A DNA stretch of 64,000 bases from Micromonospora echinospora (lineage in GTDB: Bacteria > Actinomycetota > Actinomycetes > Mycobacteriales > Micromonosporaceae): assembly GCF_014203425.1 (NCBI RefSeq), contig NZ_JACHJC010000001.1, positions 1,488,001 through 1,552,000 on the forward strand. The letters run 5' to 3'. Below, piece after piece: positions 1 to 64,000 of the stretch (position 1 is its first letter; the number at the start of each line of letters is the position of its first letter). Below the pieces are notes generated by a model. That model was not told the DNA's origin. It saw only the letters and a program-made list of their open reading frames with translations, and made no database searches. Made by a program: the position numbers and the translations under genes.

Positions 1-708
1 GCAGACACCGAGGAAGGCGGGGTCGGCGGCGGCACGGGCGCGCAGCGCGGCGAACGCCTTGATGTCGGAGACGTCGTCACCGAAGTACCAGGCGCCGCCG
101 GCGTCCCGGACCGTCTCGCCGATCACCATGCCCTTGTCCCGGTCGACAGGAGGCTTGAGTTCCAGCACCATCCGGCCCGGCTGGGCGCGCAGGCCCAGCC
201 GCTCGGCCTGGGCCCGGCCCCACTCCTGCACCAGCTCACCGAGCTGCGGGGCGGTACGCCAGTGCAGCGCGACGGAGAGCCGCTTGAACTCGACGAGCGC
301 GCCGGGCGGCAACTCGGCGCGGGCCTGCTCGGCCAGCTCGGACATGGTCGGCACCCAGGGCAGGGCGGCCGGCTCGGTGACCGTCTCGCCGCCGAAGTGG
401 CTGTGTTCCAGGCCGTAGAGCCCGTACAGGTCGATGCCGGTGAGGCCACCGAGGTGGTCACGGAGGAAATCCACCGGGCGGGCGGAGACGATGGCGATCC
501 GCCGCACGTGCGGGGCGAGCGCCTCCAGCGCGGTGAGCACGTTCGGCGCGGGCCGCACGGCCGTCGGGTCGTCGTCGACCGGCGCCAACGTGCCGTCGAA
601 GTCGAAGAAGAGCACGACGTCCCGTGCGCGGTCGGCGGTCGCACGCCAGGCGTGCTCCGCGTTCAACGGGGTCTTCGGCTGCTGGTTGCCCAGATTCAAC
701 GGCGGCAC
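1..708 (-). CDS. otsB: Trehalose-6-phosphate phosphatase, 3' end cut by window edge
   Basis: Dephosphorylates trehalose 6-phosphate to trehalose, a cytoplasmic osmolyte and carbon store. The visible 236 residues hold the HAD-superfamily nucleophile motif FFDFDGTLAPV (Asp36 and Asp38) and, near the cut end, YFGDDVSDIKAF, the acidic GDD(V)TD-type motif typical of OtsB. Asp36 is the expected phosphoaspartate. The frame is open to base 1, so the C-terminus lies outside. The start is taken as GTG at 708 because an in-frame stop lies at 778-780 and no ATG occurs between; the ribosome site is weak. The short N-terminal region before the HAD motif argues for a stand-alone phosphatase rather than an OtsA-OtsB fusion. 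Confidence 0.9.
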   Translation of the reverse strand, partial: MPPLNLGNQQPKTPLNAEHAWRATADRARDVVLFFDFDGTLAPVDDDPTAVRPAPNVLTALEALAPHVRRIAIVSARPVDFLRDHLGGLTGIDLYGLYGLEHSHFGGETVTEPAALPWVPTMSELAEQARAELPPGALVEFKRLSVALHWRTAPQLGELVQEWGRAQAERLGLRAQPGRMVLELKPPVDRDKGMVIGETVRDAGGAWYFGDDVSDIKAFAALRARAAADPAFLGVC

Positions 709-777
709 GCGCGTCAGCGTACCCCGCGTCCGGCGGCGTATTCGTGGCCGAGATGTGACGTCGAAACGGCGTGGGGG

Positions 778-1131
778 TCAGCGTTCGGCGGCTCCTCGTC
801 CCCGGCGCCCGAACGGCACCACTGCCGCGTCCTGCCCGTGGCTGAGCAGGTAGCCCTCCACGAAGCCGGTGTTGCGGTCGCCGGTGTGCGCCTCGATCTC
901 GTTGAGCCGCGCCACCAGGAACTCGGTGAGCGCGCTGACCCGGTCGTTGAGACGATCGTGCAGCTCGGCGACGACGGCGAGGATCACCGCGGTGCCGGCC
1001 GTGGTGAGCGCGAAGAGGTTGACGACCAGGGGAAGCTGCCCGCCGTCCAGTACGCCGACCACCACGTTGCCGGTCACGCACGATGTCAGCGACACCACCG
1101 CGACCACGACTGCCAACCATTTCAGGGTCAT
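778..1131 (-). CDS. Small two-helix membrane protein, unknown function
   Basis: A 117-residue protein that I cannot assign to a family. It opens with a hydrophobic helix (MTLKWLAVVVAVVSLTSC), has a second hydrophobic helix (LPLVVNLFALTTAGTAVILAV) and then a charged, helical, probably cytoplasmic tail (LHDRLNDRVSALTEFLVARL). The ATG at 1131 is chosen because a strong Shine-Dalgarno (AGAAGGAGGGG) sits just upstream; a longer frame to 1326 has no such support. The Cys in SLTSC resembles a lipobox, so a lipoprotein is possible, though the second helix argues for a plain membrane protein. It stands alone between otsB and the XRE regulator on the same strand. Confidence 0.7.
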   Translation of the reverse strand: MTLKWLAVVVAVVSLTSCVTGNVVVGVLDGGQLPLVVNLFALTTAGTAVILAVVAELHDRLNDRVSALTEFLVARLNEIEAHTGDRNTGFVEGYLLSHGQDAAVVPFGRRGRGAAER

Positions 1132-1294
1132 GGACAGACCCCTCCTTCTGTCCCGCAGGGCTGGGTTCGGCTGTGTCCCGTCCCCCCGCCGATGACGAGC
1201 CCCTAGCAGTACAAACGTGGACGCTAGCGGGTCCGTTCCGTCCCCGAGGCGAAACGATCGGGCCCGACCTTCCGTTCTTTCGCCATCTGAGGAA

Positions 1295-1735
1295 CTACCC
1301 GGCTTGTTTACCCCTATTTCGGACACCGCCCGGCAGAGTCGGGCGGTATGCGAGGTAACGGATGGTTTCTCGAATGTGGAACTTCTCCGCGTCCGACACG
1401 GTCGGGTCGACCAGCCGGCGCAGCAGCGCCTCCACGTCCGGGTCCATCGGCGGTGGGGTGGGCGTGGCCCGTGGGCCGGCGGCGCGGTCCCAGCCGAGCG
1501 CTATGAAGGCGGCGGCCGGATCGAGCCCCAGGCCCTCGCAGAAGGCGACCACCCGCTCGGCCTCCGGGTCGCTGGCCCAGTCCCCGCGGACCCAGCGGTT
1601 GATGGTCTGACGGGAGACGCCTGTGCGCCGGGAAACCTCGGTGCCGCTCCAGGCCCGCAGCGCTCGCGCGTCGTCGAGGGCACGGCGGACGAAGGTGGCG
1701 AAGGCGATCTTCCGCGCGTTGGCCGTCTCGGTCAC
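1295..1735 (-). CDS. XRE-family helix-turn-helix transcriptional regulator
   Basis: A 146-residue probable DNA-binding protein. The segment TEVSRRTGVSRQTINRWVRG is a canonical lambda-repressor-type helix-turn-helix, followed by a helical bundle (EAERVVAFCEGLGLDPAAAF) usual in actinobacterial XRE regulators, and a C-terminal segment of unknown role. The GTG at 1735 is chosen because protein-like sequence (TETANARKIAFATFVRRAL) starts there; the frame stays open to an ATG at 1921, but that extra 62 residues look non-coding. The divergent upstream region to 1999 holds a repeated 17-nt motif that may be its operator. No effector domain is visible, so the signal sensed is unknown. Confidence 0.8.
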   Translation of the reverse strand: MTETANARKIAFATFVRRALDDARALRAWSGTEVSRRTGVSRQTINRWVRGDWASDPEAERVVAFCEGLGLDPAAAFIALGWDRAAGPRATPTPPPMDPDVEALLRRLVDPTVSDAEKFHIRETIRYLAYRPTLPGGVRNRGKQAG

Positions 1736-1909
1736 CCCGTGACGGTACGGCCAGTCGGTCCCGTCGGGCGGTCTCGGCACGCTGCTGTCACGCCGACGTG
1801 ACGGCGATCGCGCATTTCCGGTAAACGATCCAGTGCTGCTTCTGAGGGGTGTCACCTGGGCAGAATAGATGGACACGAGTACGGCGGCAAAGGCCTGAAA
1901 AGCTGATAC

Positions 1910-1954
1910 TGTCACGCTCATGAGACAACTTACGGTGTGTCACGTGCTTGAGAC
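1910..1954. promoter_or_regulatory. Imperfect 17-nt direct repeat in divergent promoter region
   Basis: TGTCACGCTCATGAGAC (1910-1926) and TGTCACGTGCTTGAGAC (1938-1954) are 14/17 identical and 28 bp apart, between the XRE gene and the gene at 2000. Spacing near three helical turns suggests two sites for one protein on the same DNA face. The XRE regulator next door is the natural candidate; this is inference. Confidence 0.4.
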
Positions 1955-1999
1955 GACGAGTGCTCACATGCGTCACTCCGCGGGTGCCGAGGGGGTTTC

Positions 2000-2341
2000 G
2001 TGACCGAGCTCGCGACCCGTGCCCAGGCCTTCGGGCTGATCGCGGAAGGCGTGTCCGCCGGGCTGAGCGCCCCGTGGCGTCTCTATCTCGCCCGGGGTTG
2101 CCGGTACCTCTCGCTCAGCGTCGGTGACCGGGGGGAGTGGGACGCCTGGCGTACCCACCTCGGCTGTCCCGAGCTGAGCGTCCGGGTGTACGACTCCGGC
2201 GGCGAGATCCGCCGGGCGTCGGTGGCCGAGGTCATCCTCGACGGCTGCCGGATCAGCGTCGAGCTGGTCGAGGAGGTCGGCACCGACGACCTGGAGCGGC
2301 TGCTGGTGGTCGACCCGCTGCCCGGGGCGGACGAGCGATGA
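2000..2341 (+). CDS. Conserved-looking small protein, unknown function
   Basis: A 113-residue soluble, acidic protein with no family I recognise. It has alternating hydrophobic and charged segments compatible with a small alpha/beta fold (SVRVYDSGGEIRRASVAEVIL, ISVELVEEVG) and no membrane segment or signal peptide. GTG at 2000 is preceded by GAGGGGG at a workable distance. Its stop overlaps the ATG of the next gene (ATGA), so the two are translationally coupled and probably work together. It is divergent from the XRE regulator across about 260 bp that contains a repeated motif, so regulator control is plausible. Confidence 0.65.
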   Translation: MTELATRAQAFGLIAEGVSAGLSAPWRLYLARGCRYLSLSVGDRGEWDAWRTHLGCPELSVRVYDSGGEIRRASVAEVILDGCRISVELVEEVGTDDLERLLVVDPLPGADER

Positions 2342-2763
2342 CCCCTTTTCTCGCCGTGGTCCTCGTGCTGGTGCTCGGCTCCACCTGCTATGCGGCCGGT
2401 CGCCTGCACGGGCAGCTGAGCTACCGCATCGGCTACCGGTTCGGCTACCGGCAGGGCTACTTCGACGGTGACCGGGGCGCCTGGAACCGCCGCCGTCGGG
2501 ACGCCCAGGCCGCCATCGCCTCGGCGCTGTCCGCTCCCGGCGCGACTGTGGTGACGTCGGCCGGGCGCTCGGCCGTGCCGTTCGCCGGCACCGCCGTACC
2601 GGCCGCTGTCGCCGCCCGGTCCGGCTCCGCCCCGGCCGTACGGGTCACCGCCACCGCTCAGCTCGGCGCGGTGGGGCGGGCGGGCACCACGTACACCGGA
2701 TCGTCGTTCGGCGCGACCGGTGGCGGCCCGAGGGCCGGCACGCTGGCGCGGCGGCCGGGCTGA
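2338..2763 (+). CDS. Small membrane-anchored protein, unknown function
   Basis: A 141-residue protein that begins with one N-terminal hydrophobic helix (TPFLAVVLVLVLGSTCYAA) followed by a Tyr/Gly/Arg-rich stretch (YRIGYRFGYRQGYFDGDRG) with a repeated (Y/F)RxGY pattern and then an Ala/Val/Thr-rich low-complexity tail. It is probably an exported or membrane-anchored protein with its tail outside or in the cytosol depending on topology. It starts by ATGA overlap with the upstream gene. No catalytic motif is visible and I do not recognise the family. A perfect 14-bp stem follows it. Confidence 0.6.
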   Translation: MTPFLAVVLVLVLGSTCYAAGRLHGQLSYRIGYRFGYRQGYFDGDRGAWNRRRRDAQAAIASALSAPGATVVTSAGRSAVPFAGTAVPAAVAARSGSAPAVRVTATAQLGAVGRAGTTYTGSSFGATGGGPRAGTLARRPG

Positions 2764-2791
2764 GGCCCGCACCGCGACGCCGACCGTGGCG

Positions 2792-2832
2792 ACCGGCCGG
2801 GATGCGCGCAGGGGGCATGCATCCCGGCCGGT
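2792..2832 (+). terminator. Hairpin terminator, 14-bp stem
   Basis: ACCGGCCGGGATGC (2792-2805) pairs perfectly with GCATCCCGGCCGGT (2819-2832) across a 13-nt loop, 28 bp after the stop at 2763. There is no U tract, as is common for high-GC actinobacterial terminators. Confidence 0.6.
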
Positions 2833-2935
2833 TCCGGTCCGCCCGTCACCCGAACAGGTGTACGTCCGGCGACTGTCACACGATGATCCACGCGCGCCTC
2901 TAGCCCCGCGGCCCCTCGGCGATTAGCGTCTAGGC

Positions 2936-3079
2936 ATGGCGCGGGGTTTTCCCGGGCCAGCCGGACAGCCCGGACCTGCGTCCTCGCACACGGGGCCCGC
3001 ATCCGACCCCGTGTCCACCGGGCACCGGAAGAGGCGGAACTCGGGTGGCCGGGTGCCCATCCGCGGAGCAGGCCTGTGA
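2936..3079 (+). CDS. Possible 47-codon leaderless uORF ahead of the PIN-PhoH gene
   Basis: An ATG at 2936 lies exactly 6 nt after a TAGCGT box (2924-2929), the geometry of a leaderless transcript. The frame runs 47 codons, Gly/Pro/Ser/Arg-rich (starts [14 protein letters not shown], ends [11 protein letters not shown]), and its TGA overlaps the GTG start of the PIN-PhoH gene (GTGA). It could be a real small protein, or a device that coupled-translates the ATPase gene. Composition is low-complexity, so the peptide itself may not matter. Alternatively the TAGCGT box simply gives a 140-nt leader. Confidence 0.35.
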
Positions 3080-4482
3080 CCACACGCCGTACCCCCGCCG
3101 GAGCCGAGCAGAGCCCGGCCGCGACCGCCCCGACCCGCCGGACCACCCGCAGCCGCCGGAGCGCCGCTGCCGAGGCCGAGGAGCCCCGACCAGCCGGCCC
3201 GGCCTTCGTCCTGGACACCTCGGTCCTCCTCTCCGACCCGGCGGCGTTCCACCGCTTCGCCGAGCACGAGGTGGTGCTGCCGCTGGTGGTCATCTCCGAG
3301 CTGGAGGGCAAGCGGCACCATCCCGAGCTGGGCTGGTTCGCCCGCCAGTCGCTGCGCATGCTCGACGAACTGCGGGTGCGGCACGGCCGGCTGGACCGAC
3401 CGGTGCCCGCCAACGAGCAGGGCGGCACGCTGCGGGTGGAGCTGAACCACACCGACGACGGCGTGCTGCCGCCCGGCTTCCGCAACGAGTCGAACGACGC
3501 GCGCATCCTGTCTGTGGCGCTCAACCTGGCCGCCGAGGGGCGTGAGGTCACGCTCGTCAGCAAGGACATGCCGCTGCGGGTGAAGGCGGCCTCGGTCGGC
3601 CTGCGTGCCGACGAGTACCGGCACGGCCAGGCCAGCGACCCGACCTGGACCGGTATGGCCGAACTGGACCTGTCCGAGGAGGAGATCGGCCGGCTGTACG
3701 CGGGCGAGACGCTCGACGTCGACGCCGCGGCGGGCCTGCCCTGCCACACCGGCCTGGTGCTGCAGTCCGGGCGCGGCTCGGCGCTGGGCCGGGTGCTGCC
3801 GGACAAGACGATCCGGCTGGTGCGGGGCGACCGGGAGGCGTTCGGCGTGCACGGCCGCTCGGCGGAGCAGCGGGTCGCGCTCGACCTGCTGCTGGACGAG
3901 TCGATCGGCATCGTCTCGCTCGGTGGCCGGGCCGGCACCGGCAAGTCCGCGCTGGCGCTCTGCGCCGGCCTGGAGGCGGTGATGGAGCGGCGCCGGCACA
4001 AGAAGGTGATCGTGTTCCGCCCGCTGTACGCGGTGGGCGGTCAGGAGCTCGGCTACCTGCCCGGCTCGGAGTCGGAGAAGATGTCGCCCTGGGCGCAGGC
4101 CGTCTTCGACACGCTCGGCTCGGTGGTGCACGAGAACGTGCTGGAGGAGGTGACCTCGCGCGGGCTGCTGGAGGTGCTGCCGCTTACCCACATCCGCGGC
4201 CGGAGCCTGCACGACGCGTTCGTCATCGTCGACGAGGCCCAGTCGCTGGAGCGGGGCGTTCTGCTCACCGTGCTGTCCCGGATCGGTGAGGGGTCGCGGG
4301 TGGTGCTCACCCATGACGTGGCGCAGCGGGACAATCTGCGGGTCGGCCGGCACGACGGGGTGACCGCGGTGATCGAGGCGCTGAAGGGGCATCCCCTCTT
4401 CGCGCACGTCACGCTCAGCCGATCGGAGCGTTCTCCGATCGCCGCCATGGTCACCGACCTGCTGGAGGACATCCCCGGCTGA
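3076..4482 (+). CDS. PIN-domain PhoH-family ATPase/ribonuclease (PhoH2-like)
   Basis: A 468-residue two-domain protein. Residues about 43-180 form a PIN nuclease domain ([11 protein letters not shown] with Asp47, [30 protein letters not shown]). Residues about 255-468 are a PhoH P-loop ATPase with Walker [10 protein letters not shown] (283-291) and Walker B VIVDEAQ (382-388), plus SERSPIA near the end. Family members of this architecture act as ATP-dependent RNA helicases/ribonucleases, and relatives in mycobacteria are described as a toxin-like module. The N-terminal 40 residues are Arg/Ala/Thr-rich and disordered-looking. GTG at 3076 follows GGAGCAGG and overlaps the stop of a possible 47-codon uORF. 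Stand-alone otherwise. Confidence 0.9.
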
Positions 4483-4518
4483 GCGCAGCCTTTGCCCCAT
4501 TTTGTTTATATTTTAAAG

Positions 4519-4532
4519 GTGACGCAGATCAC
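4519..4532. promoter_or_regulatory. CRP/Cmr-like binding site GTGA-N6-TCAC
   Basis: GTGACGCAGATCAC at 4519-4532 has the GTGA-N6-TCAC core of CRP-family operators. The symmetry extends outward (AAAGGTGA on the left, TCACTTTT on the right, one mismatch), within an AT-rich patch (4500-4540) that contrasts with the surroundings. It lies about 185 bp upstream of the lytic transglycosylase-like gene at 4717. In mycobacteria the CRP homologue controls an rpf gene, so control of this cell-wall gene by cAMP/CRP is a sensible inference. Confidence 0.55.
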
Positions 4533-4716
4533 TTTTAGGCCCCGCCATTTCCCACCGGCCTCACTGTGCGCAATGGTGTCCATCGAGCGTCACCGACCAC
4601 TCGGGAGCCGTACACGCCCCGCAGTCACACCGGTACCGGAGCGCTCGCGGCACGTCGGCGCGGCCCGGTGAGGCCACGCGCGTGCCGCGTCCCTGCCCCC
4701 GACGAAGGGAAACTTC

Positions 4717-5400
4717 GTGACTCGGCTGTGGAGCCGGTTCGGCGCCCGCACCGCCGCTGTCGCACTGCTCTCCGTGGGCGTGGCCGGCGGCTTCTACCTG
4801 GGCGAGGATCGCCAGACCCAGCAGCAGGGCCTGACCGCGCAGGTCGGCCTGGAGGTCGACCAGGCGGAGTACGCGTACCAGCGCGAACGGCTGTCCGACC
4901 ACCGCGTGGACTCGTCCCGGCAGCGTGCCGCCGAGTACCAGGCGAAGCTGCGTGCCGCCGCGGCGGCGAAGGAAGCCGCCGAGCGGGCCAAGAAGGCCGA
5001 GGCGGCCGCCGCCACCCGCAAGAAGGAGCGGGAAGCGGCGGAGAGCGAGACGAAGGTCAAGCCGTACAACGGGCCGATCCCGTCCTCGTGCGCGGAGTAC
5101 AGCGGCAACCGGAAGATCGGTTGCGCCATCATGCTCCAAAAGGGCTTCGGCATCGACCAGTTCCCCTGCCTGGACAAGCTCTGGACCAAGGAGAGCGGCT
5201 GGAACCCGAAGGCTTCCAACAGCTCCTCCGGGGCCTACGGAATCCCGCAGGCGGTGCCGGGCAACAAGATGAGCTCGGTGGCCGACGACTGGAAGACCAA
5301 CCCGGCGACCCAGATCACGTGGGGTCTCGGCTACATCAAGGGCCGGTACGACACCCCGTGCGGCGCCTGGCAGAAGTCGCAGAGTTCAGGCTGGTACTGA
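4717..5400 (+). CDS. Secreted transglycosylase-like (lysozyme-fold) protein
   Basis: A 227-residue exported protein. An N-terminal hydrophobic segment (AAVALLSVGVAGGFYLG) is followed by an Ala/Lys/Glu-rich coiled coil (about residues 45-115; AAAAAKEAAERAKKAEAAAATRK interrupted) and a C-terminal lytic-transglycosylase/lysozyme-like domain: WTKESGWNPKASNSSSGAYGIPQA is the catalytic Glu and SSGAYGIPQ motif, and WGLGYIKGRYDTPCGAW is the typical closing segment. It should cut or remodel peptidoglycan outside the membrane. GTG at 4717 follows an AAGGGAAA ribosome site that sits in the loop of a 5-bp hairpin. The 234-bp upstream region carries a CRP-like site; a perfect 20-bp terminator follows. Confidence 0.85.
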   Translation: MTRLWSRFGARTAAVALLSVGVAGGFYLGEDRQTQQQGLTAQVGLEVDQAEYAYQRERLSDHRVDSSRQRAAEYQAKLRAAAAAKEAAERAKKAEAAAATRKKEREAAESETKVKPYNGPIPSSCAEYSGNRKIGCAIMLQKGFGIDQFPCLDKLWTKESGWNPKASNSSSGAYGIPQAVPGNKMSSVADDWKTNPATQITWGLGYIKGRYDTPCGAWQKSQSSGWY

Positions 5401-5406
5401 CCTTGT

Positions 5407-5452
5407 GACGACGGCGGGACACCCGGGCAGAACCGGGTGTCCCGCCGTCGTC
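5407..5452 (+). terminator. Strong hairpin, perfect 20-bp stem
   Basis: Arms at 5407-5426 and 5433-5452 are perfect 20-nt inverted repeats (GACGACGGCGGGACACCCGG and its complement) with a 6-nt loop, 6 bp after the stop of the transglycosylase-like gene. It isolates that gene from the rhomboid gene downstream. Confidence 0.85.
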
Positions 5453-5503
5453 GTACCCGGCCTCGACTGGCGGCCAGCCACTTTTACTGATAGCTCTTGG
5501 TAG

Positions 5504-6163
5504 GTGACCTGGCACGACAACCCACGAGGCGGCGACCCTCACCGGTTCGGCACCGATGCGTTCTACGCGGCGCTCGGCCGGGCCTTCGTCGCCATGTGCG
5601 CGGTCGTGCCGGTGCTGTTCGTCATCGAGGCCCTCGACGTCGGCCTGCGACTCGGCCTGGACTACACCGCCGGCATCATCCCGCAGCGGATCCAGGGCCT
5701 GGACGGTGTCTTCTTCTCACCCTTCCTGCACGCCGGCTGGAACCACCTCTACAGCAACAGCATCCCGCTGATCCTGCTGGGCACGTTCGTGCTCGCCGCG
5801 GGCACGCGCCGGTTCCTCTGGTCCACCGGTGTCATCATCCTGGTCAGCGGCCTGGGCGTCTGGTTCACCGGCTCGCCCAACTCGGTGGTGGTCGGCGCCA
5901 GCGGCGTGATCTTCGGCTACCTCGGCATCCTGCTCACCCGCGGCATCGTTGAGCGGAGCTGGTGGAACTTCGCCGTCGGCCTGCTCGTCGGGTTGCTCTA
6001 CGGCTGGCAACTGCTGGGCATCCTCCCCACCGACGAGCGCGTCTCCTGGCAGGGCCACCTGTTCGGGCTGCTCGGCGGCGTGGTCGCGGCGATCCTGTTC
6101 CGTCGCCGCAGGGACACCGACGACGTGGACCGCCTCGGCTCACCCAGGATGACGCTGCCCTGA
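5504..6163 (+). CDS. Rhomboid-family intramembrane serine protease
   Basis: A 219-residue polytopic membrane protein with about six hydrophobic helices. The rhomboid catalytic dyad is visible: the GASGVIFG motif (Ser133) and GHLFGLLGG (His185), plus HAGWNHLYSN (His77, Asn80, His81, Asn85) in the second conserved helix, where rhomboids carry their oxyanion-hole residues. It should cleave substrate transmembrane segments inside the bilayer; substrates cannot be predicted. GTG at 5504 has no Shine-Dalgarno but TAGCTC ends 7 nt upstream, compatible with a leaderless transcript. Monocistronic, with the strong terminator of the previous gene just upstream. Confidence 0.92.
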   Translation: MTWHDNPRGGDPHRFGTDAFYAALGRAFVAMCAVVPVLFVIEALDVGLRLGLDYTAGIIPQRIQGLDGVFFSPFLHAGWNHLYSNSIPLILLGTFVLAAGTRRFLWSTGVIILVSGLGVWFTGSPNSVVVGASGVIFGYLGILLTRGIVERSWWNFAVGLLVGLLYGWQLLGILPTDERVSWQGHLFGLLGGVVAAILFRRRRDTDDVDRLGSPRMTLP

Positions 6164-6269
6164 CGGCACGTTGATCGAACAGCGGGACGTGCTTGCCCGC
6201 GGCCGACCACCCGCCTACCGTTTCGGCATCAGCGTGGGTTGATCCCGAAGCGGAAAGTGACGGTGAGCC

Positions 6270-7238
6270 ATGCGCGAGGTCGATGTCGCCGTGATCGGGG
6301 CCGGTCCCGCCGGGCTCTTCGCCGCCTACTACGCCGGATTTCGCGGGCTCTCCGTGTCGGTGATCGACGCGCTGCCCGAGCCGGGCGGTCAGATCACCGC
6401 GATGTACCCGGAGAAGCTGATCCTCGACGTCGCCGGCTTCCCCGCGATCAAGGGTCGTGAGCTGGTCGCGAACCTGGTCGCCCAGGCCGCGCCGTTCCAC
6501 CCCGACTACCAGCTCGGCGTACGCGCGGAAAAGCTGTCCTACCTCGACGGCCGGCCGGTGCTCGGCCTGGCCGGCGGTGAGCAGCTGAGCTGCGGCGCGG
6601 TGGTCGTCACCGGCGGGCTCGGCAGCTTCACGCCCCGGCCGCTGCCGGTCGCGGAGAGCTTCACCGGCGGCGGGATCGTCTACTTCGTGCCGCAGCCGAC
6701 CGAGCTGACCGACCGGCACGTGCTCATCGTGGGCGGCGGCGACTCGGCGTTCGACTGGGCCGCCACGCTCGCGCCGCTGGCCCGGTCGGTGACGCTCGTG
6801 CACCGGCGGGACCGCTTCCGGGCGCACGCCGCCACCATCGAGCGGGTCCGCGCGCTGCCGGTGCGGATCGTCGTCAACGCCGAGGTGAGCCGGCTGTACG
6901 GCGAGGAGACCGTCACCGGCGCGGAGCTGACCGTACGCGGCGGCGAGGTGGAGACGCTGCCGGTGGACACGGTCGTGGCCGCGCTCGGCTTCACCGCCGA
7001 CCTCGGCCCGCTCGCCGAGTGGGGGCTGAACATCGACCGGCGGCACATCGTGGTGGACAGCGCGATGGCCACCAACCTGCCCCGGGTGTTCGCGGCCGGG
7101 GACATCACCGAGTACCCGGGCAAGGTCCGCCTGATCGCCACCGGCTTCGGCGAGGCGGCCACCGCTGTGAACAACGCGGCTGTCGTCATCGACCCGACCG
7201 CGCACCTGTTCCCCGGTCACTCCTCCGACGGCACCTGA
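6270..7238 (+). CDS. Thioredoxin-reductase-like ferredoxin-NADP reductase
   Basis: A 322-residue cytoplasmic flavoprotein. It has the FAD-binding VIGAGPAGLFAAYYAG near the N-terminus, the NAD(P)H-binding VLIVGGGDSAFDWA in the middle, and the FAD-contacting VFAAGDITEYPGKVRLIATGFGEA at the C-terminus. The CxxC pair of thioredoxin reductase is absent from the central domain, so it belongs with the TrxR-like ferredoxin/flavodoxin-NADP reductases (YumC type), which pass electrons from NADPH to ferredoxin or run the reverse. The length matches that family. Start is ATG at 6270. No ferredoxin gene lies nearby. The exact acceptor cannot be told from sequence. Confidence 0.85.
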   Translation: MREVDVAVIGAGPAGLFAAYYAGFRGLSVSVIDALPEPGGQITAMYPEKLILDVAGFPAIKGRELVANLVAQAAPFHPDYQLGVRAEKLSYLDGRPVLGLAGGEQLSCGAVVVTGGLGSFTPRPLPVAESFTGGGIVYFVPQPTELTDRHVLIVGGGDSAFDWAATLAPLARSVTLVHRRDRFRAHAATIERVRALPVRIVVNAEVSRLYGEETVTGAELTVRGGEVETLPVDTVVAALGFTADLGPLAEWGLNIDRRHIVVDSAMATNLPRVFAAGDITEYPGKVRLIATGFGEAATAVNNAAVVIDPTAHLFPGHSSDGT

Positions 7239-7251
7239 CGCCTGATCGGCG

Positions 7252-7938
7252 TCAGGGCAGGCCGATGAGGTCTGCCATCAGGTTGATCTGGTGGTCGAAG
7301 TACTCGTCGCGGTGCGGCAGCGCCCGGTTGATCCGGCCGAACAACTCGAAGCTGATCAGCCCGAACAGCTGGGTCCAGCCGGCCATGCCTCGGGCCAGCA
7401 GCGCGGGCGGCACGTCCATGCCGATCTGCTCGACCAGTTCGGTCACGTCGCCGCGCAGCGGTTCGGGCAGGTCCTCGTCGGGCGGGGCGAGCCGTCCGGT
7501 GGCCAGGCCGTCGCGCAGGATGCCGATCAGGGTCACCGGTGGGCGCTGGGCCGGCACGACCGTGTCGTCGGGGGCCGCGTACCCGGGCACCGGGCTGCCG
7601 TAGAGCAGCGCGTATTCGGCGGGGTGGGCCAGCGCCCAGGCGCGGGCGGCCCGGCAGGCGGCGAGCCAGCGTCCGCGCAGGTCGGCCGGGTCCTCGGCGG
7701 CGTCGGCCGCCTCCACCGTGTCGCCGAGCGCGTCGTACGCCTCCAGGATCAGCGCGGTGAGCAGGTCGTCGCGGCTGGGGAAGTAGCGGTAGATCGCCGA
7801 GGAGACCATGCCGAGGTCCCGGGCGACCGCGCGCAGCGAGAGGTTCGCGCCGTCGGTGTCCAGGTGGCGGCGGGCCACCGTCTTGATCTCTTCGATCATC
7901 CCGGCGCGGACCCGGGCGCGCAGTGAGGGAGCGACCAT
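7252..7938 (-). CDS. TetR/AcrR-family transcriptional regulator
   Basis: A 228-residue regulator. Residues 33-60 (LSLRAVARDLGMVSSAIYRY then FPSRDDLL) are the TetR helix-turn-helix, and the C-terminal part contains a WHG-type ligand domain seen in TetR proteins of actinobacteria (LYGSPVPGY, AGWTQLFGLISFELFG). ATG at 7938 follows a GTGAGGG ribosome site; longer frames to 8256 run through the neighbour's promoter and gene. It is divergent from the epimerase gene at 8078 and probably represses it and itself through the TGCTCT repeats between them. Confidence 0.9.
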   Translation of the reverse strand: MVAPSLRARVRAGMIEEIKTVARRHLDTDGANLSLRAVARDLGMVSSAIYRYFPSRDDLLTALILEAYDALGDTVEAADAAEDPADLRGRWLAACRAARAWALAHPAEYALLYGSPVPGYAAPDDTVVPAQRPPVTLIGILRDGLATGRLAPPDEDLPEPLRGDVTELVEQIGMDVPPALLARGMAGWTQLFGLISFELFGRINRALPHRDEYFDHQINLMADLIGLP

Positions 7939-7978
7939 GCCCTCACTCTGCCACGGATGAGAGCGGCAATCAAAAGAG

Positions 7979-8040
7979 AGAGCACTGCTCTTGACAGTCG
8001 ACCCGGTTTGAGTCATGCTCTGTTTCGATAGCGGTGCTCT
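7979..8040. promoter_or_regulatory. Divergent promoter with TGCTCT repeats, probable TetR operator
   Basis: A sigma-70-like promoter for the epimerase gene is visible: TTGACA (7991-7996), 17-nt spacer, CATGCT (8014-8019). A perfect palindrome AGAGCACTGCTCT (7979-7991) abuts the -35 box, and TGCTCT recurs at 8016-8021 and 8035-8040, around and after the -10. A repressor bound there would block the promoter. The adjacent TetR gene is the obvious source. Confidence 0.55.
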
Positions 8041-8077
8041 CGCTTCGGACAACTGCTTCAGAAAAGGTGGACCTGTC

Positions 8078-9013
8078 ATGGCCCTGCATGTGATCGTCGG
8101 CGCCGGCCCCGTCGGCACCGCCACCGCCAACCTGCTCGCCGAGCGCGGCGAGCAGGTGCGGGTGGTCACCCGGCGCGGCACCGGCCCGGAGCACCCGGCG
8201 GTCGAGCGGGTGGCCGCCGACGCCGCCGACGCGAACCGGCTCACCGAGCTGACCAAGGGCGCGGCCGCGCTCTACAACTGCGCCAACCCGGCGTACCACA
8301 GGTGGGCGACGGACTGGCCGCCGCTGGCCGCCGCCCTGCTCACCGCCGCGGAGCGCAGCGGCGCCGTGCTCGCCACGGTCGGCAACCTCTACGGGTACGG
8401 CCCGGTCGACGCCCCGATGACCGAGGCGACCCCGCTCGCCGCCACCGGCGTCAAGGGCCGGGTCCGCAACCGGATGTGGGCCGACGCGCTGGACGCCCAC
8501 CGCGCCGGGCGGGCCCGGGTCACCGAGGTACGCGGCTCCGACTACATCGGGCTCGGCGGCAACTCCCTGCCCATGATGGTGCTGCCCAAGGTGCTCGCCG
8601 GGCAGCGGGTGTTCCTGCCGGTCGACTGGGACGCCCCGCACACGTGGACGTACGTGCCGGACGTCGCCCGTACCCTCGTCACCGCCGCCACCGACCCGCG
8701 CGCCTGGGGACGGGCCTGGCACGTGCCGAGCGCGCCGCCGGTGCCCATGCGGGGCCTGGCCGAGCTGACGGCGGAGCGGGCCGGCGTGGCGGCGCCACGA
8801 CTGGCCCGGATGCCCTACCCGGTGCTCTGGCTGGGCGGCCTGGCCGACCCGTTCGTCCGCGAGATGCGGGAGACCGCGCACCAGTTCGCCGCGCCGTTCG
8901 TGATGGACTCCAGCGCCGCCACCACCACGTTCGGGATCGAGGCGACGCCGCTGGACCGGGTCGTCGACGAGATGGTCTCCGGCCTGCGCGCCCCGGCCCC
9001 CGCCGCCCGTTAG
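8078..9013 (+). CDS. NAD-dependent epimerase/dehydratase family protein
   Basis: A 311-residue extended short-chain dehydrogenase-like protein. The Rossmann dinucleotide motif is VIVGAGPVGTATANLL (residues 6-21), unusually GxGxxG rather than GxxGxxG. The remainder matches atypical SDR reductases: VGNLYGYGP (in place of YxxxK), EVRGSDYIG, TWTYVPDVARTLV. The classical YxxxK is not evident, so catalysis may differ. ATG at 8078 follows AAAAGGTGG. The gene is divergent from a TetR regulator, a layout common for enzymes induced by small molecules; the substrate is unknown. Confidence 0.8.
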   Translation: MALHVIVGAGPVGTATANLLAERGEQVRVVTRRGTGPEHPAVERVAADAADANRLTELTKGAAALYNCANPAYHRWATDWPPLAAALLTAAERSGAVLATVGNLYGYGPVDAPMTEATPLAATGVKGRVRNRMWADALDAHRAGRARVTEVRGSDYIGLGGNSLPMMVLPKVLAGQRVFLPVDWDAPHTWTYVPDVARTLVTAATDPRAWGRAWHVPSAPPVPMRGLAELTAERAGVAAPRLARMPYPVLWLGGLADPFVREMRETAHQFAAPFVMDSSAATTTFGIEATPLDRVVDEMVSGLRAPAPAAR

Positions 9014-9038
9014 GGGCGGGGGCGGGACGCCGCCGGGC

Positions 9039-10070
9039 TCACTCCTGCTCGGCCAGCGGGCGGCCGTCGAAGTCGACGGCCGAGTAGAGGGCGAGCTTCT
9101 CCAGGCGGTGGTACGAGTCGATCACCCGGATCGTGCCGCTCTTGGAGCGCATCACGATCGACTGGGTGTACGCGCCACCCGAGCGGTAGCGCACGCCACG
9201 CAGCAGGTCGCCGGACGTGACGCCGGTGGCCACGAAGAAGCAGTTGTCGCCGGTGACCAGGTCGTCGGTGAACAGCACCCGGTCCAGGTCGTGCCCGGCG
9301 TCCAGCGCCTTGCGGCGCTCGTCGGAGTCCTTCGGCCAGAGCTTGGCCTGCATCATGCCGCCCATGCACTTCAGCGCGCACGCGGCGGTGATGCCCTCCG
9401 GGGTGCCGCCGATGCCCATCAGCACATCCACGTCCGACTCGCCGCGGGCCGCAGCGATGGCCCCGGCGATGTCGCCGTCGGAGATGAACCGGATCCCGGC
9501 CCCGGTACGCCGGATCTGCTTGACCAGGTCGTCGTGGCGCGACCGGTCCAGCACGCACACTGTCACCTCGGCGGTGTCGGTGCCCTTGACCTTGGCGATC
9601 CGGCGGATGTTCTCGGCCACGCCGGCGTTGATGTCCACCACGTCGGCGTACATCGGGCCGACTGCGAGCTTCTCCATGTAGAAGACGGCGCTCGGGTCGA
9701 ACATCGCGCCGCGCTCGGCCACCGCGAGCACGGCGAGCGCGTTCGGCATGCCCTTGCTCATCAACGTTGTGCCGTCGATCGGGTCGACCGCCACGTCAAC
9801 CTCGGCACCGGTCCCGTCGCCGACCTCCTCGCCGTTGAACAGCATCGGAGCGTTGTCCTTCTCGCCCTCGCCGATCACCACGACGCCGCGCATCGGGATG
9901 GAGTTGATCAGCTTGCGCATGGCGTCGACCGCTGCGCCGTCGCCGCCCTCCTTGTCGCCCCGGCCGACCCAGCGGCCGGCGGCCATCGCCGCGGCCTCGG
10001 TCACCCGTACCAGATCGAGGGCGAGGTTGCGGTCGAGATCCTGGGGCGTCCGCGTCCTGGTGGTTGTCAT
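9039..10070 (-). CDS. glpX: Fructose-1,6-bisphosphatase class II
   Basis: A 343-residue gluconeogenic enzyme that hydrolyses fructose 1,6-bisphosphate to fructose 6-phosphate. Class II signatures are clear: [11 protein letters not shown] (66-75), the metal-binding AVDPIDGTT (94-102) and [20 protein letters not shown] in the C-terminal half. GlpX is the usual or only FBPase in many actinobacteria. The ATG at 10070 is preceded on the minus strand by GAGGAGGCC. It is divergent from the DUF4245 gene, a pairing seen in many actinobacteria. Confidence 0.96.
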
Positions 10071-10217
10071 GGCGGCCTCCTCGCGACGTTGCGGGGTGGG
10101 ACCGGCGGTCGTCGCCGCCGGTTTTGTCGCTGATCCTCACACGATCTCAGGTTCGCGGTCCCGGCGGGGCAGAGGAGGCCAGGATCACGCCACCCGGAGG
10201 GCTGCGACAATGGCCCT

Positions 10218-10907
10218 GTGGAAGCCGCACAGCCTGCCGACCGCGCACCGACCGACGCCACCCCGCCGCAGGGCCAGCCGCCGGTCCGGCCGGGCGGCGG
10301 CCCGACCCCGCCCGAGGGGCAGCCCGCGCTCGTCGCGGAGCAGGGCGAACCGGCCGCCGCGGGGGACACGCCCGCGCCGCCCGCCGGCAAGGAGAAGGCC
10401 CGCTCCGAGCGGTCGCCGAAGGACATGGCGCTGTCCCTGCTGATCCTGCTGGTCCCGATCGCGCTGCTGCTCGCCTTCTACCGCGGCTTCCTCGGCGGCG
10501 ACTCGCCGGTCACCGTCGACCCGGCGCCCGCGCTGGAGCAGGCCCGCTCCGCGAACGTCTTCCCGGTCAGCGAGCCGACCGGGCTGGGCGACGACTGGCG
10601 TACGGTAAACGCCCGCTTCCGGACCGAGGCCGACGGCTCGACGCTGCGGATCGGGTACGTGACCCCGGAGGGCCGGGGCGCGCAGCTCGTGGAGAGCAAC
10701 GTGCCGGCGGAGAAGCTGCTCCCGGCCGAGCTGAGCGAGGGCCGGCCGCAGGGGGCGGCCGACCTGCCCGACGGGATGAGCTGGCAGCGCTACACCGCCC
10801 GCGGCAACGAGCAGGCGCTCGTCCTGCTGGAGCCGAACCGCACCGTGATCGTGGTCGGCGACGCCGGGGAGACGGAGCTGCGCAAACTCGCCGCGTCGCT
10901 GCGCTGA
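10218..10907 (+). CDS. DUF4245 single-pass membrane protein
   Basis: A 229-residue protein with a 65-residue Pro/Gly/Ala-rich cytoplasmic N-terminus, one transmembrane helix (about residues 70-88, MALSLLILLVPIALLLAF) and an extracytoplasmic domain with DWRTVNARF, LRIGYVTPEG and LVLLEPNRTVIVVGDAGETELRKLAASL. This matches the DUF4245 family commonly encoded beside glpX in actinobacteria; function is unknown. GTG at 10218 lacks a Shine-Dalgarno; GACAAT ends 6 nt upstream, consistent with a leaderless start. Confidence 0.85.
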   Translation: MEAAQPADRAPTDATPPQGQPPVRPGGGPTPPEGQPALVAEQGEPAAAGDTPAPPAGKEKARSERSPKDMALSLLILLVPIALLLAFYRGFLGGDSPVTVDPAPALEQARSANVFPVSEPTGLGDDWRTVNARFRTEADGSTLRIGYVTPEGRGAQLVESNVPAEKLLPAELSEGRPQGAADLPDGMSWQRYTARGNEQALVLLEPNRTVIVVGDAGETELRKLAASLR

Positions 10908-10999
10908 CGTCCTCCCTCCGGGTGACGCGGGATTGCGGAACCCCGCTTCCGGGAACAGAAGGGACATCGAGCCCGGACGACCCACCTGGAGAGGTTGAC

Positions 11000-11839
11000 G
11001 TGAAGATACGACGCTTCAGCGCCACCGCGTTCGCCGCGGCGCTGCTCATTCCCGGCCTGGCGGCCTGCAACGGCGACGGGACGACCGCCGGCGCCTCCGC
11101 GACCCCGAGCGCCTCCGGCAGCGTCGCACCGAGCGCCACGGCGTCCAGCAGCGCGGCCAAGCAGGCCCTGCTCGACTCCACGAACGCGATCCGCGAGGGC
11201 AACTTCAAGTTCACCATGACCGGCGCGGGCTCCACCGCCGAAGGTCAGGTGCACGAGCCGAGCCAGAGCGCCGACATGCGGATGACCATCGGCGACCCGT
11301 CGTCGGACCTGATGATGAAGCTGGACCTGATCCACGCCAAGCCGGACAGCTGGGTCAAGCTGGAACTCGGCGGCACGGCGGCGACCCAGATCCCCGGCGT
11401 GAAGAACCTCAACACCGGCAAGTACCACCACCTCGACCAGAACCGGGTCAAGGGCAACCGGGCGCTGGGCTTCGACTTCGAGAAGCTCGACCCGGCCGGC
11501 AGCGCCGTGCTCACCCAGGGCATCACCGAGGTGCGGCAGACCGGCGAGGGCGCGTACGAGGGCACCGTCGACGTGTCGAAGGCCGCCGAGGCGGGCTCGC
11601 TCGACCCGGCCGTGATCACCGCGCTCGGCGCGCAGGCCCAGTCGGTGCCGTTCACCGCCAAGGTCGACACGCAGGGCCGGCTCAGCGAGATGGTGCTCAA
11701 GATCCCGGCGGCCGGGCAGAACGCCGCGCAGGACCTGAAGATCACCTACACCGACTACGGCAACGCGGCGGCGGCCCAGAAGCCCCCGGCCGACCAGGTC
11801 GTCGAGGCGCCCGCCGAGCTCTACAACCTGTTCAACTGA
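11000..11839 (+). CDS. LppX/LprAFG-like lipoprotein
   Basis: A 279-residue secreted lipoprotein. A signal peptide (KIRRFSATAFAAALLIPGL) ends in the lipobox LAAC, followed by a Ser/Thr/Ala linker and a domain of about 230 residues with NFKFTMTGAG, PDSWVKLELGG, YEGTVDVSKA and FTAKVDTQGRLSEMVLKIP. This pattern fits the LppX/LprG family of lipid-carrier-like lipoproteins, which have a half-barrel with a hydrophobic pocket. Cargo is unknown. GTG at 11000 follows GGAGAGG. The gene is monocistronic and ends at a shared bidirectional hairpin. Confidence 0.82.
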   Translation: MKIRRFSATAFAAALLIPGLAACNGDGTTAGASATPSASGSVAPSATASSSAAKQALLDSTNAIREGNFKFTMTGAGSTAEGQVHEPSQSADMRMTIGDPSSDLMMKLDLIHAKPDSWVKLELGGTAATQIPGVKNLNTGKYHHLDQNRVKGNRALGFDFEKLDPAGSAVLTQGITEVRQTGEGAYEGTVDVSKAAEAGSLDPAVITALGAQAQSVPFTAKVDTQGRLSEMVLKIPAAGQNAAQDLKITYTDYGNAAAAQKPPADQVVEAPAELYNLFN

Positions 11840-11845
11840 AGTCTG

Positions 11846-11879
11846 CGGTGGGGTTCGGCGATCGTGCCGAACCCCACCG
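11846..11879. terminator. Bidirectional hairpin between convergent genes
   Basis: CGGTGGGGTTCGGC (11846-11859) pairs perfectly with GCCGAACCCCACCG (11866-11879) over a 6-nt loop. It lies between the lipoprotein stop (11839) and the xseB stop (11880), so it can serve both strands. Confidence 0.8.
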
Positions 11880-12092
11880 TCAGTCCTCGGCGCGCTGCCG
11901 GGCGGCGTCGATACGGGCGCGCGCGCCGTCCAGCCAGCGCTGGCACACCCCGGCGAGCTGCTCGCCGCGCTCCCAGAGGGCGAGCGACTCCTCCAGCGAG
12001 GTGCCGCCGGCCTCCAGCTTCTCCACCACCGAGGCCAGCTCGGCGCGGGCCTGCTCGTAGCTGAGCTGCTCTTCCTTGGTCGTCCCGGTCAT
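11880..12092 (-). CDS. xseB: Exodeoxyribonuclease VII small subunit
   Basis: A 70-residue helical protein. SYEQARAELASVVEKLEAG, TSLEESLALWERGEQLAG and CQRWLDGARARI are the family's conserved helices. It binds the large subunit to make exonuclease VII, which degrades single-stranded DNA in both directions to oligonucleotides. ATG at 12092 follows AGAGACG. It lies 13 bp after xseA on the same strand, the usual order and an obvious operon. Confidence 0.96.
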   Translation of the reverse strand: MTGTTKEEQLSYEQARAELASVVEKLEAGGTSLEESLALWERGEQLAGVCQRWLDGARARIDAARQRAED

Positions 12093-12105
12093 CGTCTCTC
12101 TTCCC

Positions 12106-13398
12106 TCAGCCGTCGACGGTGGCGGTCAGCTCGCCCTCGGCGAGGCGTACCCGCAGTGAACCGCCCTTTGCCACCTCGGAAGCCGCGCGGACGACGTGGC
12201 CGTCGGCGCGCTGCACGATCGCGTAGCCGCGCTCCAGCGTCGCCGCCGGGGACAGCGCGCGCAGCCGGGCCAGCGTGTGCCGCAGGTCGTCGGTGGCACC
12301 CCGCAGCCGGTGCTCCAGGGACCGGCCGGCGCGGTCGCGCAGCGCGGACACCTCCACGGCCCGCTGCTCGACCATCACCTGCGGGCGGGCCAGCACCGGG
12401 CGGGAGCGCAGCAGGTCGATCCGGTGCTGCTCCCGGTCGACCAGGTGACGAACGGCGCGTTCCAGCCGGGACCGGGCCTGACCGATCAGCCGGACCTCCT
12501 CGGTCAGGTCCGGCACGATGCGCTTGGCCGCGTCGGTGGGGGTGGAGGCGCGCACGTCGGCCACGTAGTCGAGCAGCGGCGTGTCGGTCTCGTGGCCGAT
12601 CGCGCTGACCACCGGCGTGCGGCAGGCGAAGACCGCCCGGCACAACGTCTCGTCGGAGAAGGGCAGCAGATCCTCGATGCCACCGCCGCCCCGGGCGATG
12701 ACGATCACGTCGACCGCCGGATCGGCGTCGAGCACCTTGAGCGCGCCGACGATGTCCGGCACCGCGCTCGGCCCCTGCACCGCCACGTTGATCGTGCGGA
12801 AGTCGACAGCGGGCCACCGGCGACGGGCGTTCGTCAGCACGTCCCGCTCGGCCGCCGAGGCACGGCCGGTGATCAGGCCGACCCGGCCCGGCAGGAACGG
12901 CAGCCGCCGCTTGCGGGCCCGGTCGAACAGGCCCTCGGCGGCGAGCAGCTTCTTGAGCTTCTCCAGCCGGGCCAGCAGCTCACCGAGGCCGACCTGGCGG
13001 ATCTCGTCGGCGCGCAGGCTGAGCGTGCCCCGCGCGGCGTAGAACTCGGGCTTGGCGTGCAGCACCACCCGGGCGCCCTCGCGCAGCTCCGGCGCGCCCG
13101 CGTCCAGCACGTCGCGGTTCGTGGTGACTGTGAGGCTGAGATCGGCCGACGGGTCGCGCAGCGTGAGGAAGACGGTGCTCGCGCCCGGGCGGCGGCTGAT
13201 CTGCGCCACCTGGCCGTCGACCCACACCCAGCCCAGGCGGGCGATCCAGGCGCCGACCTTCTGGCTGACCACCCGGACCGGCCACGGCTCCTCGGGCGTG
13301 CTGCGCCCGTCCGGCGTGCTCTGCCCGTCCGGCGTGCTCTGCCCGTCCGGCCTGCTCTGCCCGTCCGGCCTGCTCCGCCCGTCCTCTCCCGCGCTCAC
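12106..13398 (-). CDS. xseA: Exodeoxyribonuclease VII large subunit
   Basis: A 430-residue subunit of exonuclease VII. After a repetitive N-terminus come the OB-fold DNA-binding domain ([24 protein letters not shown]), the catalytic core ([61 protein letters not shown]) and coiled-coil C-terminus. The first about 36 residues are five copies of a six-residue unit (DG(Q/R)S(T/R)P) encoded by an 18-bp tandem repeat; this is unlike the family and probably non-essential. The GTG at 13398 sits 6 nt after TAGGGT on the minus strand, a leaderless geometry. It is divergent from ispH across 87 bp. Confidence 0.95.
13295..13384. repeat. 18-bp tandem repeat, five units, in the xseA 5' coding end
   Basis: Five adjacent units (13295, 13313, 13331, 13349, 13367) of GGCGTGCTCTGCCCGTCC with one to two substitutions each. 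The unit is a multiple of three, so copy-number change adds or removes six residues without frameshift. It encodes repeats of DG(Q/R)S(T/R)P at the XseA N-terminus. Confidence 0.95.
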
Positions 13399-13485
13399 CA
13401 GCCCACCCTACGGCCCGGGCCCGACAGCGCCCGCGCGCGCCTCGCGGCCGCTGCCGCGCGGGAGAGCGGCACGTACGATGGGCGG

Positions 13486-14475
13486 GTGACTGACGCTGAG
13501 ACGACTCCCCGGACCGGCAAGCGCGTGCTCCTGGCCAACCCCCGCGGCTACTGCGCGGGCGTGGACCGGGCGGTGCAGACCGTCGAGGAGGCGCTGAAGC
13601 TCTACGGCGCGCCGATCTACGTGCGCAAGCAGATCGTGCACAACAAGCACGTGGTGCGCACGCTGGAGGCCCAGGGCGCGATCTTCGTGGAGGAGAACGA
13701 GGAGGTGCCGGAGGGCGCCACAGTCATCTTCTCCGCCCACGGCGTCGCCCCCGAGGTGTACGAGCAGGCAAAGGAGCGCTCGCTGCGGGCGATCGACGCC
13801 ACCTGCCCGCTGGTCACGAAGGTGCACCACGAGGCCCGGCGGTTCGCCGCACAGGACTACGACATCCTGCTGATCGGCCACGAGGGGCACGAGGAGGTCA
13901 TCGGCACCGCCGGTGAGGCGCCCGCCCACATCCAGCTCGTCGACGGCCCGGACGGCGTCGACAAGGTCACCGTGCGCGACCCGGAGAAGGTGGTCTGGCT
14001 CTCCCAGACCACGCTGTCGGTGGACGAGACGCTGGAGACCGTGGCCCGGCTCAAGAAGCGGCTGCCGCTGCTCCAGTCGCCGCCCAGCGACGACATCTGC
14101 TACGCCACCTCCAACCGCCAGCACGTGGTCAAGGAGATCGCCCCCGAGTGCGACGTGGTGATCGTGGTCGGCTCGCGCAACTCCTCGAACTCCGTCCGGC
14201 TGGTCGAGGTGGCGCTGGACGCCGGTGCCCGCGCCGGACATCTGGTCGACTTCGCCCACGAGATCGACGACGCCTGGCTGGCCGGCGCGAGCACGGTGGG
14301 CGTGACCTCCGGCGCGAGCGTCCCGGACGAACTGGTCCAGCAGGTGCTCGCGCGCCTGGCCGAGCGCGGCTTCGGCGACGTCGAGGAGATCACCACGGCG
14401 GACGAGCGGCTGACGTTCTCGCTGCCGCAGGAACTCAAGCGCGACATGAAGGCCGCCGCCGCGGCGCGCGGCTGA
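13486..14475 (+). CDS. ispH: 4-hydroxy-3-methylbut-2-enyl diphosphate reductase
   Basis: A 329-residue iron-sulfur enzyme, the last step of the MEP isoprenoid pathway: it reduces HMBPP to IPP and DMAPP. The three cluster cysteines are visible: [12 protein letters not shown] (Cys23), [12 protein letters not shown] (Cys107) and [11 protein letters not shown] (Cys205), along with [11 protein letters not shown] and [15 protein letters not shown] at 13486 follows TACGAT (13474-13479) by 6 nt with no Shine-Dalgarno, so a leaderless start is likely. Divergent from xseA, a conserved actinobacterial pairing. Confidence 0.97.
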
Positions 14476-14513
14476 CCGGGAACGGAACGGCCGTCCGCCG
14501 CGTCCAATCGACC

Positions 14514-14924
14514 ATGAAGACTCCTCGCACGGTGCTCGTCGCACTGCTCGCCGGCCTCGCGCTGACCGCCTGCGCCGCACCCGGCGACGGGTCCGCCGAT
14601 CCCAGCCCGAGCCCGAGTACGACGGGAGCCGCCCCGGTGACCAGCCAGCCCGATCCCGGCACCAGCCCGAGCCGGCCGGACCCCTCCTGGAAGGGCGGCC
14701 CGTCGACGCCGCCGGGTGTCGGCGGCACCGTCATCACCGGCACCGTGCAGGCCGGGGTCGAGCCGAACTGCCTGCTGCTCGACGGCCACCTGCTGGTCGG
14801 CGGCCCCCGCGACGTGCTCAAGGCCGGCGCCCGGGTCGAGGTCACCGGCCGCCCCGAACCGGGCATGATGACCACCTGCCAGCAGGGCACCCCGTTCGTG
14901 GTCGAGTCCGCCCGCCCCGCCTGA
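14514..14924 (+). CDS. Small putative lipoprotein
   Basis: A 136-residue exported lipoprotein. The signal peptide (KTPRTVLVALLAGLALTAC) ends in the lipobox LTAC, followed by a Pro/Ser/Thr linker of about 50 residues and a compact C-terminal domain of about 65 residues (GTVITGTVQAGVEPNCLLLD, ARVEVTGRPEPGMMTTCQQG) with two cysteines that may form a disulfide. The domain looks like a small beta-barrel; I do not recognise the family. ATG at 14514 has only a weak ribosome site. It ends at a strong hairpin shared with the convergent subtilase gene. Confidence 0.7.
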   Translation: MKTPRTVLVALLAGLALTACAAPGDGSADPSPSPSTTGAAPVTSQPDPGTSPSRPDPSWKGGPSTPPGVGGTVITGTVQAGVEPNCLLLDGHLLVGGPRDVLKAGARVEVTGRPEPGMMTTCQQGTPFVVESARPA

Positions 14925-14933
14925 CGACGCGAA

Positions 14934-14968
14934 GGAGCCCCGCCCCCTGCGAGAGGGGACGGGGCTCC
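14934..14968. terminator. Bidirectional hairpin between convergent genes
   Basis: GGAGCCCCG (14934-14942) pairs with CGGGGCTCC (14960-14968), continued inward by a C-rich/G-rich run and outward by ACGACG/CGTCGT. It lies between the stops of the lipoprotein gene and the subtilase gene. Confidence 0.8.
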
Positions 14969-14982
14969 GTCGTGTCAGCGGC

Positions 14983-17900
14983 TCAGTTGACCGCGAGGAC
15001 CTCCACCGAACCGCGGCCGACGACCGCGCCCTCGGTGGTGGTCACGGCCATGTCGCCGTACAGCTCCCGGCCGGCGGTCGGGCTGGACAGGGCGGTCACC
15101 GAACCCGTGAGGGTGGCGGTGGCGCCGTTGGCCAGCGACAGCGGCGTGGACGGCGCGGAGAGCGAGCCCAGCGCCGGGGAGGCGAACGAGTCCCGGTAGT
15201 CGTACGCGGTGCTCGGGTCGCTCATCGAGTAACCGTCGACCACGACGCGGTAGGTGCCCGGGGCCGGGTTGGTCAGCGTGACCGCCTCCTCCGAGTCACC
15301 GTCGGCCGACTGGCCCACCCGGGTGGCGCCCAGGAAGACCGTCAGGTCCAGGTCGGCGCTCAGGTCGGACGGGTTGCCGATCCGCGCGGTGAACGAGGTG
15401 GCGCCCGCCGGCACCTCCACCAGGTACTCCTGGCTCGCGCCCTCGGTGATGCTCGGGCGCTCGGCGCGGACGCTGGCGAGCGGACCGCCGACGCCGGTCA
15501 CCTGGACCGGGCCGAACGTGTTGGTCAGCTTCCAGCTCACCGGAGCCGGCGTACCGGCGGTGACCGACGGGAGCTGCACCACTGCCGGCTCCACCTTCAC
15601 GCCCTGCACGCGGGCCTGCAGCCGGAACAGGTTGTCCAGCGCCGGCGAGGTGCGGCGCGCCTCCACCTCGATCTCCCACACACCCGGGATCGGGTTCTGG
15701 TAGTCCCGTTCCTGCGGCTTGCAGACCGCGGCGTCGGAGAAGTTGGTGTAGCAGGCGGTGCTGGCGGTGCTCTCGACCGGCACGCCGTACGGGTTGATGG
15801 CGATGAAGCGGGTCTGCGAGCCGGTCGCGATGCCGGACAGGTTGACCTGCAGCGCGCCCGCGCCCGGCGGGACGGTCACGAAGTACGACCGGAAGTTGTT
15901 CCGCTCGACCGAGCCCTCGGCCGAGAAGGAGTACGCCGGAGCGGACACCGGGTTCGAGGCGACCACGACGGTGGCGACCTCGAAGTCGACCACGTCGGTG
16001 GCCGGGTCGTCGACGGTCATGATGGCGCCGTGCGCGCCGGCGGTCATCGGCTTGGCCTTCACCTTGACCGTGACCGTCGTGTTCAGCGGCAGCCAGACCA
16101 CCTTGGGGGCGGAGTAGGTGCCGTCGTTGCCGCGGAACGCGACCTCGTGCTTGATGCCCTTGTTCGGGCCGCTGGTCCGGGTCAGCTTCACCTCGTAGTG
16201 GCGGCTCTCCTTGACCTTCTGGCCACCACGGTCGGCGGCGCAGCGGTTGTAGAGGCCGGTGCCGACGTTCGGGTTCGGCACGAACGTGCCGGAGGCCCGG
16301 TCGTAGCGGGTCAGGTTCGGCGACAGCTCGGTGCAGACCGGCGCCTCGGAGGTGTACGTGCGGGTCGGCACGCCCTTGGCGAGCAGGCTCCACGCGCCCG
16401 GCACGTTGAACATGCCGTAGCCCTGCGCGTACGTCGGCACGCCGGCGATCGGCTGGGCCGAGGTGTAGACGGCCCGGCGCAGCGCGGCCGGGGTGACGCC
16501 CTTGCCGGTCGCCTTCGCGGCCGACAGCAGCAGCGCGGCGGCGCCGGTGGCCTGCGGGGCGGCCATCGAGGTGCCGTTCAGCATCTGGTAGCCCGGGGGC
16601 AGCGGGTAGCCCGCCTCCGGCACCGGGTTGCCCGGCTGCCAGGTCGGCGCGGTGGAGATGGCCGAACCGGGAGCGGCGACGTTCGGCTTGAAGCCGCCGT
16701 CCTCACGCGGGCCGCGCGAGGAGAAGTTGAACAGCGCGTTGTCCTTGCGGACCACCGAGCCGTAGTTGGCCAGCCAGGTGTCCTTGCTGACGCTCGCCGC
16801 GACGCTGACCACGTCGGTGGCGACCGACGGGTCGCCGACGGTGTTCAGGCCCGGGCCGGAGTTGCCGGCCGAGATGAACAGCTGCACGCCGTAGGTGTTG
16901 ATCAGGTCGTTGTAGAGGACCGCGCGGGCGTTCGAGCCGTCGTTGAGCGCGGGCAGGCCGCCGATCGACATGTTCACCACGTCGACCTTGCGGTTGATCA
17001 CCAGATCGGCCATGCCGGTGGTGAGCGCCGCCGCGGTGCAGCCGCCACCCCACGAGCAGGCGCGGGCGGAGACCAGCTTGGCGCCCGGGGCGGCGCCGTC
17101 GAAGGCGCTGTTGCCCAGCATGTCGTTGGCGGCGGTGATGCCGGCGACGTGGGTGCCGTGGGTGCTCTCGATGATGCCGATGTTGACGTAGTCGACCAGG
17201 CCGGGGCCGCCGACCGGCGCGGTGTCCACGTTGCGCCGGTACTCGACGACGAACGGGATCTGGTCGCGTACCGCGGTGGCCGGGTTGTCCGTGCCGAAGT
17301 GGCCGACCTGGAACCGCTCCTTGTACGGCCGCATCACCTCGTCGTCGGTGAAGTCGTTGTTCTGGTTCGCGTCGACGCGGACGTCACCGTTGGCCGGGTT
17401 GTAGAGCACGCCCCAGAAGTCGGTGGTGTCGCCGTCGCGGTTGAGGTCGCCGCGCGCGTCGCTGTTCGCGGTGATGTTCTCGCGGAACACGTTGAACCGG
17501 TAGTTGCCGGCCGGCGCGGTCCAGGTGCCCAGCGAGGTGGTGAACGACGGGCCGCTGACGTCGGTCAGCATCGGCCGCCAGGAGGCGTCCTCCAGCGGGT
17601 CGGTCGCGGTGACCCAGTCGACGATCTTGCGCTCGCCGGTGGTGGTCGTCTGCAGCGCCGGCTGGTCCAGGTCCACACCGGAGTCCATGATGCCGATTGT
17701 GACGCCGCGGCCGTCCCACTGCGGGTTCGCGGCCTTGAAGGCCTCCGCGCCTGTCTCGTTCGTCGGCATGTACGGGTTCACCGCACCGGTGTCACCGCCC
17801 GGGCCGGCCAGCGTCTGGGCCTGCGAGGCGGTCTTCGCGCCCTTCGGCGCCGCCTCGGGCGCCGGGTCGGGGAGCTTGATGGTCTCGTCCAGGTCGACCG

Positions 17901-18276
17901 CGGCGACGCCGGGCAGCGTGGCGGCCTTGAGCGCCTTGTCGGTGGGGACCTTCGCCAGCACGTACCCGATCTGGTCGTAGCGCTGGCTGACGGTGGCGCC
18001 CAGGCCGGCCAGGCCGTCGACGACCTTCTTGGCCGAGCCCTTCTTCGCCGCGATGATCATCGTGACGGTCGGCGCGTTCTTCGCCTCGGCCTCGTCGAGC
18101 AACTTGGCGTCGTGTGCGCCCAGTGCCTTCGCGGCGGTCGGCTGCGAGGGTTGCGGGGCGGTGGGGGCGGCGCTCGCGGTGCCGGCGCCACCTCCGACGG
18201 TCAGGGCACCGGCCGCGAGGACCGAGGCCAGGAGCGCGGCGGACGGTCGCCGGCTGCGCGTGCGGGGTTTACTCAA
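14983..18276 (-). CDS. Secreted subtilisin-family (S8) serine protease
   Basis: A 1097-residue exported protease. A signal peptide (SAALLASVLAAGALTVGGG then TASA/AP) and an I9-like propeptide lead into the S8 domain with GIMDSGVD (Asp198), STHGTHVAG (His373), ISAGNSGPG (Asn472) and LNGTSMAAP (Ser570). The Asp-His gap of about 175 residues is much larger than in subtilisin and includes an acidic, EF-hand-like stretch (DANQNNDFTDDE, 302-313). The C-terminal about 450 residues are beta-rich, probably two or more Ig/jelly-roll-like domains. TTG at 18276 is chosen because GGAGGAAGAG sits just upstream; longer frames lack a ribosome site. Probably a nutrient or surface protease. Confidence 0.9.
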   Translation of the reverse strand: MSKPRTRSRRPSAALLASVLAAGALTVGGGAGTASAAPTAPQPSQPTAAKALGAHDAKLLDEAEAKNAPTVTMIIAAKKGSAKKVVDGLAGLGATVSQRYDQIGYVLAKVPTDKALKAATLPGVAAVDLDETIKLPDPAPEAAPKGAKTASQAQTLAGPGGDTGAVNPYMPTNETGAEAFKAANPQWDGRGVTIGIMDSGVDLDQPALQTTTTGERKIVDWVTATDPLEDASWRPMLTDVSGPSFTTSLGTWTAPAGNYRFNVFRENITANSDARGDLNRDGDTTDFWGVLYNPANGDVRVDANQNNDFTDDEVMRPYKERFQVGHFGTDNPATAVRDQIPFVVEYRRNVDTAPVGGPGLVDYVNIGIIESTHGTHVAGITAANDMLGNSAFDGAAPGAKLVSARACSWGGGCTAAALTTGMADLVINRKVDVVNMSIGGLPALNDGSNARAVLYNDLINTYGVQLFISAGNSGPGLNTVGDPSVATDVVSVAASVSKDTWLANYGSVVRKDNALFNFSSRGPREDGGFKPNVAAPGSAISTAPTWQPGNPVPEAGYPLPPGYQMLNGTSMAAPQATGAAALLLSAAKATGKGVTPAALRRAVYTSAQPIAGVPTYAQGYGMFNVPGAWSLLAKGVPTRTYTSEAPVCTELSPNLTRYDRASGTFVPNPNVGTGLYNRCAADRGGQKVKESRHYEVKLTRTSGPNKGIKHEVAFRGNDGTYSAPKVVWLPLNTTVTVKVKAKPMTAGAHGAIMTVDDPATDVVDFEVATVVVASNPVSAPAYSFSAEGSVERNNFRSYFVTVPPGAGALQVNLSGIATGSQTRFIAINPYGVPVESTASTACYTNFSDAAVCKPQERDYQNPIPGVWEIEVEARRTSPALDNLFRLQARVQGVKVEPAVVQLPSVTAGTPAPVSWKLTNTFGPVQVTGVGGPLASVRAERPSITEGASQEYLVEVPAGATSFTARIGNPSDLSADLDLTVFLGATRVGQSADGDSEEAVTLTNPAPGTYRVVVDGYSMSDPSTAYDYRDSFASPALGSLSAPSTPLSLANGATATLTGSVTALSSPTAGRELYGDMAVTTTEGAVVGRGSVEVLAVN

Positions 18277-18424
18277 CGTTCTCTTCCTCCAGAGAACAGG
18301 GCCCTCGAGGGGCAGGGCACGTGTGACGGTGATCCTGCGTGTCGGGACGACACGTGTCACTACCCGGCCTGGGTTTGTGATCAGTCCGTGACACAGATCG
18401 GTCTACGTCATCACGTGCGACGTG

Positions 18425-19603
18425 TTAAGCGTCGACGTCCGTCGACCTCTCGGCCGATGTGGACGGCGCGCCCAGCAGCTCCGGCGCCTGCGGTTGCCTC
18501 GGCGCCAGCTCGACCTGCGCCGGTGCGGCCAGCTCGTCGCCGGAGACGCCCAGCTCGGCCAGCTTGCGCGCGCTCACCAGCACCCGCGCCTCCAGCGAAC
18601 CCACCGCCCGGTTGTACGCCGTCACCGCCCCGCTCAGCGAGCTGCCCAGCTTGCCGACGTGATCGCCCAGCGTGGACAGCCGCCCGTACAGCTCACGGGC
18701 CAGCGAGTGGACGGTGGCCGCGTTGCGCGCCAGCGCCTCCTGCCGCCACGAGTAGGCCACAGTGCGCAGCAGCGCCACCAGCGTCGCCGGGGTGGCCAGC
18801 ACCACGTTGCGGGCGAACGCGTGCTCCAGCAGCGTCGGGTCGCGTTGCAGGGCCACGTCGAGGAACGGGTCGGCCGGCACGAACAGCACCACGAAATCCG
18901 GCGTCTGGTCGAACGCCGACCAGTAGGACTTGGCGGCCAGGCCGTCCACGTGCGCGCGCAGGTGCCGGGCGTGCGCGTCGAGGTGGGTGTCGCGCCCGCG
19001 CTCGTCGCGCGCCTCCATCGCGGTCAGGTACGCGTCGAAGGGCGCCTTCGCGTCCACCACCACCGTGCGTCCGCCGTGCAGCCGTACCACCAGGTCGGGG
19101 CGTACCCCCTGGTGGTCGGTCGCGGCGGTGACCTGCTCGCTGAAGTCGCAGTGCTCCAGCATGCCGGCGGCCTCGACGATGCGGCGGAGCTGGTGCTCGC
19201 CCCAGCGGCCGCGCACCTGCGGCGCGCGCAGCGCGGCGACCAGCTGCTTGGTCTCGGTGCGCAGCTCACCCGACACGGCGCTCATCGACCGCACCTGCTC
19301 GCGCAGCTCGGCGTACGCGTCGACCCGGTCCCGCTCCAGCTCGGCGACCCGCTGCTCGTAGCGGCGCAGCGTGTCGTGCAGCGGCGCCACCGCGCGGGCC
19401 ACCGCCTCCTGGGACTGCGCTGTCGCCTCGTAGCTCAGCGCCCGCATGGACTGCTCCAGCCGGCCCTCGCCGGCCTGGGTGGCGGCAAGCGTCGCCTCCA
19501 GGCGGGCGATGTCCGCCGCCGAGCGAGCCCGGGCGGCCAGCCAGCCCACCGCGCCGCCCGCGGCGAGGCAGAGCAGCACCACGGCCAGCGTCGCAAAGCT
19601 CAT
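18425..19603 (-). CDS. rmuC: DNA recombination protein RmuC
   Basis: A 392-residue RmuC-family protein. It has an N-terminal transmembrane helix (ATLAVVLLCLAAGGAVGWLA), a long coiled coil (about residues 35-110), and the conserved nuclease-like domain: VRGRWGEHQLRRIVEAAGM, VRPDLVVRLHGGRTVVVDAK with Asp and Lys of a PD-(D/E)xK-like core, and FVPADPFLDVAL. RmuC limits certain rearrangements at inverted repeats; biochemistry is not well defined. ATG at 19603 is chosen because the helix starts there; the ribosome site is poor. Divergent from the gene at 19658. Confidence 0.92.
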   Translation of the reverse strand: MSFATLAVVLLCLAAGGAVGWLAARARSAADIARLEATLAATQAGEGRLEQSMRALSYEATAQSQEAVARAVAPLHDTLRRYEQRVAELERDRVDAYAELREQVRSMSAVSGELRTETKQLVAALRAPQVRGRWGEHQLRRIVEAAGMLEHCDFSEQVTAATDHQGVRPDLVVRLHGGRTVVVDAKAPFDAYLTAMEARDERGRDTHLDAHARHLRAHVDGLAAKSYWSAFDQTPDFVVLFVPADPFLDVALQRDPTLLEHAFARNVVLATPATLVALLRTVAYSWRQEALARNAATVHSLARELYGRLSTLGDHVGKLGSSLSGAVTAYNRAVGSLEARVLVSARKLAELGVSGDELAAPAQVELAPRQPQAPELLGAPSTSAERSTDVDA

Positions 19604-19657
19604 GGCCAAGAGCTTGCCAAACGGGTACGACGAGCGCCCGGTGGGTACCTTCGAGTC

Positions 19658-20464
19658 ATGGAGTTCGCGTTGTGGCTGTTCCTGATCGTGCTGCTCGGAG
19701 GTGCACTCGTGCTCTGGCGACGGGGGAGTAGATCGCGCCGGTCGAACGAGCTGGCCGACGCCCGCGCCGAGGCGCAGCGGTGGTACGAGCGGCTCGGCGG
19801 CCAGCTGATGAACCTGCACGGCGACGCCCCGGCGGTACGGCAGGCGCTCGCCGACGCCGGTGAGCGGTACAACGCGGCCGGTTCGCAGCTGGAGCAGGCG
19901 AGCACGCCGCGCCAGTTCGGGCTGGCCCGGGAGACCGCGCTGGAAGGGCTGGCGTACATCCGGGCGGCCCGGACCGCGATGGGCATCGACCCGGGCCCGG
20001 AGCTGCCGCCGCTCGCAGCCGCCCAGGGCGCCGGCGCGCTCACCAAGGAGCGCCAGGTCGACGTGCAGGGGCAGACGTTCCGGGCCGGCCCGCAGCCGGG
20101 GAACGCGACGCCCTACTACTACCCGGGTGGCCGGTACCAGGGCCGGCCGGTGCCGGCCGGCTGGTACTCCACACCGTGGTGGAAGACCGCGCTCGGCGCC
20201 GGCGTCGGTGTGGTCGGCGGTCTCCTGATCGCCGACGCGCTGTTCTCGCCCGCGTTCGCCGACCCCGGGTACGGCTACGACGCCGGCTACCAGGAGGGCT
20301 TCGGCGACGGCCAGGACTTCGGCGACCAGGGCGGCGACATGGGCGGTGGCGACATGGGCGGCGGTGGCGACTACGCCGGAGGCGACTTCGGCGGCGGCGG
20401 GGACTTCGGCGGCGGCGACTTCGGTGGCTTCGGCGGCGGAGACTTCGGCGGCGGCGACTTCTAG
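19658..20464 (+). CDS. Membrane protein with Gly/Asp-rich tail, unknown function
   Basis: A 268-residue protein with an N-terminal transmembrane helix (EFALWLFLIVLLGGALVLW), a soluble helical region (ELADARAEAQRWYERLGGQL, QALADAGERYNAAGSQLEQA), a Tyr/Pro/Gly linker (PYYYPGGRYQGRPVPAGWY), a second hydrophobic segment (TALGAGVGVVGGLLIADALF) and a tail of about 60 residues made of Gly-Gly-Asp-Phe-like repeats. Similar Gly-rich tails occur in proteins of the TPM/DUF-type membrane families, but I cannot assign this one. ATG at 19658 follows TACCTT by 6 nt, a leaderless geometry. Confidence 0.75.
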   Translation: MEFALWLFLIVLLGGALVLWRRGSRSRRSNELADARAEAQRWYERLGGQLMNLHGDAPAVRQALADAGERYNAAGSQLEQASTPRQFGLARETALEGLAYIRAARTAMGIDPGPELPPLAAAQGAGALTKERQVDVQGQTFRAGPQPGNATPYYYPGGRYQGRPVPAGWYSTPWWKTALGAGVGVVGGLLIADALFSPAFADPGYGYDAGYQEGFGDGQDFGDQGGDMGGGDMGGGGDYAGGDFGGGGDFGGGDFGGFGGGDFGGGDF

Positions 20465-20519
20465 CCGGCGCCGCCGCGTCGGACGCCGCCGCTGGCAGCG
20501 CGCTCGGCGCACGCGTTAA

Positions 20520-20563
20520 GAAGGGCCCCCTCTTATGCACGAGGCGTTAAGAGGGGGCCCTTC
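20520..20563. terminator. GGGCCC-type hairpin, 16-bp stem, repeat family member
   Basis: GAAGGGCCCCCTCTTA (20520-20535) pairs perfectly with TAAGAGGGGGCCCTTC (20548-20563) across 12 nt. It lies between convergent genes (19658 gene and ppc), so it is a likely bidirectional terminator. The right side (20544-20572) is nearly the same as 60952-60980, showing this is a dispersed family. Confidence 0.8.
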
Positions 20564-20571
20564 CTTACACC

Positions 20572-23358
<2,787 letters not shown>

Positions 23359-23481
23359 GGTTGCGCTCCTTACGCGAGGACGAAGGACAGCGCTGTCCGA
23401 CTCCCCTGGATCGTATCCGCGTACCCCCCGGGGACAGGAGGGGGACGGCGTGATGATCTGCACTCTGGGACGGCCCGCCGG

Positions 23482-24510
23482 TCAGCCCCGGTCGGCGGCG
23501 TGCCGACCCGGCACGGGGCGTCGTCGGGCGCGGAACATGGTCGCGGTGAGCAGCCCGGCCAAACCGGCGACCACCCAGATCAGCAGGCCGGTCAGCGCCC
23601 ATCCGCCGCCGCGCCAGTCGAAGTAGACAGCCGATTTGAACAGGTCGGTGGCGAGGCCGGGCACGTTCCAGCGGTGCATGCCGCGCAGGAACGGCGGCAG
23701 GAACTCGGGCGCGTAGATGCCGCCGGAGCCGGGGTTGCCGAGCACCACGAGGAGCAGGATCACGATGCCGGTGCCGAGCAGCCCGAGCCAGCCCTGCACG
23801 GCGGCGGCGACCATCCCGGCCGCGAACGCGGCGAGCGCGCCGACCGCCGCCACCGCCGCCACCCGGTGCTCGAACACGCCGAGCACCGGCCCGACCAGGA
23901 TCGCCCCGATGACGCCGAGCAGGATCGCGTGCACCGCGAGCGTGGCGATCCGCAGCCCGGCCCGGCGCAGGCTGCGAGGGCTGGTGCCGAGCGAGATGCC
24001 GAGCGCCGTGGACGCCAGGTAGCCGCCGAGCACCACGCCGACGGCCAGGTAGAACGGGACCAGGCCGCGCGGGTCGTCGGCGGAGACCGGCACGTCGTCG
24101 GTGATCTCCAGCGGCACCCCGGCCTGCCGGGCCGCCTCGGTGAACACGTCGGTGACGAGTTCGGTGGCGGCGGGCGCGCCGGCGCTGGCGGTGGCGAGCG
24201 TCAGGCCACCGTCGGGGGCGGAGCTGAGCACCGCGTACACCGACCTGTCGTTGAGCCCGTCGGAGGCGGCGCCGCGGCTGTCGTACCCGACGGGTTTGAT
24301 CGTGTCGGTGCGGGCGCGGACGGCGGACATCACGGCCTGGGCCTGCTGGTCGTTGGTGACGACGGCGACCGGCACGTCGCGCGGGTCGGGCTTGTGCAGC
24401 GCGCCGACGTAGGCGGCGATGAACGCGCTCGCCAGCGCCAGGGTGCCGAGGATCAGCGCCGCCGTGCGCGGCAGCCAGTCCCGGGTACGCAGCTCCGGCT
24501 CGTCGTCCAC
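23482..24510 (-). CDS. YhgE/Pip-like (DUF3533-type) ABC-2 membrane protein
   Basis: A 342-residue polytopic membrane protein: one N-terminal helix (TAALILGTLALASAFIAAYVGAL), an extracytoplasmic domain of about 120 residues (DVPVAVVTNDQQAQAVMSAVRA) and about five C-terminal helices (LVPFYLAVGVVLGGYLAS onward). This one-plus-five layout with the soluble VAVVNxD start is typical of YhgE/Pip and DUF3533 proteins, related to ABC-2 permeases; some relatives take part in secretion or phage adsorption, so no precise role is given. GTG at 24510 lies 6 nt after TAGGCT on the minus strand, a leaderless geometry. Divergent from the S66 peptidase gene. Confidence 0.8.
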   Translation of the reverse strand: MDDEPELRTRDWLPRTAALILGTLALASAFIAAYVGALHKPDPRDVPVAVVTNDQQAQAVMSAVRARTDTIKPVGYDSRGAASDGLNDRSVYAVLSSAPDGGLTLATASAGAPAATELVTDVFTEAARQAGVPLEITDDVPVSADDPRGLVPFYLAVGVVLGGYLASTALGISLGTSPRSLRRAGLRIATLAVHAILLGVIGAILVGPVLGVFEHRVAAVAAVGALAAFAAGMVAAAVQGWLGLLGTGIVILLLVVLGNPGSGGIYAPEFLPPFLRGMHRWNVPGLATDLFKSAVYFDWRGGGWALTGLLIWVVAGLAGLLTATMFRARRRPVPGRHAADRG

Positions 24511-24594
24511 GGCCTCAGCCTATTGCGGCCATATGCCCGGCTCGTGGGGTTTCGTCGGGCGAAAACCGCTGGTCCCGGCCGATAGCGTCGGGCC

Positions 24595-25635
24595 ATGCAG
24601 GCACCCATCTATCCCCCCAAACCGAAGCCGGGCGACCGGGTCGCGGTCGTCTCACCCTCCGCCGGCCTGCCGGGTCTCTTCCCCCACGTGTACGAGCTGG
24701 GGCTGCGCCGGCTCCGCGACGAGCTGGGGCTGGAACCGGTGGAGTACCCGACCACCCGCGTCATGGGCGCCGACCCGCGCGACCGGGCACGCGACCTGAT
24801 GGCCGCGTTCACCGACCCGACGATCACCGCCGTGCTGGCCACCGTCGGCGGGGACGACCTGATCACTGTCACCCCGCACCTGAACGACGAGGAGCTGTGG
24901 GCCAACCCGAAGCCCTACTTCGGCTACTCGGACAACACCAACGTGCTCAACCACCTCTACCGGATGGACACCGTCAGCTACCACGGCGGGTCCGTGCTGG
25001 TGCACCTCGGGCGCTCCGGCAAGCCGCACCCGCTCACGCTCGACTCGCTGCGCGCCGCGCTGTTCACCTCCGGCTGGTACGAGCTGACCCCCGCCTCCGA
25101 GTGGGGCGACGAGCCGTGCGACTGGCGCGACCCGGCCACGCTCGCCGAGGAGCCGCCGATGTACCCGTCCGAGGGCTGGCGCTGGCACGGCCCGGCCCGG
25201 GTCGTGCAGGGCCGCACGTGGGGCGGCAACCTGGAGATCGTGCACTGGCTGGCCGCCGCCGACCGGGTGCCGCCGGCCGCCGAGCTGGCCGGCTCGGTGC
25301 TCCTGGTGGAGACCTCGGAGGAGATGCCCCCTGCTCAGGAGGTCTTCCGGATGGTGCGGAACCTGGGCGAGCGCGGGCTGCTCGCCAGCTTCCCGGCGAT
25401 CGTGGTGGGCCGCCCCAAGGCATGGGACTTCGACCGGCCGCACACGGTCGCGCAGCGGCTGGCCTGGGCCGCCGACCAGCGGGCGGCGATCCTGTCGGCG
25501 CTCGCCCTCTACACCGACGACCCGGTGGTGGTCTTCGACGTCGACCTGGGCCACACCGATCCGCAGCTGATCATCCCGTACGGCGGGGAGATCCGGGTCG
25601 ACGCGGTCGAGCGCCGCATCGCCGTGCGCTACTGA
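24595..25635 (+). CDS. S66-family peptidase (LD-carboxypeptidase/MccF-like)
   Basis: A 346-residue serine peptidase-like protein. It has the S66 N-terminal KPGDRVAVVSPSAG, the nucleophile motif YFGYSDNTNVLNHL (Ser112), VLLVETSEEMP (Glu of the triad) and VDLGHTDPQ (His) near the C-terminus. Its sequence around GGNLEIVHWL resembles the MccF branch, which cleaves microcin C-like aminoacyl nucleotides, rather than the classical LdcA branch of murein recycling; the two cannot be separated by eye. ATG at 24595 follows TAGCGT (24583-24588) by 6 nt with no Shine-Dalgarno: leaderless. Divergent from the YhgE/Pip-like gene. Confidence 0.85.
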   Translation: MQAPIYPPKPKPGDRVAVVSPSAGLPGLFPHVYELGLRRLRDELGLEPVEYPTTRVMGADPRDRARDLMAAFTDPTITAVLATVGGDDLITVTPHLNDEELWANPKPYFGYSDNTNVLNHLYRMDTVSYHGGSVLVHLGRSGKPHPLTLDSLRAALFTSGWYELTPASEWGDEPCDWRDPATLAEEPPMYPSEGWRWHGPARVVQGRTWGGNLEIVHWLAAADRVPPAAELAGSVLLVETSEEMPPAQEVFRMVRNLGERGLLASFPAIVVGRPKAWDFDRPHTVAQRLAWAADQRAAILSALALYTDDPVVVFDVDLGHTDPQLIIPYGGEIRVDAVERRIAVRY

Positions 25636-25655
25636 GCCCGCCGCTCGCCGGCTCG

Positions 25656-25706
25656 GTGGAACGGCATGGGTGTCTACGTCCCTGTTTGACACCCATGCCG
25701 TTCCAC
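25656..25706. repeat. Intergenic inverted repeat A, 19-bp arms
   Basis: GTGGAACGGCATGGGTGTC (25656-25674) and its perfect complement (25688-25706) flank a 13-nt loop. It lies between convergent genes, 20 bp after the S66 peptidase stop. It may terminate transcription, but length, symmetry and lower GC match the other long-armed repeats in this window. Confidence 0.85.
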
Positions 25707-25816
25707 TCGCTGCTGGCAGCGGTCGGGTGGGCGGAGAGATCTACTGCGCCTCGGCGAGGCGAGGTGGGGTGGGGTGGGGTATCGGAGAGCGGTGGGCCCC
25801 GCCATCTCGGCAAGGA

Positions 25817-26722
25817 TCACACGACGGCGAAGGCGCGGACCGGGAACGTGCCCATGCCGGCCACCCGCGGCGGGGCGGCGGTGAACCGGAAGCCGGTCGG
25901 CGGCAGCGCGTCCAGGCCGGTCAGGTGCTCCACGATCGGCACCCCGGCGGCCAGCAGACCCGTGTGCGCCGGGCGCCGGCCCGCTGCCGCCGGAGTCATG
26001 TCGTCGATGTTGATCGAGTCGATGCCGACGAGCGCCGCGCCCGCCTCGGCCAGCCACTGCGCGCCGTCACCGGTCAGGTAGGGCGCTTCCGGTCCGGCGT
26101 ACCCGTCGGTGCCGAAGTGCGCGTCCCAGCCGGTGTGCAGCAGCACCGCGCACCCGGCCACGTCGTACGGGGCGAGCAGCAGCCGGTCCACCGCCCGCGT
26201 ACCGGCCGGCACCCGTACCACCAGGCCGGGCAGGTCGGCGAGGCGGTCCAGCGGTACCCCGGTCAGGTCCGGCCCGTCGGCGAAGCGGTGCGACGGCGTG
26301 TCCACGTACGTGCCGGTGTTGGCGATCATGTCGATCCGCCCGACCTGGAACTCGACGCCCGGTGCGTACCGGCCCCGGGACGCCTCCCGGGTCAGCCACT
26401 CGCTGATCGCCGGGCCGGGCCAGCCGGGCAGCGTGACCATGCCGTCGGTGACCACGTGGCTCAACTCGACCAGCCGCCGCCCGCCGCCGGTGGCCGGTGC
26501 GGTCACCCCGCGCCCGCCCTTGTGCGGCTCCTCGACGACGGTCCGGTTGGTGATCCGTACCTCGCCGACCATGAGCAGCCCGAGGTGCCGGACCAGCAGC
26601 GCTGCCACCTCGTCGTCTGTGACATCCGGGTGCGGCACGTCCAGCCGGAACCCGTCCGTGCGCAGGCCACCACCGTTTGCGAAGTCCACCTCGGCGTCGA
26701 AGACCGCCCGATATTCGACCAT
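25817..26722 (-). CDS. Cyclase/kynurenine formamidase-family hydrolase with extra N-terminal domain
   Basis: A 301-residue protein. Residues about 83-301 are a cyclase-family metal hydrolase: VELSHVVTDGMVTLPGWPG and the metal-binding TGTYVDTPSHRFADG (from HxGTHxDxPxH), DVAGCAVLLHTGWDAHFGT, and GIDSINIDD. Members include arylformamidases and isatin hydrolases; the substrate is unknown. The first about 75 residues (MVEYRAVFDAEVDFANGGGL, DDEVAALLVRHLGLLMVGEV) form a distinct compact domain not part of the cyclase fold, so this looks like a fusion. The first His of the motif is replaced by Asn-Thr (ANTGTYVD), which deserves checking. ATG at 26722. Confidence 0.82.
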   Translation of the reverse strand: MVEYRAVFDAEVDFANGGGLRTDGFRLDVPHPDVTDDEVAALLVRHLGLLMVGEVRITNRTVVEEPHKGGRGVTAPATGGGRRLVELSHVVTDGMVTLPGWPGPAISEWLTREASRGRYAPGVEFQVGRIDMIANTGTYVDTPSHRFADGPDLTGVPLDRLADLPGLVVRVPAGTRAVDRLLLAPYDVAGCAVLLHTGWDAHFGTDGYAGPEAPYLTGDGAQWLAEAGAALVGIDSINIDDMTPAAAGRRPAHTGLLAAGVPIVEHLTGLDALPPTGFRFTAAPPRVAGMGTFPVRAFAVV

Positions 26723-26800
26723 CCGCCCACCGCATCACGTGCCGTGGCGCAGCGTCAAGATCCGCAAGCTGGGCGGGCCCGGATTGTCGGGAGGGGGGGT

Positions 26801-26806
26801 TAGGCT
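26801..26806 (+). promoter_or_regulatory. -10 box TAGGCT for the mfd transcript
   Basis: TAGGCT lies 6 nt before the GTG at 26813, predicting transcription start at or next to that GTG. This makes the 19-codon uORF leaderless and gives mfd a leader of about 66 nt. Confidence 0.5.
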
Positions 26807-26812
26807 CGGACG

Positions 26813-26872
26813 GTGCACCCCCCGTCCGGCTGGACGCGGGGTCGTCGTCGTGTGCCGATCCGCTGGAAGTGA
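26813..26872 (+). CDS. Leaderless 19-codon uORF upstream of mfd
   Basis: GTG at 26813 opens a 19-codon frame (MHPPSGWTRGRRRVPIRWK) that stops at 26870-26872, six bases before the mfd ATG. The TAGGCT box places the start at the mRNA 5' end. The mfd Shine-Dalgarno (GGAAG, 26865-26869) is inside the last uORF codons, so ribosomes finishing the uORF would be delivered to the mfd start. Four of five consecutive codons 10-14 are for Arg or Gly-Arg, mostly CGT. Whether the peptide matters is unknown. Confidence 0.4.
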   Translation: MHPPSGWTRGRRRVPIRWK

Positions 26873-26878
26873 TCACTG

Positions 26879-29800
26879 ATGCTCACCGGACTCTTCTCCG
26901 CCGCCCTGGCCGACCCGGGGCTGGCCCGGGCGCGTGACCTGGCGCGCTCCGGTGCCGCCCAGGTCGACGGGCTCGACCTGACCGCCCCCGCCGCGCTGCG
27001 CCCGTTCGCGGTGGCCGCGGTCGCCGCCGACGAGCCGGCCGGCGGCGCGGGCCGCCCGGTGCTCGCGGTCACCGCCACCACCCGGGAGGCCGACGACCTG
27101 GCCTCCGCGCTGGGCAGCCTGCTGCCGCCGGAGCAGGTGGCGGTCTTCCCGTCCTGGGAGACGCTGCCGCACGAGCGGCTGTCGCCCCGCTCCGACACCG
27201 TCGGGCGGCGGCTGGCCGTGCTGCGCCGGCTGGCCCACCCGGACGCGGCCGACGCGCACGGCCGCACCGGGCCGCTGCGGGTCGTCGTCGCGCCGGTCCG
27301 CTCGCTGCTCCAGCCGCAGCTCAAGGGCCTCGGAGACCTGGAACCGGTGCAGCTCGCCGCCGGTGACGAGGCCGACCTCGAAGAGGTCGCCCGCCGGCTC
27401 ACCGACATGGCGTACGCCCGGGTCGACCTGGTCACCAAGCGCGGCGAGTTCGCCGTACGCGGCGGCATCCTGGACGTCTTCCCGCCCACCGACGAGCACC
27501 CGTCCCGGGTCGAGTTCTGGGGCGACGAGGTGGAGGAGATCCGCACGTTCGCGGTCGCCGACCAGCGCACCATCGAGGGCGTCGCGCAGATGTGGGCGCC
27601 GCCGTGCCGCGAGCTGCTGCTGACCCCGAGCGTGCGGAAGCGGGCCGCCGCACTCGCCGCCGAGCACCCCGAGCTGGCCGAGATCCTGGACAAGCTCGCC
27701 GAGGGCATCCCGGTCGAGGGGATGGAGTCCCTCGCGCCGGTCCTGATCGGCGCCGACGCGCTGGAACTGCTCGTCGACTGCATGCCGGCCGGCACCCACG
27801 TACTCCTCTGCGACCCCGAGCGCATCCGCACCCGCGCGCACGACCTGGTGCGTACCTCGGAGGAGTTCCTCCAGGCCAGCTGGGCCGCGGCCGCCGTCGG
27901 CGGCCAGGCCCCGGTCGACCTCGGCGCCGCCGCCTTCAAGACCCTGGCCGAGGTACGCACGGCGGCCCGCGCCCTGCGCCAGCCCTGGTGGACGCTCGCC
28001 CCGTTCGGCCTGGTCGAGGCGGACGTGGCGCCGGCCCGGCAGCCCTGGGAGGACGCGCCGGCCGAGGTCGACGTCACCCCCGACGACGCCATCGCGGTGA
28101 GCCTGGCCGCCCAGCCGGCCCCGCTCTACCACGGCGAGACCTCCCGGGTGGTCGACGACCTGTTGCGCTGGGCCGGCGAGGGCTGGTCGATCGCGCTGGT
28201 CTTCGAGGGGCACGGTCCCGCCCAGCGGGCCGTCGAGGTGCTGCGCGACGCCGGCCTCGGCGCCCGGCTCACCGAGGAGGTGCCCACCGCGCCCGCGCCC
28301 GGCGAGCTGCTCGTGTCGTGCGGCTGCCTGACCGCCGGCTTCGTCGACGAGGCGTCGAAGTTCGTGCTCCTGACCGGCAACGACGTCACCGGCGGCCGGG
28401 GCACCTCCACCCGCGACATGCGCAAGATGCCCAGCCGGCGGCGCAACACCATCGACCCGCTGGAGCTGAAGGCCGGCGACTTCGTGGTGCACGAGCAGCA
28501 CGGCATCGGCCGGTACGTCGAGCTGGTGCAGCGCACCGTGAACGGCGCCAGCCGCGAATACCTGGTCATCGAGTACGCGCCGAGCAAACGCGGCCAGCCC
28601 GGCGACCGCCTCTTCGTCCCCACCGACCAGCTCGACCAGCTCTCCCGCTACGTCGGCGGCGAGCAGCCCACGCTGCACAAGATGGGCGGCTCGGACTGGC
28701 AGAAGTCCAAGGCGCGGGCGCGCAAGGCGGTACGCGAGATCGCCGCGCAGCTCATCCAGCTCTACGCCGCGCGCAAGGCGTCCAAGGGGCACAACTTCGC
28801 ACCCGACACCCCGTGGCAGCGGGAGCTGGAGGACGCGTTCCCCTGGCAGGAGACGCCCGACCAGCTCGCCGCCATCGAGGAGGTCAAGCGGGACATGGAG
28901 CAGACCGTCCCGATGGACCGGCTGATCTGTGGCGACGTCGGCTACGGCAAGACCGAGATCGCGGTACGGGCGGCGTTCAAGGCGGTGCAGGACGGCAAGC
29001 AGGTGGCGGTGCTGGTGCCGACCACGCTGCTCGTGCAGCAGCACTACAACACGTTCGCCGAGCGGATGAGCCAGTTCCCCGTGTCGATCCGGCAGCTGTC
29101 CCGGTTCCAGACGCCGAAGGAGACCGAGCAGACGCTGGAGATGGCCGCCGCCGGCACCGTCGACATCGTCATCGGCACCCACCGGCTGCTCCAGGCGTCC
29201 ACCCGGTTCAAGTCGCTCGGGCTGGTGATCATCGACGAGGAGCAGCGGTTCGGCGTCGAGCACAAGGAGCATCTCAAGACGCTCCGTGCCTCGGTCGACG
29301 TGCTCGCCATGTCGGCCACCCCGATCCCGCGCACGCTGGAGATGGCGATCACCGGGATCCGGGAGATGTCCACCATCGCCACCCCGCCGGAGGAGCGGCA
29401 CCCGGTGCTCACGTTCGTCGGCGCGTACGACGACCGGCAGGTGGCCGCCTCCATCCACCGCGAGCTGCTGCGCGACGGCCAGGTCTTCTACCTGCACAAC
29501 CGGGTCGAGTCGATCGAGAAGACGGCCCGCAAGCTGCGGGAGCTGGTGCCGGAGGCCCGGGTCGCGGTGGCGCACGGCCAGATGGGCGAGGACGCGCTGG
29601 AGAAGGTGATGGTCGGCTTCTGGGAGAAGGAGTTCGACGTCCTGGTCTGCACCACGATCGTCGAGTCCGGCATCGACATCCCGAACGCCAACACGCTCAT
29701 CGTGGAGCGGGCCGACCTGCTCGGCCTGGCCCAGCTGCACCAGATCCGCGGCCGGGTCGGCCGGGGCCGGGAGCGGGCGTACGCGTACTTCCTCTACCCG

Positions 29801-30535
29801 CCGGAGAAGCCGCTCACCGAGAACGCGCACGAGCGGCTGGCCACCATCGCCCAGCACACCGAGCTCGGCGCGGGCATGTACGTGGCGATGAAGGACCTGG
29901 AGATCCGCGGCGCCGGGAACCTGCTCGGCGGCGAGCAGTCCGGCCACATCGAGGGCGTCGGCTTCGATCTGTACGTCCGGATGGTCGGCGAGGCCGTCTC
30001 CGCCTTCAAGGGCGAGAGCACGGAGGAGGAGACCGAGGTCAAGGTCGACCTGCCGATCGACGCGCACCTGCCGCACGACTACATCGGGGTGGAGCGGCTG
30101 CGCCTGGAGATGTACCGCAAGCTCGCCGAGGCCCGCGACGCCGAGCGGCTGCGCGAGGTGGTCGCCGAGATGACCGACCGGTACGGCGAGCCGCCCGCCC
30201 CGGTGCAGAACCTGGTCGCGGTGGCGCGGTTCCGGCTGCTGGCCCGCCGGTACGGGCTCACCGACGTGTCGATGCAGGGCAAACACATCCGGTTCGGCCC
30301 GCTGCCGCTGCCCGACTCGAAGCAGATGCGGCTCAAGCGCTACCACCCGGACTCGGTCTACAAGCAGGCGCTCGACCAGGTCAGCGTGCCCCGGCCCAGT
30401 ACCCGGCGGATCGGTGGTGAGCCGCTGCGCGACCAGGCGTTGCTGGAGTGGTGCGGGCAGCTCCTCGCCGACGTCCTCGGCAAGCCCGAGGAGCTGGCCG
30501 GTTCTGCCAGCCCCGCAGTGGCGAGCGGAAGGTGA
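26879..30535 (+). CDS. mfd: Transcription-repair coupling factor
   Basis: A 1218-residue DNA translocase that removes stalled RNA polymerase at lesions and recruits UvrA. The N-terminal UvrB-like region, the RNA polymerase-interacting segment (DFVVHEQHGIGRYVEL, near residue 535), the helicase core with Walker A GDVGYGKTEI (685-694) and DEEQRFG (from 786), the VHGQMGE/QIRGRVGRGRERAYAYF motifs and the C-terminal TRCF domain are all visible. ATG at 26879 follows GGAAG and a small uORF. The C-terminus ends GKPEELAGSASPAVASGR; 60 bp on, a repeat of the GKPEELA coding sequence continues in the same frame after the stop, so the tail has been altered by a local duplication. Confidence 0.97.
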   Translation: MLTGLFSAALADPGLARARDLARSGAAQVDGLDLTAPAALRPFAVAAVAADEPAGGAGRPVLAVTATTREADDLASALGSLLPPEQVAVFPSWETLPHERLSPRSDTVGRRLAVLRRLAHPDAADAHGRTGPLRVVVAPVRSLLQPQLKGLGDLEPVQLAAGDEADLEEVARRLTDMAYARVDLVTKRGEFAVRGGILDVFPPTDEHPSRVEFWGDEVEEIRTFAVADQRTIEGVAQMWAPPCRELLLTPSVRKRAAALAAEHPELAEILDKLAEGIPVEGMESLAPVLIGADALELLVDCMPAGTHVLLCDPERIRTRAHDLVRTSEEFLQASWAAAAVGGQAPVDLGAAAFKTLAEVRTAARALRQPWWTLAPFGLVEADVAPARQPWEDAPAEVDVTPDDAIAVSLAAQPAPLYHGETSRVVDDLLRWAGEGWSIALVFEGHGPAQRAVEVLRDAGLGARLTEEVPTAPAPGELLVSCGCLTAGFVDEASKFVLLTGNDVTGGRGTSTRDMRKMPSRRRNTIDPLELKAGDFVVHEQHGIGRYVELVQRTVNGASREYLVIEYAPSKRGQPGDRLFVPTDQLDQLSRYVGGEQPTLHKMGGSDWQKSKARARKAVREIAAQLIQLYAARKASKGHNFAPDTPWQRELEDAFPWQETPDQLAAIEEVKRDMEQTVPMDRLICGDVGYGKTEIAVRAAFKAVQDGKQVAVLVPTTLLVQQHYNTFAERMSQFPVSIRQLSRFQTPKETEQTLEMAAAGTVDIVIGTHRLLQASTRFKSLGLVIIDEEQRFGVEHKEHLKTLRASVDVLAMSATPIPRTLEMAITGIREMSTIATPPEERHPVLTFVGAYDDRQVAASIHRELLRDGQVFYLHNRVESIEKTARKLRELVPEARVAVAHGQMGEDALEKVMVGFWEKEFDVLVCTTIVESGIDIPNANTLIVERADLLGLAQLHQIRGRVGRGRERAYAYFLYPPEKPLTENAHERLATIAQHTELGAGMYVAMKDLEIRGAGNLLGGEQSGHIEGVGFDLYVRMVGEAVSAFKGESTEEETEVKVDLPIDAHLPHDYIGVERLRLEMYRKLAEARDAERLREVVAEMTDRYGEPPAPVQNLVAVARFRLLARRYGLTDVSMQGKHIRFGPLPLPDSKQMRLKRYHPDSVYKQALDQVSVPRPSTRRIGGEPLRDQALLEWCGQLLADVLGKPEELAGSASPAVASGR

Positions 30536-30560
30536 CCCGGCAAGCCCGAGGAGCTGGCCG
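30478..30560. repeat. 23-bp direct repeat at the mfd 3' end, 60-bp offset
   Basis: The 23 bases at 30478-30500 recur exactly at 30538-30560. The first copy encodes LGKPEELA at the Mfd C-terminus; the second lies after the stop (30533-30535) but in the same frame and reads GKPEELAASVPAGAR then TGA at 30584-30586. A 60-bp in-frame insertion that brought a stop codon explains this. Confidence 0.9.
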
Positions 30561-30633
30561 CCTCGGTCCCGGCGGGTGCGCGATGAGGTGGGTGGAGTCA
30601 CAGGCTGGTACGGGGCGTGAGAGAGTGACCCAC

Positions 30634-31404
30634 ATGCGTGCCCGCCGTTCCCTCGTCGCCGTCAGCGTCGCGGCCCTCGCCGCGCTCTCTCTCGCCGCCT
30701 GTGGCCGATCCGCCCCGGACGTCGCCGCCTACGTCGGAGACACCCGGTACTCCGTCGAGCGGGTCGACGCGATCTATGACGACGCGCAGCGGCAGTACGC
30801 GGACGCCGTCCGGAACCAGGCGCCGCAGACGCCGTCGCCGGAGGAGCTGCGTTCCCCGGTGACGCGGCAGGACGTGCTGAACCTGCTCGTCGCGCTCGAC
30901 CTCGGCAAGCGCGTGGCGGCCGAGAAGGGCCTCCAGGTCACCGACGAGGTGTCCCCGGAGCAGCTCCAGCAGCCGCTGCGGATGCCGGCGACCACCGAGT
31001 ACACGAAGCTGTGGGGCGAGTGGGTGGACCTCTCCGCCACCCTCCAGCAGAGCCTGCCCCCGGCCGACCTCAGCGACGAGTCCCTGATGGCCGTCTACCG
31101 CGCCATCGAGAAGACCGGGGCGATCCAGCCGGGCCTGAGCGTCGACCAGGTCCGGCAGGCGTTCGGCGAGGCCGGTTTCGTGCGCAGCGCCACCGCGCTG
31201 AGCACCGCGCTTCAGCAGGAGGCCGAGAAGGCGGACATCCGCATCAACCCCCGGTTCGGGGTGACCGGCGTGCCGTCGCTCGTCAACACCGGCCAGTCGC
31301 TCGTCTTCTACTCCCTGCCCTACGTCAACCAGGACGGCCCGGTCACCGACATCTCGACGCCGGACGCGCCGGCCAGCAGCGAGCCGGCTCCCGGAGCCGC
31401 ATGA
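30634..31404 (+). CDS. SurA-N-like lipoprotein
   Basis: A 256-residue exported lipoprotein. The signal peptide (RSLVAVSVAALAALSLAAC) carries the lipobox LAAC. The mature part (DVAAYVGDTRYSVERVDAIY, ALDLGKRVAAEKGLQVTDE, SVDQVRQAFGEAGFVRSA) follows the SurA N-terminal chaperone pattern, but no PPIase domain is present. It probably helps fold or sort exported proteins. ATG at 30634 follows GAGAG; a GTG at 30625 in frame is an alternative. It overlaps mazG by 4 nt (ATGA), and the mfd-lipoprotein-mazG order recurs in actinobacteria. Confidence 0.82.
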   Translation: MRARRSLVAVSVAALAALSLAACGRSAPDVAAYVGDTRYSVERVDAIYDDAQRQYADAVRNQAPQTPSPEELRSPVTRQDVLNLLVALDLGKRVAAEKGLQVTDEVSPEQLQQPLRMPATTEYTKLWGEWVDLSATLQQSLPPADLSDESLMAVYRAIEKTGAIQPGLSVDQVRQAFGEAGFVRSATALSTALQQEAEKADIRINPRFGVTGVPSLVNTGQSLVFYSLPYVNQDGPVTDISTPDAPASSEPAPGAA

Positions 31405-32390
31405 CCGCGCGCATCGTCCTGCTCGTCACCTCGCCCCGGCTGCCCGCCGGCCTGCTGACCTCGGCCGCCTGGGACGCCGTACGCTCCGCGCCGGTCCTCG
31501 CCGGTGCGGAGAGCGAGTTGACCCGGGCGGTTCGGACGGCCGGCGCCGAGGTGAGCGTGGTGGCCGAGGGCGCGACCCAGGCGCTGCTCGACGCCGCCGC
31601 CACGCACGGCGGCGCGGTGTGGCTGGCCGGCCCGGCCGGCGACGAGACGCTCGCCCGTGAGCTGGGGCTGCGGCTGGCCCGCGAGCCCGGCCTGGCCGAG
31701 CTGGAGCTGATGTACGGCTCGTGGGACCCGCCCGGCGCCCGGCTGCTCGACGCGGTCGAGGTGATGGACCGGCTGGCCTCCCCGGGCGGCGATCCGTGGA
31801 AGCGGGCGCAGACCCACCGCAGTCTGGCCGGGTTCCTGCTGGAGGAGTGCTACGAGGCGTACGACGCGATAAGCGCCGACGACACCGACGCGCTCCGCGA
31901 GGAACTGGGCGACGTGCTGCTCCAGGTGCTGCTGCACGCCCGGCTGGCCGAGAACCTGCCGGAGGGCGAGAGCTGGAGCGTCGACGACGTGGCGGGCACG
32001 CTTGTCGACAAGATGGTGCGGCGCAACCCGCACGTGTTCTCCGGCGAGCCGGCCGGCTCGATCGAGGAGATCGAGGCGAACTGGGAACGGATCAAGCGGG
32101 CCGAGAAGACCCGCGACTCGGTGCTGGACGGCATCGCGCTGAGCCAGCCCGCGCTGGCGCTGGCCGCGAAGATCCTGGACCGGGCCGGCCGGGTCGGTCT
32201 GGCCGTACCGCCCCCACTGGCCGAGTCCCAGGTGGACCCGGAGGCCCGGCTGGGGGCGAGCCTGCTGGCAACTGTCGCCGCCGCTCGCCAGGCCGGCATC
32301 GACCCCGAGGCCGCGCTGCGACGAGCCACCCTGGCGTACGCCGAGGCGGTCCGAGCCGCCGAACGCCCCACCCCCACCCACCCCACCTGA
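31401..32390 (+). CDS. mazG: MazG-family nucleoside triphosphate pyrophosphohydrolase
   Basis: A 329-residue protein with a degenerate N-terminal region of about 105 residues (ARIVLLVTSPRLPAGLLTSA) and a MazG domain after it: LLEECYEAYDAI and LREELGDVLLQVLLHA are the paired EExxE/ExxD metal-binding motifs, followed by KMVRRNPHVF and WERIKRAEK. It hydrolyses NTPs to NMP and pyrophosphate and removes aberrant nucleotides. Only one MazG domain is evident. ATG at 31401 overlaps the upstream TGA, so it is cotranslated with the lipoprotein gene. Confidence 0.9.
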   Translation: MTARIVLLVTSPRLPAGLLTSAAWDAVRSAPVLAGAESELTRAVRTAGAEVSVVAEGATQALLDAAATHGGAVWLAGPAGDETLARELGLRLAREPGLAELELMYGSWDPPGARLLDAVEVMDRLASPGGDPWKRAQTHRSLAGFLLEECYEAYDAISADDTDALREELGDVLLQVLLHARLAENLPEGESWSVDDVAGTLVDKMVRRNPHVFSGEPAGSIEEIEANWERIKRAEKTRDSVLDGIALSQPALALAAKILDRAGRVGLAVPPPLAESQVDPEARLGASLLATVAAARQAGIDPEAALRRATLAYAEAVRAAERPTPTHPT

Positions 32391-32433
32391 CCCCGCCCCA
32401 CCTCCCCCACCTCCCCCGCGCCCTCTCACGCCG

Positions 32434-32508
32434 CCGCGATCTTGCACTTGCGGCCCTCTGGGCATCGCAAATGTCCCTTCTATCCGGGCAGGAAGTGCAA
32501 GATCGCGG
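32434..32508. repeat. Intergenic inverted repeat B, 16-bp arms
   Basis: CCGCGATCTTGCACTT (32434-32449) and its perfect complement AAGTGCAAGATCGCGG (32493-32508) flank a 43-nt loop. Arms contain GATC. No U tract; about 45 bp after mazG. Confidence 0.9.
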
Positions 32509-32732
32509 AAAGCTGCCGGGGTGGGTTGCGTGGTGGCGGGACAGGCTGACGGGGAGCGACGCTTCGCCGCCCTTGTCGGCTCGGTCGGGGTCCCGTCCGC
32601 TGCCAGCCCTGTCCCGCTGCCCTCGGCTCATCCCGCGCCGGCGGCTGCCCCGACCCGCCTCGCCGCTCGCCCTGATTGAGTCGAGCCCTCTCGCCTCCCG
32701 AGACTTGTAGACCGATCTCGGGATCGGCCGTA

Positions 32733-32851
32733 GATCTTGGTACGAAAGAGCCCTCATAGGGGCTGGGCGGCTGGGCGGATCTTGGTACGAAACGGCCCCT
32801 ATGAGGGCTGTTCAGTCCCGCCCAGCCGCCCAGCCGCCCAGCCGCCCAGCC
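32733..32851. repeat. Compound palindromic element C with tandem 8-mers
   Basis: GATCTTGGTACGAAA occurs twice in direct orientation (32733-32747, 32778-32792). AGCCCTCATAGGGGC (32749-32763) has its perfect complement at 32795-32809. Two copies of GGCTGGGC (32761-32776) face four copies of the complement GCCCAGCC (32820-32851). The inside CATAGGGGC core is shared with element D. Confidence 0.9.
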
Positions 32852-32870
32852 GCCAGGCGGGTCGGTTCGG

Positions 32871-32927
32871 TGATCAAGGAGTTTGGGGTCGAAGCGGGCG
32901 CTGGTGGGGACACAAACTCCTTGATCA
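32871..32927. repeat. Intergenic inverted repeat E, 15-bp arms
   Basis: TGATCAAGGAGTTTG (32871-32885) and its perfect complement CAAACTCCTTGATCA (32913-32927) flank a 27-nt loop. Arms contain TGATCA. It lies 64 bp before the DUF885 start. Confidence 0.9.
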
Positions 32928-32991
32928 ACGGGGAGGGTGGCCCGGCGGGCGGGACGGGGAAAGGTCGGGGGTGATCGGTAGGGTGCCGGGT

Positions 32992-34611
32992 ATGGAGTCG
33001 TTCGTGCCGCTGGCGGAGCGGATCGTGGAGGCGTTGCTGGAGAGCCGGCCCGGGCTGGCCACCTCCGCTGGGGACCACCGCTACGACGACCGGCTGCCCG
33101 ATCTGTCCGCCGACGCGCTCGCCGCCGATCAGGCGATGCTGAAGGACGCGGCCGACGCGCTCGCCGAGATCGACCCGGACGCGCTCGACGTGGCGGAGAG
33201 CGTCGACCACGCGCTGCTCACCAGCATGATCGACAGGGGTCTGTTCGAGGCCACCGAGATCCGCGGCCACGAGTGGGATCCGCTGCGCCACAATCCGGGG
33301 CCGCTGCTGCATGCCCTGCTGGCCCGTCCCTTCGCCCCGGCCGAGGAGCGCCTGACCAGCCTCGCCGGGCGTCTGTCGGCCGTACCCGATGCGCTTGCGA
33401 CAGCGCGCGCGACGCTGCGGGACATGCCGCGGATCCACGCGGAGACGGCGGTCGGGCAGTTCACCGGCACGGCGGCGCTGATCCGCGACGAGGTGCCGGC
33501 GTTGCTCGCCCAGGCGCCCGCGCTGCGGGACCGGGTCGGCCCGGCGGCCACCGACGCGATCGCCGCGCTGGAGGAGTTCGTGGCCTGGCTGCGGCAGGGC
33601 CTGGCCGCCGACGCCGGCCCGGGGCGCGACCCGCGGTTGGGCCGGCGGCGCTGGGAGGCGCGGCTGTGGCACACGCTCGACACCGAGCTGAGCGCCGCCG
33701 AGGTGCAGCGCCGCGCCTGGGCAAACCTGGACCGGGTCACCGAGGAGATCCGGGCGGCGGCGGTCGAGCTGGTCGGTGGTCCGGGCGACGACGAGACGGT
33801 ACGCCGGGCGCTGGACCTGCTGGCCGCCGAGCACCCGGCCGACGCCACGATCGTGGACCTCGCCTCGGTGACGCTCGACGAGGCGAGTGACTTCGTCCGC
33901 CTCCACGACCTGGTCAGCATGGTCGGTGACCCGTGCGTCATCCAGGAGATGCCGGAGTTCGCCCGGGGTGTGGCGGTCGCCTACTGCGACTCACCGGGGC
34001 CGCTGGAGACGGCCGACGTGCCGACGTTCTACTGCATCGCGCCCACCCCGGCGGACTGGCCGGCGCAGCGGGTCGAGTCGTTCTACCGCGAGTACAACGA
34101 TCACATGGTCCGCAACCTGACCGTGCACGAGGCGATGCCCGGCCATTTCCTCCAGCTCGCCCACGCCCGCCGCTACGAGGGTCCGACCCGGGTACGCGCG
34201 CTCACCGAGTCGGGCGTGTTCATCGAGGGCTGGGCGGTCTACACCGAGGAGCTGATGGCCGGGCTCGGCTTCGGCGGGCTGCCGGTGCGGTTGCAGCAGC
34301 TCAAGATGCAACTGCGGATGACCATCAACGCGCTGCTCGACCAGCTCGTGCACTGCGACGACCTGCCCGAGTCGGAGGCGATGGCGCTGATGACCGGGCG
34401 CGGCTTCCAGGAGGAGGGCGAGGCGGCCGGCAAGTGGCGGCGGGCTTTGCTCACCTCCACCCAGCTCTCCACGTACTTCGTCGGCTACAGCGAGATGGCC
34501 GACATCGCCGCCGCCCGGCCGGACGGCGTGTCGGTGCGCGACTGGCACGACGCCATGCTGGCGCACGACTGTCCGCCGCCGCGCCACCTGCGCACGCTGC
34601 TGGGGGTGTGA
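32992..34611 (+). CDS. DUF885-family zinc-peptidase-like protein
   Basis: A 539-residue cytoplasmic protein. The C-terminal half has the HEAMPGHFLQLAHA motif (HExxxGHxxQ, the DUF885 metal site), followed by GVFIEGWAVYTEELM with a downstream Glu that would be the third ligand, and LKMQLRMTINALLDQLVH. This is a probable metallo-dipeptidase/oligopeptidase-like fold; substrates are undefined. ATG at 32992 follows TAGGGT (32979-32984) by 7 nt with no Shine-Dalgarno, so it is likely leaderless. Upstream is the repeat island; the stop is 4 bp from the convergent nudC stop. Confidence 0.88.
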   Translation: MESFVPLAERIVEALLESRPGLATSAGDHRYDDRLPDLSADALAADQAMLKDAADALAEIDPDALDVAESVDHALLTSMIDRGLFEATEIRGHEWDPLRHNPGPLLHALLARPFAPAEERLTSLAGRLSAVPDALATARATLRDMPRIHAETAVGQFTGTAALIRDEVPALLAQAPALRDRVGPAATDAIAALEEFVAWLRQGLAADAGPGRDPRLGRRRWEARLWHTLDTELSAAEVQRRAWANLDRVTEEIRAAAVELVGGPGDDETVRRALDLLAAEHPADATIVDLASVTLDEASDFVRLHDLVSMVGDPCVIQEMPEFARGVAVAYCDSPGPLETADVPTFYCIAPTPADWPAQRVESFYREYNDHMVRNLTVHEAMPGHFLQLAHARRYEGPTRVRALTESGVFIEGWAVYTEELMAGLGFGGLPVRLQQLKMQLRMTINALLDQLVHCDDLPESEAMALMTGRGFQEEGEAAGKWRRALLTSTQLSTYFVGYSEMADIAAARPDGVSVRDWHDAMLAHDCPPPRHLRTLLGV

Positions 34612-34615
34612 GGGC

Positions 34616-35521
34616 TCAGCCGGCGACCGCGTCGATCAGCCAGCGGGACAGGGAGTACGCGGGCGGCAACTCGGCGGGCAGCGCGTCGACCGGGAACCAG
34701 CGAGCCTCGGTCAGCTCCGTCCCGTCGACCACCGGTTCGGCGGCCGGGTCGGTCACCTCGGCGGTGAAGCCGGCGAGCAGCGTGCCCGGTCCGGACAGCG
34801 CCCACGGCTGGCTGTCCACGTACGCGGGGCGTCGCAGGGTCAGGCCGACCTCCTCGGCGACCTCGCGGTGTACTGCCGCCTCCAGCGACTCGCCGGCCTC
34901 GACGAACCCGGCGACGAGCGCCCACAGTTGCGTCGGCCCGTGCGCGTGCCGGACCAGCAGGAGTTCGCCCGCTCCGCCGGCCGGGCCGGGGCGGGTGATC
35001 GCGGTCAGTACCGCGACGGACAGCGGCACGAACACGGTCAGGCCGCAGTCCGGGCAGCGGCGCGCGGTCTCACCCGGTACGTCTGCCAGCTCGGCCCGGC
35101 ACGCCCCGCACCACCTGTGGGTACGCCGCCAGGTGACCACGGCGAGCGCCCGCCCGGCCAGGTCGGCGTGGGGCGCGGGCAGCTCGGCGGCGAGGCCGCG
35201 CCAGCCGCGCCACCTGCCGGGCAGCGACTCGGGGTCGGTGACCTCGGCCGCCCACGCCGGGGTGCCGTCGAGCGTGCCGACGGGTGTCCAGGCGAGGTCG
35301 CCGGGCAGCGCGTCGATCCGCAGCGGCTGCGCGGCGTCCGGACCGGTCAGCAGTTTCCGGCCGGCGACCGGCAGCGCCAGGTCGCCTGCCCGCGGGGGTC
35401 GCCCGTGATCGGCAGCGGGCCGGAACCCGGCGCCGGCCGGGCGGGCGACAGCAGACTCGGAACCGGCGCCGTCGGCGGGCCGCGAACCGGCACCGGACGA
35501 GGCGCCGCCGGGCGGGGTCAC
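34616..35521 (-). CDS. nudC: NAD+ diphosphatase (NudC), Nudix hydrolase with zinc ribbon
   Basis: A 301-residue hydrolase of NADH/NAD and NAD-capped RNA. A zinc ribbon (RWCGACRAEL, RRCPDCGLTVF; four Cys) precedes the Nudix domain with box GFVEAGESLEAAVHREVAEE then VGL, and the NudC-specific SQPWALSGPGTLLAGFTAEV motif follows. The first about 40 residues are a Gly/Ala/Ser/Pro-rich extension of doubtful reality, so the true start may be later. GTG at 35521 overlaps the upstream lipoprotein stop by 4 nt (GTGA). Confidence 0.9.
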   Translation of the reverse strand: MTPPGGASSGAGSRPADGAGSESAVARPAGAGFRPAADHGRPPRAGDLALPVAGRKLLTGPDAAQPLRIDALPGDLAWTPVGTLDGTPAWAAEVTDPESLPGRWRGWRGLAAELPAPHADLAGRALAVVTWRRTHRWCGACRAELADVPGETARRCPDCGLTVFVPLSVAVLTAITRPGPAGGAGELLLVRHAHGPTQLWALVAGFVEAGESLEAAVHREVAEEVGLTLRRPAYVDSQPWALSGPGTLLAGFTAEVTDPAAEPVVDGTELTEARWFPVDALPAELPPAYSLSRWLIDAVAG

Positions 35522-36210
35522 GACGTGGCGGGTCGGCGGTCCACCACGCCCGCGCCGGCCGGCACGGCGAACGCGGCGGCCTCGACGCTCTCGGTGTAGC
35601 GGCTCAGCGTCACCTCGGCGGACTTGCCGTCGATCATGCCGGAGAAGCTGCCCAGCACGCCCTCGTTCGTCACGCACGTGCTGAAGCGCTCGCCGTCGTG
35701 GGTGACGTTCACGCAGGTGGCGTGGTGCCCGGCCAGCGTGGTGTCGCTCTGCTCGATGACCGCGTCCGGCGCCAGCGCGGCCTCGGTGAGCAGCCGGATC
35801 ACCGCGGGCGGCGTGACCAGGCCCTGCTTGCGCGCCTCGTCGTAGACGATCACCGACGGCTTCCCGGCGGTGAGCACGGGCGGCGACACGGTGCAGGAGG
35901 TACGGGCGGCGGTGCTCGCGCACCGGGTCACCGACTCCTGCGTCACCGTGATCTTGCCGCCGGGCCAGGTGTACGTGGACCGCAGCGGCTTCCTGGTCTG
36001 CGCGATCGAGGCGGTGCGACCGCCGTCGAGCTGGTAGTCGGCGGCCCAGGTCTGCTCCAGCGCCCGGTCCATCCGCGCGGCGAGGTCGTTGACCAGGTCG
36101 GCCCGACCGAGCGCGACGCCGGCGTCGTCCAGCGCCTGGCAGCCGGTGACCGAGAGCGACGCGATGACCGAGGCGGCGAGCACGCGGAGAGTCGTCGAGG
36201 CGGCAGGCAT
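35518..36210 (-). CDS. Putative lipoprotein, unknown function
   Basis: A 230-residue secreted lipoprotein. The signal peptide (ASTTLRVLAASVIASLSVTGC) ends in the lipobox VTGC. The mature domain has MDRALEQTWAADYQLDGGR, YTWPGGKITVTQ and three pairs of cysteines (RCAS/SCTV, TCVN/TCVT) that look disulfide-bonded. I do not recognise a family. ATG at 36210 follows AAGGCTGGG. It is cotranslated with nudC and divergent from eno across 212 bp. Confidence 0.75.
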   Translation of the reverse strand: MPAASTTLRVLAASVIASLSVTGCQALDDAGVALGRADLVNDLAARMDRALEQTWAADYQLDGGRTASIAQTRKPLRSTYTWPGGKITVTQESVTRCASTAARTSCTVSPPVLTAGKPSVIVYDEARKQGLVTPPAVIRLLTEAALAPDAVIEQSDTTLAGHHATCVNVTHDGERFSTCVTNEGVLGSFSGMIDGKSAEVTLSRYTESVEAAAFAVPAGAGVVDRRPATS

Positions 36211-36263
36211 GATGCCCAGCCTTGTCGATCGACGCAACGTCTCGCAAACCGGTTGCCGGTTGA

Positions 36264-37706
<1,443 letters not shown>

Positions 37707-37734
37707 GCGAGCGCTCCGGGGGAGGGGTGTGACG

Positions 37735-38370
37735 ATGCAGCAGCGCCGCACACCGGGTGGCCAGCGGCCCGCCCGTCGGCCGGGTCAGCCCGGCCGGACG
37801 GGCGCTGCCCGGGTCCGGTCCACGGCCCGCGACAACGGCGTCCGCGCGGAGACGCGCGCCGCCGGCCGGTCACCCGGCGCGTCCCGGGCCACCGACGGCG
37901 TACGCTCCGCGAGCCGCCCCGCCGCGGCCCGGCGTACCGCTGCCGGTGGTCCGGTCAAGCGGCTCACCGCACCCCAACCCCGGCGCTTCACCGGGCGCGC
38001 CACAGTGCTGTTCGCGGTGCTGATCGCGCTCGCCCTGGCGTACACCTATCCGGTCCGGGTCTACCTGGACCAGCAGGCGGACATCGAACGGATGGAGGCC
38101 GCGCAGGCCGCCCAACGGGACGAGATCGAGCGGCTCACCGCCGAGGCGGCCAAGTGGAAGGACCCGGAGTACGTCAAGACGCAGGCCCGGGAGCGGTTCT
38201 TCATGGGCAAGCCGGGCGAGACGCTGCTGGTGGTGCTCTCCGACCCGGAGGGCGCGGCCAAGGACGCCGGCAAGGGCGCGAAACCGGGGGCGCCGACCGG
38301 GCCGGAGCCCTGGTACGACACCCTGTGGGGGAGCGTGCGGGCGGCGAACGCCGAGCGCCAGGACAAGTGA
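37735..38370 (+). CDS. Septum formation initiator family protein (FtsB/DivIC)
   Basis: A 211-residue division protein. A long Arg/Pro/Gly-rich cytoplasmic N-terminus (about 80 residues) leads to one transmembrane helix (TVLFAVLIALALAYTYPVRV) and a coiled coil (ADIERMEAAQAAQRDEIERL) ending in KDPEYVKTQARERFFMGKPGE, the family signature. It should sit with FtsQ/FtsL at the septum. ATG at 37735 is preferred because GGAGG is 9 nt away; the in-frame GTG at 37729 is only 3 nt from it. Directly follows eno. Confidence 0.9.
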   Translation: MQQRRTPGGQRPARRPGQPGRTGAARVRSTARDNGVRAETRAAGRSPGASRATDGVRSASRPAAARRTAAGGPVKRLTAPQPRRFTGRATVLFAVLIALALAYTYPVRVYLDQQADIERMEAAQAAQRDEIERLTAEAAKWKDPEYVKTQARERFFMGKPGETLLVVLSDPEGAAKDAGKGAKPGAPTGPEPWYDTLWGSVRAANAERQDK

Positions 38371-38392
38371 GCACCACACGAAAGGCACTTCC

Positions 38393-38950
38393 TTGAGCGT
38401 CGTACCACCGCAGGAGCCGGCGGCGGACTCCGTACCCCCGCCGGAACGCCAGCCGGCCACCGAGGCCGACCTGGCCGCGGTGGCCGCGCAGCTCGGACGC
38501 CCGCCGCGCGGCACCCGCGCGGTGGCCCACCGGTGCCCGTGCGGCCTGCCCGACGTGGTCGAGACGACGCCCCGGCTGGCCGACGGCACGCCGTTCCCGA
38601 CGCTGTTCTACCTGACCTGCCCGCGTGCCACGGCGGCGTGCAGCCGGCTGGAGTCGGCCGGGCTGATGAAGGAGATGGCCGAGCGGCTGGCCGAGGATCC
38701 GGAGCTGGCCGCGCAGTACCGGGCCGCGCACGAGGACTACCTGACCCGCCGGGAGGCGATCGGCGAGGTGCCGGAGATCGCCGGCATCTCGGCCGGCGGC
38801 ATGCCGGGGCGGGTGAAGTGCCTGCACGTGCACCTGGGGCACGCGCTCGCCGCCGGGCCGGGGGTCAACCCGTTCGGCGACGAGACGCTGGCGCTGGTGG
38901 AGAAGTGGTGGGCCGCCGGCCCCTGCGTGGACGTGCCAGCGGTCCAGTGA
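38393..38950 (+). CDS. DUF501 domain protein
   Basis: A 185-residue protein matching DUF501: RPPRGTRAVAHRCPCGLPDVV, PFPTLFYLTCPRATAACSRLE, GGMPGRVKCLHVHLGHALA and NPFGDETLALVE. Conserved Cys and His (CPCG, TCPR, KCLHVH) suggest a metal site. Function unknown, but the eno-divIC-DUF501-ppx order is a stable actinobacterial neighbourhood. TTG at 38393 follows AAAGG; no ATG or GTG fits better. Confidence 0.9.
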   Translation: MSVVPPQEPAADSVPPPERQPATEADLAAVAAQLGRPPRGTRAVAHRCPCGLPDVVETTPRLADGTPFPTLFYLTCPRATAACSRLESAGLMKEMAERLAEDPELAAQYRAAHEDYLTRREAIGEVPEIAGISAGGMPGRVKCLHVHLGHALAAGPGVNPFGDETLALVEKWWAAGPCVDVPAVQ

Positions 38951-38951
38951 G

Positions 38952-39461
38952 ATGAGCGCCGACCAGATCACGGTCCGCCGGGCCCGCACCGCCGACGTGC
39001 GCGGCATCCGGCGGCTGGTGGACACCTACACCGACGACCGGCGGCTGCTCAGCAAGGCGACCGTGACGCTGTACGAGGACGTGCAGGAGTTCCGGGTCGC
39101 GGTGACGCCGGACGGCACAGTGGTCGGGTGCGGCGCGCTGCACGTCATGTGGGAGGACCTGGCCGAGATCCGGACGGTGGCGGTCGACCCGTCCTGCCGG
39201 GGCCACAAGATCGGGCACCGGATCGTCGGCGAGCTGATCGACTCGGCGCGGGAGTTGGGCATCGCCCGGATCTTCGTGCTCACGTTCGAGACCGGCTTCT
39301 TCGGCTCGTTCGGCTTCCGCGAGATCGACGGCGCGCCCGTGCCGCAGCCGGTCTACGAGCAGCTCCTGCGCTCGTACGACGAGGGCGTCGCGGAGTTCCT
39401 GGACCTGGAACGGGTCAAGCCCAACACCCTCGGTAACTCCCGCATGCTGCTGCGCCTCTGA
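38952..39461 (+). CDS. GNAT amino-acid N-acetyltransferase, short ArgA type
   Basis: A 169-residue GNAT enzyme with the acetyl-CoA site VDPSCRGHKIGHRIVGELID and the late EIDGAPVPQPVYEQLLRSYDEG segment typical of short ArgA proteins, which acetylate glutamate (or glutamine) at the start of arginine synthesis. The first step uses acetyl-CoA in the cytoplasm. ATG at 38952 is one base beyond the DUF501 stop. No other arginine gene is near, so the substrate is inferred from family likeness only. Confidence 0.82.
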   Translation: MSADQITVRRARTADVRGIRRLVDTYTDDRRLLSKATVTLYEDVQEFRVAVTPDGTVVGCGALHVMWEDLAEIRTVAVDPSCRGHKIGHRIVGELIDSARELGIARIFVLTFETGFFGSFGFREIDGAPVPQPVYEQLLRSYDEGVAEFLDLERVKPNTLGNSRMLLRL

Positions 39462-39499
39462 GCCCGGGGGTGAGGGCGGGCTGCCGTAGGGTGGGCGCC

Positions 39500-40453
39500 G
39501 TGAGTGCGCGCGTGGCAGCCATCGACTGCGGGACAAACTCGATCCGACTGCTGATCGCCGATCTGCCGGAGGCGTCGGACGGGGACTCGGCGCCGCTCGT
39601 GGACGTCAGCCGGCGGATGGAGATCGTGCGGCTGGGGCAGGGCGTCGACCAGACCGGCATGCTCGCCCCCGAGGCCATCGAGCGGACCCGGGTGGCGCTC
39701 GCCGACTACGCGGCGGAGATCGAGAAGTCCGGCGCCGAGCGGGTACGCATGTGCGCCACCTCGGCCTCCCGAGACGCCTCCAACGCGGCCGACTTCCGTG
39801 CCATGGTCGAGCGCACGCTCGGCGTACCGCCCGAGGTGGTGACCGGCGACGAGGAGGCGCGCCTGTCGTTCACCGGCGCGGTGCGTGGCCTGCCCGCCGA
39901 CGCCGAACCGCCGTACCTGGTGGTCGACATCGGCGGCGGCTCGACCGAGTTCGTTGTCGGCACCCGCGAGGACGGCGTGCGGGGCGCGATCTCGGTGGAC
40001 ATCGGCTGCGTCCGGATGACCGAGCGCCACCTGCACGGCGACCCGCCCGGTCCGGCGCAGATCGCCGCCGCCGAGGCCGAAATCGCCGCCGCCGTGGACC
40101 GGGCGCTCGCCGCCGTGCCCGGCCGGGAGGCCGCCACGCTGGTCGGGCTCGCCGGTTCGGTCACCACAGTGGTCGCCCTGGCCGAAGGGCTTCAGGGGTA
40201 CGACCCGAGCCGCATCCACCACGCCCGCGTCTCGTACGAGCAGGTGGCCGAGGTGACCGCCGACCTGCTCGGCAAGAGCAGTGAGCAGCGGCTGGCGTAC
40301 CCGGTGATGCACCCGGGGCGGGCCGACGTGATCGGCGCGGGCGCGCTGGTGCTGCGAGTGATCATGGAGCGGGCCGGGATGCCGTCCGTGGTCGCCTCCG
40401 AGCACGACATCCTCGACGGCATCGCCTGGAGCCTCGCGGCGACCTCGGGATAG
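39500..40453 (+). CDS. Ppx/GppA exopolyphosphatase-family phosphatase
   Basis: A 317-residue ASKHA-fold enzyme with AAIDCGTNSIRLLIAD, TGDEEARLSF, VVDIGGGSTEFVVG, IGCVRMTERH and GLAGSVTTVVAL. It hydrolyses polyphosphate and/or pppGpp; the short length (no HD domain) matches actinobacterial Ppx1/Ppx2. GTG at 39500 follows TAGGGT (39487-39492) by 7 nt, a leaderless geometry. The 3' end coding DGIAWSLA is repeated 683 bp downstream, after the toxin-antitoxin genes. Confidence 0.92.
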   Translation: MSARVAAIDCGTNSIRLLIADLPEASDGDSAPLVDVSRRMEIVRLGQGVDQTGMLAPEAIERTRVALADYAAEIEKSGAERVRMCATSASRDASNAADFRAMVERTLGVPPEVVTGDEEARLSFTGAVRGLPADAEPPYLVVDIGGGSTEFVVGTREDGVRGAISVDIGCVRMTERHLHGDPPGPAQIAAAEAEIAAAVDRALAAVPGREAATLVGLAGSVTTVVALAEGLQGYDPSRIHHARVSYEQVAEVTADLLGKSSEQRLAYPVMHPGRADVIGAGALVLRVIMERAGMPSVVASEHDILDGIAWSLAATSG

Positions 40454-40476
40454 GTGGTTCCCCTGCGTGTGGCCGG

Positions 40477-40482
40477 TATGAT
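40477..40482 (+). promoter_or_regulatory. -10 box TATGAT of the toxin-antitoxin operon
   Basis: TATGAT, the best -10 in the window, ends 6 nt before the antitoxin ATG with no Shine-Dalgarno, implying a leaderless mRNA. The antitoxin is the likely autorepressor. Confidence 0.55.
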
Positions 40483-40488
40483 TTCCAT

Positions 40489-40692
40489 ATGGTCACCACT
40501 GTCAATCTTCCTGAGGGACTGCACGAACGGCTCAAGCAGCTTGCCGAGCAGGAGCACCGGTCGATGAACGCCACCATCGTCGTGGCCGTCGAGGAGTACG
40601 TCTCGGCGCGCAGTCATCGTGCCCGCGTGCGGGATCTTGCGCGGGAGGTTGCCGAGCGTGACGCCGAGCTGTTGCGGCGGTTGGCGGAGTGA
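40489..40692 (+). CDS. Ribbon-helix-helix antitoxin
   Basis: A 67-residue protein with a ribbon-helix-helix N-terminus (TTVNLPEGLHERLKQLAEQE then HRSMNATIVVAVEEYV) of the Arc/CopG type and a charged helical C-terminus (RVRDLAREVAERDAELLRRL) that would bind the toxin. It should neutralise the Doc-like toxin encoded next and repress their common promoter. The toxin gene starts within its stop codon (GTGA). Confidence 0.85.
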   Translation: MVTTVNLPEGLHERLKQLAEQEHRSMNATIVVAVEEYVSARSHRARVRDLAREVAERDAELLRRLAE

Positions 40693-41066
40693 TCCACTAT
40701 CTCGAGGTCGACGACCTCGTGGAGATCGCCTCGATCGTGCTGGGTGGGGCGCCGCAGGTCCGTGATTTCGGTCTGCTCTCATCGGCGGTGGTCTGCCCGG
40801 CCACCGTGGCGTTCGGCCAGGAGGCTTATCCCGATCTCTGGACCAAGGCCGCCGCGCTGCTGCACTCGGTCTGCATGAACCACGCGCTGATTGACGGGAA
40901 CAAGCGTCTCGCCTGGGCGGCGGGGCGGGTGTTTCTGGCCCTCAACGAGGTGCCGATCCAGGATGTCGACGTTGATCAGGCCGAGGCTCTCGTGATGTCG
41001 GTGGCAAGCGGCACCCTGACCGAGGTCTCGGACATCGCCCGCGAGCTCCGCAAGCTCTACGTCTGA
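40689..41066 (+). CDS. Doc/Fic-family toxin
   Basis: A 125-residue death-on-curing-like protein. The Fic motif is HALIDGNKRLAW (His65 to Arg73; HxFx(D/E)GNKR with Leu in place of Phe), and the rest has the Doc pattern (SAVVCPATVAFGQEAYPDLW). Doc phosphorylates elongation factor Tu and halts translation. The length is normal for Doc. It is coupled by a GTGA overlap to an RHH antitoxin rather than a Phd/YefM-type one. Active-site residues look intact, so the pair is probably functional. Confidence 0.9.
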   Translation: MIHYLEVDDLVEIASIVLGGAPQVRDFGLLSSAVVCPATVAFGQEAYPDLWTKAAALLHSVCMNHALIDGNKRLAWAAGRVFLALNEVPIQDVDVDQAEALVMSVASGTLTEVSDIARELRKLYV

Positions 41067-41171
41067 GCCATCGGCGGAAATGCTGTCGCAGTTGCCGGAC
41101 GGCACCGCCTGGAGTCTCGCCTAGCCGGCCACCTGCCGCCCACCCTCCTCCTGCTGAATGGTGCTGTGTTG

Positions 41172-41201
41172 TTGACGGTAGTGCGGATTGCGCACTAGTG
41201 T
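41172..41201 (+). promoter_or_regulatory. PadR gene promoter with palindromic operator
   Basis: TTGACG (41172-41177), 18-nt spacer and TAGTGT (41196-41201) form a sigma-70-type promoter, with the GTG start 7 nt on. A perfect palindrome TAGTGCG-N5-CGCACTA (41179-41197) fills the spacer and touches the -10. This is a natural autoregulatory operator for the PadR protein. Confidence 0.65.
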
Positions 41202-41208
41202 GCGGAGC

Positions 41209-41541
41209 GTGGATACCACGCAGCTCCTCAAGGGCGTGCTCGACCTGGCGGTGCTCGCCGTGCTCAAGGACGAGGACGGGTACGGCTACGACATCCTGCG
41301 GCGGCTACGCGAGGCCGGTCTCACCGAGGTCGGCGACGCCTCGGTCTACGGCACGCTGCGCCGGCTGTTCGCGGCCGGTCTGCTCACCACGTACGTGGTG
41401 CCCAGCGAGTCCGGGCCGCACCGCAAGTACTACTCGCTCAACGCCGCCGGGCGTGACCAGCTCACCAGCTCCGGCAAGACCTGGCGCTCGTTCGCCACCA
41501 CCATGGACGCGCTGCTCGACGATCGGGGGATGGCGGCATGA
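41209..41541 (+). CDS. PadR-family transcriptional regulator
   Basis: A 110-residue PadR-like winged helix: LLKGVLDLAVLAVLKDEDGYGYDIL, VGDASVYGTLRRLFAAGLL, and SGPHRKYYSLNAAGRDQL. GTG at 41209 is preferred over the upstream ATG at 41188 because it is at the predicted mRNA 5' end and its protein begins at the domain. It overlaps the next gene by ATGA; PadR-DUF1700-type pairs are common and usually regulate membrane or resistance functions. It likely represses its own operon through the 41179 palindrome. Confidence 0.9.
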   Translation: MDTTQLLKGVLDLAVLAVLKDEDGYGYDILRRLREAGLTEVGDASVYGTLRRLFAAGLLTTYVVPSESGPHRKYYSLNAAGRDQLTSSGKTWRSFATTMDALLDDRGMAA

Positions 41542-42485
41542 CCGTCACGGGGCAGGAGATCACGGACTACGTCGACCGGGTACGGGCCGCGCTCGCCGAC
41601 CTGCCGCCGGAGGTCCGCGACGAGTTGACCGAGGAGCTGCCGGAACACCTCGCCGAGGTCGCCGCCGAGGGCGAGGGCACGCTCGTCGACCGGCTGGGCA
41701 CCCCCGAGGCGTACGCCGCCGAGCTGCGCGCCGTCGCCGGTGCCCAGCCGAGCCGGCGGCCGACGCGTTTCCACCGCCTCGCCGAGGCCCGGCGGGAGGC
41801 GGCCACCCAGCTGCGTCTGCTCGACCGCCAGCTCGGCCCGGTGCTCGGGCACGAGACGGTGAGTGACTTTCTGCGTCCGCTGCGCCCGGCCTGGTGGCTG
41901 GTGCGCGGCTGGCTGGCCGCGCTGATCGTGGCGTGGATGGTGGACGGCCGGTCCGGCCTGGTGCCCCGGCTGGACGGCAACAGCTCGATGGGGCTGCTGC
42001 TGCTCATCGGCGCGATAGTCGCGTCCATGTGGTGGGGTCGTCGCTCGGCCGGGATCACCGGGTGGCGGCGACAACTGCACCAGATCGCCACCGCCGCGCT
42101 GCTGTTGTTCTCCATCGCCGTGCTGGCCGAGGTGGACGAGCGCGCCGACACTGACGTCTACGGCAGTTACGAGCAGACGTCGGTGGACCACCGGTACGAC
42201 CGGATCGAGGACGTCTTCGTCTACGACCAGCAGGGGCGGCTGATCCGCGACGCGCGGCTCTTCGACCAGAACGGCGTGCCGATCACGCTCGGCTGGCCGA
42301 GCTGCATGGCTGACACGGGCTCGGTGCCGGAGATGCGTAACACCTACCCGTACTGTCCGGAGCTGGCCCCGTTCGGACCGCCGGTCTCACCGTCGATCGC
42401 CCCGCCCGCATTCGCGCCCACGGACAGCGCCACCCCGCCCGCGCCCACCACCAGCGCTTCCCCGGAACCCACGTCAACTCCCTGA
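41538..42485 (+). CDS. PadR-partner membrane protein (DUF1700-like N-terminus)
   Basis: A 315-residue protein. Residues 1-70 (TDYVDRVRAALADLPPEVRD then ELTEELPEHLAEVA, LVDRLGTPEAYAAELR) follow the DUF1700/HAAS pattern found beside PadR genes. Two or three transmembrane helices follow (WWLVRGWLAALIVAWMV, GLLLLIGAIVASMWW, IATAALLLFSIAVLAEV) and then an extracytoplasmic domain with a Pro/Thr/Ser tail. It may sense or report envelope state to the PadR protein, but that is inference. Coupled to the PadR gene. Confidence 0.75.
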   Translation: MTVTGQEITDYVDRVRAALADLPPEVRDELTEELPEHLAEVAAEGEGTLVDRLGTPEAYAAELRAVAGAQPSRRPTRFHRLAEARREAATQLRLLDRQLGPVLGHETVSDFLRPLRPAWWLVRGWLAALIVAWMVDGRSGLVPRLDGNSSMGLLLLIGAIVASMWWGRRSAGITGWRRQLHQIATAALLLFSIAVLAEVDERADTDVYGSYEQTSVDHRYDRIEDVFVYDQQGRLIRDARLFDQNGVPITLGWPSCMADTGSVPEMRNTYPYCPELAPFGPPVSPSIAPPAFAPTDSATPPAPTTSASPEPTSTP

Positions 42486-42499
42486 GAGCGCTCGATCCC

Positions 42500-42555
42500 G
42501 CGAGATCTTGGAAGGAAACGGCCCTCATAGGGGCCACAATCTTCCAAGATCTCGC
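42500..42555. repeat. Intergenic inverted repeat D, 15-bp arms, CATAGGGGC core
   Basis: GCGAGATCTTGGAAG (42500-42514) and its complement CTTCCAAGATCTCGC (42541-42555) flank 26 nt that contain a second stem, GGCCC (42520-42524) with GGGCC (42531-42535). The core AAACGGCCCTCATAGGGGCC is close to that of element C 9.7 kb away. It lies 14 bp after the stop of the PadR-partner gene. Confidence 0.9.
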
Positions 42556-42608
42556 CGGGCTGGGGCGGCTGACGTCCACTACTCGGCTGTGAGGTCTACA
42601 GGAGGTGA

Positions 42609-42698
42609 ATGCCACTGTTGTTCCGTCTTCCCCGGGCCGCTGACGGCGTGGCACGCTACCGGCACATAACAGCCAACTGTGCGACCAGCCAACGTTGA
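42609..42698 (+). CDS. Possible 29-codon small ORF before the dienelactone hydrolase gene
   Basis: ATG at 42609 directly follows AGGAGGTG, a near-perfect Shine-Dalgarno but only 3 nt away. The frame (starts MPLLFRLPRAADGVARYRHI, ends NCATSQR) stops at 42696-42698, 23 nt before the hydrolase start. A GTG overlapping the same site opens another 12-codon frame. It may be a leader peptide or just a stray ribosome site; no homology recognised. Confidence 0.3.
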   Translation: MPLLFRLPRAADGVARYRHITANCATSQR

Positions 42699-42721
42699 CT
42701 GACCGCAAGGAGGACGGGCCC

Positions 42722-43408
42722 ATGGGCGAGATGGTGAGCTTCACCGGCAACGGGGGGACGAGCGAGGGGTATCTCGCGATACCCTCCGGCGGTGCGGCCA
42801 GCCCGGCGGTCATCGTCATCCAGGACTGGTGGGGTCTCGTACCCCACGTACGGGCCGTGGTCGACCGCTTCGCGGAGGCCGGCTTCGTCGCCCTCGCGCC
42901 CGACTTCCGGCACGGCGGCCCGGCTGTGAAGCCGACCGAGCCGCGGCTGATGCTCAACAGCTCCCAGATGGACGAGGCCGCGAGCGACATCGCCGCTGCC
43001 GCCGAATACCTGGCGAGCCGGCCCGAGGTCGCCGGAAAGGTGGGCTGCGCCGGGTTCTGCGCGGGCGCCAGCCTCGCCCTGTGGTCGGCCACGTTCTCCG
43101 AGCGCATCGTGGCCACCGCCGGGTTCTACCCGCGCCTGCCCTGGGAGGGCATGGCCGCCGACTGGGCCGACTATGCGGGGAAGGCCGCGCTCATCCACTG
43201 CTCCGAGGCGGACGGCCTGTCCGCTGCCGACGGGGTGCAGAGCGTCCGCCGGTCCATCGAGTCGGCCGGCGGCACCTGCCAGACGTTCGACTACCCGGGC
43301 ACCGCGCACGCGTTCTTCAACGAGGACCGGCCGGAGCACTACGACCAGCGGGCCGCCGCCACCGCCTGGGCCCGCACGCTGGAACTATTCCGGGCGAAGC
43401 TTGGCTGA
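42722..43408 (+). CDS. Dienelactone hydrolase family protein
   Basis: A 228-residue alpha/beta hydrolase. The DLH triad is visible: AGFCAGAS (Cys113), SEADGL (Asp164) and GTAHAFFN (His196), with [20 protein letters not shown] at the start. Such enzymes hydrolyse dienelactones or other small esters; no aromatic catabolism genes are near. ATG at 42722 follows AAGGAGG at 8 nt. It overlaps the UDG gene by 8 nt. Confidence 0.9.
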
Positions 43409-44141
43409 GTCGCGTACCCCGCAGGACGTGGTCGCCCGCGCCGCGCGGGCGGCCGACCTGGCCGACCTCGACGGCGCGGTCAGTGACTGCTTCGCCTGCC
43501 CGCGCCTGGTGGCGTGGCGCGAGGAGGTCGCGCTGGTCAAGCGGGCCGCGTTCCGCGACCAGGACTACTGGGGACGGCCGGTGCCCGGCCTCGGCCCGCA
43601 GGACGCGCGCATCGCCATTCTCGGCCTGGCGCCGGCCGCGCACGGCGGCAACCGCACCGGCCGGATCTTCACCGGGGACCGGTCCGGCGACGTCCTGTTC
43701 GCCGCACTGCACCGCGCCGGGCTGGCCAACCAGCCGACGAGCGTCTCCGCCGACGACGGCCTGACGCTGCGCGACACCCGCATCTTCGCCGCGGTGCGGT
43801 GCGCGCCGCCGGACAACAAGCCCACCCCGGCCGAGCGGGACACCTGCGCGCCGTGGCTGCACCGCGAGGTCGAACTCATTCGGCCCACGCTGCGCGTCGT
43901 GGTCGCGCTGGGCGCGTTCGCGTGGGCCGCGTGGTGGCCGGTGCTCCGTCAGGTGTACGGGCAGCGACCGCCCACGCCGCGACCGGCGTTCGGCCATGGG
44001 GCACACTGGTCCGGCGAGTCCGTGCCGGAGTTGCTGGGCTGCTACCACGTCAGCCAGCAGAACACGTTCACCGGCCGGCTCACGCCGGCGATGCTGGACG
44101 ACGTGTTCACCCGGGCGAAGGACCTGGCCGGGGTGGACTGA
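43401..44141 (+). CDS. Type-5 uracil-DNA glycosylase (UdgB-like)
   Basis: A 246-residue DNA repair enzyme that excises uracil, and in this family also hypoxanthine and some other bases, from DNA. Fe-S cysteines: [10 protein letters not shown] (two), RCAPPDNKP and RDTCAPW. Active-site motif: [20 protein letters not shown]-terminal motif: [21 protein letters not shown] at 43401, inside the end of the hydrolase gene, gives a protein that begins MAESRTPQD; there is no better start before the conserved region, but the ribosome site is weak. Confidence 0.9.
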
Positions 44142-44161
44142 GGAACACCTGAGGCGGTGGG

Positions 44162-44893
44162 ATGGATTTCGGCGTACTGCGCAGGTGGTGGCCGGTCGCC
44201 GCGGTGACGGTGCTGCTCGCGCTCGCCGCGTTCGCCGCCGGTCACTCCGCCATCGGGGCCAGCCGGATCCCGCCCGCGGCCGACACCATCCCGTACGTGC
44301 CGGACTACCCGTCGCCGGAGGCGGTGCCGTCGTACCCGGTCGAGCCGCGCGACGTGGGGGAGTCCGCCTCGGGCGGCGTGCCCGGCTGGCTGGCCACCGC
44401 CGCCGTGGCGTTGCTGTCCGCGGCGGTGCTGGGCGCGATCGGGTACGTGCTGTGGAACGTGCTCCGGGGCGCGCTGCGGCGTACCACCCGTGCCGTGCCG
44501 GTGCGGCGCACCCGGCGTACCGCCGAGGGGACCGCGCGTGAGGTGGTGGCCGCGCTCGACGCCGGCCTCGTCGAACTGGACGACCGTTCCACCGACCCGC
44601 GGACCGCTGTGATCGCCTGCTGGGTACGCCTGGAGGAGGCCGCCGAGGACGCGGGCGTGCCCCGGCACACCGGCGACACCCCGACCGACCTGGTCGCCCG
44701 GTTGCTGCGCGGCGACCCGGAGGCCGGCATCCCGGCGATCGCCAGCGCCGACGTGCTCGACGGTTTCGCGCACGTCTACCGGGAGGCCCGGTACGCCACC
44801 CACCCGGTCGACGAGCGCACCCGGGATCAGGCCCGCGCCGCGCTGCGCCGGCTGCGCGGCGAGCTGACCAGCCTGGCGGGGGGTGCGTCGTGA
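44162..44893 (+). CDS. DUF4129 membrane protein of MoxR operon
   Basis: A 243-residue protein with two transmembrane helices (VAAVTVLLALAAFAAGHSAI and WLATAAVALLSAAVLGAIGY) and a C-terminal cytoplasmic domain (VIACWVRLEEAAEDAGVPRH, THPVDERTRDQARAALRRLR) that matches DUF4129. Such proteins accompany MoxR and DUF58 genes in actinobacteria. ATG at 44162 follows GGCGGTGG. It opens a five-gene unit with overlaps throughout. Role in the complex is not known. Confidence 0.85.
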   Translation: MDFGVLRRWWPVAAVTVLLALAAFAAGHSAIGASRIPPAADTIPYVPDYPSPEAVPSYPVEPRDVGESASGGVPGWLATAAVALLSAAVLGAIGYVLWNVLRGALRRTTRAVPVRRTRRTAEGTAREVVAALDAGLVELDDRSTDPRTAVIACWVRLEEAAEDAGVPRHTGDTPTDLVARLLRGDPEAGIPAIASADVLDGFAHVYREARYATHPVDERTRDQARAALRRLRGELTSLAGGAS

Positions 44894-45474
44894 GCACGAG
44901 CATCGACGACCTGCTCTCGTTCGGCGAGGAGCCCGCCGGGGAGGACGTGCGGCCCTCGGGCGGCGGGCGGTCACGCGCGCTGCTGCGGACCGCGGCGGTC
45001 ACCGCCGCCGTCGTCGTGGTGGTAGTGGTCGGGCTGCGCGCGGTCGGCCTGAAGGTGCCGCTCTGGATCGTCGTGGCCGGGGTGCTCGCCGTGCTCGCGG
45101 TACGCCGGGTCACCACGGCTCTCTCACCCCCGCCGCCGCTCCGCGCCGGTGCCCGCGCGCCCGCCGGTGAGGAGCCGGGCACCTGGAACTGGTCCGCCCG
45201 GGACGCGTTGCGCACCGCGATCAACGGCTGGGAGCGCCCGCTGGACTGGTCCGCCGACAACCGGGAGCGGTTCACCGAACGCATCCTGCCCCGCCTCGGC
45301 GAGTTGGCCGACGAGCGACTGCGCCAGCGCCACGGCGTCACCCGCGAATCCGATCCGGCCCGCGCCCGGTCGGTGCTCGGCGAGCCACTGTGGACGTTCC
45401 TCACCACCCCCGCCCGCCGCCCTCCGTCGCCGCGCGACCTCGCGGCGATCGTCGCCGAACTGGAGAAGATCTGA
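44890..45474 (+). CDS. Membrane protein of MoxR operon, unknown function
   Basis: A 194-residue protein with two adjacent helices (LRTAAVTAAVVVVVVVGLRA and LWIVVAGVLAVLAVRRV) between a charged N-terminus and a C-terminal domain (FTERILPRLGELADERLRQR, PLWTFLTTPARRPPSPRDLA). It overlaps DUF4129 by GTGA and moxR by TGATG, so it is an obligate partner by position. No family recognised. Confidence 0.78.
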   Translation: MSTSIDDLLSFGEEPAGEDVRPSGGGRSRALLRTAAVTAAVVVVVVVGLRAVGLKVPLWIVVAGVLAVLAVRRVTTALSPPPPLRAGARAPAGEEPGTWNWSARDALRTAINGWERPLDWSADNRERFTERILPRLGELADERLRQRHGVTRESDPARARSVLGEPLWTFLTTPARRPPSPRDLAAIVAELEKI

Positions 45475-46472
45475 TGAACGACGTGGACCGGAGCATGGCC
45501 CCCGCCGAGGTGGGCCGGCTCGCCCGGACCGTCCTGGAGGCGGTCGGCACCGTCGTGGTCGGCAAGCGGGACGCGCTGGAGCTGGTGCTGGCCGGCATCC
45601 TCGCCGGTGGTCACGTGCTGCTGGAGGATCTGCCCGGCCTGGGCAAGACGCTCACCGCGCGCTGTTTCGCGCAGGCGCTCGGGCTGGACTTCCGGCGGCT
45701 CCAGTTCACGCCGGATCTGCTGCCCGCCGACGTGACCGGCTCGTTCCTCTACGACCAGAGCAGCGGCGACTTCGCCTTCCGGGCCGGGCCGGTGTTCACC
45801 AACCTGCTGCTCGCCGACGAGATCAACCGGACGCCGCCGAAGACGCAGTCGGCGCTGCTGGAGGCGATGCAGGAGAAGCAGGTGTCGGTGGAGGGCGTGA
45901 CCTACCGGCTCGACGAGCCGTTCCACGTGCTCGCCACCGCCAACCCCATCGAGTACGAGGGCACGTACCCGCTGCCGGAGGCGCAGCTCGACCGGTTCCT
46001 GCTGCGGGTGTCGTTCGGCTACCCGAACCACGACGAGGAGTGGGAGGTGCTGCGCCGCCGGATCGCCCGCCGCCGCGAGGAGGCCGAGATCAAGCCGGTG
46101 GTGGACGCCGCCACGCTGCGCGCCATGCAGGCGGCGCTGGAGGACGTGGTGGTCGAGGACTCGGTCGGCCGGTACATCGTGGCGCTGACCGCCGCCACCC
46201 GGGAGCACCCGTCCGTGCTCGTCGGCGCGTCCCCGCGCGGCTCGCTGGCGCTGCTGCTGCTGTCCCGGGTCCGGGCGGTGCTCGCCAACCGGGACTACGT
46301 CGTGCCGGAGGACGTCAAGGCGGTGGCGGCGCCCGCGCTGGCCCACCGGATCACGCTGCGGCCGGAGATGTGGCTGCGCCGGGTCGACCCGGCGTTCGTG
46401 GTCGGCGAGGTGCTGGAGTCCACGCCCGCCCCGGCCAGCGGCGCGCTGCCCAGCTACGCCGCCGGGCGCTGA
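45474..46472 (+). CDS. MoxR-family AAA+ ATPase
   Basis: A 332-residue AAA+ chaperone-like ATPase with Walker A EDLPGLGKTLTA (from 51), Walker B LLLADEINRTPPKTQ (111-117 core), ANPIEYEGTYPLPEAQLDRF (sensor/arginine finger region) and ASPRGSLALLLLSRV. MoxR proteins mature or remodel partner proteins with von Willebrand A-like domains, here presumably the DUF58 protein encoded next. ATG at 45474 shares bases with the previous stop. Confidence 0.95.
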   Translation: MNDVDRSMAPAEVGRLARTVLEAVGTVVVGKRDALELVLAGILAGGHVLLEDLPGLGKTLTARCFAQALGLDFRRLQFTPDLLPADVTGSFLYDQSSGDFAFRAGPVFTNLLLADEINRTPPKTQSALLEAMQEKQVSVEGVTYRLDEPFHVLATANPIEYEGTYPLPEAQLDRFLLRVSFGYPNHDEEWEVLRRRIARRREEAEIKPVVDAATLRAMQAALEDVVVEDSVGRYIVALTAATREHPSVLVGASPRGSLALLLLSRVRAVLANRDYVVPEDVKAVAAPALAHRITLRPEMWLRRVDPAFVVGEVLESTPAPASGALPSYAAGR

Positions 46473-47833
46473 TGGACCGGGCCGAGGCGGCGAGCGGCTG
46501 GGCGCCCACCTGGGCGCTCGGCCGGGCCGTGCTGCTCACCGGCGTGCTGCTCATCGCTGCGGTGCTGCTCGGCCGCATCGACCTGGTGGTGCTCGCCACG
46601 CCGTTCGCGCTCGGCACCGCGTACGCGCTGCGCCGCCGCCCGGCCGGGTTGCCGGAGCTGGAGTTGAGTGTCGGGGACACCCACCTGGTCGAGGGCTCCC
46701 CGCTGGCCGCGACCGTCGCGGTGGCCAACCCGGACCTGATCGGGTACGACGTGGCGGTGGTGCGGACCCGGATGTCGCGCTGGCTGCGGGTGGAGCAGGT
46801 CGGTTTCGGCGGCGCCGGGCTGGACGTGAGCCGATCCGGTGGGGCGGACCGCCCGTTCGTCACCTCCGTACCCCGGGGCAGCGCTGTCGACCTGGAGCTG
46901 ACCGGCACGGCGCTGCGGTGGGGGCGGCACCCGATCGGCCCGGCCGGGGTGCGGGTCGCCGCCGCCGACGGGCTGCTGGTTTCCCGCGCCGTGATCACCG
47001 ACCCGATCCGCGCCCGGGTCTATCCGCGTACCGAGCCGTTCGACGCGGTCGAGGTGATGCCCCGGGCCGCCGGGCTGGTCGGCGCGCACCGGTCGCGACG
47101 GCCGGGCGAGGGCGGCGAACTGGCCGGGGTCCGCGTGTTCGCACCCGGCGACCGGCTGCGCCGCATCGACTGGCGGGTGTCGCTGCGCGCCCGCCAACTG
47201 CACGTCGCGGCGACGCTCTCGGACCGGGACGCCGAGGTGGTGGTGCTGCTGGACGTGCTGGCCGAGGCGGGCCGCTCCGGTGGGGTGAACGGCCCGGCGT
47301 CGGTGCTGGACACCACGGTCCGGGCCGCCGCCGCGATCGCCGAGCACTACCTGCACCGCGGCGACCGGGTGTCGATGCTGGAGTACGGCCCGGCCGCTCG
47401 CCGGCTGCGTCCGGCCACCGGGCGGCGGCAGTACCTGACCGTGCTGGAGTGGCTGCTCGACGTGCACGCCGAGTCGTCCCCGCACGAGCCGTACGACCAG
47501 GTCTTCGGCCCGCAACTGCTCTCCTCGGACGCGCTCGTGGTGGTGCTCACCCCGCTGCTCGACGAGCGGTCCGCGCAGATGCTGGCCCGGCTGGCCCGCG
47601 GCGGCCGGTTCGTGGTGGCGGTGGACACGCTGCCGGCCGAGCTGCCGATGCCGAAGGAACGTGGCTGGGCCGAGGTGGCGTACCGGCTGTGGCGGCTGGA
47701 CCGGGACACGATGATCGGCCAGCTCCGCGAGCACGGCGTGCCGGTGGTGCGCTGGGCCGGCGCCGGCAGCCTGGACGAGGTGCTGCGCGACGTGGCCCGC
47801 CTGGCGACCGCCCCGAAGGCAGGGTTGCGGTGA
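46472..47833 (+). CDS. DUF58 domain protein
   Basis: A 453-residue protein with two N-terminal helices (LGRAVLLTGVLLIAAVLLGR, LVVLATPFALGTAYAL), a beta-rich middle region and the DUF58 signature FAPGDRLRRIDWRVSLRARQ before a vWA-like domain (DAEVVVLLDVLAEAG) lacking a perfect MIDAS. It is the usual MoxR partner. Exported or cytoplasmic side of the large domain cannot be told. Starts by overlap with the moxR stop. Confidence 0.92.
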   Translation: MDRAEAASGWAPTWALGRAVLLTGVLLIAAVLLGRIDLVVLATPFALGTAYALRRRPAGLPELELSVGDTHLVEGSPLAATVAVANPDLIGYDVAVVRTRMSRWLRVEQVGFGGAGLDVSRSGGADRPFVTSVPRGSAVDLELTGTALRWGRHPIGPAGVRVAAADGLLVSRAVITDPIRARVYPRTEPFDAVEVMPRAAGLVGAHRSRRPGEGGELAGVRVFAPGDRLRRIDWRVSLRARQLHVAATLSDRDAEVVVLLDVLAEAGRSGGVNGPASVLDTTVRAAAAIAEHYLHRGDRVSMLEYGPAARRLRPATGRRQYLTVLEWLLDVHAESSPHEPYDQVFGPQLLSSDALVVVLTPLLDERSAQMLARLARGGRFVVAVDTLPAELPMPKERGWAEVAYRLWRLDRDTMIGQLREHGVPVVRWAGAGSLDEVLRDVARLATAPKAGLR

Positions 47834-48390
47834 GCGCTGTGGTCGAGCGGGTGCGGGCGCTGCGGTACGCCGCCGCCCGGGTCAGCCCGCTGCCGCTGCT
47901 GGTACGCGGCGGCATCTTCCTCACCGTGCTGGCCGGTTTCCTGCTCGCGTACCCGGTGCAGGCCCTCACCGCGCGCTCGCTGCTGGCCCTGACGGTGGCC
48001 GCGGTGCTGCCGGCGTTCGGGCCGCGCCGGATCTGGCCGACGTTCACCGCGCTGGTGACTGTCGCCGGCTGGCTGCTGGCCACGCTCGGCTTCGACCGGC
48101 CACCGGCGCTGTGGCGGCTGCTCGCCGTGGCGACGCTGCTCTACCTGGCGCACTCGCTCTGCGCGCTCGCCGCGCTGCTGCCCTACGACGGGCTGATCGA
48201 CCCGGACCTGGTGTTCCGGTGGCTGAGCCGGGCCGGCGGCGTGGTGCTCGCCAGCGCTGTGCTCGGCGTGGTGCTGGCGTGGCTCGGTGGGGTCGGCGGG
48301 ACGGACGGCTCGCAGGCGGCGACAGTGGTGGGGCTGCTGGTGGCGGTGGGGCTGAGCGCGCTGCTGGGCTGGCTGCTGCGTCGCAGGTGA
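47830..48390 (+). CDS. Five-helix membrane protein closing the MoxR operon
   Basis: A 186-residue hydrophobic protein with about five transmembrane helices (LLVRGGIFLTVLAGFLLAYP, LLALTVAAVLPAFG, WPTFTALVTVAGWLLATLGF, WRLLAVATLLYLAHSLCALA, VVGLLVAVGLSALLGWLL). No motif or family recognised. GTG at 47830 overlaps the DUF58 stop. Probably a membrane platform for the MoxR-DUF58 pair. Confidence 0.78.
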   Translation: MSAVVERVRALRYAAARVSPLPLLVRGGIFLTVLAGFLLAYPVQALTARSLLALTVAAVLPAFGPRRIWPTFTALVTVAGWLLATLGFDRPPALWRLLAVATLLYLAHSLCALAALLPYDGLIDPDLVFRWLSRAGGVVLASAVLGVVLAWLGGVGGTDGSQAATVVGLLVAVGLSALLGWLLRRR

Positions 48391-48493
48391 CGCAGCGTTC
48401 CGGTGACGTTGCGCAGGTCACACGGGTTGTGCTCCGTCACAGAAGGGGGTCTCGCGCGGGATTACCGGGGGCCCGCGGGGAAAGATAGATGAC
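48391..48493 (+). promoter_or_regulatory. ndh upstream region with inverted GTGAC/GTCAC
   Basis: GTGAC and GTCAC flank about 9 nt (48402-48420), and a second pair (TTGTG/TCACA) lies around 48427-48442. Spacings do not match the standard Rex or CRP operators. A purine-rich GGGGAAAG run precedes the GTG start at 48494. Any regulation is a guess. Confidence 0.25.
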
Positions 48494-49825
48494 GTGAACC
48501 CGAAGCGGATCCTTGTCGTGGGTGCCGGTCACGTGGGCCTGTACGCCGCTCTGCGCCTGTCCAAGAAGCTGAGCAGCCGTGAGGCCGAGGTCATCGTCGT
48601 CGACCCGCAGCCGCACATGACGTACCAGCCGTTCCTCCCAGAGGCATCGGCGGGCAACATCTCCCCGCGGCACGCCGTCGTGCCGCTGCGGCGGGAGTTG
48701 CGTAAGTGCACCGTGGTGGCCGGCACTGTCACCCGGATCGACCACGACCGCATGACCGCCGTGGTGCAGCCGATCAGCGGCCCGGCCCGGGAGATCCCGT
48801 ACGACCACGTGGTGGTCGCGCCCGGCTCGGTCTCCCGCACCCTGCCGATTCCCGGCCTGCACGAGCACGGCATCGGGTTCAAGACCATCGGTGAGGCCAT
48901 TTACCTGCGCAACCACGTGCTGGACCGGCTCGACGTGGCGGCCTCCACCACCGATCCGGCGGTACGCAGCCGGGCGCTGACGTTCACCTTCGTCGGCGGC
49001 GGCTACGCCGGCATCGAGGCGCTCGCCGAGATGGAGGACATGGCCCGCGACGCGCTGCGCTACTACCCGGAGCTGAAGCCGGAGGAGATGCGCTGGGTGC
49101 TGGTCGAGGCGACCCAGCGGGTGCTGCCCGAGGTCGACCGGGACATGGGCGCCTACACGGTGCAGCAGCTGATGAAGCGGGACATGGACATCCGCCTGGA
49201 CACCCGGCTGGAGTCCTGCGTCGACGGTGTGGTGAAGCTCTCCGACGGGGACAGCTTCCCGTCCGACACCATCGTCTGGACCGCCGGTGTGAAGCCGTCG
49301 CCGATGCTCGACGCCACGGACTTCCCGCGCGACGAGCGCCGCCGGGTCACCTGCCGGCCCACCCTGCAGATCGTGGACGGCGACCGGGTGATCGAGGGCG
49401 CGTGGAGCGCGGGCGACTGCGCCGCGGTGCCGGACCTGACCAAGGAGCCGGGCAACTTCTGCTCGCCGAGCGCCCAGCACGCGGTGCGGCAGGCGGCGCG
49501 GATGGCCGACAACATCGCCAACGTGATCCGCGGGCGCGAGCCGGTCGACTACAAGCACAAGCACGCCGGCAGCGTGGCCAGCCTCGGCCTGCACAAGGGC
49601 GTGGCGCAGGTCTACGGCATCAAGATGACCGGTTGGCCGGCCTGGTTCATGCACCGGACGTACCACATGTCGCGGATCCCCTCGTTCAACCGCAAGGTGC
49701 GCGTGGTGGTCGACTGGACACTGGCGTTCTTCCTCAAGCGTGAGGTGGTCGCGCTGGGCCAGCTGCACGACCCGCGTGAGGAGTTCGCCGAGGCGTCCGC
49801 CCCGCCGGTTGCCGCGCGCGTCTGA
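48494..49825 (+). CDS. ndh: Type II NADH dehydrogenase (NDH-2)
   Basis: A 443-residue monotopic flavoprotein of the respiratory chain that oxidises NADH and reduces menaquinone. Two dinucleotide sites: VVGAGHVGLYAAL (FAD) and FVGGGYAGIEALAE (NADH); AQHAVRQAARMADNI precedes the C-terminal membrane-binding region (GWPAWFMHRTYHMSRIPSFN, WTLAFFLKREVVALGQLH). GTG at 48494 with GGGGAAAG upstream. Family match is strong; other NAD(P)-linked oxidoreductases of the family are possible but less likely. Confidence 0.9.
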   Translation: MNPKRILVVGAGHVGLYAALRLSKKLSSREAEVIVVDPQPHMTYQPFLPEASAGNISPRHAVVPLRRELRKCTVVAGTVTRIDHDRMTAVVQPISGPAREIPYDHVVVAPGSVSRTLPIPGLHEHGIGFKTIGEAIYLRNHVLDRLDVAASTTDPAVRSRALTFTFVGGGYAGIEALAEMEDMARDALRYYPELKPEEMRWVLVEATQRVLPEVDRDMGAYTVQQLMKRDMDIRLDTRLESCVDGVVKLSDGDSFPSDTIVWTAGVKPSPMLDATDFPRDERRRVTCRPTLQIVDGDRVIEGAWSAGDCAAVPDLTKEPGNFCSPSAQHAVRQAARMADNIANVIRGREPVDYKHKHAGSVASLGLHKGVAQVYGIKMTGWPAWFMHRTYHMSRIPSFNRKVRVVVDWTLAFFLKREVVALGQLHDPREEFAEASAPPVAARV

Positions 49826-49834
49826 CGCACGTCC

Positions 49835-49872
49835 GCGAAAGGGCCCTTTCCGTACGGGAGGGGCCCTTTCGC
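49835..49872. terminator. GGGCCC-type hairpin between convergent genes
   Basis: GCGAAAGGGCCC (49835-49846) pairs with GGGCCCTTTCGC (49861-49872) across 14 nt, between the ndh stop and the stop of the convergent membrane-protein gene. The GGGCCCTTT core is also in the hairpins near 20.5 and 60.9 kb. Confidence 0.75.
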
Positions 49873-49900
49873 CGTGTCCGGGGTCAGAACCGCTGTCGGG

Positions 49901-51727
49901 TCAGAACCGCCACGTCCAGGCGTCGGCGAGGCGGGTACCGGGCCCGAAGAGCTGTTCCAGGGTGCGGCGCAGCATCTCCGCGTGCGGCGCGTCGTCGGTC
50001 ACCGCGACGCAGGACGCGCGCCAGAACTCGACGTCCCGGGCGGCCTGGCGGCGCTGCCGGTCGCCGACCGCGGGCGCCACGCCCCGCCGGGCCACGTCGG
50101 CGAGCAGGGCCGAGGTGGGGCGTTGCCAGGTGCCCATGGTGGCCGAGCCGCCCCGGCCGTACGGGCCGATGAAGAAGCCCTCCGGCATGCCGAAGTCGAC
50201 GCCGGTGGCGGTGGCCCAGCGCATCGGCCAGGGGTCCTGCGGGGTGGCGGTGGGCACCGGCACCAGCACCCCGCCGGGGCGTACGCACTGCCGCCAGTGG
50301 CCGCCGGTGACGAACTCGGGCAGCGGCGGCCGGTCCATCGTGGGCAGCGGTGTCGGCAGGACGCTGAGCACCGCCGCGCCGACCGCGATCGGGACGGCCC
50401 GGCGGACTCGGCCGGATTCGCCGAGCGCCCGGTGCACGGCGAGCGTGAGCACGGTGCCGACCAGCGGCAGCACCGCCAGCGCGAAGCGCATCGGCAGCGC
50501 GCCGTCCACCACCGGCAGCCCGGCCAGCAGCCGGTACGGGCCGGGGAGCCCGGTCCGTTCGCCGCCGACCACGACCTCGGGGCCGAGCGCGAGCGTGGCC
50601 GTGACCAGCGCGCCGGCCACCAGCGCCACCACCAGGGGCCGCCGGCCCAGCCAGGCCGCGCAGCCGACCGCTACCAGCAGCAGCGGCCAGCCGAGGAACG
50701 TGGTGAACTCGGCCGGACCGGTGGTCAGCCGGACCGCCTCCGGGCTGCCGAACAGCGTCAGCGCGGAGAGGCGGGTCCAGCCGGCCAGGTCGGCGGAGAA
50801 GTAGGCGGGCGGGAACATCCCGTCGGCGACGCCCTGCGGACCGGCGAACTGCACCCAGAGCGGGTACGCCAGCACCGGCAGCGCCAGCCCGGCGGCGCCG
50901 ATCAGTCCACGGGCGAAGCCGGGACCGGCCCGGCGCAGCAGATCCCGGTCGGCCATCCCGTACGCGAGAGTCATCACCGCCAGCGTGAGCGCGGTGAGGA
51001 AGAGCACCTCCTCGCCGACGAACACCTGGACGATGACGACCGCGGCGAGCCCGGCCGCCGACGACACCATCCGCCGCCGGTCCGGGCCGTCCGGGCGCCC
51101 GGACGGGTCGGCGGCGCGCAGCAGCCGGACCACCAGCCAGACCAGCACCGGGACCAGCCACTGCGCGGTCATGTGCAGGTGGCCGTTGCTCTGCGAGACC
51201 ACGCCCGGCCCGAAGCCGCACAGTGACGCGCCGAGCCCGGCGGCGAGCCGGCGGGCCCGCAGGACACGGGTGAACAGCAGGTACCAGGCCAGCGCGGTGC
51301 CGGCCATGTTGAGCGCGACCAGCAGCGCGAACGTGACGGGCGCCCCGAACGCCAGCGTGACCGGGGCGAGCAGCACGCCGAGCGCGACGACCGAGGTGTT
51401 CGCCATCAGGTTGACCCCGTCCGGCGCGTTCAGGCGGTCGCTGACCAGGCTCAGCTCGCCGCGAAGGGCGCGCGCGTCGAGCGCCAGGAACCACTCGTAC
51501 AGTGTCTGGTCGGCCGGGTTGAGCGCGAGCACCCGCGTGCCCGGCGCCGGCCAGAGGCCGTGGGTGAGCCAGCCGGCGAGCACGACGAACGCCAGCCCCA
51601 CGAGCAGGTCCGCGCGGCGCCGCCGGACGGCGGCCGCCATCCGCCGCGTGACCGCCGCCGGGCGCACCGCCCGGACCTGATCCGGCCCGGGGGCCGTGCG
51701 GGCGGCGCTGGTCACGGCCTCGACCAT
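49901..51727 (-). CDS. Polytopic membrane protein, GT-C-glycosyltransferase-like
   Basis: A 608-residue protein with roughly ten transmembrane helices (LLVGLAFVVLAGWLTHGL, LLAPVTLAFGAPVTFALLVA, LAAVVIVQVFVGEEVLFLTA and others) and a soluble C-terminal domain (GGVLVPVPTATPQDPWPMRW, FFIGPYGRGGSATMG). The first loop after helix one (LNPADQTLYEWFLALDAR) is acidic and could be a polyprenyl-phosphate sugar site as in GT-C enzymes, but no catalytic motif is proven. ATG at 51727 is the first start before the hydrophobic core; a longer frame crosses the tRNA gene and is rejected. Convergent with ndh. Confidence 0.72.
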   Translation of the reverse strand: MVEAVTSAARTAPGPDQVRAVRPAAVTRRMAAAVRRRRADLLVGLAFVVLAGWLTHGLWPAPGTRVLALNPADQTLYEWFLALDARALRGELSLVSDRLNAPDGVNLMANTSVVALGVLLAPVTLAFGAPVTFALLVALNMAGTALAWYLLFTRVLRARRLAAGLGASLCGFGPGVVSQSNGHLHMTAQWLVPVLVWLVVRLLRAADPSGRPDGPDRRRMVSSAAGLAAVVIVQVFVGEEVLFLTALTLAVMTLAYGMADRDLLRRAGPGFARGLIGAAGLALPVLAYPLWVQFAGPQGVADGMFPPAYFSADLAGWTRLSALTLFGSPEAVRLTTGPAEFTTFLGWPLLLVAVGCAAWLGRRPLVVALVAGALVTATLALGPEVVVGGERTGLPGPYRLLAGLPVVDGALPMRFALAVLPLVGTVLTLAVHRALGESGRVRRAVPIAVGAAVLSVLPTPLPTMDRPPLPEFVTGGHWRQCVRPGGVLVPVPTATPQDPWPMRWATATGVDFGMPEGFFIGPYGRGGSATMGTWQRPTSALLADVARRGVAPAVGDRQRRQAARDVEFWRASCVAVTDDAPHAEMLRRTLEQLFGPGTRLADAWTWRF

Positions 51728-51771
51728 ATCGGCCGCAGCCGTCGGGGTACGCCGCGTCGCGGCCGAGCCGC

Positions 51772-51777
51772 TACGGT
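51772..51777 (+). promoter_or_regulatory. Candidate -10 box of the tRNA-Leu(UAA) gene
   Basis: TACGGT 40 bp upstream of the mature tRNA 5' end. A precursor leader of about 33 nt would be removed by RNase P. The -35 is not clear. Confidence 0.35.
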
Positions 51778-51816
51778 GAGATCTGCACCGCGCGTGTCGG
51801 CGCGCCGGTGTCACCC

Positions 51817-51897
51817 GCCCGGGTGGTGGAACGGCAGACACGGCCGCCTTAAAAGCGGCTGCCGCAAGGCGTGCGGGTTCGACCCCCGCCCCGGGCA
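51817..51897 (+). tRNA. bldA: tRNA-Leu, anticodon UAA (bldA-type)
   Basis: An 81-nt class II tRNA. Acceptor GCCCGGG pairs CCCGGGC; anticodon stem GCCGC/GCGGC with loop CTTAAAA gives anticodon UAA; long variable arm with GCC-GCAA-GGC stem; T stem GCGGG/CCCGC with loop TTCGACC; discriminator A, no encoded CCA. In streptomycetes this tRNA (BldA) is the only reader of UUA, a codon nearly confined to developmental and secondary-metabolite genes. The D-arm and variable-arm sequences closely follow the BldA pattern from memory (GGTGGAA, GCAGACACGG). It stands alone between a minus-strand gene and a BI-1-like gene. Confidence 0.95.
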
Positions 51898-52007
51898 CAC
51901 GAACTCTCAGCTTTCCCACAGCTAGCCGTCGCACGCGCGATTGCGGCCACGTTTACCCTGGAGTAGCACGTCTACGTGCGATCGACCCCCTGAGGGAGGC
52001 CTGAGAA

Positions 52008-52853
52008 GTGAAGACCTCGAACCCGGTGCTCGCCCGGCTCGGCCAGGCGGCGGAGCGTGAGCGGGCGGCCGGGTACGCCCAGCCCGGGCCTTACGGTCAG
52101 CCCGGACACCCCCAGCAGTACCCCCAGCAGCAGTACCCGCAGCAGCCCTACCCGGGCGGCTACGGCCAGCAGGTGGCCCCGCCCACCGTGACCCCGATGA
52201 CGCTCGACGACGTGGTCGTCAAGACGGTCCTCATGCTCGCCATCCTCGGCGCCTCGGCCGCAGCGGCCTGGGTGCTCGTGCCGGACTCGCTCGTCGGCGT
52301 GGCGTGGATCGGCGCCGCGGTGGTCGGCCTGGTGCTGGGTCTGATCATCTCGTTCTCCCGGATGGCCAACCCGGCGCTCGTGGTGGCGTACTCGATCATC
52401 GAGGGCGTCTTCGTCGGCATGGTCAGCAAGGCGTTCGAGTCGCTCTACGACGGCATCGTGCTCCAGGCGGTCGCGGGCACGTTCGGCGTGTTCTTCCTGA
52501 TGGCCATGATCTACAAGGCGCGGATCATCCGGGCCACCCCGAAGTTCGCCCGGATCATGGTGGCGATCATGGCCGGCCTGTTCGGCGTGATGATGGTCAA
52601 CCTGGTGCTGGCGCTGTTCGGCGTGAACACGCACCTGCGCGACGGCAGCCCGCTGGCGATCGGGTTCAGCCTGGTCTGCATCGTGGTGGCGTCGTTGAGC
52701 TTCGTGCTCAACTTCGCGCAGATCGAGGAGGGGGTCCGCATGGGCCTCCCGCAGCGCTACGCCTGGACGGCCGCCTTCGGCATCGTGGTCGGCCTGGTGT
52801 GGCTCTACATCGAGATCCTGCGGCTGCTCAGCTACTTCCAGGGCGACGACTGA
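52008..52853 (+). CDS. Bax inhibitor-1/YccA-family membrane protein, copy 1
   Basis: A 281-residue protein. A cytoplasmic N-terminus opens with KTSNPVLARL and a Gln/Pro/Tyr/Gly-rich repeat stretch (HPQQYPQQQYPQQPYPGGYG) before seven hydrophobic helices (VLMLAILGASAAAAWVLV onward) with YSIIEGVFVGMVSKAFES and LSFVLNFAQIEEGVRMGLPQ near the end, where the conserved acidic residues of the family lie. Possible ion (calcium/proton) leak channel or protease-interacting factor; the function is not settled. GTG at 52008 follows GGGAGG. The same family is encoded again at 52976. Confidence 0.85.
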   Translation: MKTSNPVLARLGQAAERERAAGYAQPGPYGQPGHPQQYPQQQYPQQPYPGGYGQQVAPPTVTPMTLDDVVVKTVLMLAILGASAAAAWVLVPDSLVGVAWIGAAVVGLVLGLIISFSRMANPALVVAYSIIEGVFVGMVSKAFESLYDGIVLQAVAGTFGVFFLMAMIYKARIIRATPKFARIMVAIMAGLFGVMMVNLVLALFGVNTHLRDGSPLAIGFSLVCIVVASLSFVLNFAQIEEGVRMGLPQRYAWTAAFGIVVGLVWLYIEILRLLSYFQGDD

Positions 52854-52854
52854 C

Positions 52855-52910
52855 CGACGCCCGCCGCCGACGCCCGCCTGCCGCATCCGCGGCGGCGGGC
52901 GTCGCCGTTT
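52855..52910 (+). terminator. Rho-independent terminator, 15-bp stem and T tract
   Basis: CGACGCCCGCCGCCG (52855-52869) pairs perfectly with CGGCGGCGGGCGTCG (52890-52904), and a TTTT run follows at 52907-52910. It separates the two BI-1-like genes. Confidence 0.85.
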
Positions 52911-52975
52911 TCCCGTCCCTGCCGCGCCGCCCGGGGCAGAGTGGGACTCGGGTACGTCGGCGGGAGGTGGTCGCG

Positions 52976-53734
52976 GTGCGCAGTGCCAATCCGGTGCTGG
53001 ACCGGCTGGACGACGTCGGCCGCGCCGAACGGCAGGTGCTCGGGGGCGGGACCGCCGCCGCGATGACGGTGGCCGACGTGGTGAGCCGGACCGTGGGGCT
53101 GCTGCTGGTCACCGGCGTCACGGCGGCGCTGTCCTGGGTGCTGGTGCCGCAGGCCGCGTGGATCTCCGCCGCGCTGGCCGGGAGCGCGCTGGCCAGCCTC
53201 GCCCTGGTGCTCGTCATCTCGCTGAAGCAGATCACCAGCCCGCCGGTGATCGTCGGGTACGCGGTGCTGCAGGGGCTGCTGCTCGGGGTGGCCAGCCGCG
53301 CCTTCGAACTGGTCTACCCGGGCATCGTGGTGCAGGCGGTGGTCGGCACGTTCGGCGTCTTCCTCGGTATGGCCGCGCTCTACCGGGCCCGGCTGGTGCG
53401 CGCCACCCCGCGCCTGGCCCGCCTGGTCATCGGCACGCTCGTCGGGATCGTGGCGATCGGCCTGGTGAACCTGTTCGCGTACCTGTTCACCGGGCGGCAG
53501 GGCGTGGCCGTCTACAGCCTCAGCGACCGGGTGGGCTGGCTGCCGTACGTGTTCTCGGGGGTGGCGATCATCGCCGGCGCGCTCAGCTTCGTCCTCGACT
53601 TCGACCTGGTCGAGCGGTCGGCGGCCAACCGGCTGCCCCGCCGCTACGCCTGGTACTGCGCGTTCGGGCTGCTCGTCGGGTTGATCTTCCTGTACTGGCA
53701 GATCCTGCGCCTGCTCAGCTACGTACGCCGCTGA
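52976..53734 (+). CDS. Bax inhibitor-1/YccA-family membrane protein, copy 2
   Basis: A 252-residue paralogue of the protein at 52008. It starts with the same SNPVL box (RSANPVLDRLDDVGRAER) and the same order of seven helices (LLLVTGVTAALSWVLVPQA, YAVLQGLLLGVASRAFELVY, GALSFVLDFDLVERSAANRL) and ends WQILRLLSYVRR, very like WLYIEILRLLSYFQ in copy 1. The Gln/Pro-rich N-terminal stretch is missing. GTG at 52976 follows GGGAGG. Tandem duplication with divergence is the simplest history. Confidence 0.85.
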   Translation: MRSANPVLDRLDDVGRAERQVLGGGTAAAMTVADVVSRTVGLLLVTGVTAALSWVLVPQAAWISAALAGSALASLALVLVISLKQITSPPVIVGYAVLQGLLLGVASRAFELVYPGIVVQAVVGTFGVFLGMAALYRARLVRATPRLARLVIGTLVGIVAIGLVNLFAYLFTGRQGVAVYSLSDRVGWLPYVFSGVAIIAGALSFVLDFDLVERSAANRLPRRYAWYCAFGLLVGLIFLYWQILRLLSYVRR

Positions 53735-53751
53735 CCGTAGACTCGGCGGCG

Positions 53752-54072
53752 ATGAGCGCAGCGGAACTGGACCGGGCGGTGACCCTGCTGGTCCGACAGG
53801 TGCAGCACTGGCAGCAGCCGCGCTGGTCGGCTCCGGCCGGGGGCGGCAACGTGTCCCGGGCCGACCTGGTGCACAAGCTGGTCCAGGAGATCGCCAACCT
53901 GGCCGCCGACGCGGCGGGTGAGCCGCGCCGCGATGTGCCCCGGCTGCCGAGCGACCTGGCCCTGCCCGACCAGCTCCGCGTGGTCGCCGCCGATCTGACC
54001 CTGGCCGCGCCCCCCGAGCCCGTGCTGACCGAGGCCACAGAGGCGATAACCCGAACCCGCACCGCCCTCTGA
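53752..54072 (+). CDS. Small helical protein, unknown function
   Basis: A 106-residue soluble protein with amphipathic helices (LDRAVTLLVRQVQHWQQPRW, DLVHKLVQEIANLAADAAGE, LRVVAADLTLAA). No motif is recognised; this looks like a conserved actinobacterial small protein. ATG at 53752 is 8 nt after TAGACT and lacks a Shine-Dalgarno, so a leaderless transcript is possible. It is 17 bp after the second BI-1-like gene and may also be read through from it. Confidence 0.65.
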   Translation: MSAAELDRAVTLLVRQVQHWQQPRWSAPAGGGNVSRADLVHKLVQEIANLAADAAGEPRRDVPRLPSDLALPDQLRVVAADLTLAAPPEPVLTEATEAITRTRTAL

Positions 54073-54089
54073 CCTCGCCCTCTGTTGCG

Positions 54090-54148
54090 TTGATCATGAG
54101 GTTGGCAGCGACAAAACGGACGCGAATCCCCGCCAACCTCATGATCGA
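54090..54148. repeat. Intergenic inverted repeat F, 15-bp perfect arms
   Basis: GATCATGAGGTTGGC (54092-54106) and its complement GCCAACCTCATGATC (54132-54146), extended by one G-T and one T-A pair, flank a 25-nt loop. Arms contain ATGATC. It lies between convergent genes. Confidence 0.9.
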
Positions 54149-54165
54149 CCGGGTGGAGGGGGCGG

Positions 54166-55650
54166 TCAGGGCTTGAGCCAGCGGCGTACCTTGCGGCGTC
54201 TTGCCCGGTCGCGTGCCCGCAGGACGGCGGGGCGGTCGTGGCCGGCGGCCTCCGCCTGCCTCGCGTGCAGCAGGCCGTAGGTGAACGTGTTCTCGCCGTC
54301 GGCGTACGCCTGGAGCGCCTGCCGCCGGAGCGTCTCCCGTGTCACCACCGAGTCCTGGTGGGTGCCGAGCAGATCCTGGAGCGCCTTGAACCGCTTCACC
54401 AGGCGGGCAGCCGGTCTACCGGCGCTCGGCTCACGCACCTCCACCGCGTACCGGGCCGCCTTGTGCTTCTTGCGCGCCTCGTGCAGCGCCGCGTCCCCGG
54501 CCGGCCCCTCGACCGTGAGCGCCCGGTCCAGCCGCTCGTCCGCGCGGCGTACCGCCTTGCGGATCCGGCGGTCCACCCAGCGCCGGCCGACGTCGGCGGG
54601 TGCGCCGTCGACCAGCCGATCCAGGCGGGCCAGCAGCTCGGGATAGCGGTCGGAGTCCAGCGCGGACCGCAGCGTCGCCGTCGCCCCGGCCCGGTCGGCC
54701 GCGAACCGCTCACCGATCCGCGCGGCCACCGGGCCGAGCACCAGCTCGTCCGGCAGCTCGTGCACCGCCTCGGTGAGCCGGGCGGCCATCACCTGGGTGT
54801 CGCGGACCCGGCCCAGTTCGCCGCCGAGCCAGCGCAGCTCGGCCCGGACCGCCTCGCTCTCCCGGCGATCCCACAGGCCCCGGAACGTCCGCAGCGTCGC
54901 CCGCAACCGGCGGGTCGCGACGCGCATGTCGTGGATCGCGTCCTCGTCACCCTGGTACGCGGCCGCGTGGTTGCCGACGATCGCGTCCCGCTGCGCCCGG
55001 GCGTACCCGAGAACCGGACCCGCGGGGCCGTCAGCCGGCTCGTCGTCGAAGCGCTCGATCCGGCCGGCGACGGCCCGGTGCGACTTGCTGACCGCCACCT
55101 CCCGGGCGCCGGCCGCGCCCAGCCGCTCGCCCAGCGCGTCGAGCAGCCCTTCGTCGCCCTCGACCAGCTCGATCTCGATCTCGTGCCAGGTCCGCGCGGC
55201 ACCGTCCACCAGATCCTCGGACCGGACGTCGTCCTCGGCCACCTCGGCCAGCACCCGGCCGTCCGCGTCCAGCAGCCGGCGCTCCCGGCGATGGTTGACC
55301 ACCCGGGCGGCCGGCGCGACCGGACGGCCCCGCGACGCGCCCCGGATCAGCGCGACCAACTCGGCCGGCGGGCCGTCGTCGGACGCACCGGCCGGGAACT
55401 GGTGCTCGACCCGCGCGCCGCCGACCGCGCCCACCTTCAGATGCCAGCCCGCGTCGTGCCCGCCGGTACGCCGGCGCAGCGCGTGCCCGCTGCGCAGCAG
55501 GAGCAGGTCGTCGGTGTCCCAGTAGACGGCGTCCAGATCCGAGACGGTGGCGTCGGACATGGTCACGACGCCACCGCACCCGGTCAGGTCGGGCAGTTGG
55601 AAACCCTCGTCGCCGGAGTACTTGCGCTCACGTTCCACGACGGTCGCCAT
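54166..55650 (-). CDS. CYTH and CHAD domain protein
   Basis: A 494-residue two-domain protein. The N-terminal CYTH domain has the ExExK-type ERERKYS (6-12) motif, YWDTDDLLLLRSGHALRRRT and WHEIEIELVEG, which make a triphosphate tunnel for metal-dependent phosphohydrolysis. The C-terminal CHAD domain (residues about 215-494) has DAIHDMRVATRRLRATLRTF, RDTQVMAARLTEAV and HEARKKHKAARYAVEV, with conserved His/Arg that bind polyphosphate. Likely a tripolyphosphatase associated with polyphosphate granules. ATG at 55650; ends at repeat F. Confidence 0.95.
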   Translation of the reverse strand: MATVVERERKYSGDEGFQLPDLTGCGGVVTMSDATVSDLDAVYWDTDDLLLLRSGHALRRRTGGHDAGWHLKVGAVGGARVEHQFPAGASDDGPPAELVALIRGASRGRPVAPAARVVNHRRERRLLDADGRVLAEVAEDDVRSEDLVDGAARTWHEIEIELVEGDEGLLDALGERLGAAGAREVAVSKSHRAVAGRIERFDDEPADGPAGPVLGYARAQRDAIVGNHAAAYQGDEDAIHDMRVATRRLRATLRTFRGLWDRRESEAVRAELRWLGGELGRVRDTQVMAARLTEAVHELPDELVLGPVAARIGERFAADRAGATATLRSALDSDRYPELLARLDRLVDGAPADVGRRWVDRRIRKAVRRADERLDRALTVEGPAGDAALHEARKKHKAARYAVEVREPSAGRPAARLVKRFKALQDLLGTHQDSVVTRETLRRQALQAYADGENTFTYGLLHARQAEAAGHDRPAVLRARDRARRRKVRRWLKP

Positions 55651-55690
55651 ACGGCCTCCCGTACCCGGCCCGCGCCCCGGCGAACCGGTC

Positions 55691-56953
55691 TCAGCTCAGT
55701 CGCTCCAGCACCATCGCCATGCCCTGGCCACCGCCGACGCACATGGTCTCCAGGCCGATCGTCTTGTCGTGCCACTCCAGCGCGTTGAGCAGCGTGCCGG
55801 TGATCCGGGCGCCGGTCATGCCGAACGGGTGGCCGACAGCGATAGCGCCACCGGCGACGTTCAGCTTCTCCTCCGGGATGCCGAGCTGCCGGTACGAGGG
55901 GATCACCTGCGCGGCGAACGCCTCGTTGATCTCGACCAGGTCGACGTCGTCGATGGTCATGCCGGCCCGCTTCAGCGCCTGCTTCGACGCCTCGACCGGA
56001 CCCAGGCCCATGATCTCGGGGGAGAGCCCGGTGACACCGGTGGAGACGATCCGGGCCAGCGGGGTGAGGCCCAGCTCGGACGCCCGCTCGGCGCTCATGA
56101 TCACCACGGCGGCGGCGCCGTCGTTGAGCGGGCAGCAGTTGCCTGCGGTGATCCGGCCGTCCGGGCGGAACACCGGCTTCAGACCGGACACGGCCTCCAG
56201 CGTCACCCCGGCGCGCGGGCCGTCGTCGGTGTTGACCACTGTGCCGTCGGGCGTGGTGACCGGGGTGATCTCGCGGGCCCAGAAGCCGTCCGCGATCGCC
56301 TTCTCCGCGAGGTTCTGGCTGCGGACGCCGAACGCGTCCATGTCCTCGCGGGTCACGTCGTACACCTGGGCCAGGTTCTCCGCGGTCTGCCCCATGGCGA
56401 GGTAGATGTCGGGGAGCTGCCCGGCCTCGCGCGGGTCGGTCCACACCTCGGCGCCGCCCTGGGCGCGGGCCGCGGAACGCTCCCGCGCCTCGGCGAAACG
56501 GGGGTTTTCCCAGCCGCCGCCGACCAGTGCCTGCGCCTCCGGCGGCAGCGTGTCCGAGTTGCCCCGGGCGTACCGGGAGACCATCTCCACACCGGCGGAG
56601 ATGAACACGTCACCCTCACCGGCCCGGATCGCGTGCATCGCCATCCGGGTGGTCTGGAGCGAGGACGCGCAGTAGCGGGTCAGCGTGGCGCCGGGCAGGC
56701 CGTCCAGGCCCATCAGGGTGGCGACCACCCGGGCCATGTTGAAGCCCTGCTCGCCGCCGGGCAGGCCGCACCCGAGGTAGAGGTCGTCGATGGTGGTGGG
56801 ATCGAGCGCCGGGACCTTGTCGAGGGCGGCCTGGACGATGGTGGCGGCGAGGTCGTCCGGGCGGACCTCGCGGAGGGAACCCTTGAACGCGCGGCCGATG
56901 GGGGACCGGGCGGTGGCGACGATGACGGCGTCGCGGGGCGACTCAATCGGCAT
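55691..56953 (-). CDS. Acetyl-CoA C-acyltransferase (thiolase)
   Basis: A 420-residue thiolase. Catalytic residues: LTRYCASSLQTTRM (nucleophile Cys95), EINEAFAAQ, GGAIAVGHPFGMTGAR (His) and MCVGGGQGMAM (second Cys). It cleaves 3-oxoacyl-CoA or condenses two acetyl-CoA. Its SLQTTRMAM and insert pattern (WENPRFAEARERSAARAQGG) fit the FadA/SCP-like family of beta-oxidation. ATG at 56953 is 6 nt after TAACGT on the minus strand, leaderless geometry. No partner FadB gene is next to it. Confidence 0.95.
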   Translation of the reverse strand: MPIESPRDAVIVATARSPIGRAFKGSLREVRPDDLAATIVQAALDKVPALDPTTIDDLYLGCGLPGGEQGFNMARVVATLMGLDGLPGATLTRYCASSLQTTRMAMHAIRAGEGDVFISAGVEMVSRYARGNSDTLPPEAQALVGGGWENPRFAEARERSAARAQGGAEVWTDPREAGQLPDIYLAMGQTAENLAQVYDVTREDMDAFGVRSQNLAEKAIADGFWAREITPVTTPDGTVVNTDDGPRAGVTLEAVSGLKPVFRPDGRITAGNCCPLNDGAAAVVIMSAERASELGLTPLARIVSTGVTGLSPEIMGLGPVEASKQALKRAGMTIDDVDLVEINEAFAAQVIPSYRQLGIPEEKLNVAGGAIAVGHPFGMTGARITGTLLNALEWHDKTIGLETMCVGGGQGMAMVLERLS

Positions 56954-57011
56954 GAGCCAACGTTAACGCGCCAGTAACATGCGCGGGAAGGCGTACGGCG
57001 GGCGGGAAATG

Positions 57012-57824
57012 TCACCCCGTGGGCGGTCGGCGGTGGTGCCGGAACGCGACAGTCGCCGCCGCCTCGACCGCCGGCAGCAGGGCGTGCGCCCAGACCCGGT
57101 AGCCGTCGGCGGACGGGTGGAAGCCGTCGCGGCAGAGCGTGCCGGCATCCGCGCGGAACACCGGTCCCGTCTCGGTGCCCAGGTCAACCACCGTGCCCCC
57201 GGCGTCCAGCACGGCAGCCGTCTGGGCCCGCGCCATCCGCCGGCCGGACCAGCCGAGCACCTGGCGCAGCGGGGCGGCCACCGCGCGTACCGCGCCGAGG
57301 TCCGGGCAGGTGCCCACAACCACCTCGACGTGCGCCTCCCGCAGCCGGCGTACCGCCGAGCCGAGATAGGCAGCCGCGTCACCCGGGCGACCCAGCGCGG
57401 TCGCGTCGTTCGCCCCGATCAGCACCACCGCCACGTCGGGCCGCTCGCCCAGCAGTGCCCGGGCCACCTGGGTCGCCAGGTCGGTGGCGCGGGAGCCGGA
57501 GACCCCGACGCTGGACAGGTGCACCCGGCGGCCGTGCGGCCCCTCGGCGAGCAGGTTCGCGAGCTGACCGCCGATCGTCTCCTCGAAGCGGTCGACGCCG
57601 ACGCCGAGCGCCGACGAGTCGCCGAGCAGCACCAGCCGCAGCGGCGGCGCGTCCGCCCGGCCGACCGAGGCACGCAGCACCAGACCCAGCTCGGGCTGGG
57701 CGTACTCCCGGCTGCGGGCGGCGATGGCCTGCCCGGCGAGGACCGCCGCGCCGCCCACCGTGCCGGCCAGCAGCGACAGGGCCGCCGCCCGGCCCCACCG
57801 GGCCGCCTCACCGCGCTCGCTCAT
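57012..57824 (-). CDS. SGNH-hydrolase family protein, copy 1
   Basis: A 270-residue probable membrane-anchored or exported esterase/lipase-like enzyme. Short N-terminal hydrophobic segment (AAALSLLAGTVGGAAVLAG); GDSSALGVGVDRF gives the nucleophile Ser70; VVLIGANDATALG gives Gly and Asn of the oxyanion hole; CRDGFHPSADGYRVWA gives catalytic Asp and His. ATG at 57824 follows GCGGAGTG. It is preceded by a 24-codon bridging ORF and a second, divergent SGNH protein. Substrate unknown. Confidence 0.85.
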   Translation of the reverse strand: MSERGEAARWGRAAALSLLAGTVGGAAVLAGQAIAARSREYAQPELGLVLRASVGRADAPPLRLVLLGDSSALGVGVDRFEETIGGQLANLLAEGPHGRRVHLSSVGVSGSRATDLATQVARALLGERPDVAVVLIGANDATALGRPGDAAAYLGSAVRRLREAHVEVVVGTCPDLGAVRAVAAPLRQVLGWSGRRMARAQTAAVLDAGGTVVDLGTETGPVFRADAGTLCRDGFHPSADGYRVWAHALLPAVEAAATVAFRHHRRPPTG

Positions 57825-57895
57825 GACCGCACTCCGCTTCGCTCCGTGCCGCCATGAGGCACCTGTGCGCTGAGCTGGCCGATTCGCTCGCTCAT
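57821..57895 (-). CDS. Possible 24-codon ORF bridging two SGNH genes
   Basis: ATG at 57895 lies in the ATGA that also contains the stop of the upstream SGNH gene, and its own TGA lies in the ATGA that starts the downstream gene. The peptide (begins MSERIGQLSAQVPHGGTERS, ends GVRS) shares its first four codons with the downstream protein (MSERGEAARW). It may be a coupling device or a decayed copy of a start region. Confidence 0.35.
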   Translation of the reverse strand: MSERIGQLSAQVPHGGTERSGVRS

Positions 57896-58938
57896 GCCGT
57901 TTCCTCCAGGGTGGCCGAGTCGGCGGCGCTGCCGGTCGGGGGCAGCGCGCCGACGCCGAAGAAGGCCCGTCGGCGAAGCTGGGCCCAGCGGCCGCCGGGC
58001 CCGCGGTCGCGGCCACGGAGCTGGGCGCCGCTGACCTCCGTACCGGCGTGCCGGGCCGCCTCGTGAGCCGCCTCCGGGAGCGACCGTACGCCTTCCACGC
58101 CGGGCAGGACAGGCCTGCGCTCCGGGACGGCGCCCAGCGCGGACAGCACGGTGGGCAGCAGGGCTGCCGCGGCGATCGCGTACCCCTCGGCGGAGGGGTG
58201 GAACCGGTCCCAGGCGAACATCCGGCCGGGCTCGGCGGCGAACCGTGGCCCGAGCATGTCGCCGAGCGAGACGGTACGGCCACCGGCCTCCACCACAGCC
58301 ACCGTCTGGGCGGCGGCGAGCTGGCGGCTCCAGCGCCGGGCCAGCCAGCGCAGCGGCGGCTGGATCGGCCGGATGGTGCCCAGGTCGGGACAGGTGCCGA
58401 CGACCACCTCACAGCCGGCCGCCCGCAGCGTGCGGACCGCGTCGACCAGGTAACGCACGGCCAGCCCCGGCGGCGTGCGGTTGGTGACGTCGTTGCCGCC
58501 CACCAGGATCACCGCCACGTCCGGCTCGACCTCCAGGGCGGACTCGACCTGCGGCTTCAGCCCGGACGACAGCGAGCCCACCACGGCGAACCGGTGCAGG
58601 CGTACCGGCCGGTGCAGGCGGCGGGACAGCCCGGTGGCCAGCAGCGAGCCGGGGGTCTCCCGGCGCCTGTGCACGCCGTAGCCGGCTGCCGAGGAGTCGC
58701 CCAGGACGACCACGGTGACCGGCGGGCCGGGCAGCCTCGCGCCGTAGACGCCGTCGCAGCGCGGCGGCGGGGCCTGCGCCATCGGGATGGTGCGGCGGGC
58801 CTGCCGGGCCTGACCGAGCAGCACCCCGCCGGTGGCGGCGGTGGCCGCCACGGTGGCGCCCGTGCCGATCGCCGCGAGGCGGGCGATGTGCCGGGCGCGC
58901 TGCCAGCGGACCGGCGCGACGGAACCAGCGTCCCCCAT
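57892..58938 (-). CDS. SGNH-hydrolase family protein, copy 2
   Basis: A 348-residue relative of copy 1. N-terminal hydrophobic segment (AAIGTGATVAATAATGGVLL); VVVLGDSSAAGYGVHRR gives Ser82; VAVILVGGNDVTNRTPPG gives the Asn; MFAWDRFHPSAEGYAIAA gives Asp and His. It carries an extra C-terminal basic region of about 75 residues (HAGTEVSGAQLRGRDRGPGG). ATG at 58938 follows TACTGT by 6 nt on the minus strand with no Shine-Dalgarno (leaderless). Probably the promoter-proximal gene of a two-SGNH operon. Confidence 0.87.
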   Translation of the reverse strand: MGDAGSVAPVRWQRARHIARLAAIGTGATVAATAATGGVLLGQARQARRTIPMAQAPPPRCDGVYGARLPGPPVTVVVLGDSSAAGYGVHRRRETPGSLLATGLSRRLHRPVRLHRFAVVGSLSSGLKPQVESALEVEPDVAVILVGGNDVTNRTPPGLAVRYLVDAVRTLRAAGCEVVVGTCPDLGTIRPIQPPLRWLARRWSRQLAAAQTVAVVEAGGRTVSLGDMLGPRFAAEPGRMFAWDRFHPSAEGYAIAAAALLPTVLSALGAVPERRPVLPGVEGVRSLPEAAHEAARHAGTEVSGAQLRGRDRGPGGRWAQLRRRAFFGVGALPPTGSAADSATLEETA

Positions 58939-59078
58939 GAACCGACAGTATCGCGCCGGTACGACCCCCACTGTCCGCGATCGGATGGCTGGGCGGTGCC
59001 CGGATTGGGTACCGATGGGGTAGCGGGCGCGGGCTTGCCACCGGGCCGCACCATGGTCGGGCGGAGAGGGGCGAAAAC

Positions 59079-59435
59079 ATGGGGAAGACGTTGAAGCGTA
59101 GCGCCGCGTTCGCCGCGCTGGCCCGGGCGCTGGCGGCTGGTACGCGGGGCGGGCCGTCGCTCGGGGCCCGGCTGGCGGCGCTACCGCGGATGATCCGCGC
59201 GACCACCCGGGGCGAGTACGACGGCGGCCTGCGCCTGGCGCTGATGGCCGGGGCGACCGCGTACATCGTCAGTCCGATCGACCTGCTGCCGGAGATCCCG
59301 CTGGCGATCTTCGGGCTGGCCGACGACGCGGTGATGGTCACCTGGCTGGCCGGCAGCGTGCTCGCCGAGACCGAGCGGTTCCTGGAGTGGGAGGCACGTC
59401 GCAGCTCGGTCATCCCGGGGCATGTGGTGCCCTGA
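59079..59435 (+). CDS. YkvA-family (DUF1232) membrane protein
   Basis: A 118-residue protein. The DUF1232 signature YIVSPIDLLPEIPLAIFGLADD lies mid-protein with flanking hydrophobic residues (LALMAGATAYIV, AVMVTWLAGSVLAE) and an acidic C-terminus. Function is unknown. ATG at 59079 follows GAGGGGCG. It is divergent from copy 2 of SGNH and upstream of cbs, with which it may be transcribed. Confidence 0.88.
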   Translation: MGKTLKRSAAFAALARALAAGTRGGPSLGARLAALPRMIRATTRGEYDGGLRLALMAGATAYIVSPIDLLPEIPLAIFGLADDAVMVTWLAGSVLAETERFLEWEARRSSVIPGHVVP

Positions 59436-59511
59436 CGGCACGTACGCTGGTCGGCGAACTGATGGCTGACCGACCGCCCCACGACGGCGGCGCGACGAAG
59501 GGCACAACGAG

Positions 59512-60882
59512 GTGCAGTACTACGACAACGTCGTCGAGCTGATCGGCAACACCCCGCTGGTCCGCCTGCGCAACGTCACCGAGGGCATTCAGGCCACCGT
59601 GCTGGCGAAGGTGGAGTACGTCAATCCGGGCGGCTCGGTCAAGGACCGGATCGCGCTGCGGATGGTGGAGGACGCCGAGAAGGCGGGCATCCTGCGGCCG
59701 GGCGGCACGATCGTGGAGCCGACCAGCGGCAACACCGGCGTCGGGCTGGCCCTGGTGGCCCAGCTCCGGGGCTACCGGTGCGTCTTCGTCTGCCCGGACA
59801 AGGTCAGCCAGGACAAGCAGGACGTGCTGCGCGCGTACGGCGCGGAGGTGGTGGTCTGCCCGACCGCCGTCGCGCCGGAGGACCCGCGCTCCTACTACAA
59901 CGTCTCCGACCGGCTGGCCCGGGAGATCCCCGGCGCGTGGAAGCCCAACCAGTACAGCAACCCGGCCAACCCGCGCTCGCACTACGAGACGACCGGCCCG
60001 GAGCTGTGGCGGCAGACCGAGGGCAGGATCACCCACTTCGTGGCGGGCGTCGGCACCGGCGGCACCATCTCCGGCATCGGTCGCTACCTCAAAGAGGCGT
60101 CCGAGGGCCGGGTGAAGGTGATCGGCGCGGACCCGGAGGGCTCGGTCTACTCCGGCGGCACCGGTCGGCCGTACCTGGTCGAGGGCGTCGGTGAGGACTT
60201 CTGGCCGGAGACGTACGACCGGTCGATCGCCGACGAGATCGTCGAGGTGTCGGACAAGGAGTCCTTCGAGATGACCCGCCGGCTGGCCCGCGAGGAGGGT
60301 CTGCTGGTCGGCGGCTCGTGCGGCATGGCGGTGGTGGGCGCGCTGGAGGTGGCCCGCAAGGCCGGCCCGGACGACGTGATCGTGGTGCTGCTGCCGGACG
60401 GCGGCCGCGGCTACCTGTCGAAGATCTTCAACGACAAGTGGATGGCCCGGTACGGCTTCCTGGACGACTCCGGCACCGAGCCGACGGTGGCCGACGCGCT
60501 CGCCGGCAAGCCCGGTGGCCTGCCCGAGCTGGTGCACGTGCACCCGACCGAGACGGTCCGCGACGCGATCGACTACATGCGCGAGTACGGCGTCTCGCAG
60601 CTTCCGGTGCTGAAGGCCGAGCCGCCGGTGGTGACCGGTGAGGTGGCCGGCTCGATCGCGGAGAAGGACCTGCTCGACGCGCTCTTCACCGGCCAGGCCC
60701 ACCTGCACGACACGATCGAGCGGCACATGGGCGAGCCGCTGCCGATGATCGGCGGCGGGCAGCCGGTGAGCGAGGCGGTCGGGCTGCTGGAGAAGGCGGA
60801 CGCGGCGCTGGTGCTGGTCGACGGCAAGCCCAAGGGCGTGCTGACCCGCCAGGACCTGCTCGCCCACCTCGGCGCCCGCTGA
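59512..60882 (+). CDS. cbs: Cystathionine beta-synthase
   Basis: A 456-residue PLP enzyme that condenses serine and homocysteine to cystathionine (transsulfuration). The PLP lysine is in NPGGSVKDRIALR (Lys44), phosphate loop in EPTSGNTGVGLA, and GVGTGGTISGIGR. Two C-terminal CBS domains follow (PELVHVHPTETVRDAIDYMR, KPKGVLTRQDLLAHLG), which distinguish it from cysteine synthase. GTG at 59512 follows GAAGGG. Ends just before the long GGGCCC repeat. Confidence 0.95.
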   Translation: MQYYDNVVELIGNTPLVRLRNVTEGIQATVLAKVEYVNPGGSVKDRIALRMVEDAEKAGILRPGGTIVEPTSGNTGVGLALVAQLRGYRCVFVCPDKVSQDKQDVLRAYGAEVVVCPTAVAPEDPRSYYNVSDRLAREIPGAWKPNQYSNPANPRSHYETTGPELWRQTEGRITHFVAGVGTGGTISGIGRYLKEASEGRVKVIGADPEGSVYSGGTGRPYLVEGVGEDFWPETYDRSIADEIVEVSDKESFEMTRRLAREEGLLVGGSCGMAVVGALEVARKAGPDDVIVVLLPDGGRGYLSKIFNDKWMARYGFLDDSGTEPTVADALAGKPGGLPELVHVHPTETVRDAIDYMREYGVSQLPVLKAEPPVVTGEVAGSIAEKDLLDALFTGQAHLHDTIERHMGEPLPMIGGGQPVSEAVGLLEKADAALVLVDGKPKGVLTRQDLLAHLGAR

Positions 60883-60892
60883 CCCTGCGCGT

Positions 60893-60945
60893 GTAAGGAA
60901 GGGCCCCTTATTAACACCACGTGTTAATAAGGGGCCCTTCCTTAC
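60893..60945. terminator. Perfect 25-bp GGGCCC hairpin with an extra half-copy
   Basis: Arms 60893-60917 and 60921-60945 are perfect 25-nt inverted repeats separated by only CAC. A third, direct copy of the right arm (60953-60975) follows and overlaps the 3' end of the convergent GNAT gene, providing its stop codon. The sequence GCGTTAA(C/G)A(A/G)GGGGCCCTT is shared with the hairpin at 20.5 kb. Confidence 0.9.
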
Positions 60946-60971
60946 CGGAGGCGTTAACAAGGGGCCCTTCC

Positions 60972-61481
60972 TTACACCTGGCGGGCGTAGCGGAGCTGGG
61001 GGACGAGCGCCGCGCCGATGTGCTCGTCCCGCTGCTCACCGGTGGCGGCCCAGCCGCCGCGCTCGTAGAAGCGGCGCGCGGCGGCGTTGTCCCGCAGCAC
61101 CCACAACGCCGCCCGGGTCCACCCGCGGGCCCGCATCGCGTCCAGCGCGTCCACCATCAGCGCCCGCCCGGTGCCCCGGCCCCGCTCGGACGGCTCCAGG
61201 TGGATCGCGTTCAGCAGCCCGGTCGCCGGGTCGCCCTCGTCGTCCGGCCCGAGGTAGCTGAAGCCGACCAGCCGCCCGTCCCGCTCGGCCACTGTCATCC
61301 GGTGGTCGGCGCCCTCCCAGGTCAGCCGCTCCACCCAGTAGCGGCCCATCGCCTCGGGCGTCGGGTCGGCCAGCGCTTCGGGCGGCAGGAACGACGAGTA
61401 CGCGGCCACCCGCGAGCGCTGGTGCAGGGCGCCGACCGCCATCAGGTCGGCCTCGGTCGCGGAACGTAGGGAGAGCGTCAC
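60972..61481 (-). CDS. GNAT-family N-acetyltransferase
   Basis: A 169-residue acetyltransferase with [20 protein letters not shown] (acetyl-CoA site) and [20 protein letters not shown] (conserved C-terminal). Substrate unknown. GTG at 61481 overlaps the RNase Z stop by 4 nt. Its last codon and stop lie inside the GGGCCC repeat, so the repeat has been partly exapted as coding sequence or has eroded the natural end. Confidence 0.9.
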
Positions 61482-62401
61482 CCGGGCGACGGTACCCGCC
61501 GGGGCGGCACCGGAACCGTCAGCAGATCCTCGGCGATCACCAGATCACCGGCGAAGTGTTCCCGGGCCTCGTCGTGGAAGCGGCGCGGGTCGGCGTACCG
61601 CTGGGAGAAGTGGGTGAGCACGAGCGTGCGTACCCCCGACTCGGCCGCCACCCGCGCGGCCTGGCCGGCGGTGAGGTGCCCGACCTCGGCGGCGAGTGCC
61701 GCCTCCGACTCCAGGAACGTCGACTCGATCACCAGCAGGTCCGCGTGCTCGGCCAGCGCGAACACCCCGTCGCAGAGCCCGGTGTCCATCACGAAGGCGA
61801 ACCGCTGCCCCGGCCGGGTCACGCTCACCTCGTCCCGGGTGACGCGGCGTCCGTCGCGGTCCAGGTGCCCGTCGCGCAGCAGCCGTCCCACGTCCGGACC
61901 GGCGATGCCGTACGCGGCCAGCCGCTCCGGAAGCATCCGGCAGCCGTCCGGCTCGACCAGGCGGTATCCGTACGTCTCGATCGGGTGCCGCAGCCGGCGG
62001 GCCTCCAGCGTGCCGACGCCGAGCGTGATCCGCTGCCCGTCGGCGTCGATCGGCTCGACGGCGAGTTCGGCGGTCTCGTAGAAGCTGGAGGCGTGGCGAA
62101 GTCGGGCGAAGTACTCGGCGCCGCCGGCTGGGAAGTGCACAGCCACCGGGTGCGGTACGCGGTCCAGCGAGAGCCGCTGGATCATGCCGGGCAGGCCGAG
62201 GCAGTGGTCGCCGTGGAAGTGGGTGACGCAGATCCGGGTCAGGTCGGTGGCTGTGACACCGGTGTGCAGCATCTGCCGCTGGCTGCCCTCGCCCGGGTCG
62301 AAGAGGATCACCTCGTCGTCCCAGCGCAGCAGGTAGCCGTTGTGGTTGCGCTGCCGGGTCGGGGCCTGGCTGGCCGTACCGAGCACCACCAGCTCACGCA
62401 T
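61478..62401 (-). CDS. rnz: Ribonuclease Z
   Basis: A 307-residue beta-lactamase-fold endonuclease that matures tRNA 3' ends. Metal motif [13 protein letters not shown] (His61, His63, Asp65, His66), VMDTGLCDG, and [13 protein letters not shown]. Length is typical of bacterial RNase Z. In this genome the tRNA at 51817 has no encoded CCA, so 3' trimming by RNase Z is needed. ATG at 62401 has GGAGG 11 nt away, just after a terminator-like stem in its leader. Confidence 0.93.
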
Positions 62402-62429
62402 GGACACGGCATCCTCCGGAAGCAAAAAG

Positions 62430-62493
62430 CGACCCCCGGGGCTTCCGCGCTCGCGCGCGGGCCGGCTGGACTGGGCCGGCACCCCGGGGGTCG
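62430..62493 (-). terminator. Intrinsic-terminator-like stem in the rnz leader
   Basis: On the minus strand CGACCCCCGGGG (62493-62482) pairs with CCCCGGGGGTCG (62441-62430), with a nested GCCGGC/GCCGGC stem in the loop, and a T5 run follows at 62428-62424. The rnz Shine-Dalgarno is only 6 nt beyond the T run, so the hairpin is an attenuator rather than an end-of-gene terminator. Confidence 0.7.
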
Positions 62494-62593
62494 GGTGGCT
62501 GTCGTGGTTTCGCCGCACCGCTGCCACACGGTCTCGACGATCCTGCAGGTGCCCGCCTCGCGGCGGACGGGTTTTCACTGTCGAGGACAGCGG

Positions 62594-62632
62594 CTAGCGG
62601 ACAGCCACCTCACGAGTCCGATTGCTATACAA
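62594..62632 (-). CDS. 12-codon ORF with a very strong Shine-Dalgarno in the rnz leader
   Basis: TTG at 62632 opens a 12-codon frame (MYSNRTREVAVR, TTG read as Met) that ends TAG. Upstream, AAAGGAGGTGGT (62650-62639) matches almost the whole anti-Shine-Dalgarno, with GGAGG 10 nt from the TTG. A promoter TTGCCG (62693-62688), 18-nt spacer, TAGCGT (62669-62664) precedes it. The ORF, the terminator stem and rnz are in one line. It looks like an attenuation leader peptide; no repeated regulatory codon is seen. Confidence 0.5.
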   Translation of the reverse strand: MYSNRTREVAVR

Positions 62633-62663
62633 GTCTGGACCACCTCCTTTCCCGTGTACCGCC

Positions 62664-62693
62664 ACGCTATCCACTTCCCGGCGGCCTCGGCAA
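62664..62693 (-). promoter_or_regulatory. Candidate promoter for the rnz leader transcript
   Basis: Minus-strand TTGCCG (62693-62688), 18-nt spacer, TAGCGT (62669-62664). Transcription would start about 62657, just before the Shine-Dalgarno of the 12-codon ORF. Both boxes are recognisable but not perfect. Confidence 0.45.
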
Positions 62694-62712
62694 CGGGTTT
62701 CGATCACAAGCG

Positions 62713-63897
62713 TCAGTCCAGGCCGATCGGGCCCTCGCGTGGGCCCTCCTCGTGCGCGGGCTGCACCGCGAGCGACGGGAAGTCGGCCAGGTCGCCCTCC
62801 GGCTCGGCGTCCCACTCGGGGAAGACCAGCGGGCTCTGGAGGTAGAGGCAGAGCAGCTGGGTGAGCTGGTGCAGGCCGTCCAGGTGGGTGCGCTCGTGGC
62901 CGTGGGTGGCGTCGACGCCGAAGCCGAGGAGCGCCACCCGGGCGTGCGCCCCGGCCTCGACCGCGGCGGCCACATCCGAGCGGTAGTAGTCGAAGACGTC
63001 CCGGACCAGGTCGACGCCGTGTTCCTTGGCGATCGAGGCGAGGTTGCGGGTCAGGTGGTAGTCGAACGGCCCGACCCCGTCGCCCATGGCGAGCGTCGCA
63101 GCGGTCTCCCGGGACTGCTGGCCCGGCGCGACCACCGCCGCGTCGACCGAGACGATCTCCGCGACGTCCGGGTCCAGTCCGTGGCTGGCGCCGTGGCCGA
63201 TCTCCTCGGTGACGGTGACCAGCAGGTGTGCGGTGACCGCCGGGGTGACCCCGGCCTCGACCATTGCCTTGAACGCGGTCAGCACCGCCGCCACGCCCGC
63301 CTTGTCGTCCAGGTGGCGGGACTTGACGTACCCGTTCGGGGTGATGGTCGGGTTGGGCAGGAACGCCACGAAGTCCCCGGCGTCGATGCCGAGCGCCCGC
63401 AGCCCGGCCTCGTCGTGCACCGCCTCGTCCACCCGCACCTCGACCAGCTCCCAGCCGACGCCCTGGAGGTCGACCGCCTCGTTGTAGCGGTGGCCGCTCG
63501 CCTTCAGCGGCAGCACCTGGCCGGTGACGACCCGCTCCAGGTCGTCGGTGAAGATCCGCACGTGGGCGCCCTCGGCGAAGCGGGCGCTGTGCGTACCGAT
63601 CGGGTTGACCTCCAGCCGGCCGTTCTCCTTCAGCCGCTTCACCATGCCGCCGATGGTGTCGGTGTGCACCACGATCGCCCGGTCGGCGCCGGTCGACCGG
63701 GGGCCGGGCAGACAGGCGCTCAGCGCCCCGCGACGGGTCAGCGTGGAGCTGATCCCGATCGCGGAGAGCCGCTCGCCCACGTACTGCTGGATGTGGTCGG
63801 TGCGCCCCGACGGGCTGGGGATCTCCAGCAGCTCCACCAGCACCTGGCGGAGATAGTCGAGGTCGAGCTTGAGCGGTTGGGTTTTGCGTGCGGTCAT
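62713..63897 (-). CDS. M42-family metallopeptidase, NAGGN-system type
   Basis: A 394-residue co-catalytic zinc aminopeptidase-like enzyme. Ligands: VVHTDTIGGM, SRHLDDKAGVAAVL, VTEEIGHGAS, IVSVDAAVV and ATHGHERTHLDGL (His, Asp, Glu, Asp, His). The start (DYLRQVLVELLEIPSPSGRT, ERLSAIGISSTLTRRGALSA) matches the branch of M42 that is encoded with N-acetylglutaminylglutamine (NAGGN) osmolyte genes in many bacteria. ATG at 63897 overlaps the stop of the gene cut by the window edge, which supports that operon. Physiological substrate is unproven. Confidence 0.85.
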   Translation of the reverse strand: MTARKTQPLKLDLDYLRQVLVELLEIPSPSGRTDHIQQYVGERLSAIGISSTLTRRGALSACLPGPRSTGADRAIVVHTDTIGGMVKRLKENGRLEVNPIGTHSARFAEGAHVRIFTDDLERVVTGQVLPLKASGHRYNEAVDLQGVGWELVEVRVDEAVHDEAGLRALGIDAGDFVAFLPNPTITPNGYVKSRHLDDKAGVAAVLTAFKAMVEAGVTPAVTAHLLVTVTEEIGHGASHGLDPDVAEIVSVDAAVVAPGQQSRETAATLAMGDGVGPFDYHLTRNLASIAKEHGVDLVRDVFDYYRSDVAAAVEAGAHARVALLGFGVDATHGHERTHLDGLHQLTQLLCLYLQSPLVFPEWDAEPEGDLADFPSLAVQPAHEEGPREGPIGLD

Positions 63898-64000
63898 GCC
63901 CCAGAGCCTGCCGCACCGGCAGGCGACCAGAGTCGCTGCGGTGCCCGGGTACCCGGGAAGAGCAGGTCGACGAAACGTTCGGCGGTCGGCTGCGGCTCGT
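63894..64000 (-). CDS. C-terminal end of an upstream gene, possibly NAGGN synthetase
   Basis: The last 34 residues of a protein (EPQPTAERFVDLLFPG then TRAPQRLWSPAGAAGSGA, stop) encoded on the minus strand from beyond the right edge. TAERFVDLLF is reminiscent of the C-terminal helix of ATP-grasp amide ligases, and its ATGA coupling to the M42 gene fits the NAGGN trio (amidotransferase, synthetase, peptidase). The fragment is too short to be sure. Confidence 0.45.
   Translation of the reverse strand, partial: EPQPTAERFVDLLFPGTRAPQRLWSPAGAAGSGA

Follow-up and report, generated by a model that had tools for sequence, protein, structure and literature searches.

Terminators that end in a U-tract are often missing in high-GC actinobacteria, in which intrinsic or bidirectional terminators take the form of a hairpin behind the stop codons, lacking a U-tract and common to convergent genes. 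Among repeated palindromic DNA, REPINs are doublets of REP sequences that form hairpins (Bertels and Rainey 2011, PMC3116915). Stem-loop sequence families form a further group, and the main text of the paper describing them (PMC2267715) suggests some, pairs of uptake sequences included, as terminators and gives Corynebacterium and Mycobacterium as high-GC Gram-positives; neither 'Streptomyces' nor 'actino' occurs in that main text. A literature search over titles and the openings of abstracts, covering part of the matches and few subscription journals, returned no description of the elements reported here.

We analyzed a 64-kb window, that is, the whole stretch of DNA at positions 1488001-1552000 of the 7.13-Mb single-contig source genome, with gene positions predicted by a purpose-built codon-usage caller rather than taken from annotation. 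The window contains 20 palindromes (some overlapping) whose arms match perfectly over at least 12 bases and whose loops do not exceed 60, compared with a mean of 1.3 with arms of at least 12 across 20 sequences resampled to equal dinucleotide make-up; arms of at least 15 occurred once in 10 such sequences. An earlier note had described five hairpins as a single family of elements just outside genes, with perfect 15-19 bp arms, 13-43 nt loops, no poly-T and lower GC than the surroundings. Our measurements agree for all five: the arm and loop ranges are as given, GC is 0.54-0.61 compared with 0.69-0.75 in the 500 bases on either side, no T-run follows any of the hairpins, and all five sit between predicted genes. 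GATC is present in four of the five, as the note had also said, and the fifth belongs to a class (W) that lacks GATC yet is itself a repeat family. The window also contains palindromes of other kinds, among them hairpins resembling ordinary terminators and an AAGGGGCCC family. Gene ends (window 60891-60977, 20505-20578 and 49835-49872) also carry a second family of hairpins, AAGGAAGGGCCCCTTATTAAC, with which 11 hairpins cluster in 780 kb of the source genome, not all of them looking like close members. Scanning the window with Rfam 15 at the gathering score gave no match at the elements, the only matches being an Ms_IGR-5 sRNA (62424-62657, minus strand) and a tRNA gene (51817-51897, plus strand).

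The five hairpins belong to several families of hairpin elements that are dispersed and of fixed length, each element consisting of two near-identical inverted arms and a variable loop; they are given here without a strand. The class W element (25656-25706; 51 bp, 19-bp GTGGAACGGCATGGGTGTC arms, loop 13) lies between convergent genes for an LD-carboxypeptidase and a cyclase, and the aligned gene ends of this slot are 37 and 34 nt apart in two syntenic genomes. The class A element (32434-32508), 67 bp from GATC to GATC plus CCGC/GCGG, has perfect arms of 16 and a loop of 43, a folding z of -5.2, and orthologous copies in two related genomes, G020 and G025. A degenerate, partly duplicated class D copy (32733-32861) carrying GGCTGGGCGG repeats lies between it and the class B element (32871-32927; 55 bp from GATC to GATC, arms 15, loop 27), which has an ortholog in G020 and a degenerate one in G025; the slot orthologous to the degenerate copy's region shows an A-D-B arrangement in both genomes. 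For the class D element (42500-42555; 48 bp from GATC to GATC, arms 15, loop 26) an ortholog is present in G020 and none was found in G025. The class C element (54090-54148; 55 bp from GATC to GATC, arms 15, loop 25), whose perfect palindrome spans 54092-54146 with one mismatch in the outer two pairs, lies between two convergent stop codons, each 19 nt away, and its G020 ortholog shows one compensatory stem change. The stop-to-stop region around it (54069-54169) is predicted to form a single long hairpin, with z of -6.4 on the plus and -7.0 on the minus strand under RNA parameters. In more distant genomes, the stops of this slot are 7 nt apart in three and 4-5 nt apart in two, while the G025 ortholog (L082) has an intergenic stretch of 343 nt, compared with 89 nt in L080, and its insert is MITE-like, with long inverted ends (GTGCCTTTCGAGCTGATATC). 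Measured from GATC, or from the arm for the first element, those at 25656, 32434, 42500 and 54090 lie 20, 47, 18 and 19 nt past a stop codon, and the one at 32871 lies 481 nt past a stop and 65 nt ahead of a start.

Although all five are thus repeat-family members, they do not form one family, there being at least seven classes (A, B, C, D, E, H and W). Class A (pattern GATCTTGCACTT) has 12 copies of 65-68 bp in the source genome, class B (GATCAAGGAGTT) 26 of 54-56 bp, class C (GATCATGARGTT) 44 of 54-56 bp, class D (GATCTTGGWA) 22 of 47-48 bp, with three longer copies of 58-59 bp arising from duplication within the loop, and class W (GTGGAAC..GGGTGT) 8 exact copies, 51 bp in 8/8. A related arm, GATCWWGnRSTT, is common to A, B, C and the rarer E and H, so that where these classes differ, both arms carry paired changes. 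Their combined pattern, which imposes no base-by-base pairing of arms, has 145 matches in the source genome; an early general count of 307 was discarded as a copy number because it includes apparent chance matches in coding sequence. A looser class-arm search over 400 kb each identified 15 elements in the source genome, 21 in G020 and 8 in G025, compared with 0, 0 and 0 in three resampled controls. Solitary arms are rare, with 9 matches (at most 2 mismatches) in 2.35 Mb, one locus being counted three times, some matches appearing coding by eye, and none traced to a transposase. Far from being rare elsewhere, the arms recur genome-wide, at 8-44 copies per class, and in relatives, bearing out the proposal of a dispersed palindromic class rather than simple terminators. 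Other repeats were also seen: a 75-bp GATC..CACCAG family (source stretch 50161, G000:C1:1430161, and 218544; G020 stretch 44408 and 44561), a relative of which sits inside a class C element whose own G020 ortholog is intact, and two nearby hairpins (source stretch 367736 and 368062) with GAGGTCTCCGGTA arms and unlike loops.

Of 200 genomes sampled from the order, 39 carry the combined pattern, among them all 23 of the genus (source genome included), with 1 to 163 matches in each of the latter. Outside the genus but within the order it was found in 16/177 genomes (1/6 other genomes of the family and 15/171 others), where lengths and arms are distinct in several genomes of other families (55 bp in G059, 66 bp in G209 and G227). 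Across the phylum, 4 of 396 genomes carry the pattern, two of them from the genus and two with single matches, one of which is not clearly palindromic, and none of 22 genomes in the class outside the order has it. Among named genomes, the 80 stretches listed with class C all come from Micromonospora, Verrucosispora or a Micromonosporaceae isolate. A set of 25 copies taken from G059, G209, G227 and G160, from other families, comprises 11 convergent, 10 tandem and 4 divergent loci, and their flanks appear C-rich and G-rich by eye. Unlike the present classes, 80-bp palindromes starting GATCAGGT were observed in two other-family genomes (L299 position 642 and L302 position 3527).

Many of the elements are retained at the orthologous site in different species, and gene 3' ends are the main location of the elements. 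Across 400 kb of synteny, same-class orthologs of 15 source-genome elements were found for 12/15 in G020 and 4/15 in G025, the remainder having been gained, lost or degenerated. Drifting arms at conserved positions, named in the earlier note as the mark of ordinary terminators, are not what 19 orthologous pairs show: identity is 0.90 in arms, 0.76 in loops and 0.56 in nearby flanks, compared with 0.48 for unrelated flanks and 0.53 for same-class non-orthologous loops. Among 288 arm-pair cells from 16 equal-length ortholog pairs, 242 were unchanged, 41 had one-sided changes, and double changes comprised 1 Watson-Crick and 4 non-pairing cases; because arm changes between orthologs are mostly one-sided, strict maintenance of the structure does not hold on short time scales. 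The covariation that the note had asked to see is present at class C stem positions 9 and 13-18 (above shuffling, P <=0.004, relatedness not corrected), with classes A, B and D showing it weakly and at few positions. A structured RNA, which the note had also suggested, may fit the class C covariation, but there was no clear excess of G-U over A-C mismatches in the transcribed orientation (45 vs 35, P 0.16). Hairpins may also replace one another: a slot with a C element in M. chaiyaphumensis holds an AAGGGGCCC hairpin in the source genome, G020 and G025, and a similar swap involves a degenerate class A copy in L182. One slot holds B, C and A in three species; because M. tulbaghiae carries both B and C at this slot, in tandem, these two are explained by differential loss, and class switching here remains only a weak point. 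Loop inversion between orthologs yielded one ambiguous case.

Placement relative to genes was far from even. We used 57 source-genome loci (12 A, 15 B, 15 C and 15 D), the first returned rather than a random draw, in which 21/42 A-C copies lie between convergent genes (P 4e-11, the convergent share being 9.8% of intergenic bases, counting gaps of at least 60) and 4/42 between divergent genes; class D, with 2/15, has no convergent preference, and class W has 6/7 copies in convergent gaps. A pooled set of 202 elements from several species is partly orthologous and includes pattern-chosen copies, so that its counts are not independent; its 174 A/B/C/E/H members divide into 72 convergent, 63 tandem, 21 divergent, 14 inside predicted genes and 4 unplaced, and at 55/63 tandem loci the upstream stop is the nearer. 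In 39 narrow convergent slots the elements are centred, with a mean offset of 19.4 nt compared with 30.9 if uniform, and 0/5000 simulations reached so low an offset. Loop orientation showed no trend with gene direction, numbers being small. Where the element is absent, other hairpins (z < -2) occupy 69% of 26 convergent gaps of 36-140 nt, compared with 7% of 40 tandem and 8% of 24 divergent gaps; unclustered intergenic hairpins (n=30 in 780 kb of the source genome) have a median loop of 6.

A-C-type elements have a C-rich 5' flank and a G-rich 3' flank, a pattern that extends for at least 60 nt and is seen whatever the gene context. The C-G skew is +0.35/-0.35 at the 72 convergent and +0.34/-0.30 at the 63 tandem loci, +0.20/-0.32 beside the 21 divergent copies, where it is weaker on the left, and +0.30/-0.40 beside the 14 in-gene copies; class D flanks lack it. 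Convergent 3' ends without an element have a skew of +0.045, and those with an AAGGGGCCC hairpin -0.04. We rejected the skew as a pre-existing insertion target, orthologous element-less slots having only +0.11/-0.07 (n=12, background +0.01/-0.03), a mean that excludes four slots with AAGGGGCCC or the GTGGAA motif and includes one resembling that family by eye. Insertion into the apex of existing hairpins, a candidate prompted by three copies inside longer palindromes, is not claimed. Mirrored pairing over the first 12 flank bases at the 57 loci (5.26, compared with a mean of 4.59 and a highest value of 5.21 in 500 flank swaps) is in excess only over roughly the four bases next to the element, and aligning the 40-base flanks locally gave 8.68 vs 8.47; by itself, flank pairing would not determine the side that is C-rich.

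From these sequence patterns, we consider the chances about even that the elements are REPIN-like hairpins under selection that act as bidirectional 3'-end modules, with both termination and mobility being what we infer. Such elements would have spread at some time through a non-RAYT activity and would now be maintained by selection. C-rich, G-poor tracts are Rho-loading sites, and Rho assistance is probable, since the C-rich, G-poor side comes ahead of the hairpin whichever strand is read: Rho would probably load on the C-rich RNA and the hairpin would set the final 3' end, a symmetric arrangement that may terminate or trim transcripts whichever side they come from. The slot between convergent genes may need such a device, which several unrelated hairpin families could fill. 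The main doubt comes from the divergent and in-gene copies, where a terminator is less expected yet the skew is nearly as strong, and from the rarity of compensatory changes between close orthologs; the non-significant difference between G-U and A-C mismatches and class D, without flank skew or convergent preference, also count against 3'-end modules. A bolder version, which we regard as unlikely, is that RAYT-independent REPIN-like elements across several families of one order are each a complete bidirectional terminator (C-rich tract, hairpin, then a C-rich tract on the opposite strand), and that some enzyme moves them, with exchange among gene ends. If true, mobile DNA would supply part of a genome's transcription-termination sites.

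A tentative but serious alternative is that the elements are purely selfish miniature mobile DNA, whose transposase recognises the paired arms and whose copies survive only where they are least harmful, namely in convergent gaps and after stop codons; arm identity would then reflect transposase recognition rather than use by the host. The copies are many and near-identical (in G059, the 10 listed of 42 look closely alike), presence varies between species, and the rarity of solitary arms suggests that the arm pair is the unit. However, no candidate transposase emerged. The RAYT-type enzyme that the earlier note had proposed looking for (Y1_Tnp, PF01797) is absent from the source genome and from 16/18 element-bearing genomes (0/9 positive within the genus), the other two having a full-length match (G051) and two partial matches (G101), in a search whose control was positive in 5/14. 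Neither a clean empty site nor a target duplication was seen in the genomes compared, which have diverged heavily around the sites. In viral contigs elements were not found: of 62 pattern loci considered for phage carriage, a strong palindrome is present at 1, whose contig has a GC of 0.56. Selfish DNA also leaves the better conservation of arms than loops in orthologous copies to be accounted for, and insertion tolerance alone predicts neither the centring nor the flank skew.

It is improbable that the elements are dyad binding sites of a DNA-binding protein, such as a nucleoid or chromosome-organising factor, for which gene ends are a permissive location. The near-fixed arm-to-arm distance of each class and the strictly kept arms would suit such sites, and A-C mismatches about as frequent as G-U fit DNA as well as RNA, but an operator with its two half-sites 48-68 bp apart from end to end, separated by a variable loop, would be unusual, several arm classes coexist, and the two arms of a single class C element covary (relatedness not corrected), something not required of independent half-sites. 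Ordinary intrinsic terminators, alike through chance or high GC, are very improbable, since the 3'-end location and the hairpins filling many convergent gaps of the same genome are outweighed by loops of at least 13, repeated arms and no T-run, against the median loop of 6 elsewhere, and by the genome-wide copy counts.

Compared with known systems, in the portions of the sources considered here, the elements resemble REPINs (PMC3116915) in their inverted, strongly conserved ends, less conserved spacer and predicted hairpin, and in being extragenic, with many copies and several sequence groups per genome. To this extent the REP/MITE-like label of the earlier note holds, but not as to RAYT coupling: Y1_Tnp is missing from the source and most element-bearing genomes, the internal REP palindrome is not seen in the arms by eye, singlets are few, and, whereas REPINs are random over extragenic space, the elements concentrate at gene 3' ends with C/G-skewed flanks. 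Like REP/BIME sequences (Nunvar et al. 2010, PMC2817692), they are dispersed extragenic palindromes, but they have no RAYT association and their unit is a near-fixed 48-68 bp hairpin. They share with bacterial MITEs such as ERIC and NEMIS (PMC3116915) a short, non-coding form with inverted ends, but fall below the ~100-400 bp given there; a 2.35-Mb arm search revealed no parent transposon, and the diverged sites compared revealed no target duplication. Like the stem-loop families of PMC2267715, they are repeated families of stem-loops. REPIN-like families without RAYT raise the question of what spreads and keeps such hairpins. The elements also hint at how high-GC actinobacteria may separate convergent genes, providing a large natural test set: they resemble the terminators of these bacteria in being U-tract-less hairpins behind stops, common to convergent genes, but differ in having repeated, conserved arms and long loops.
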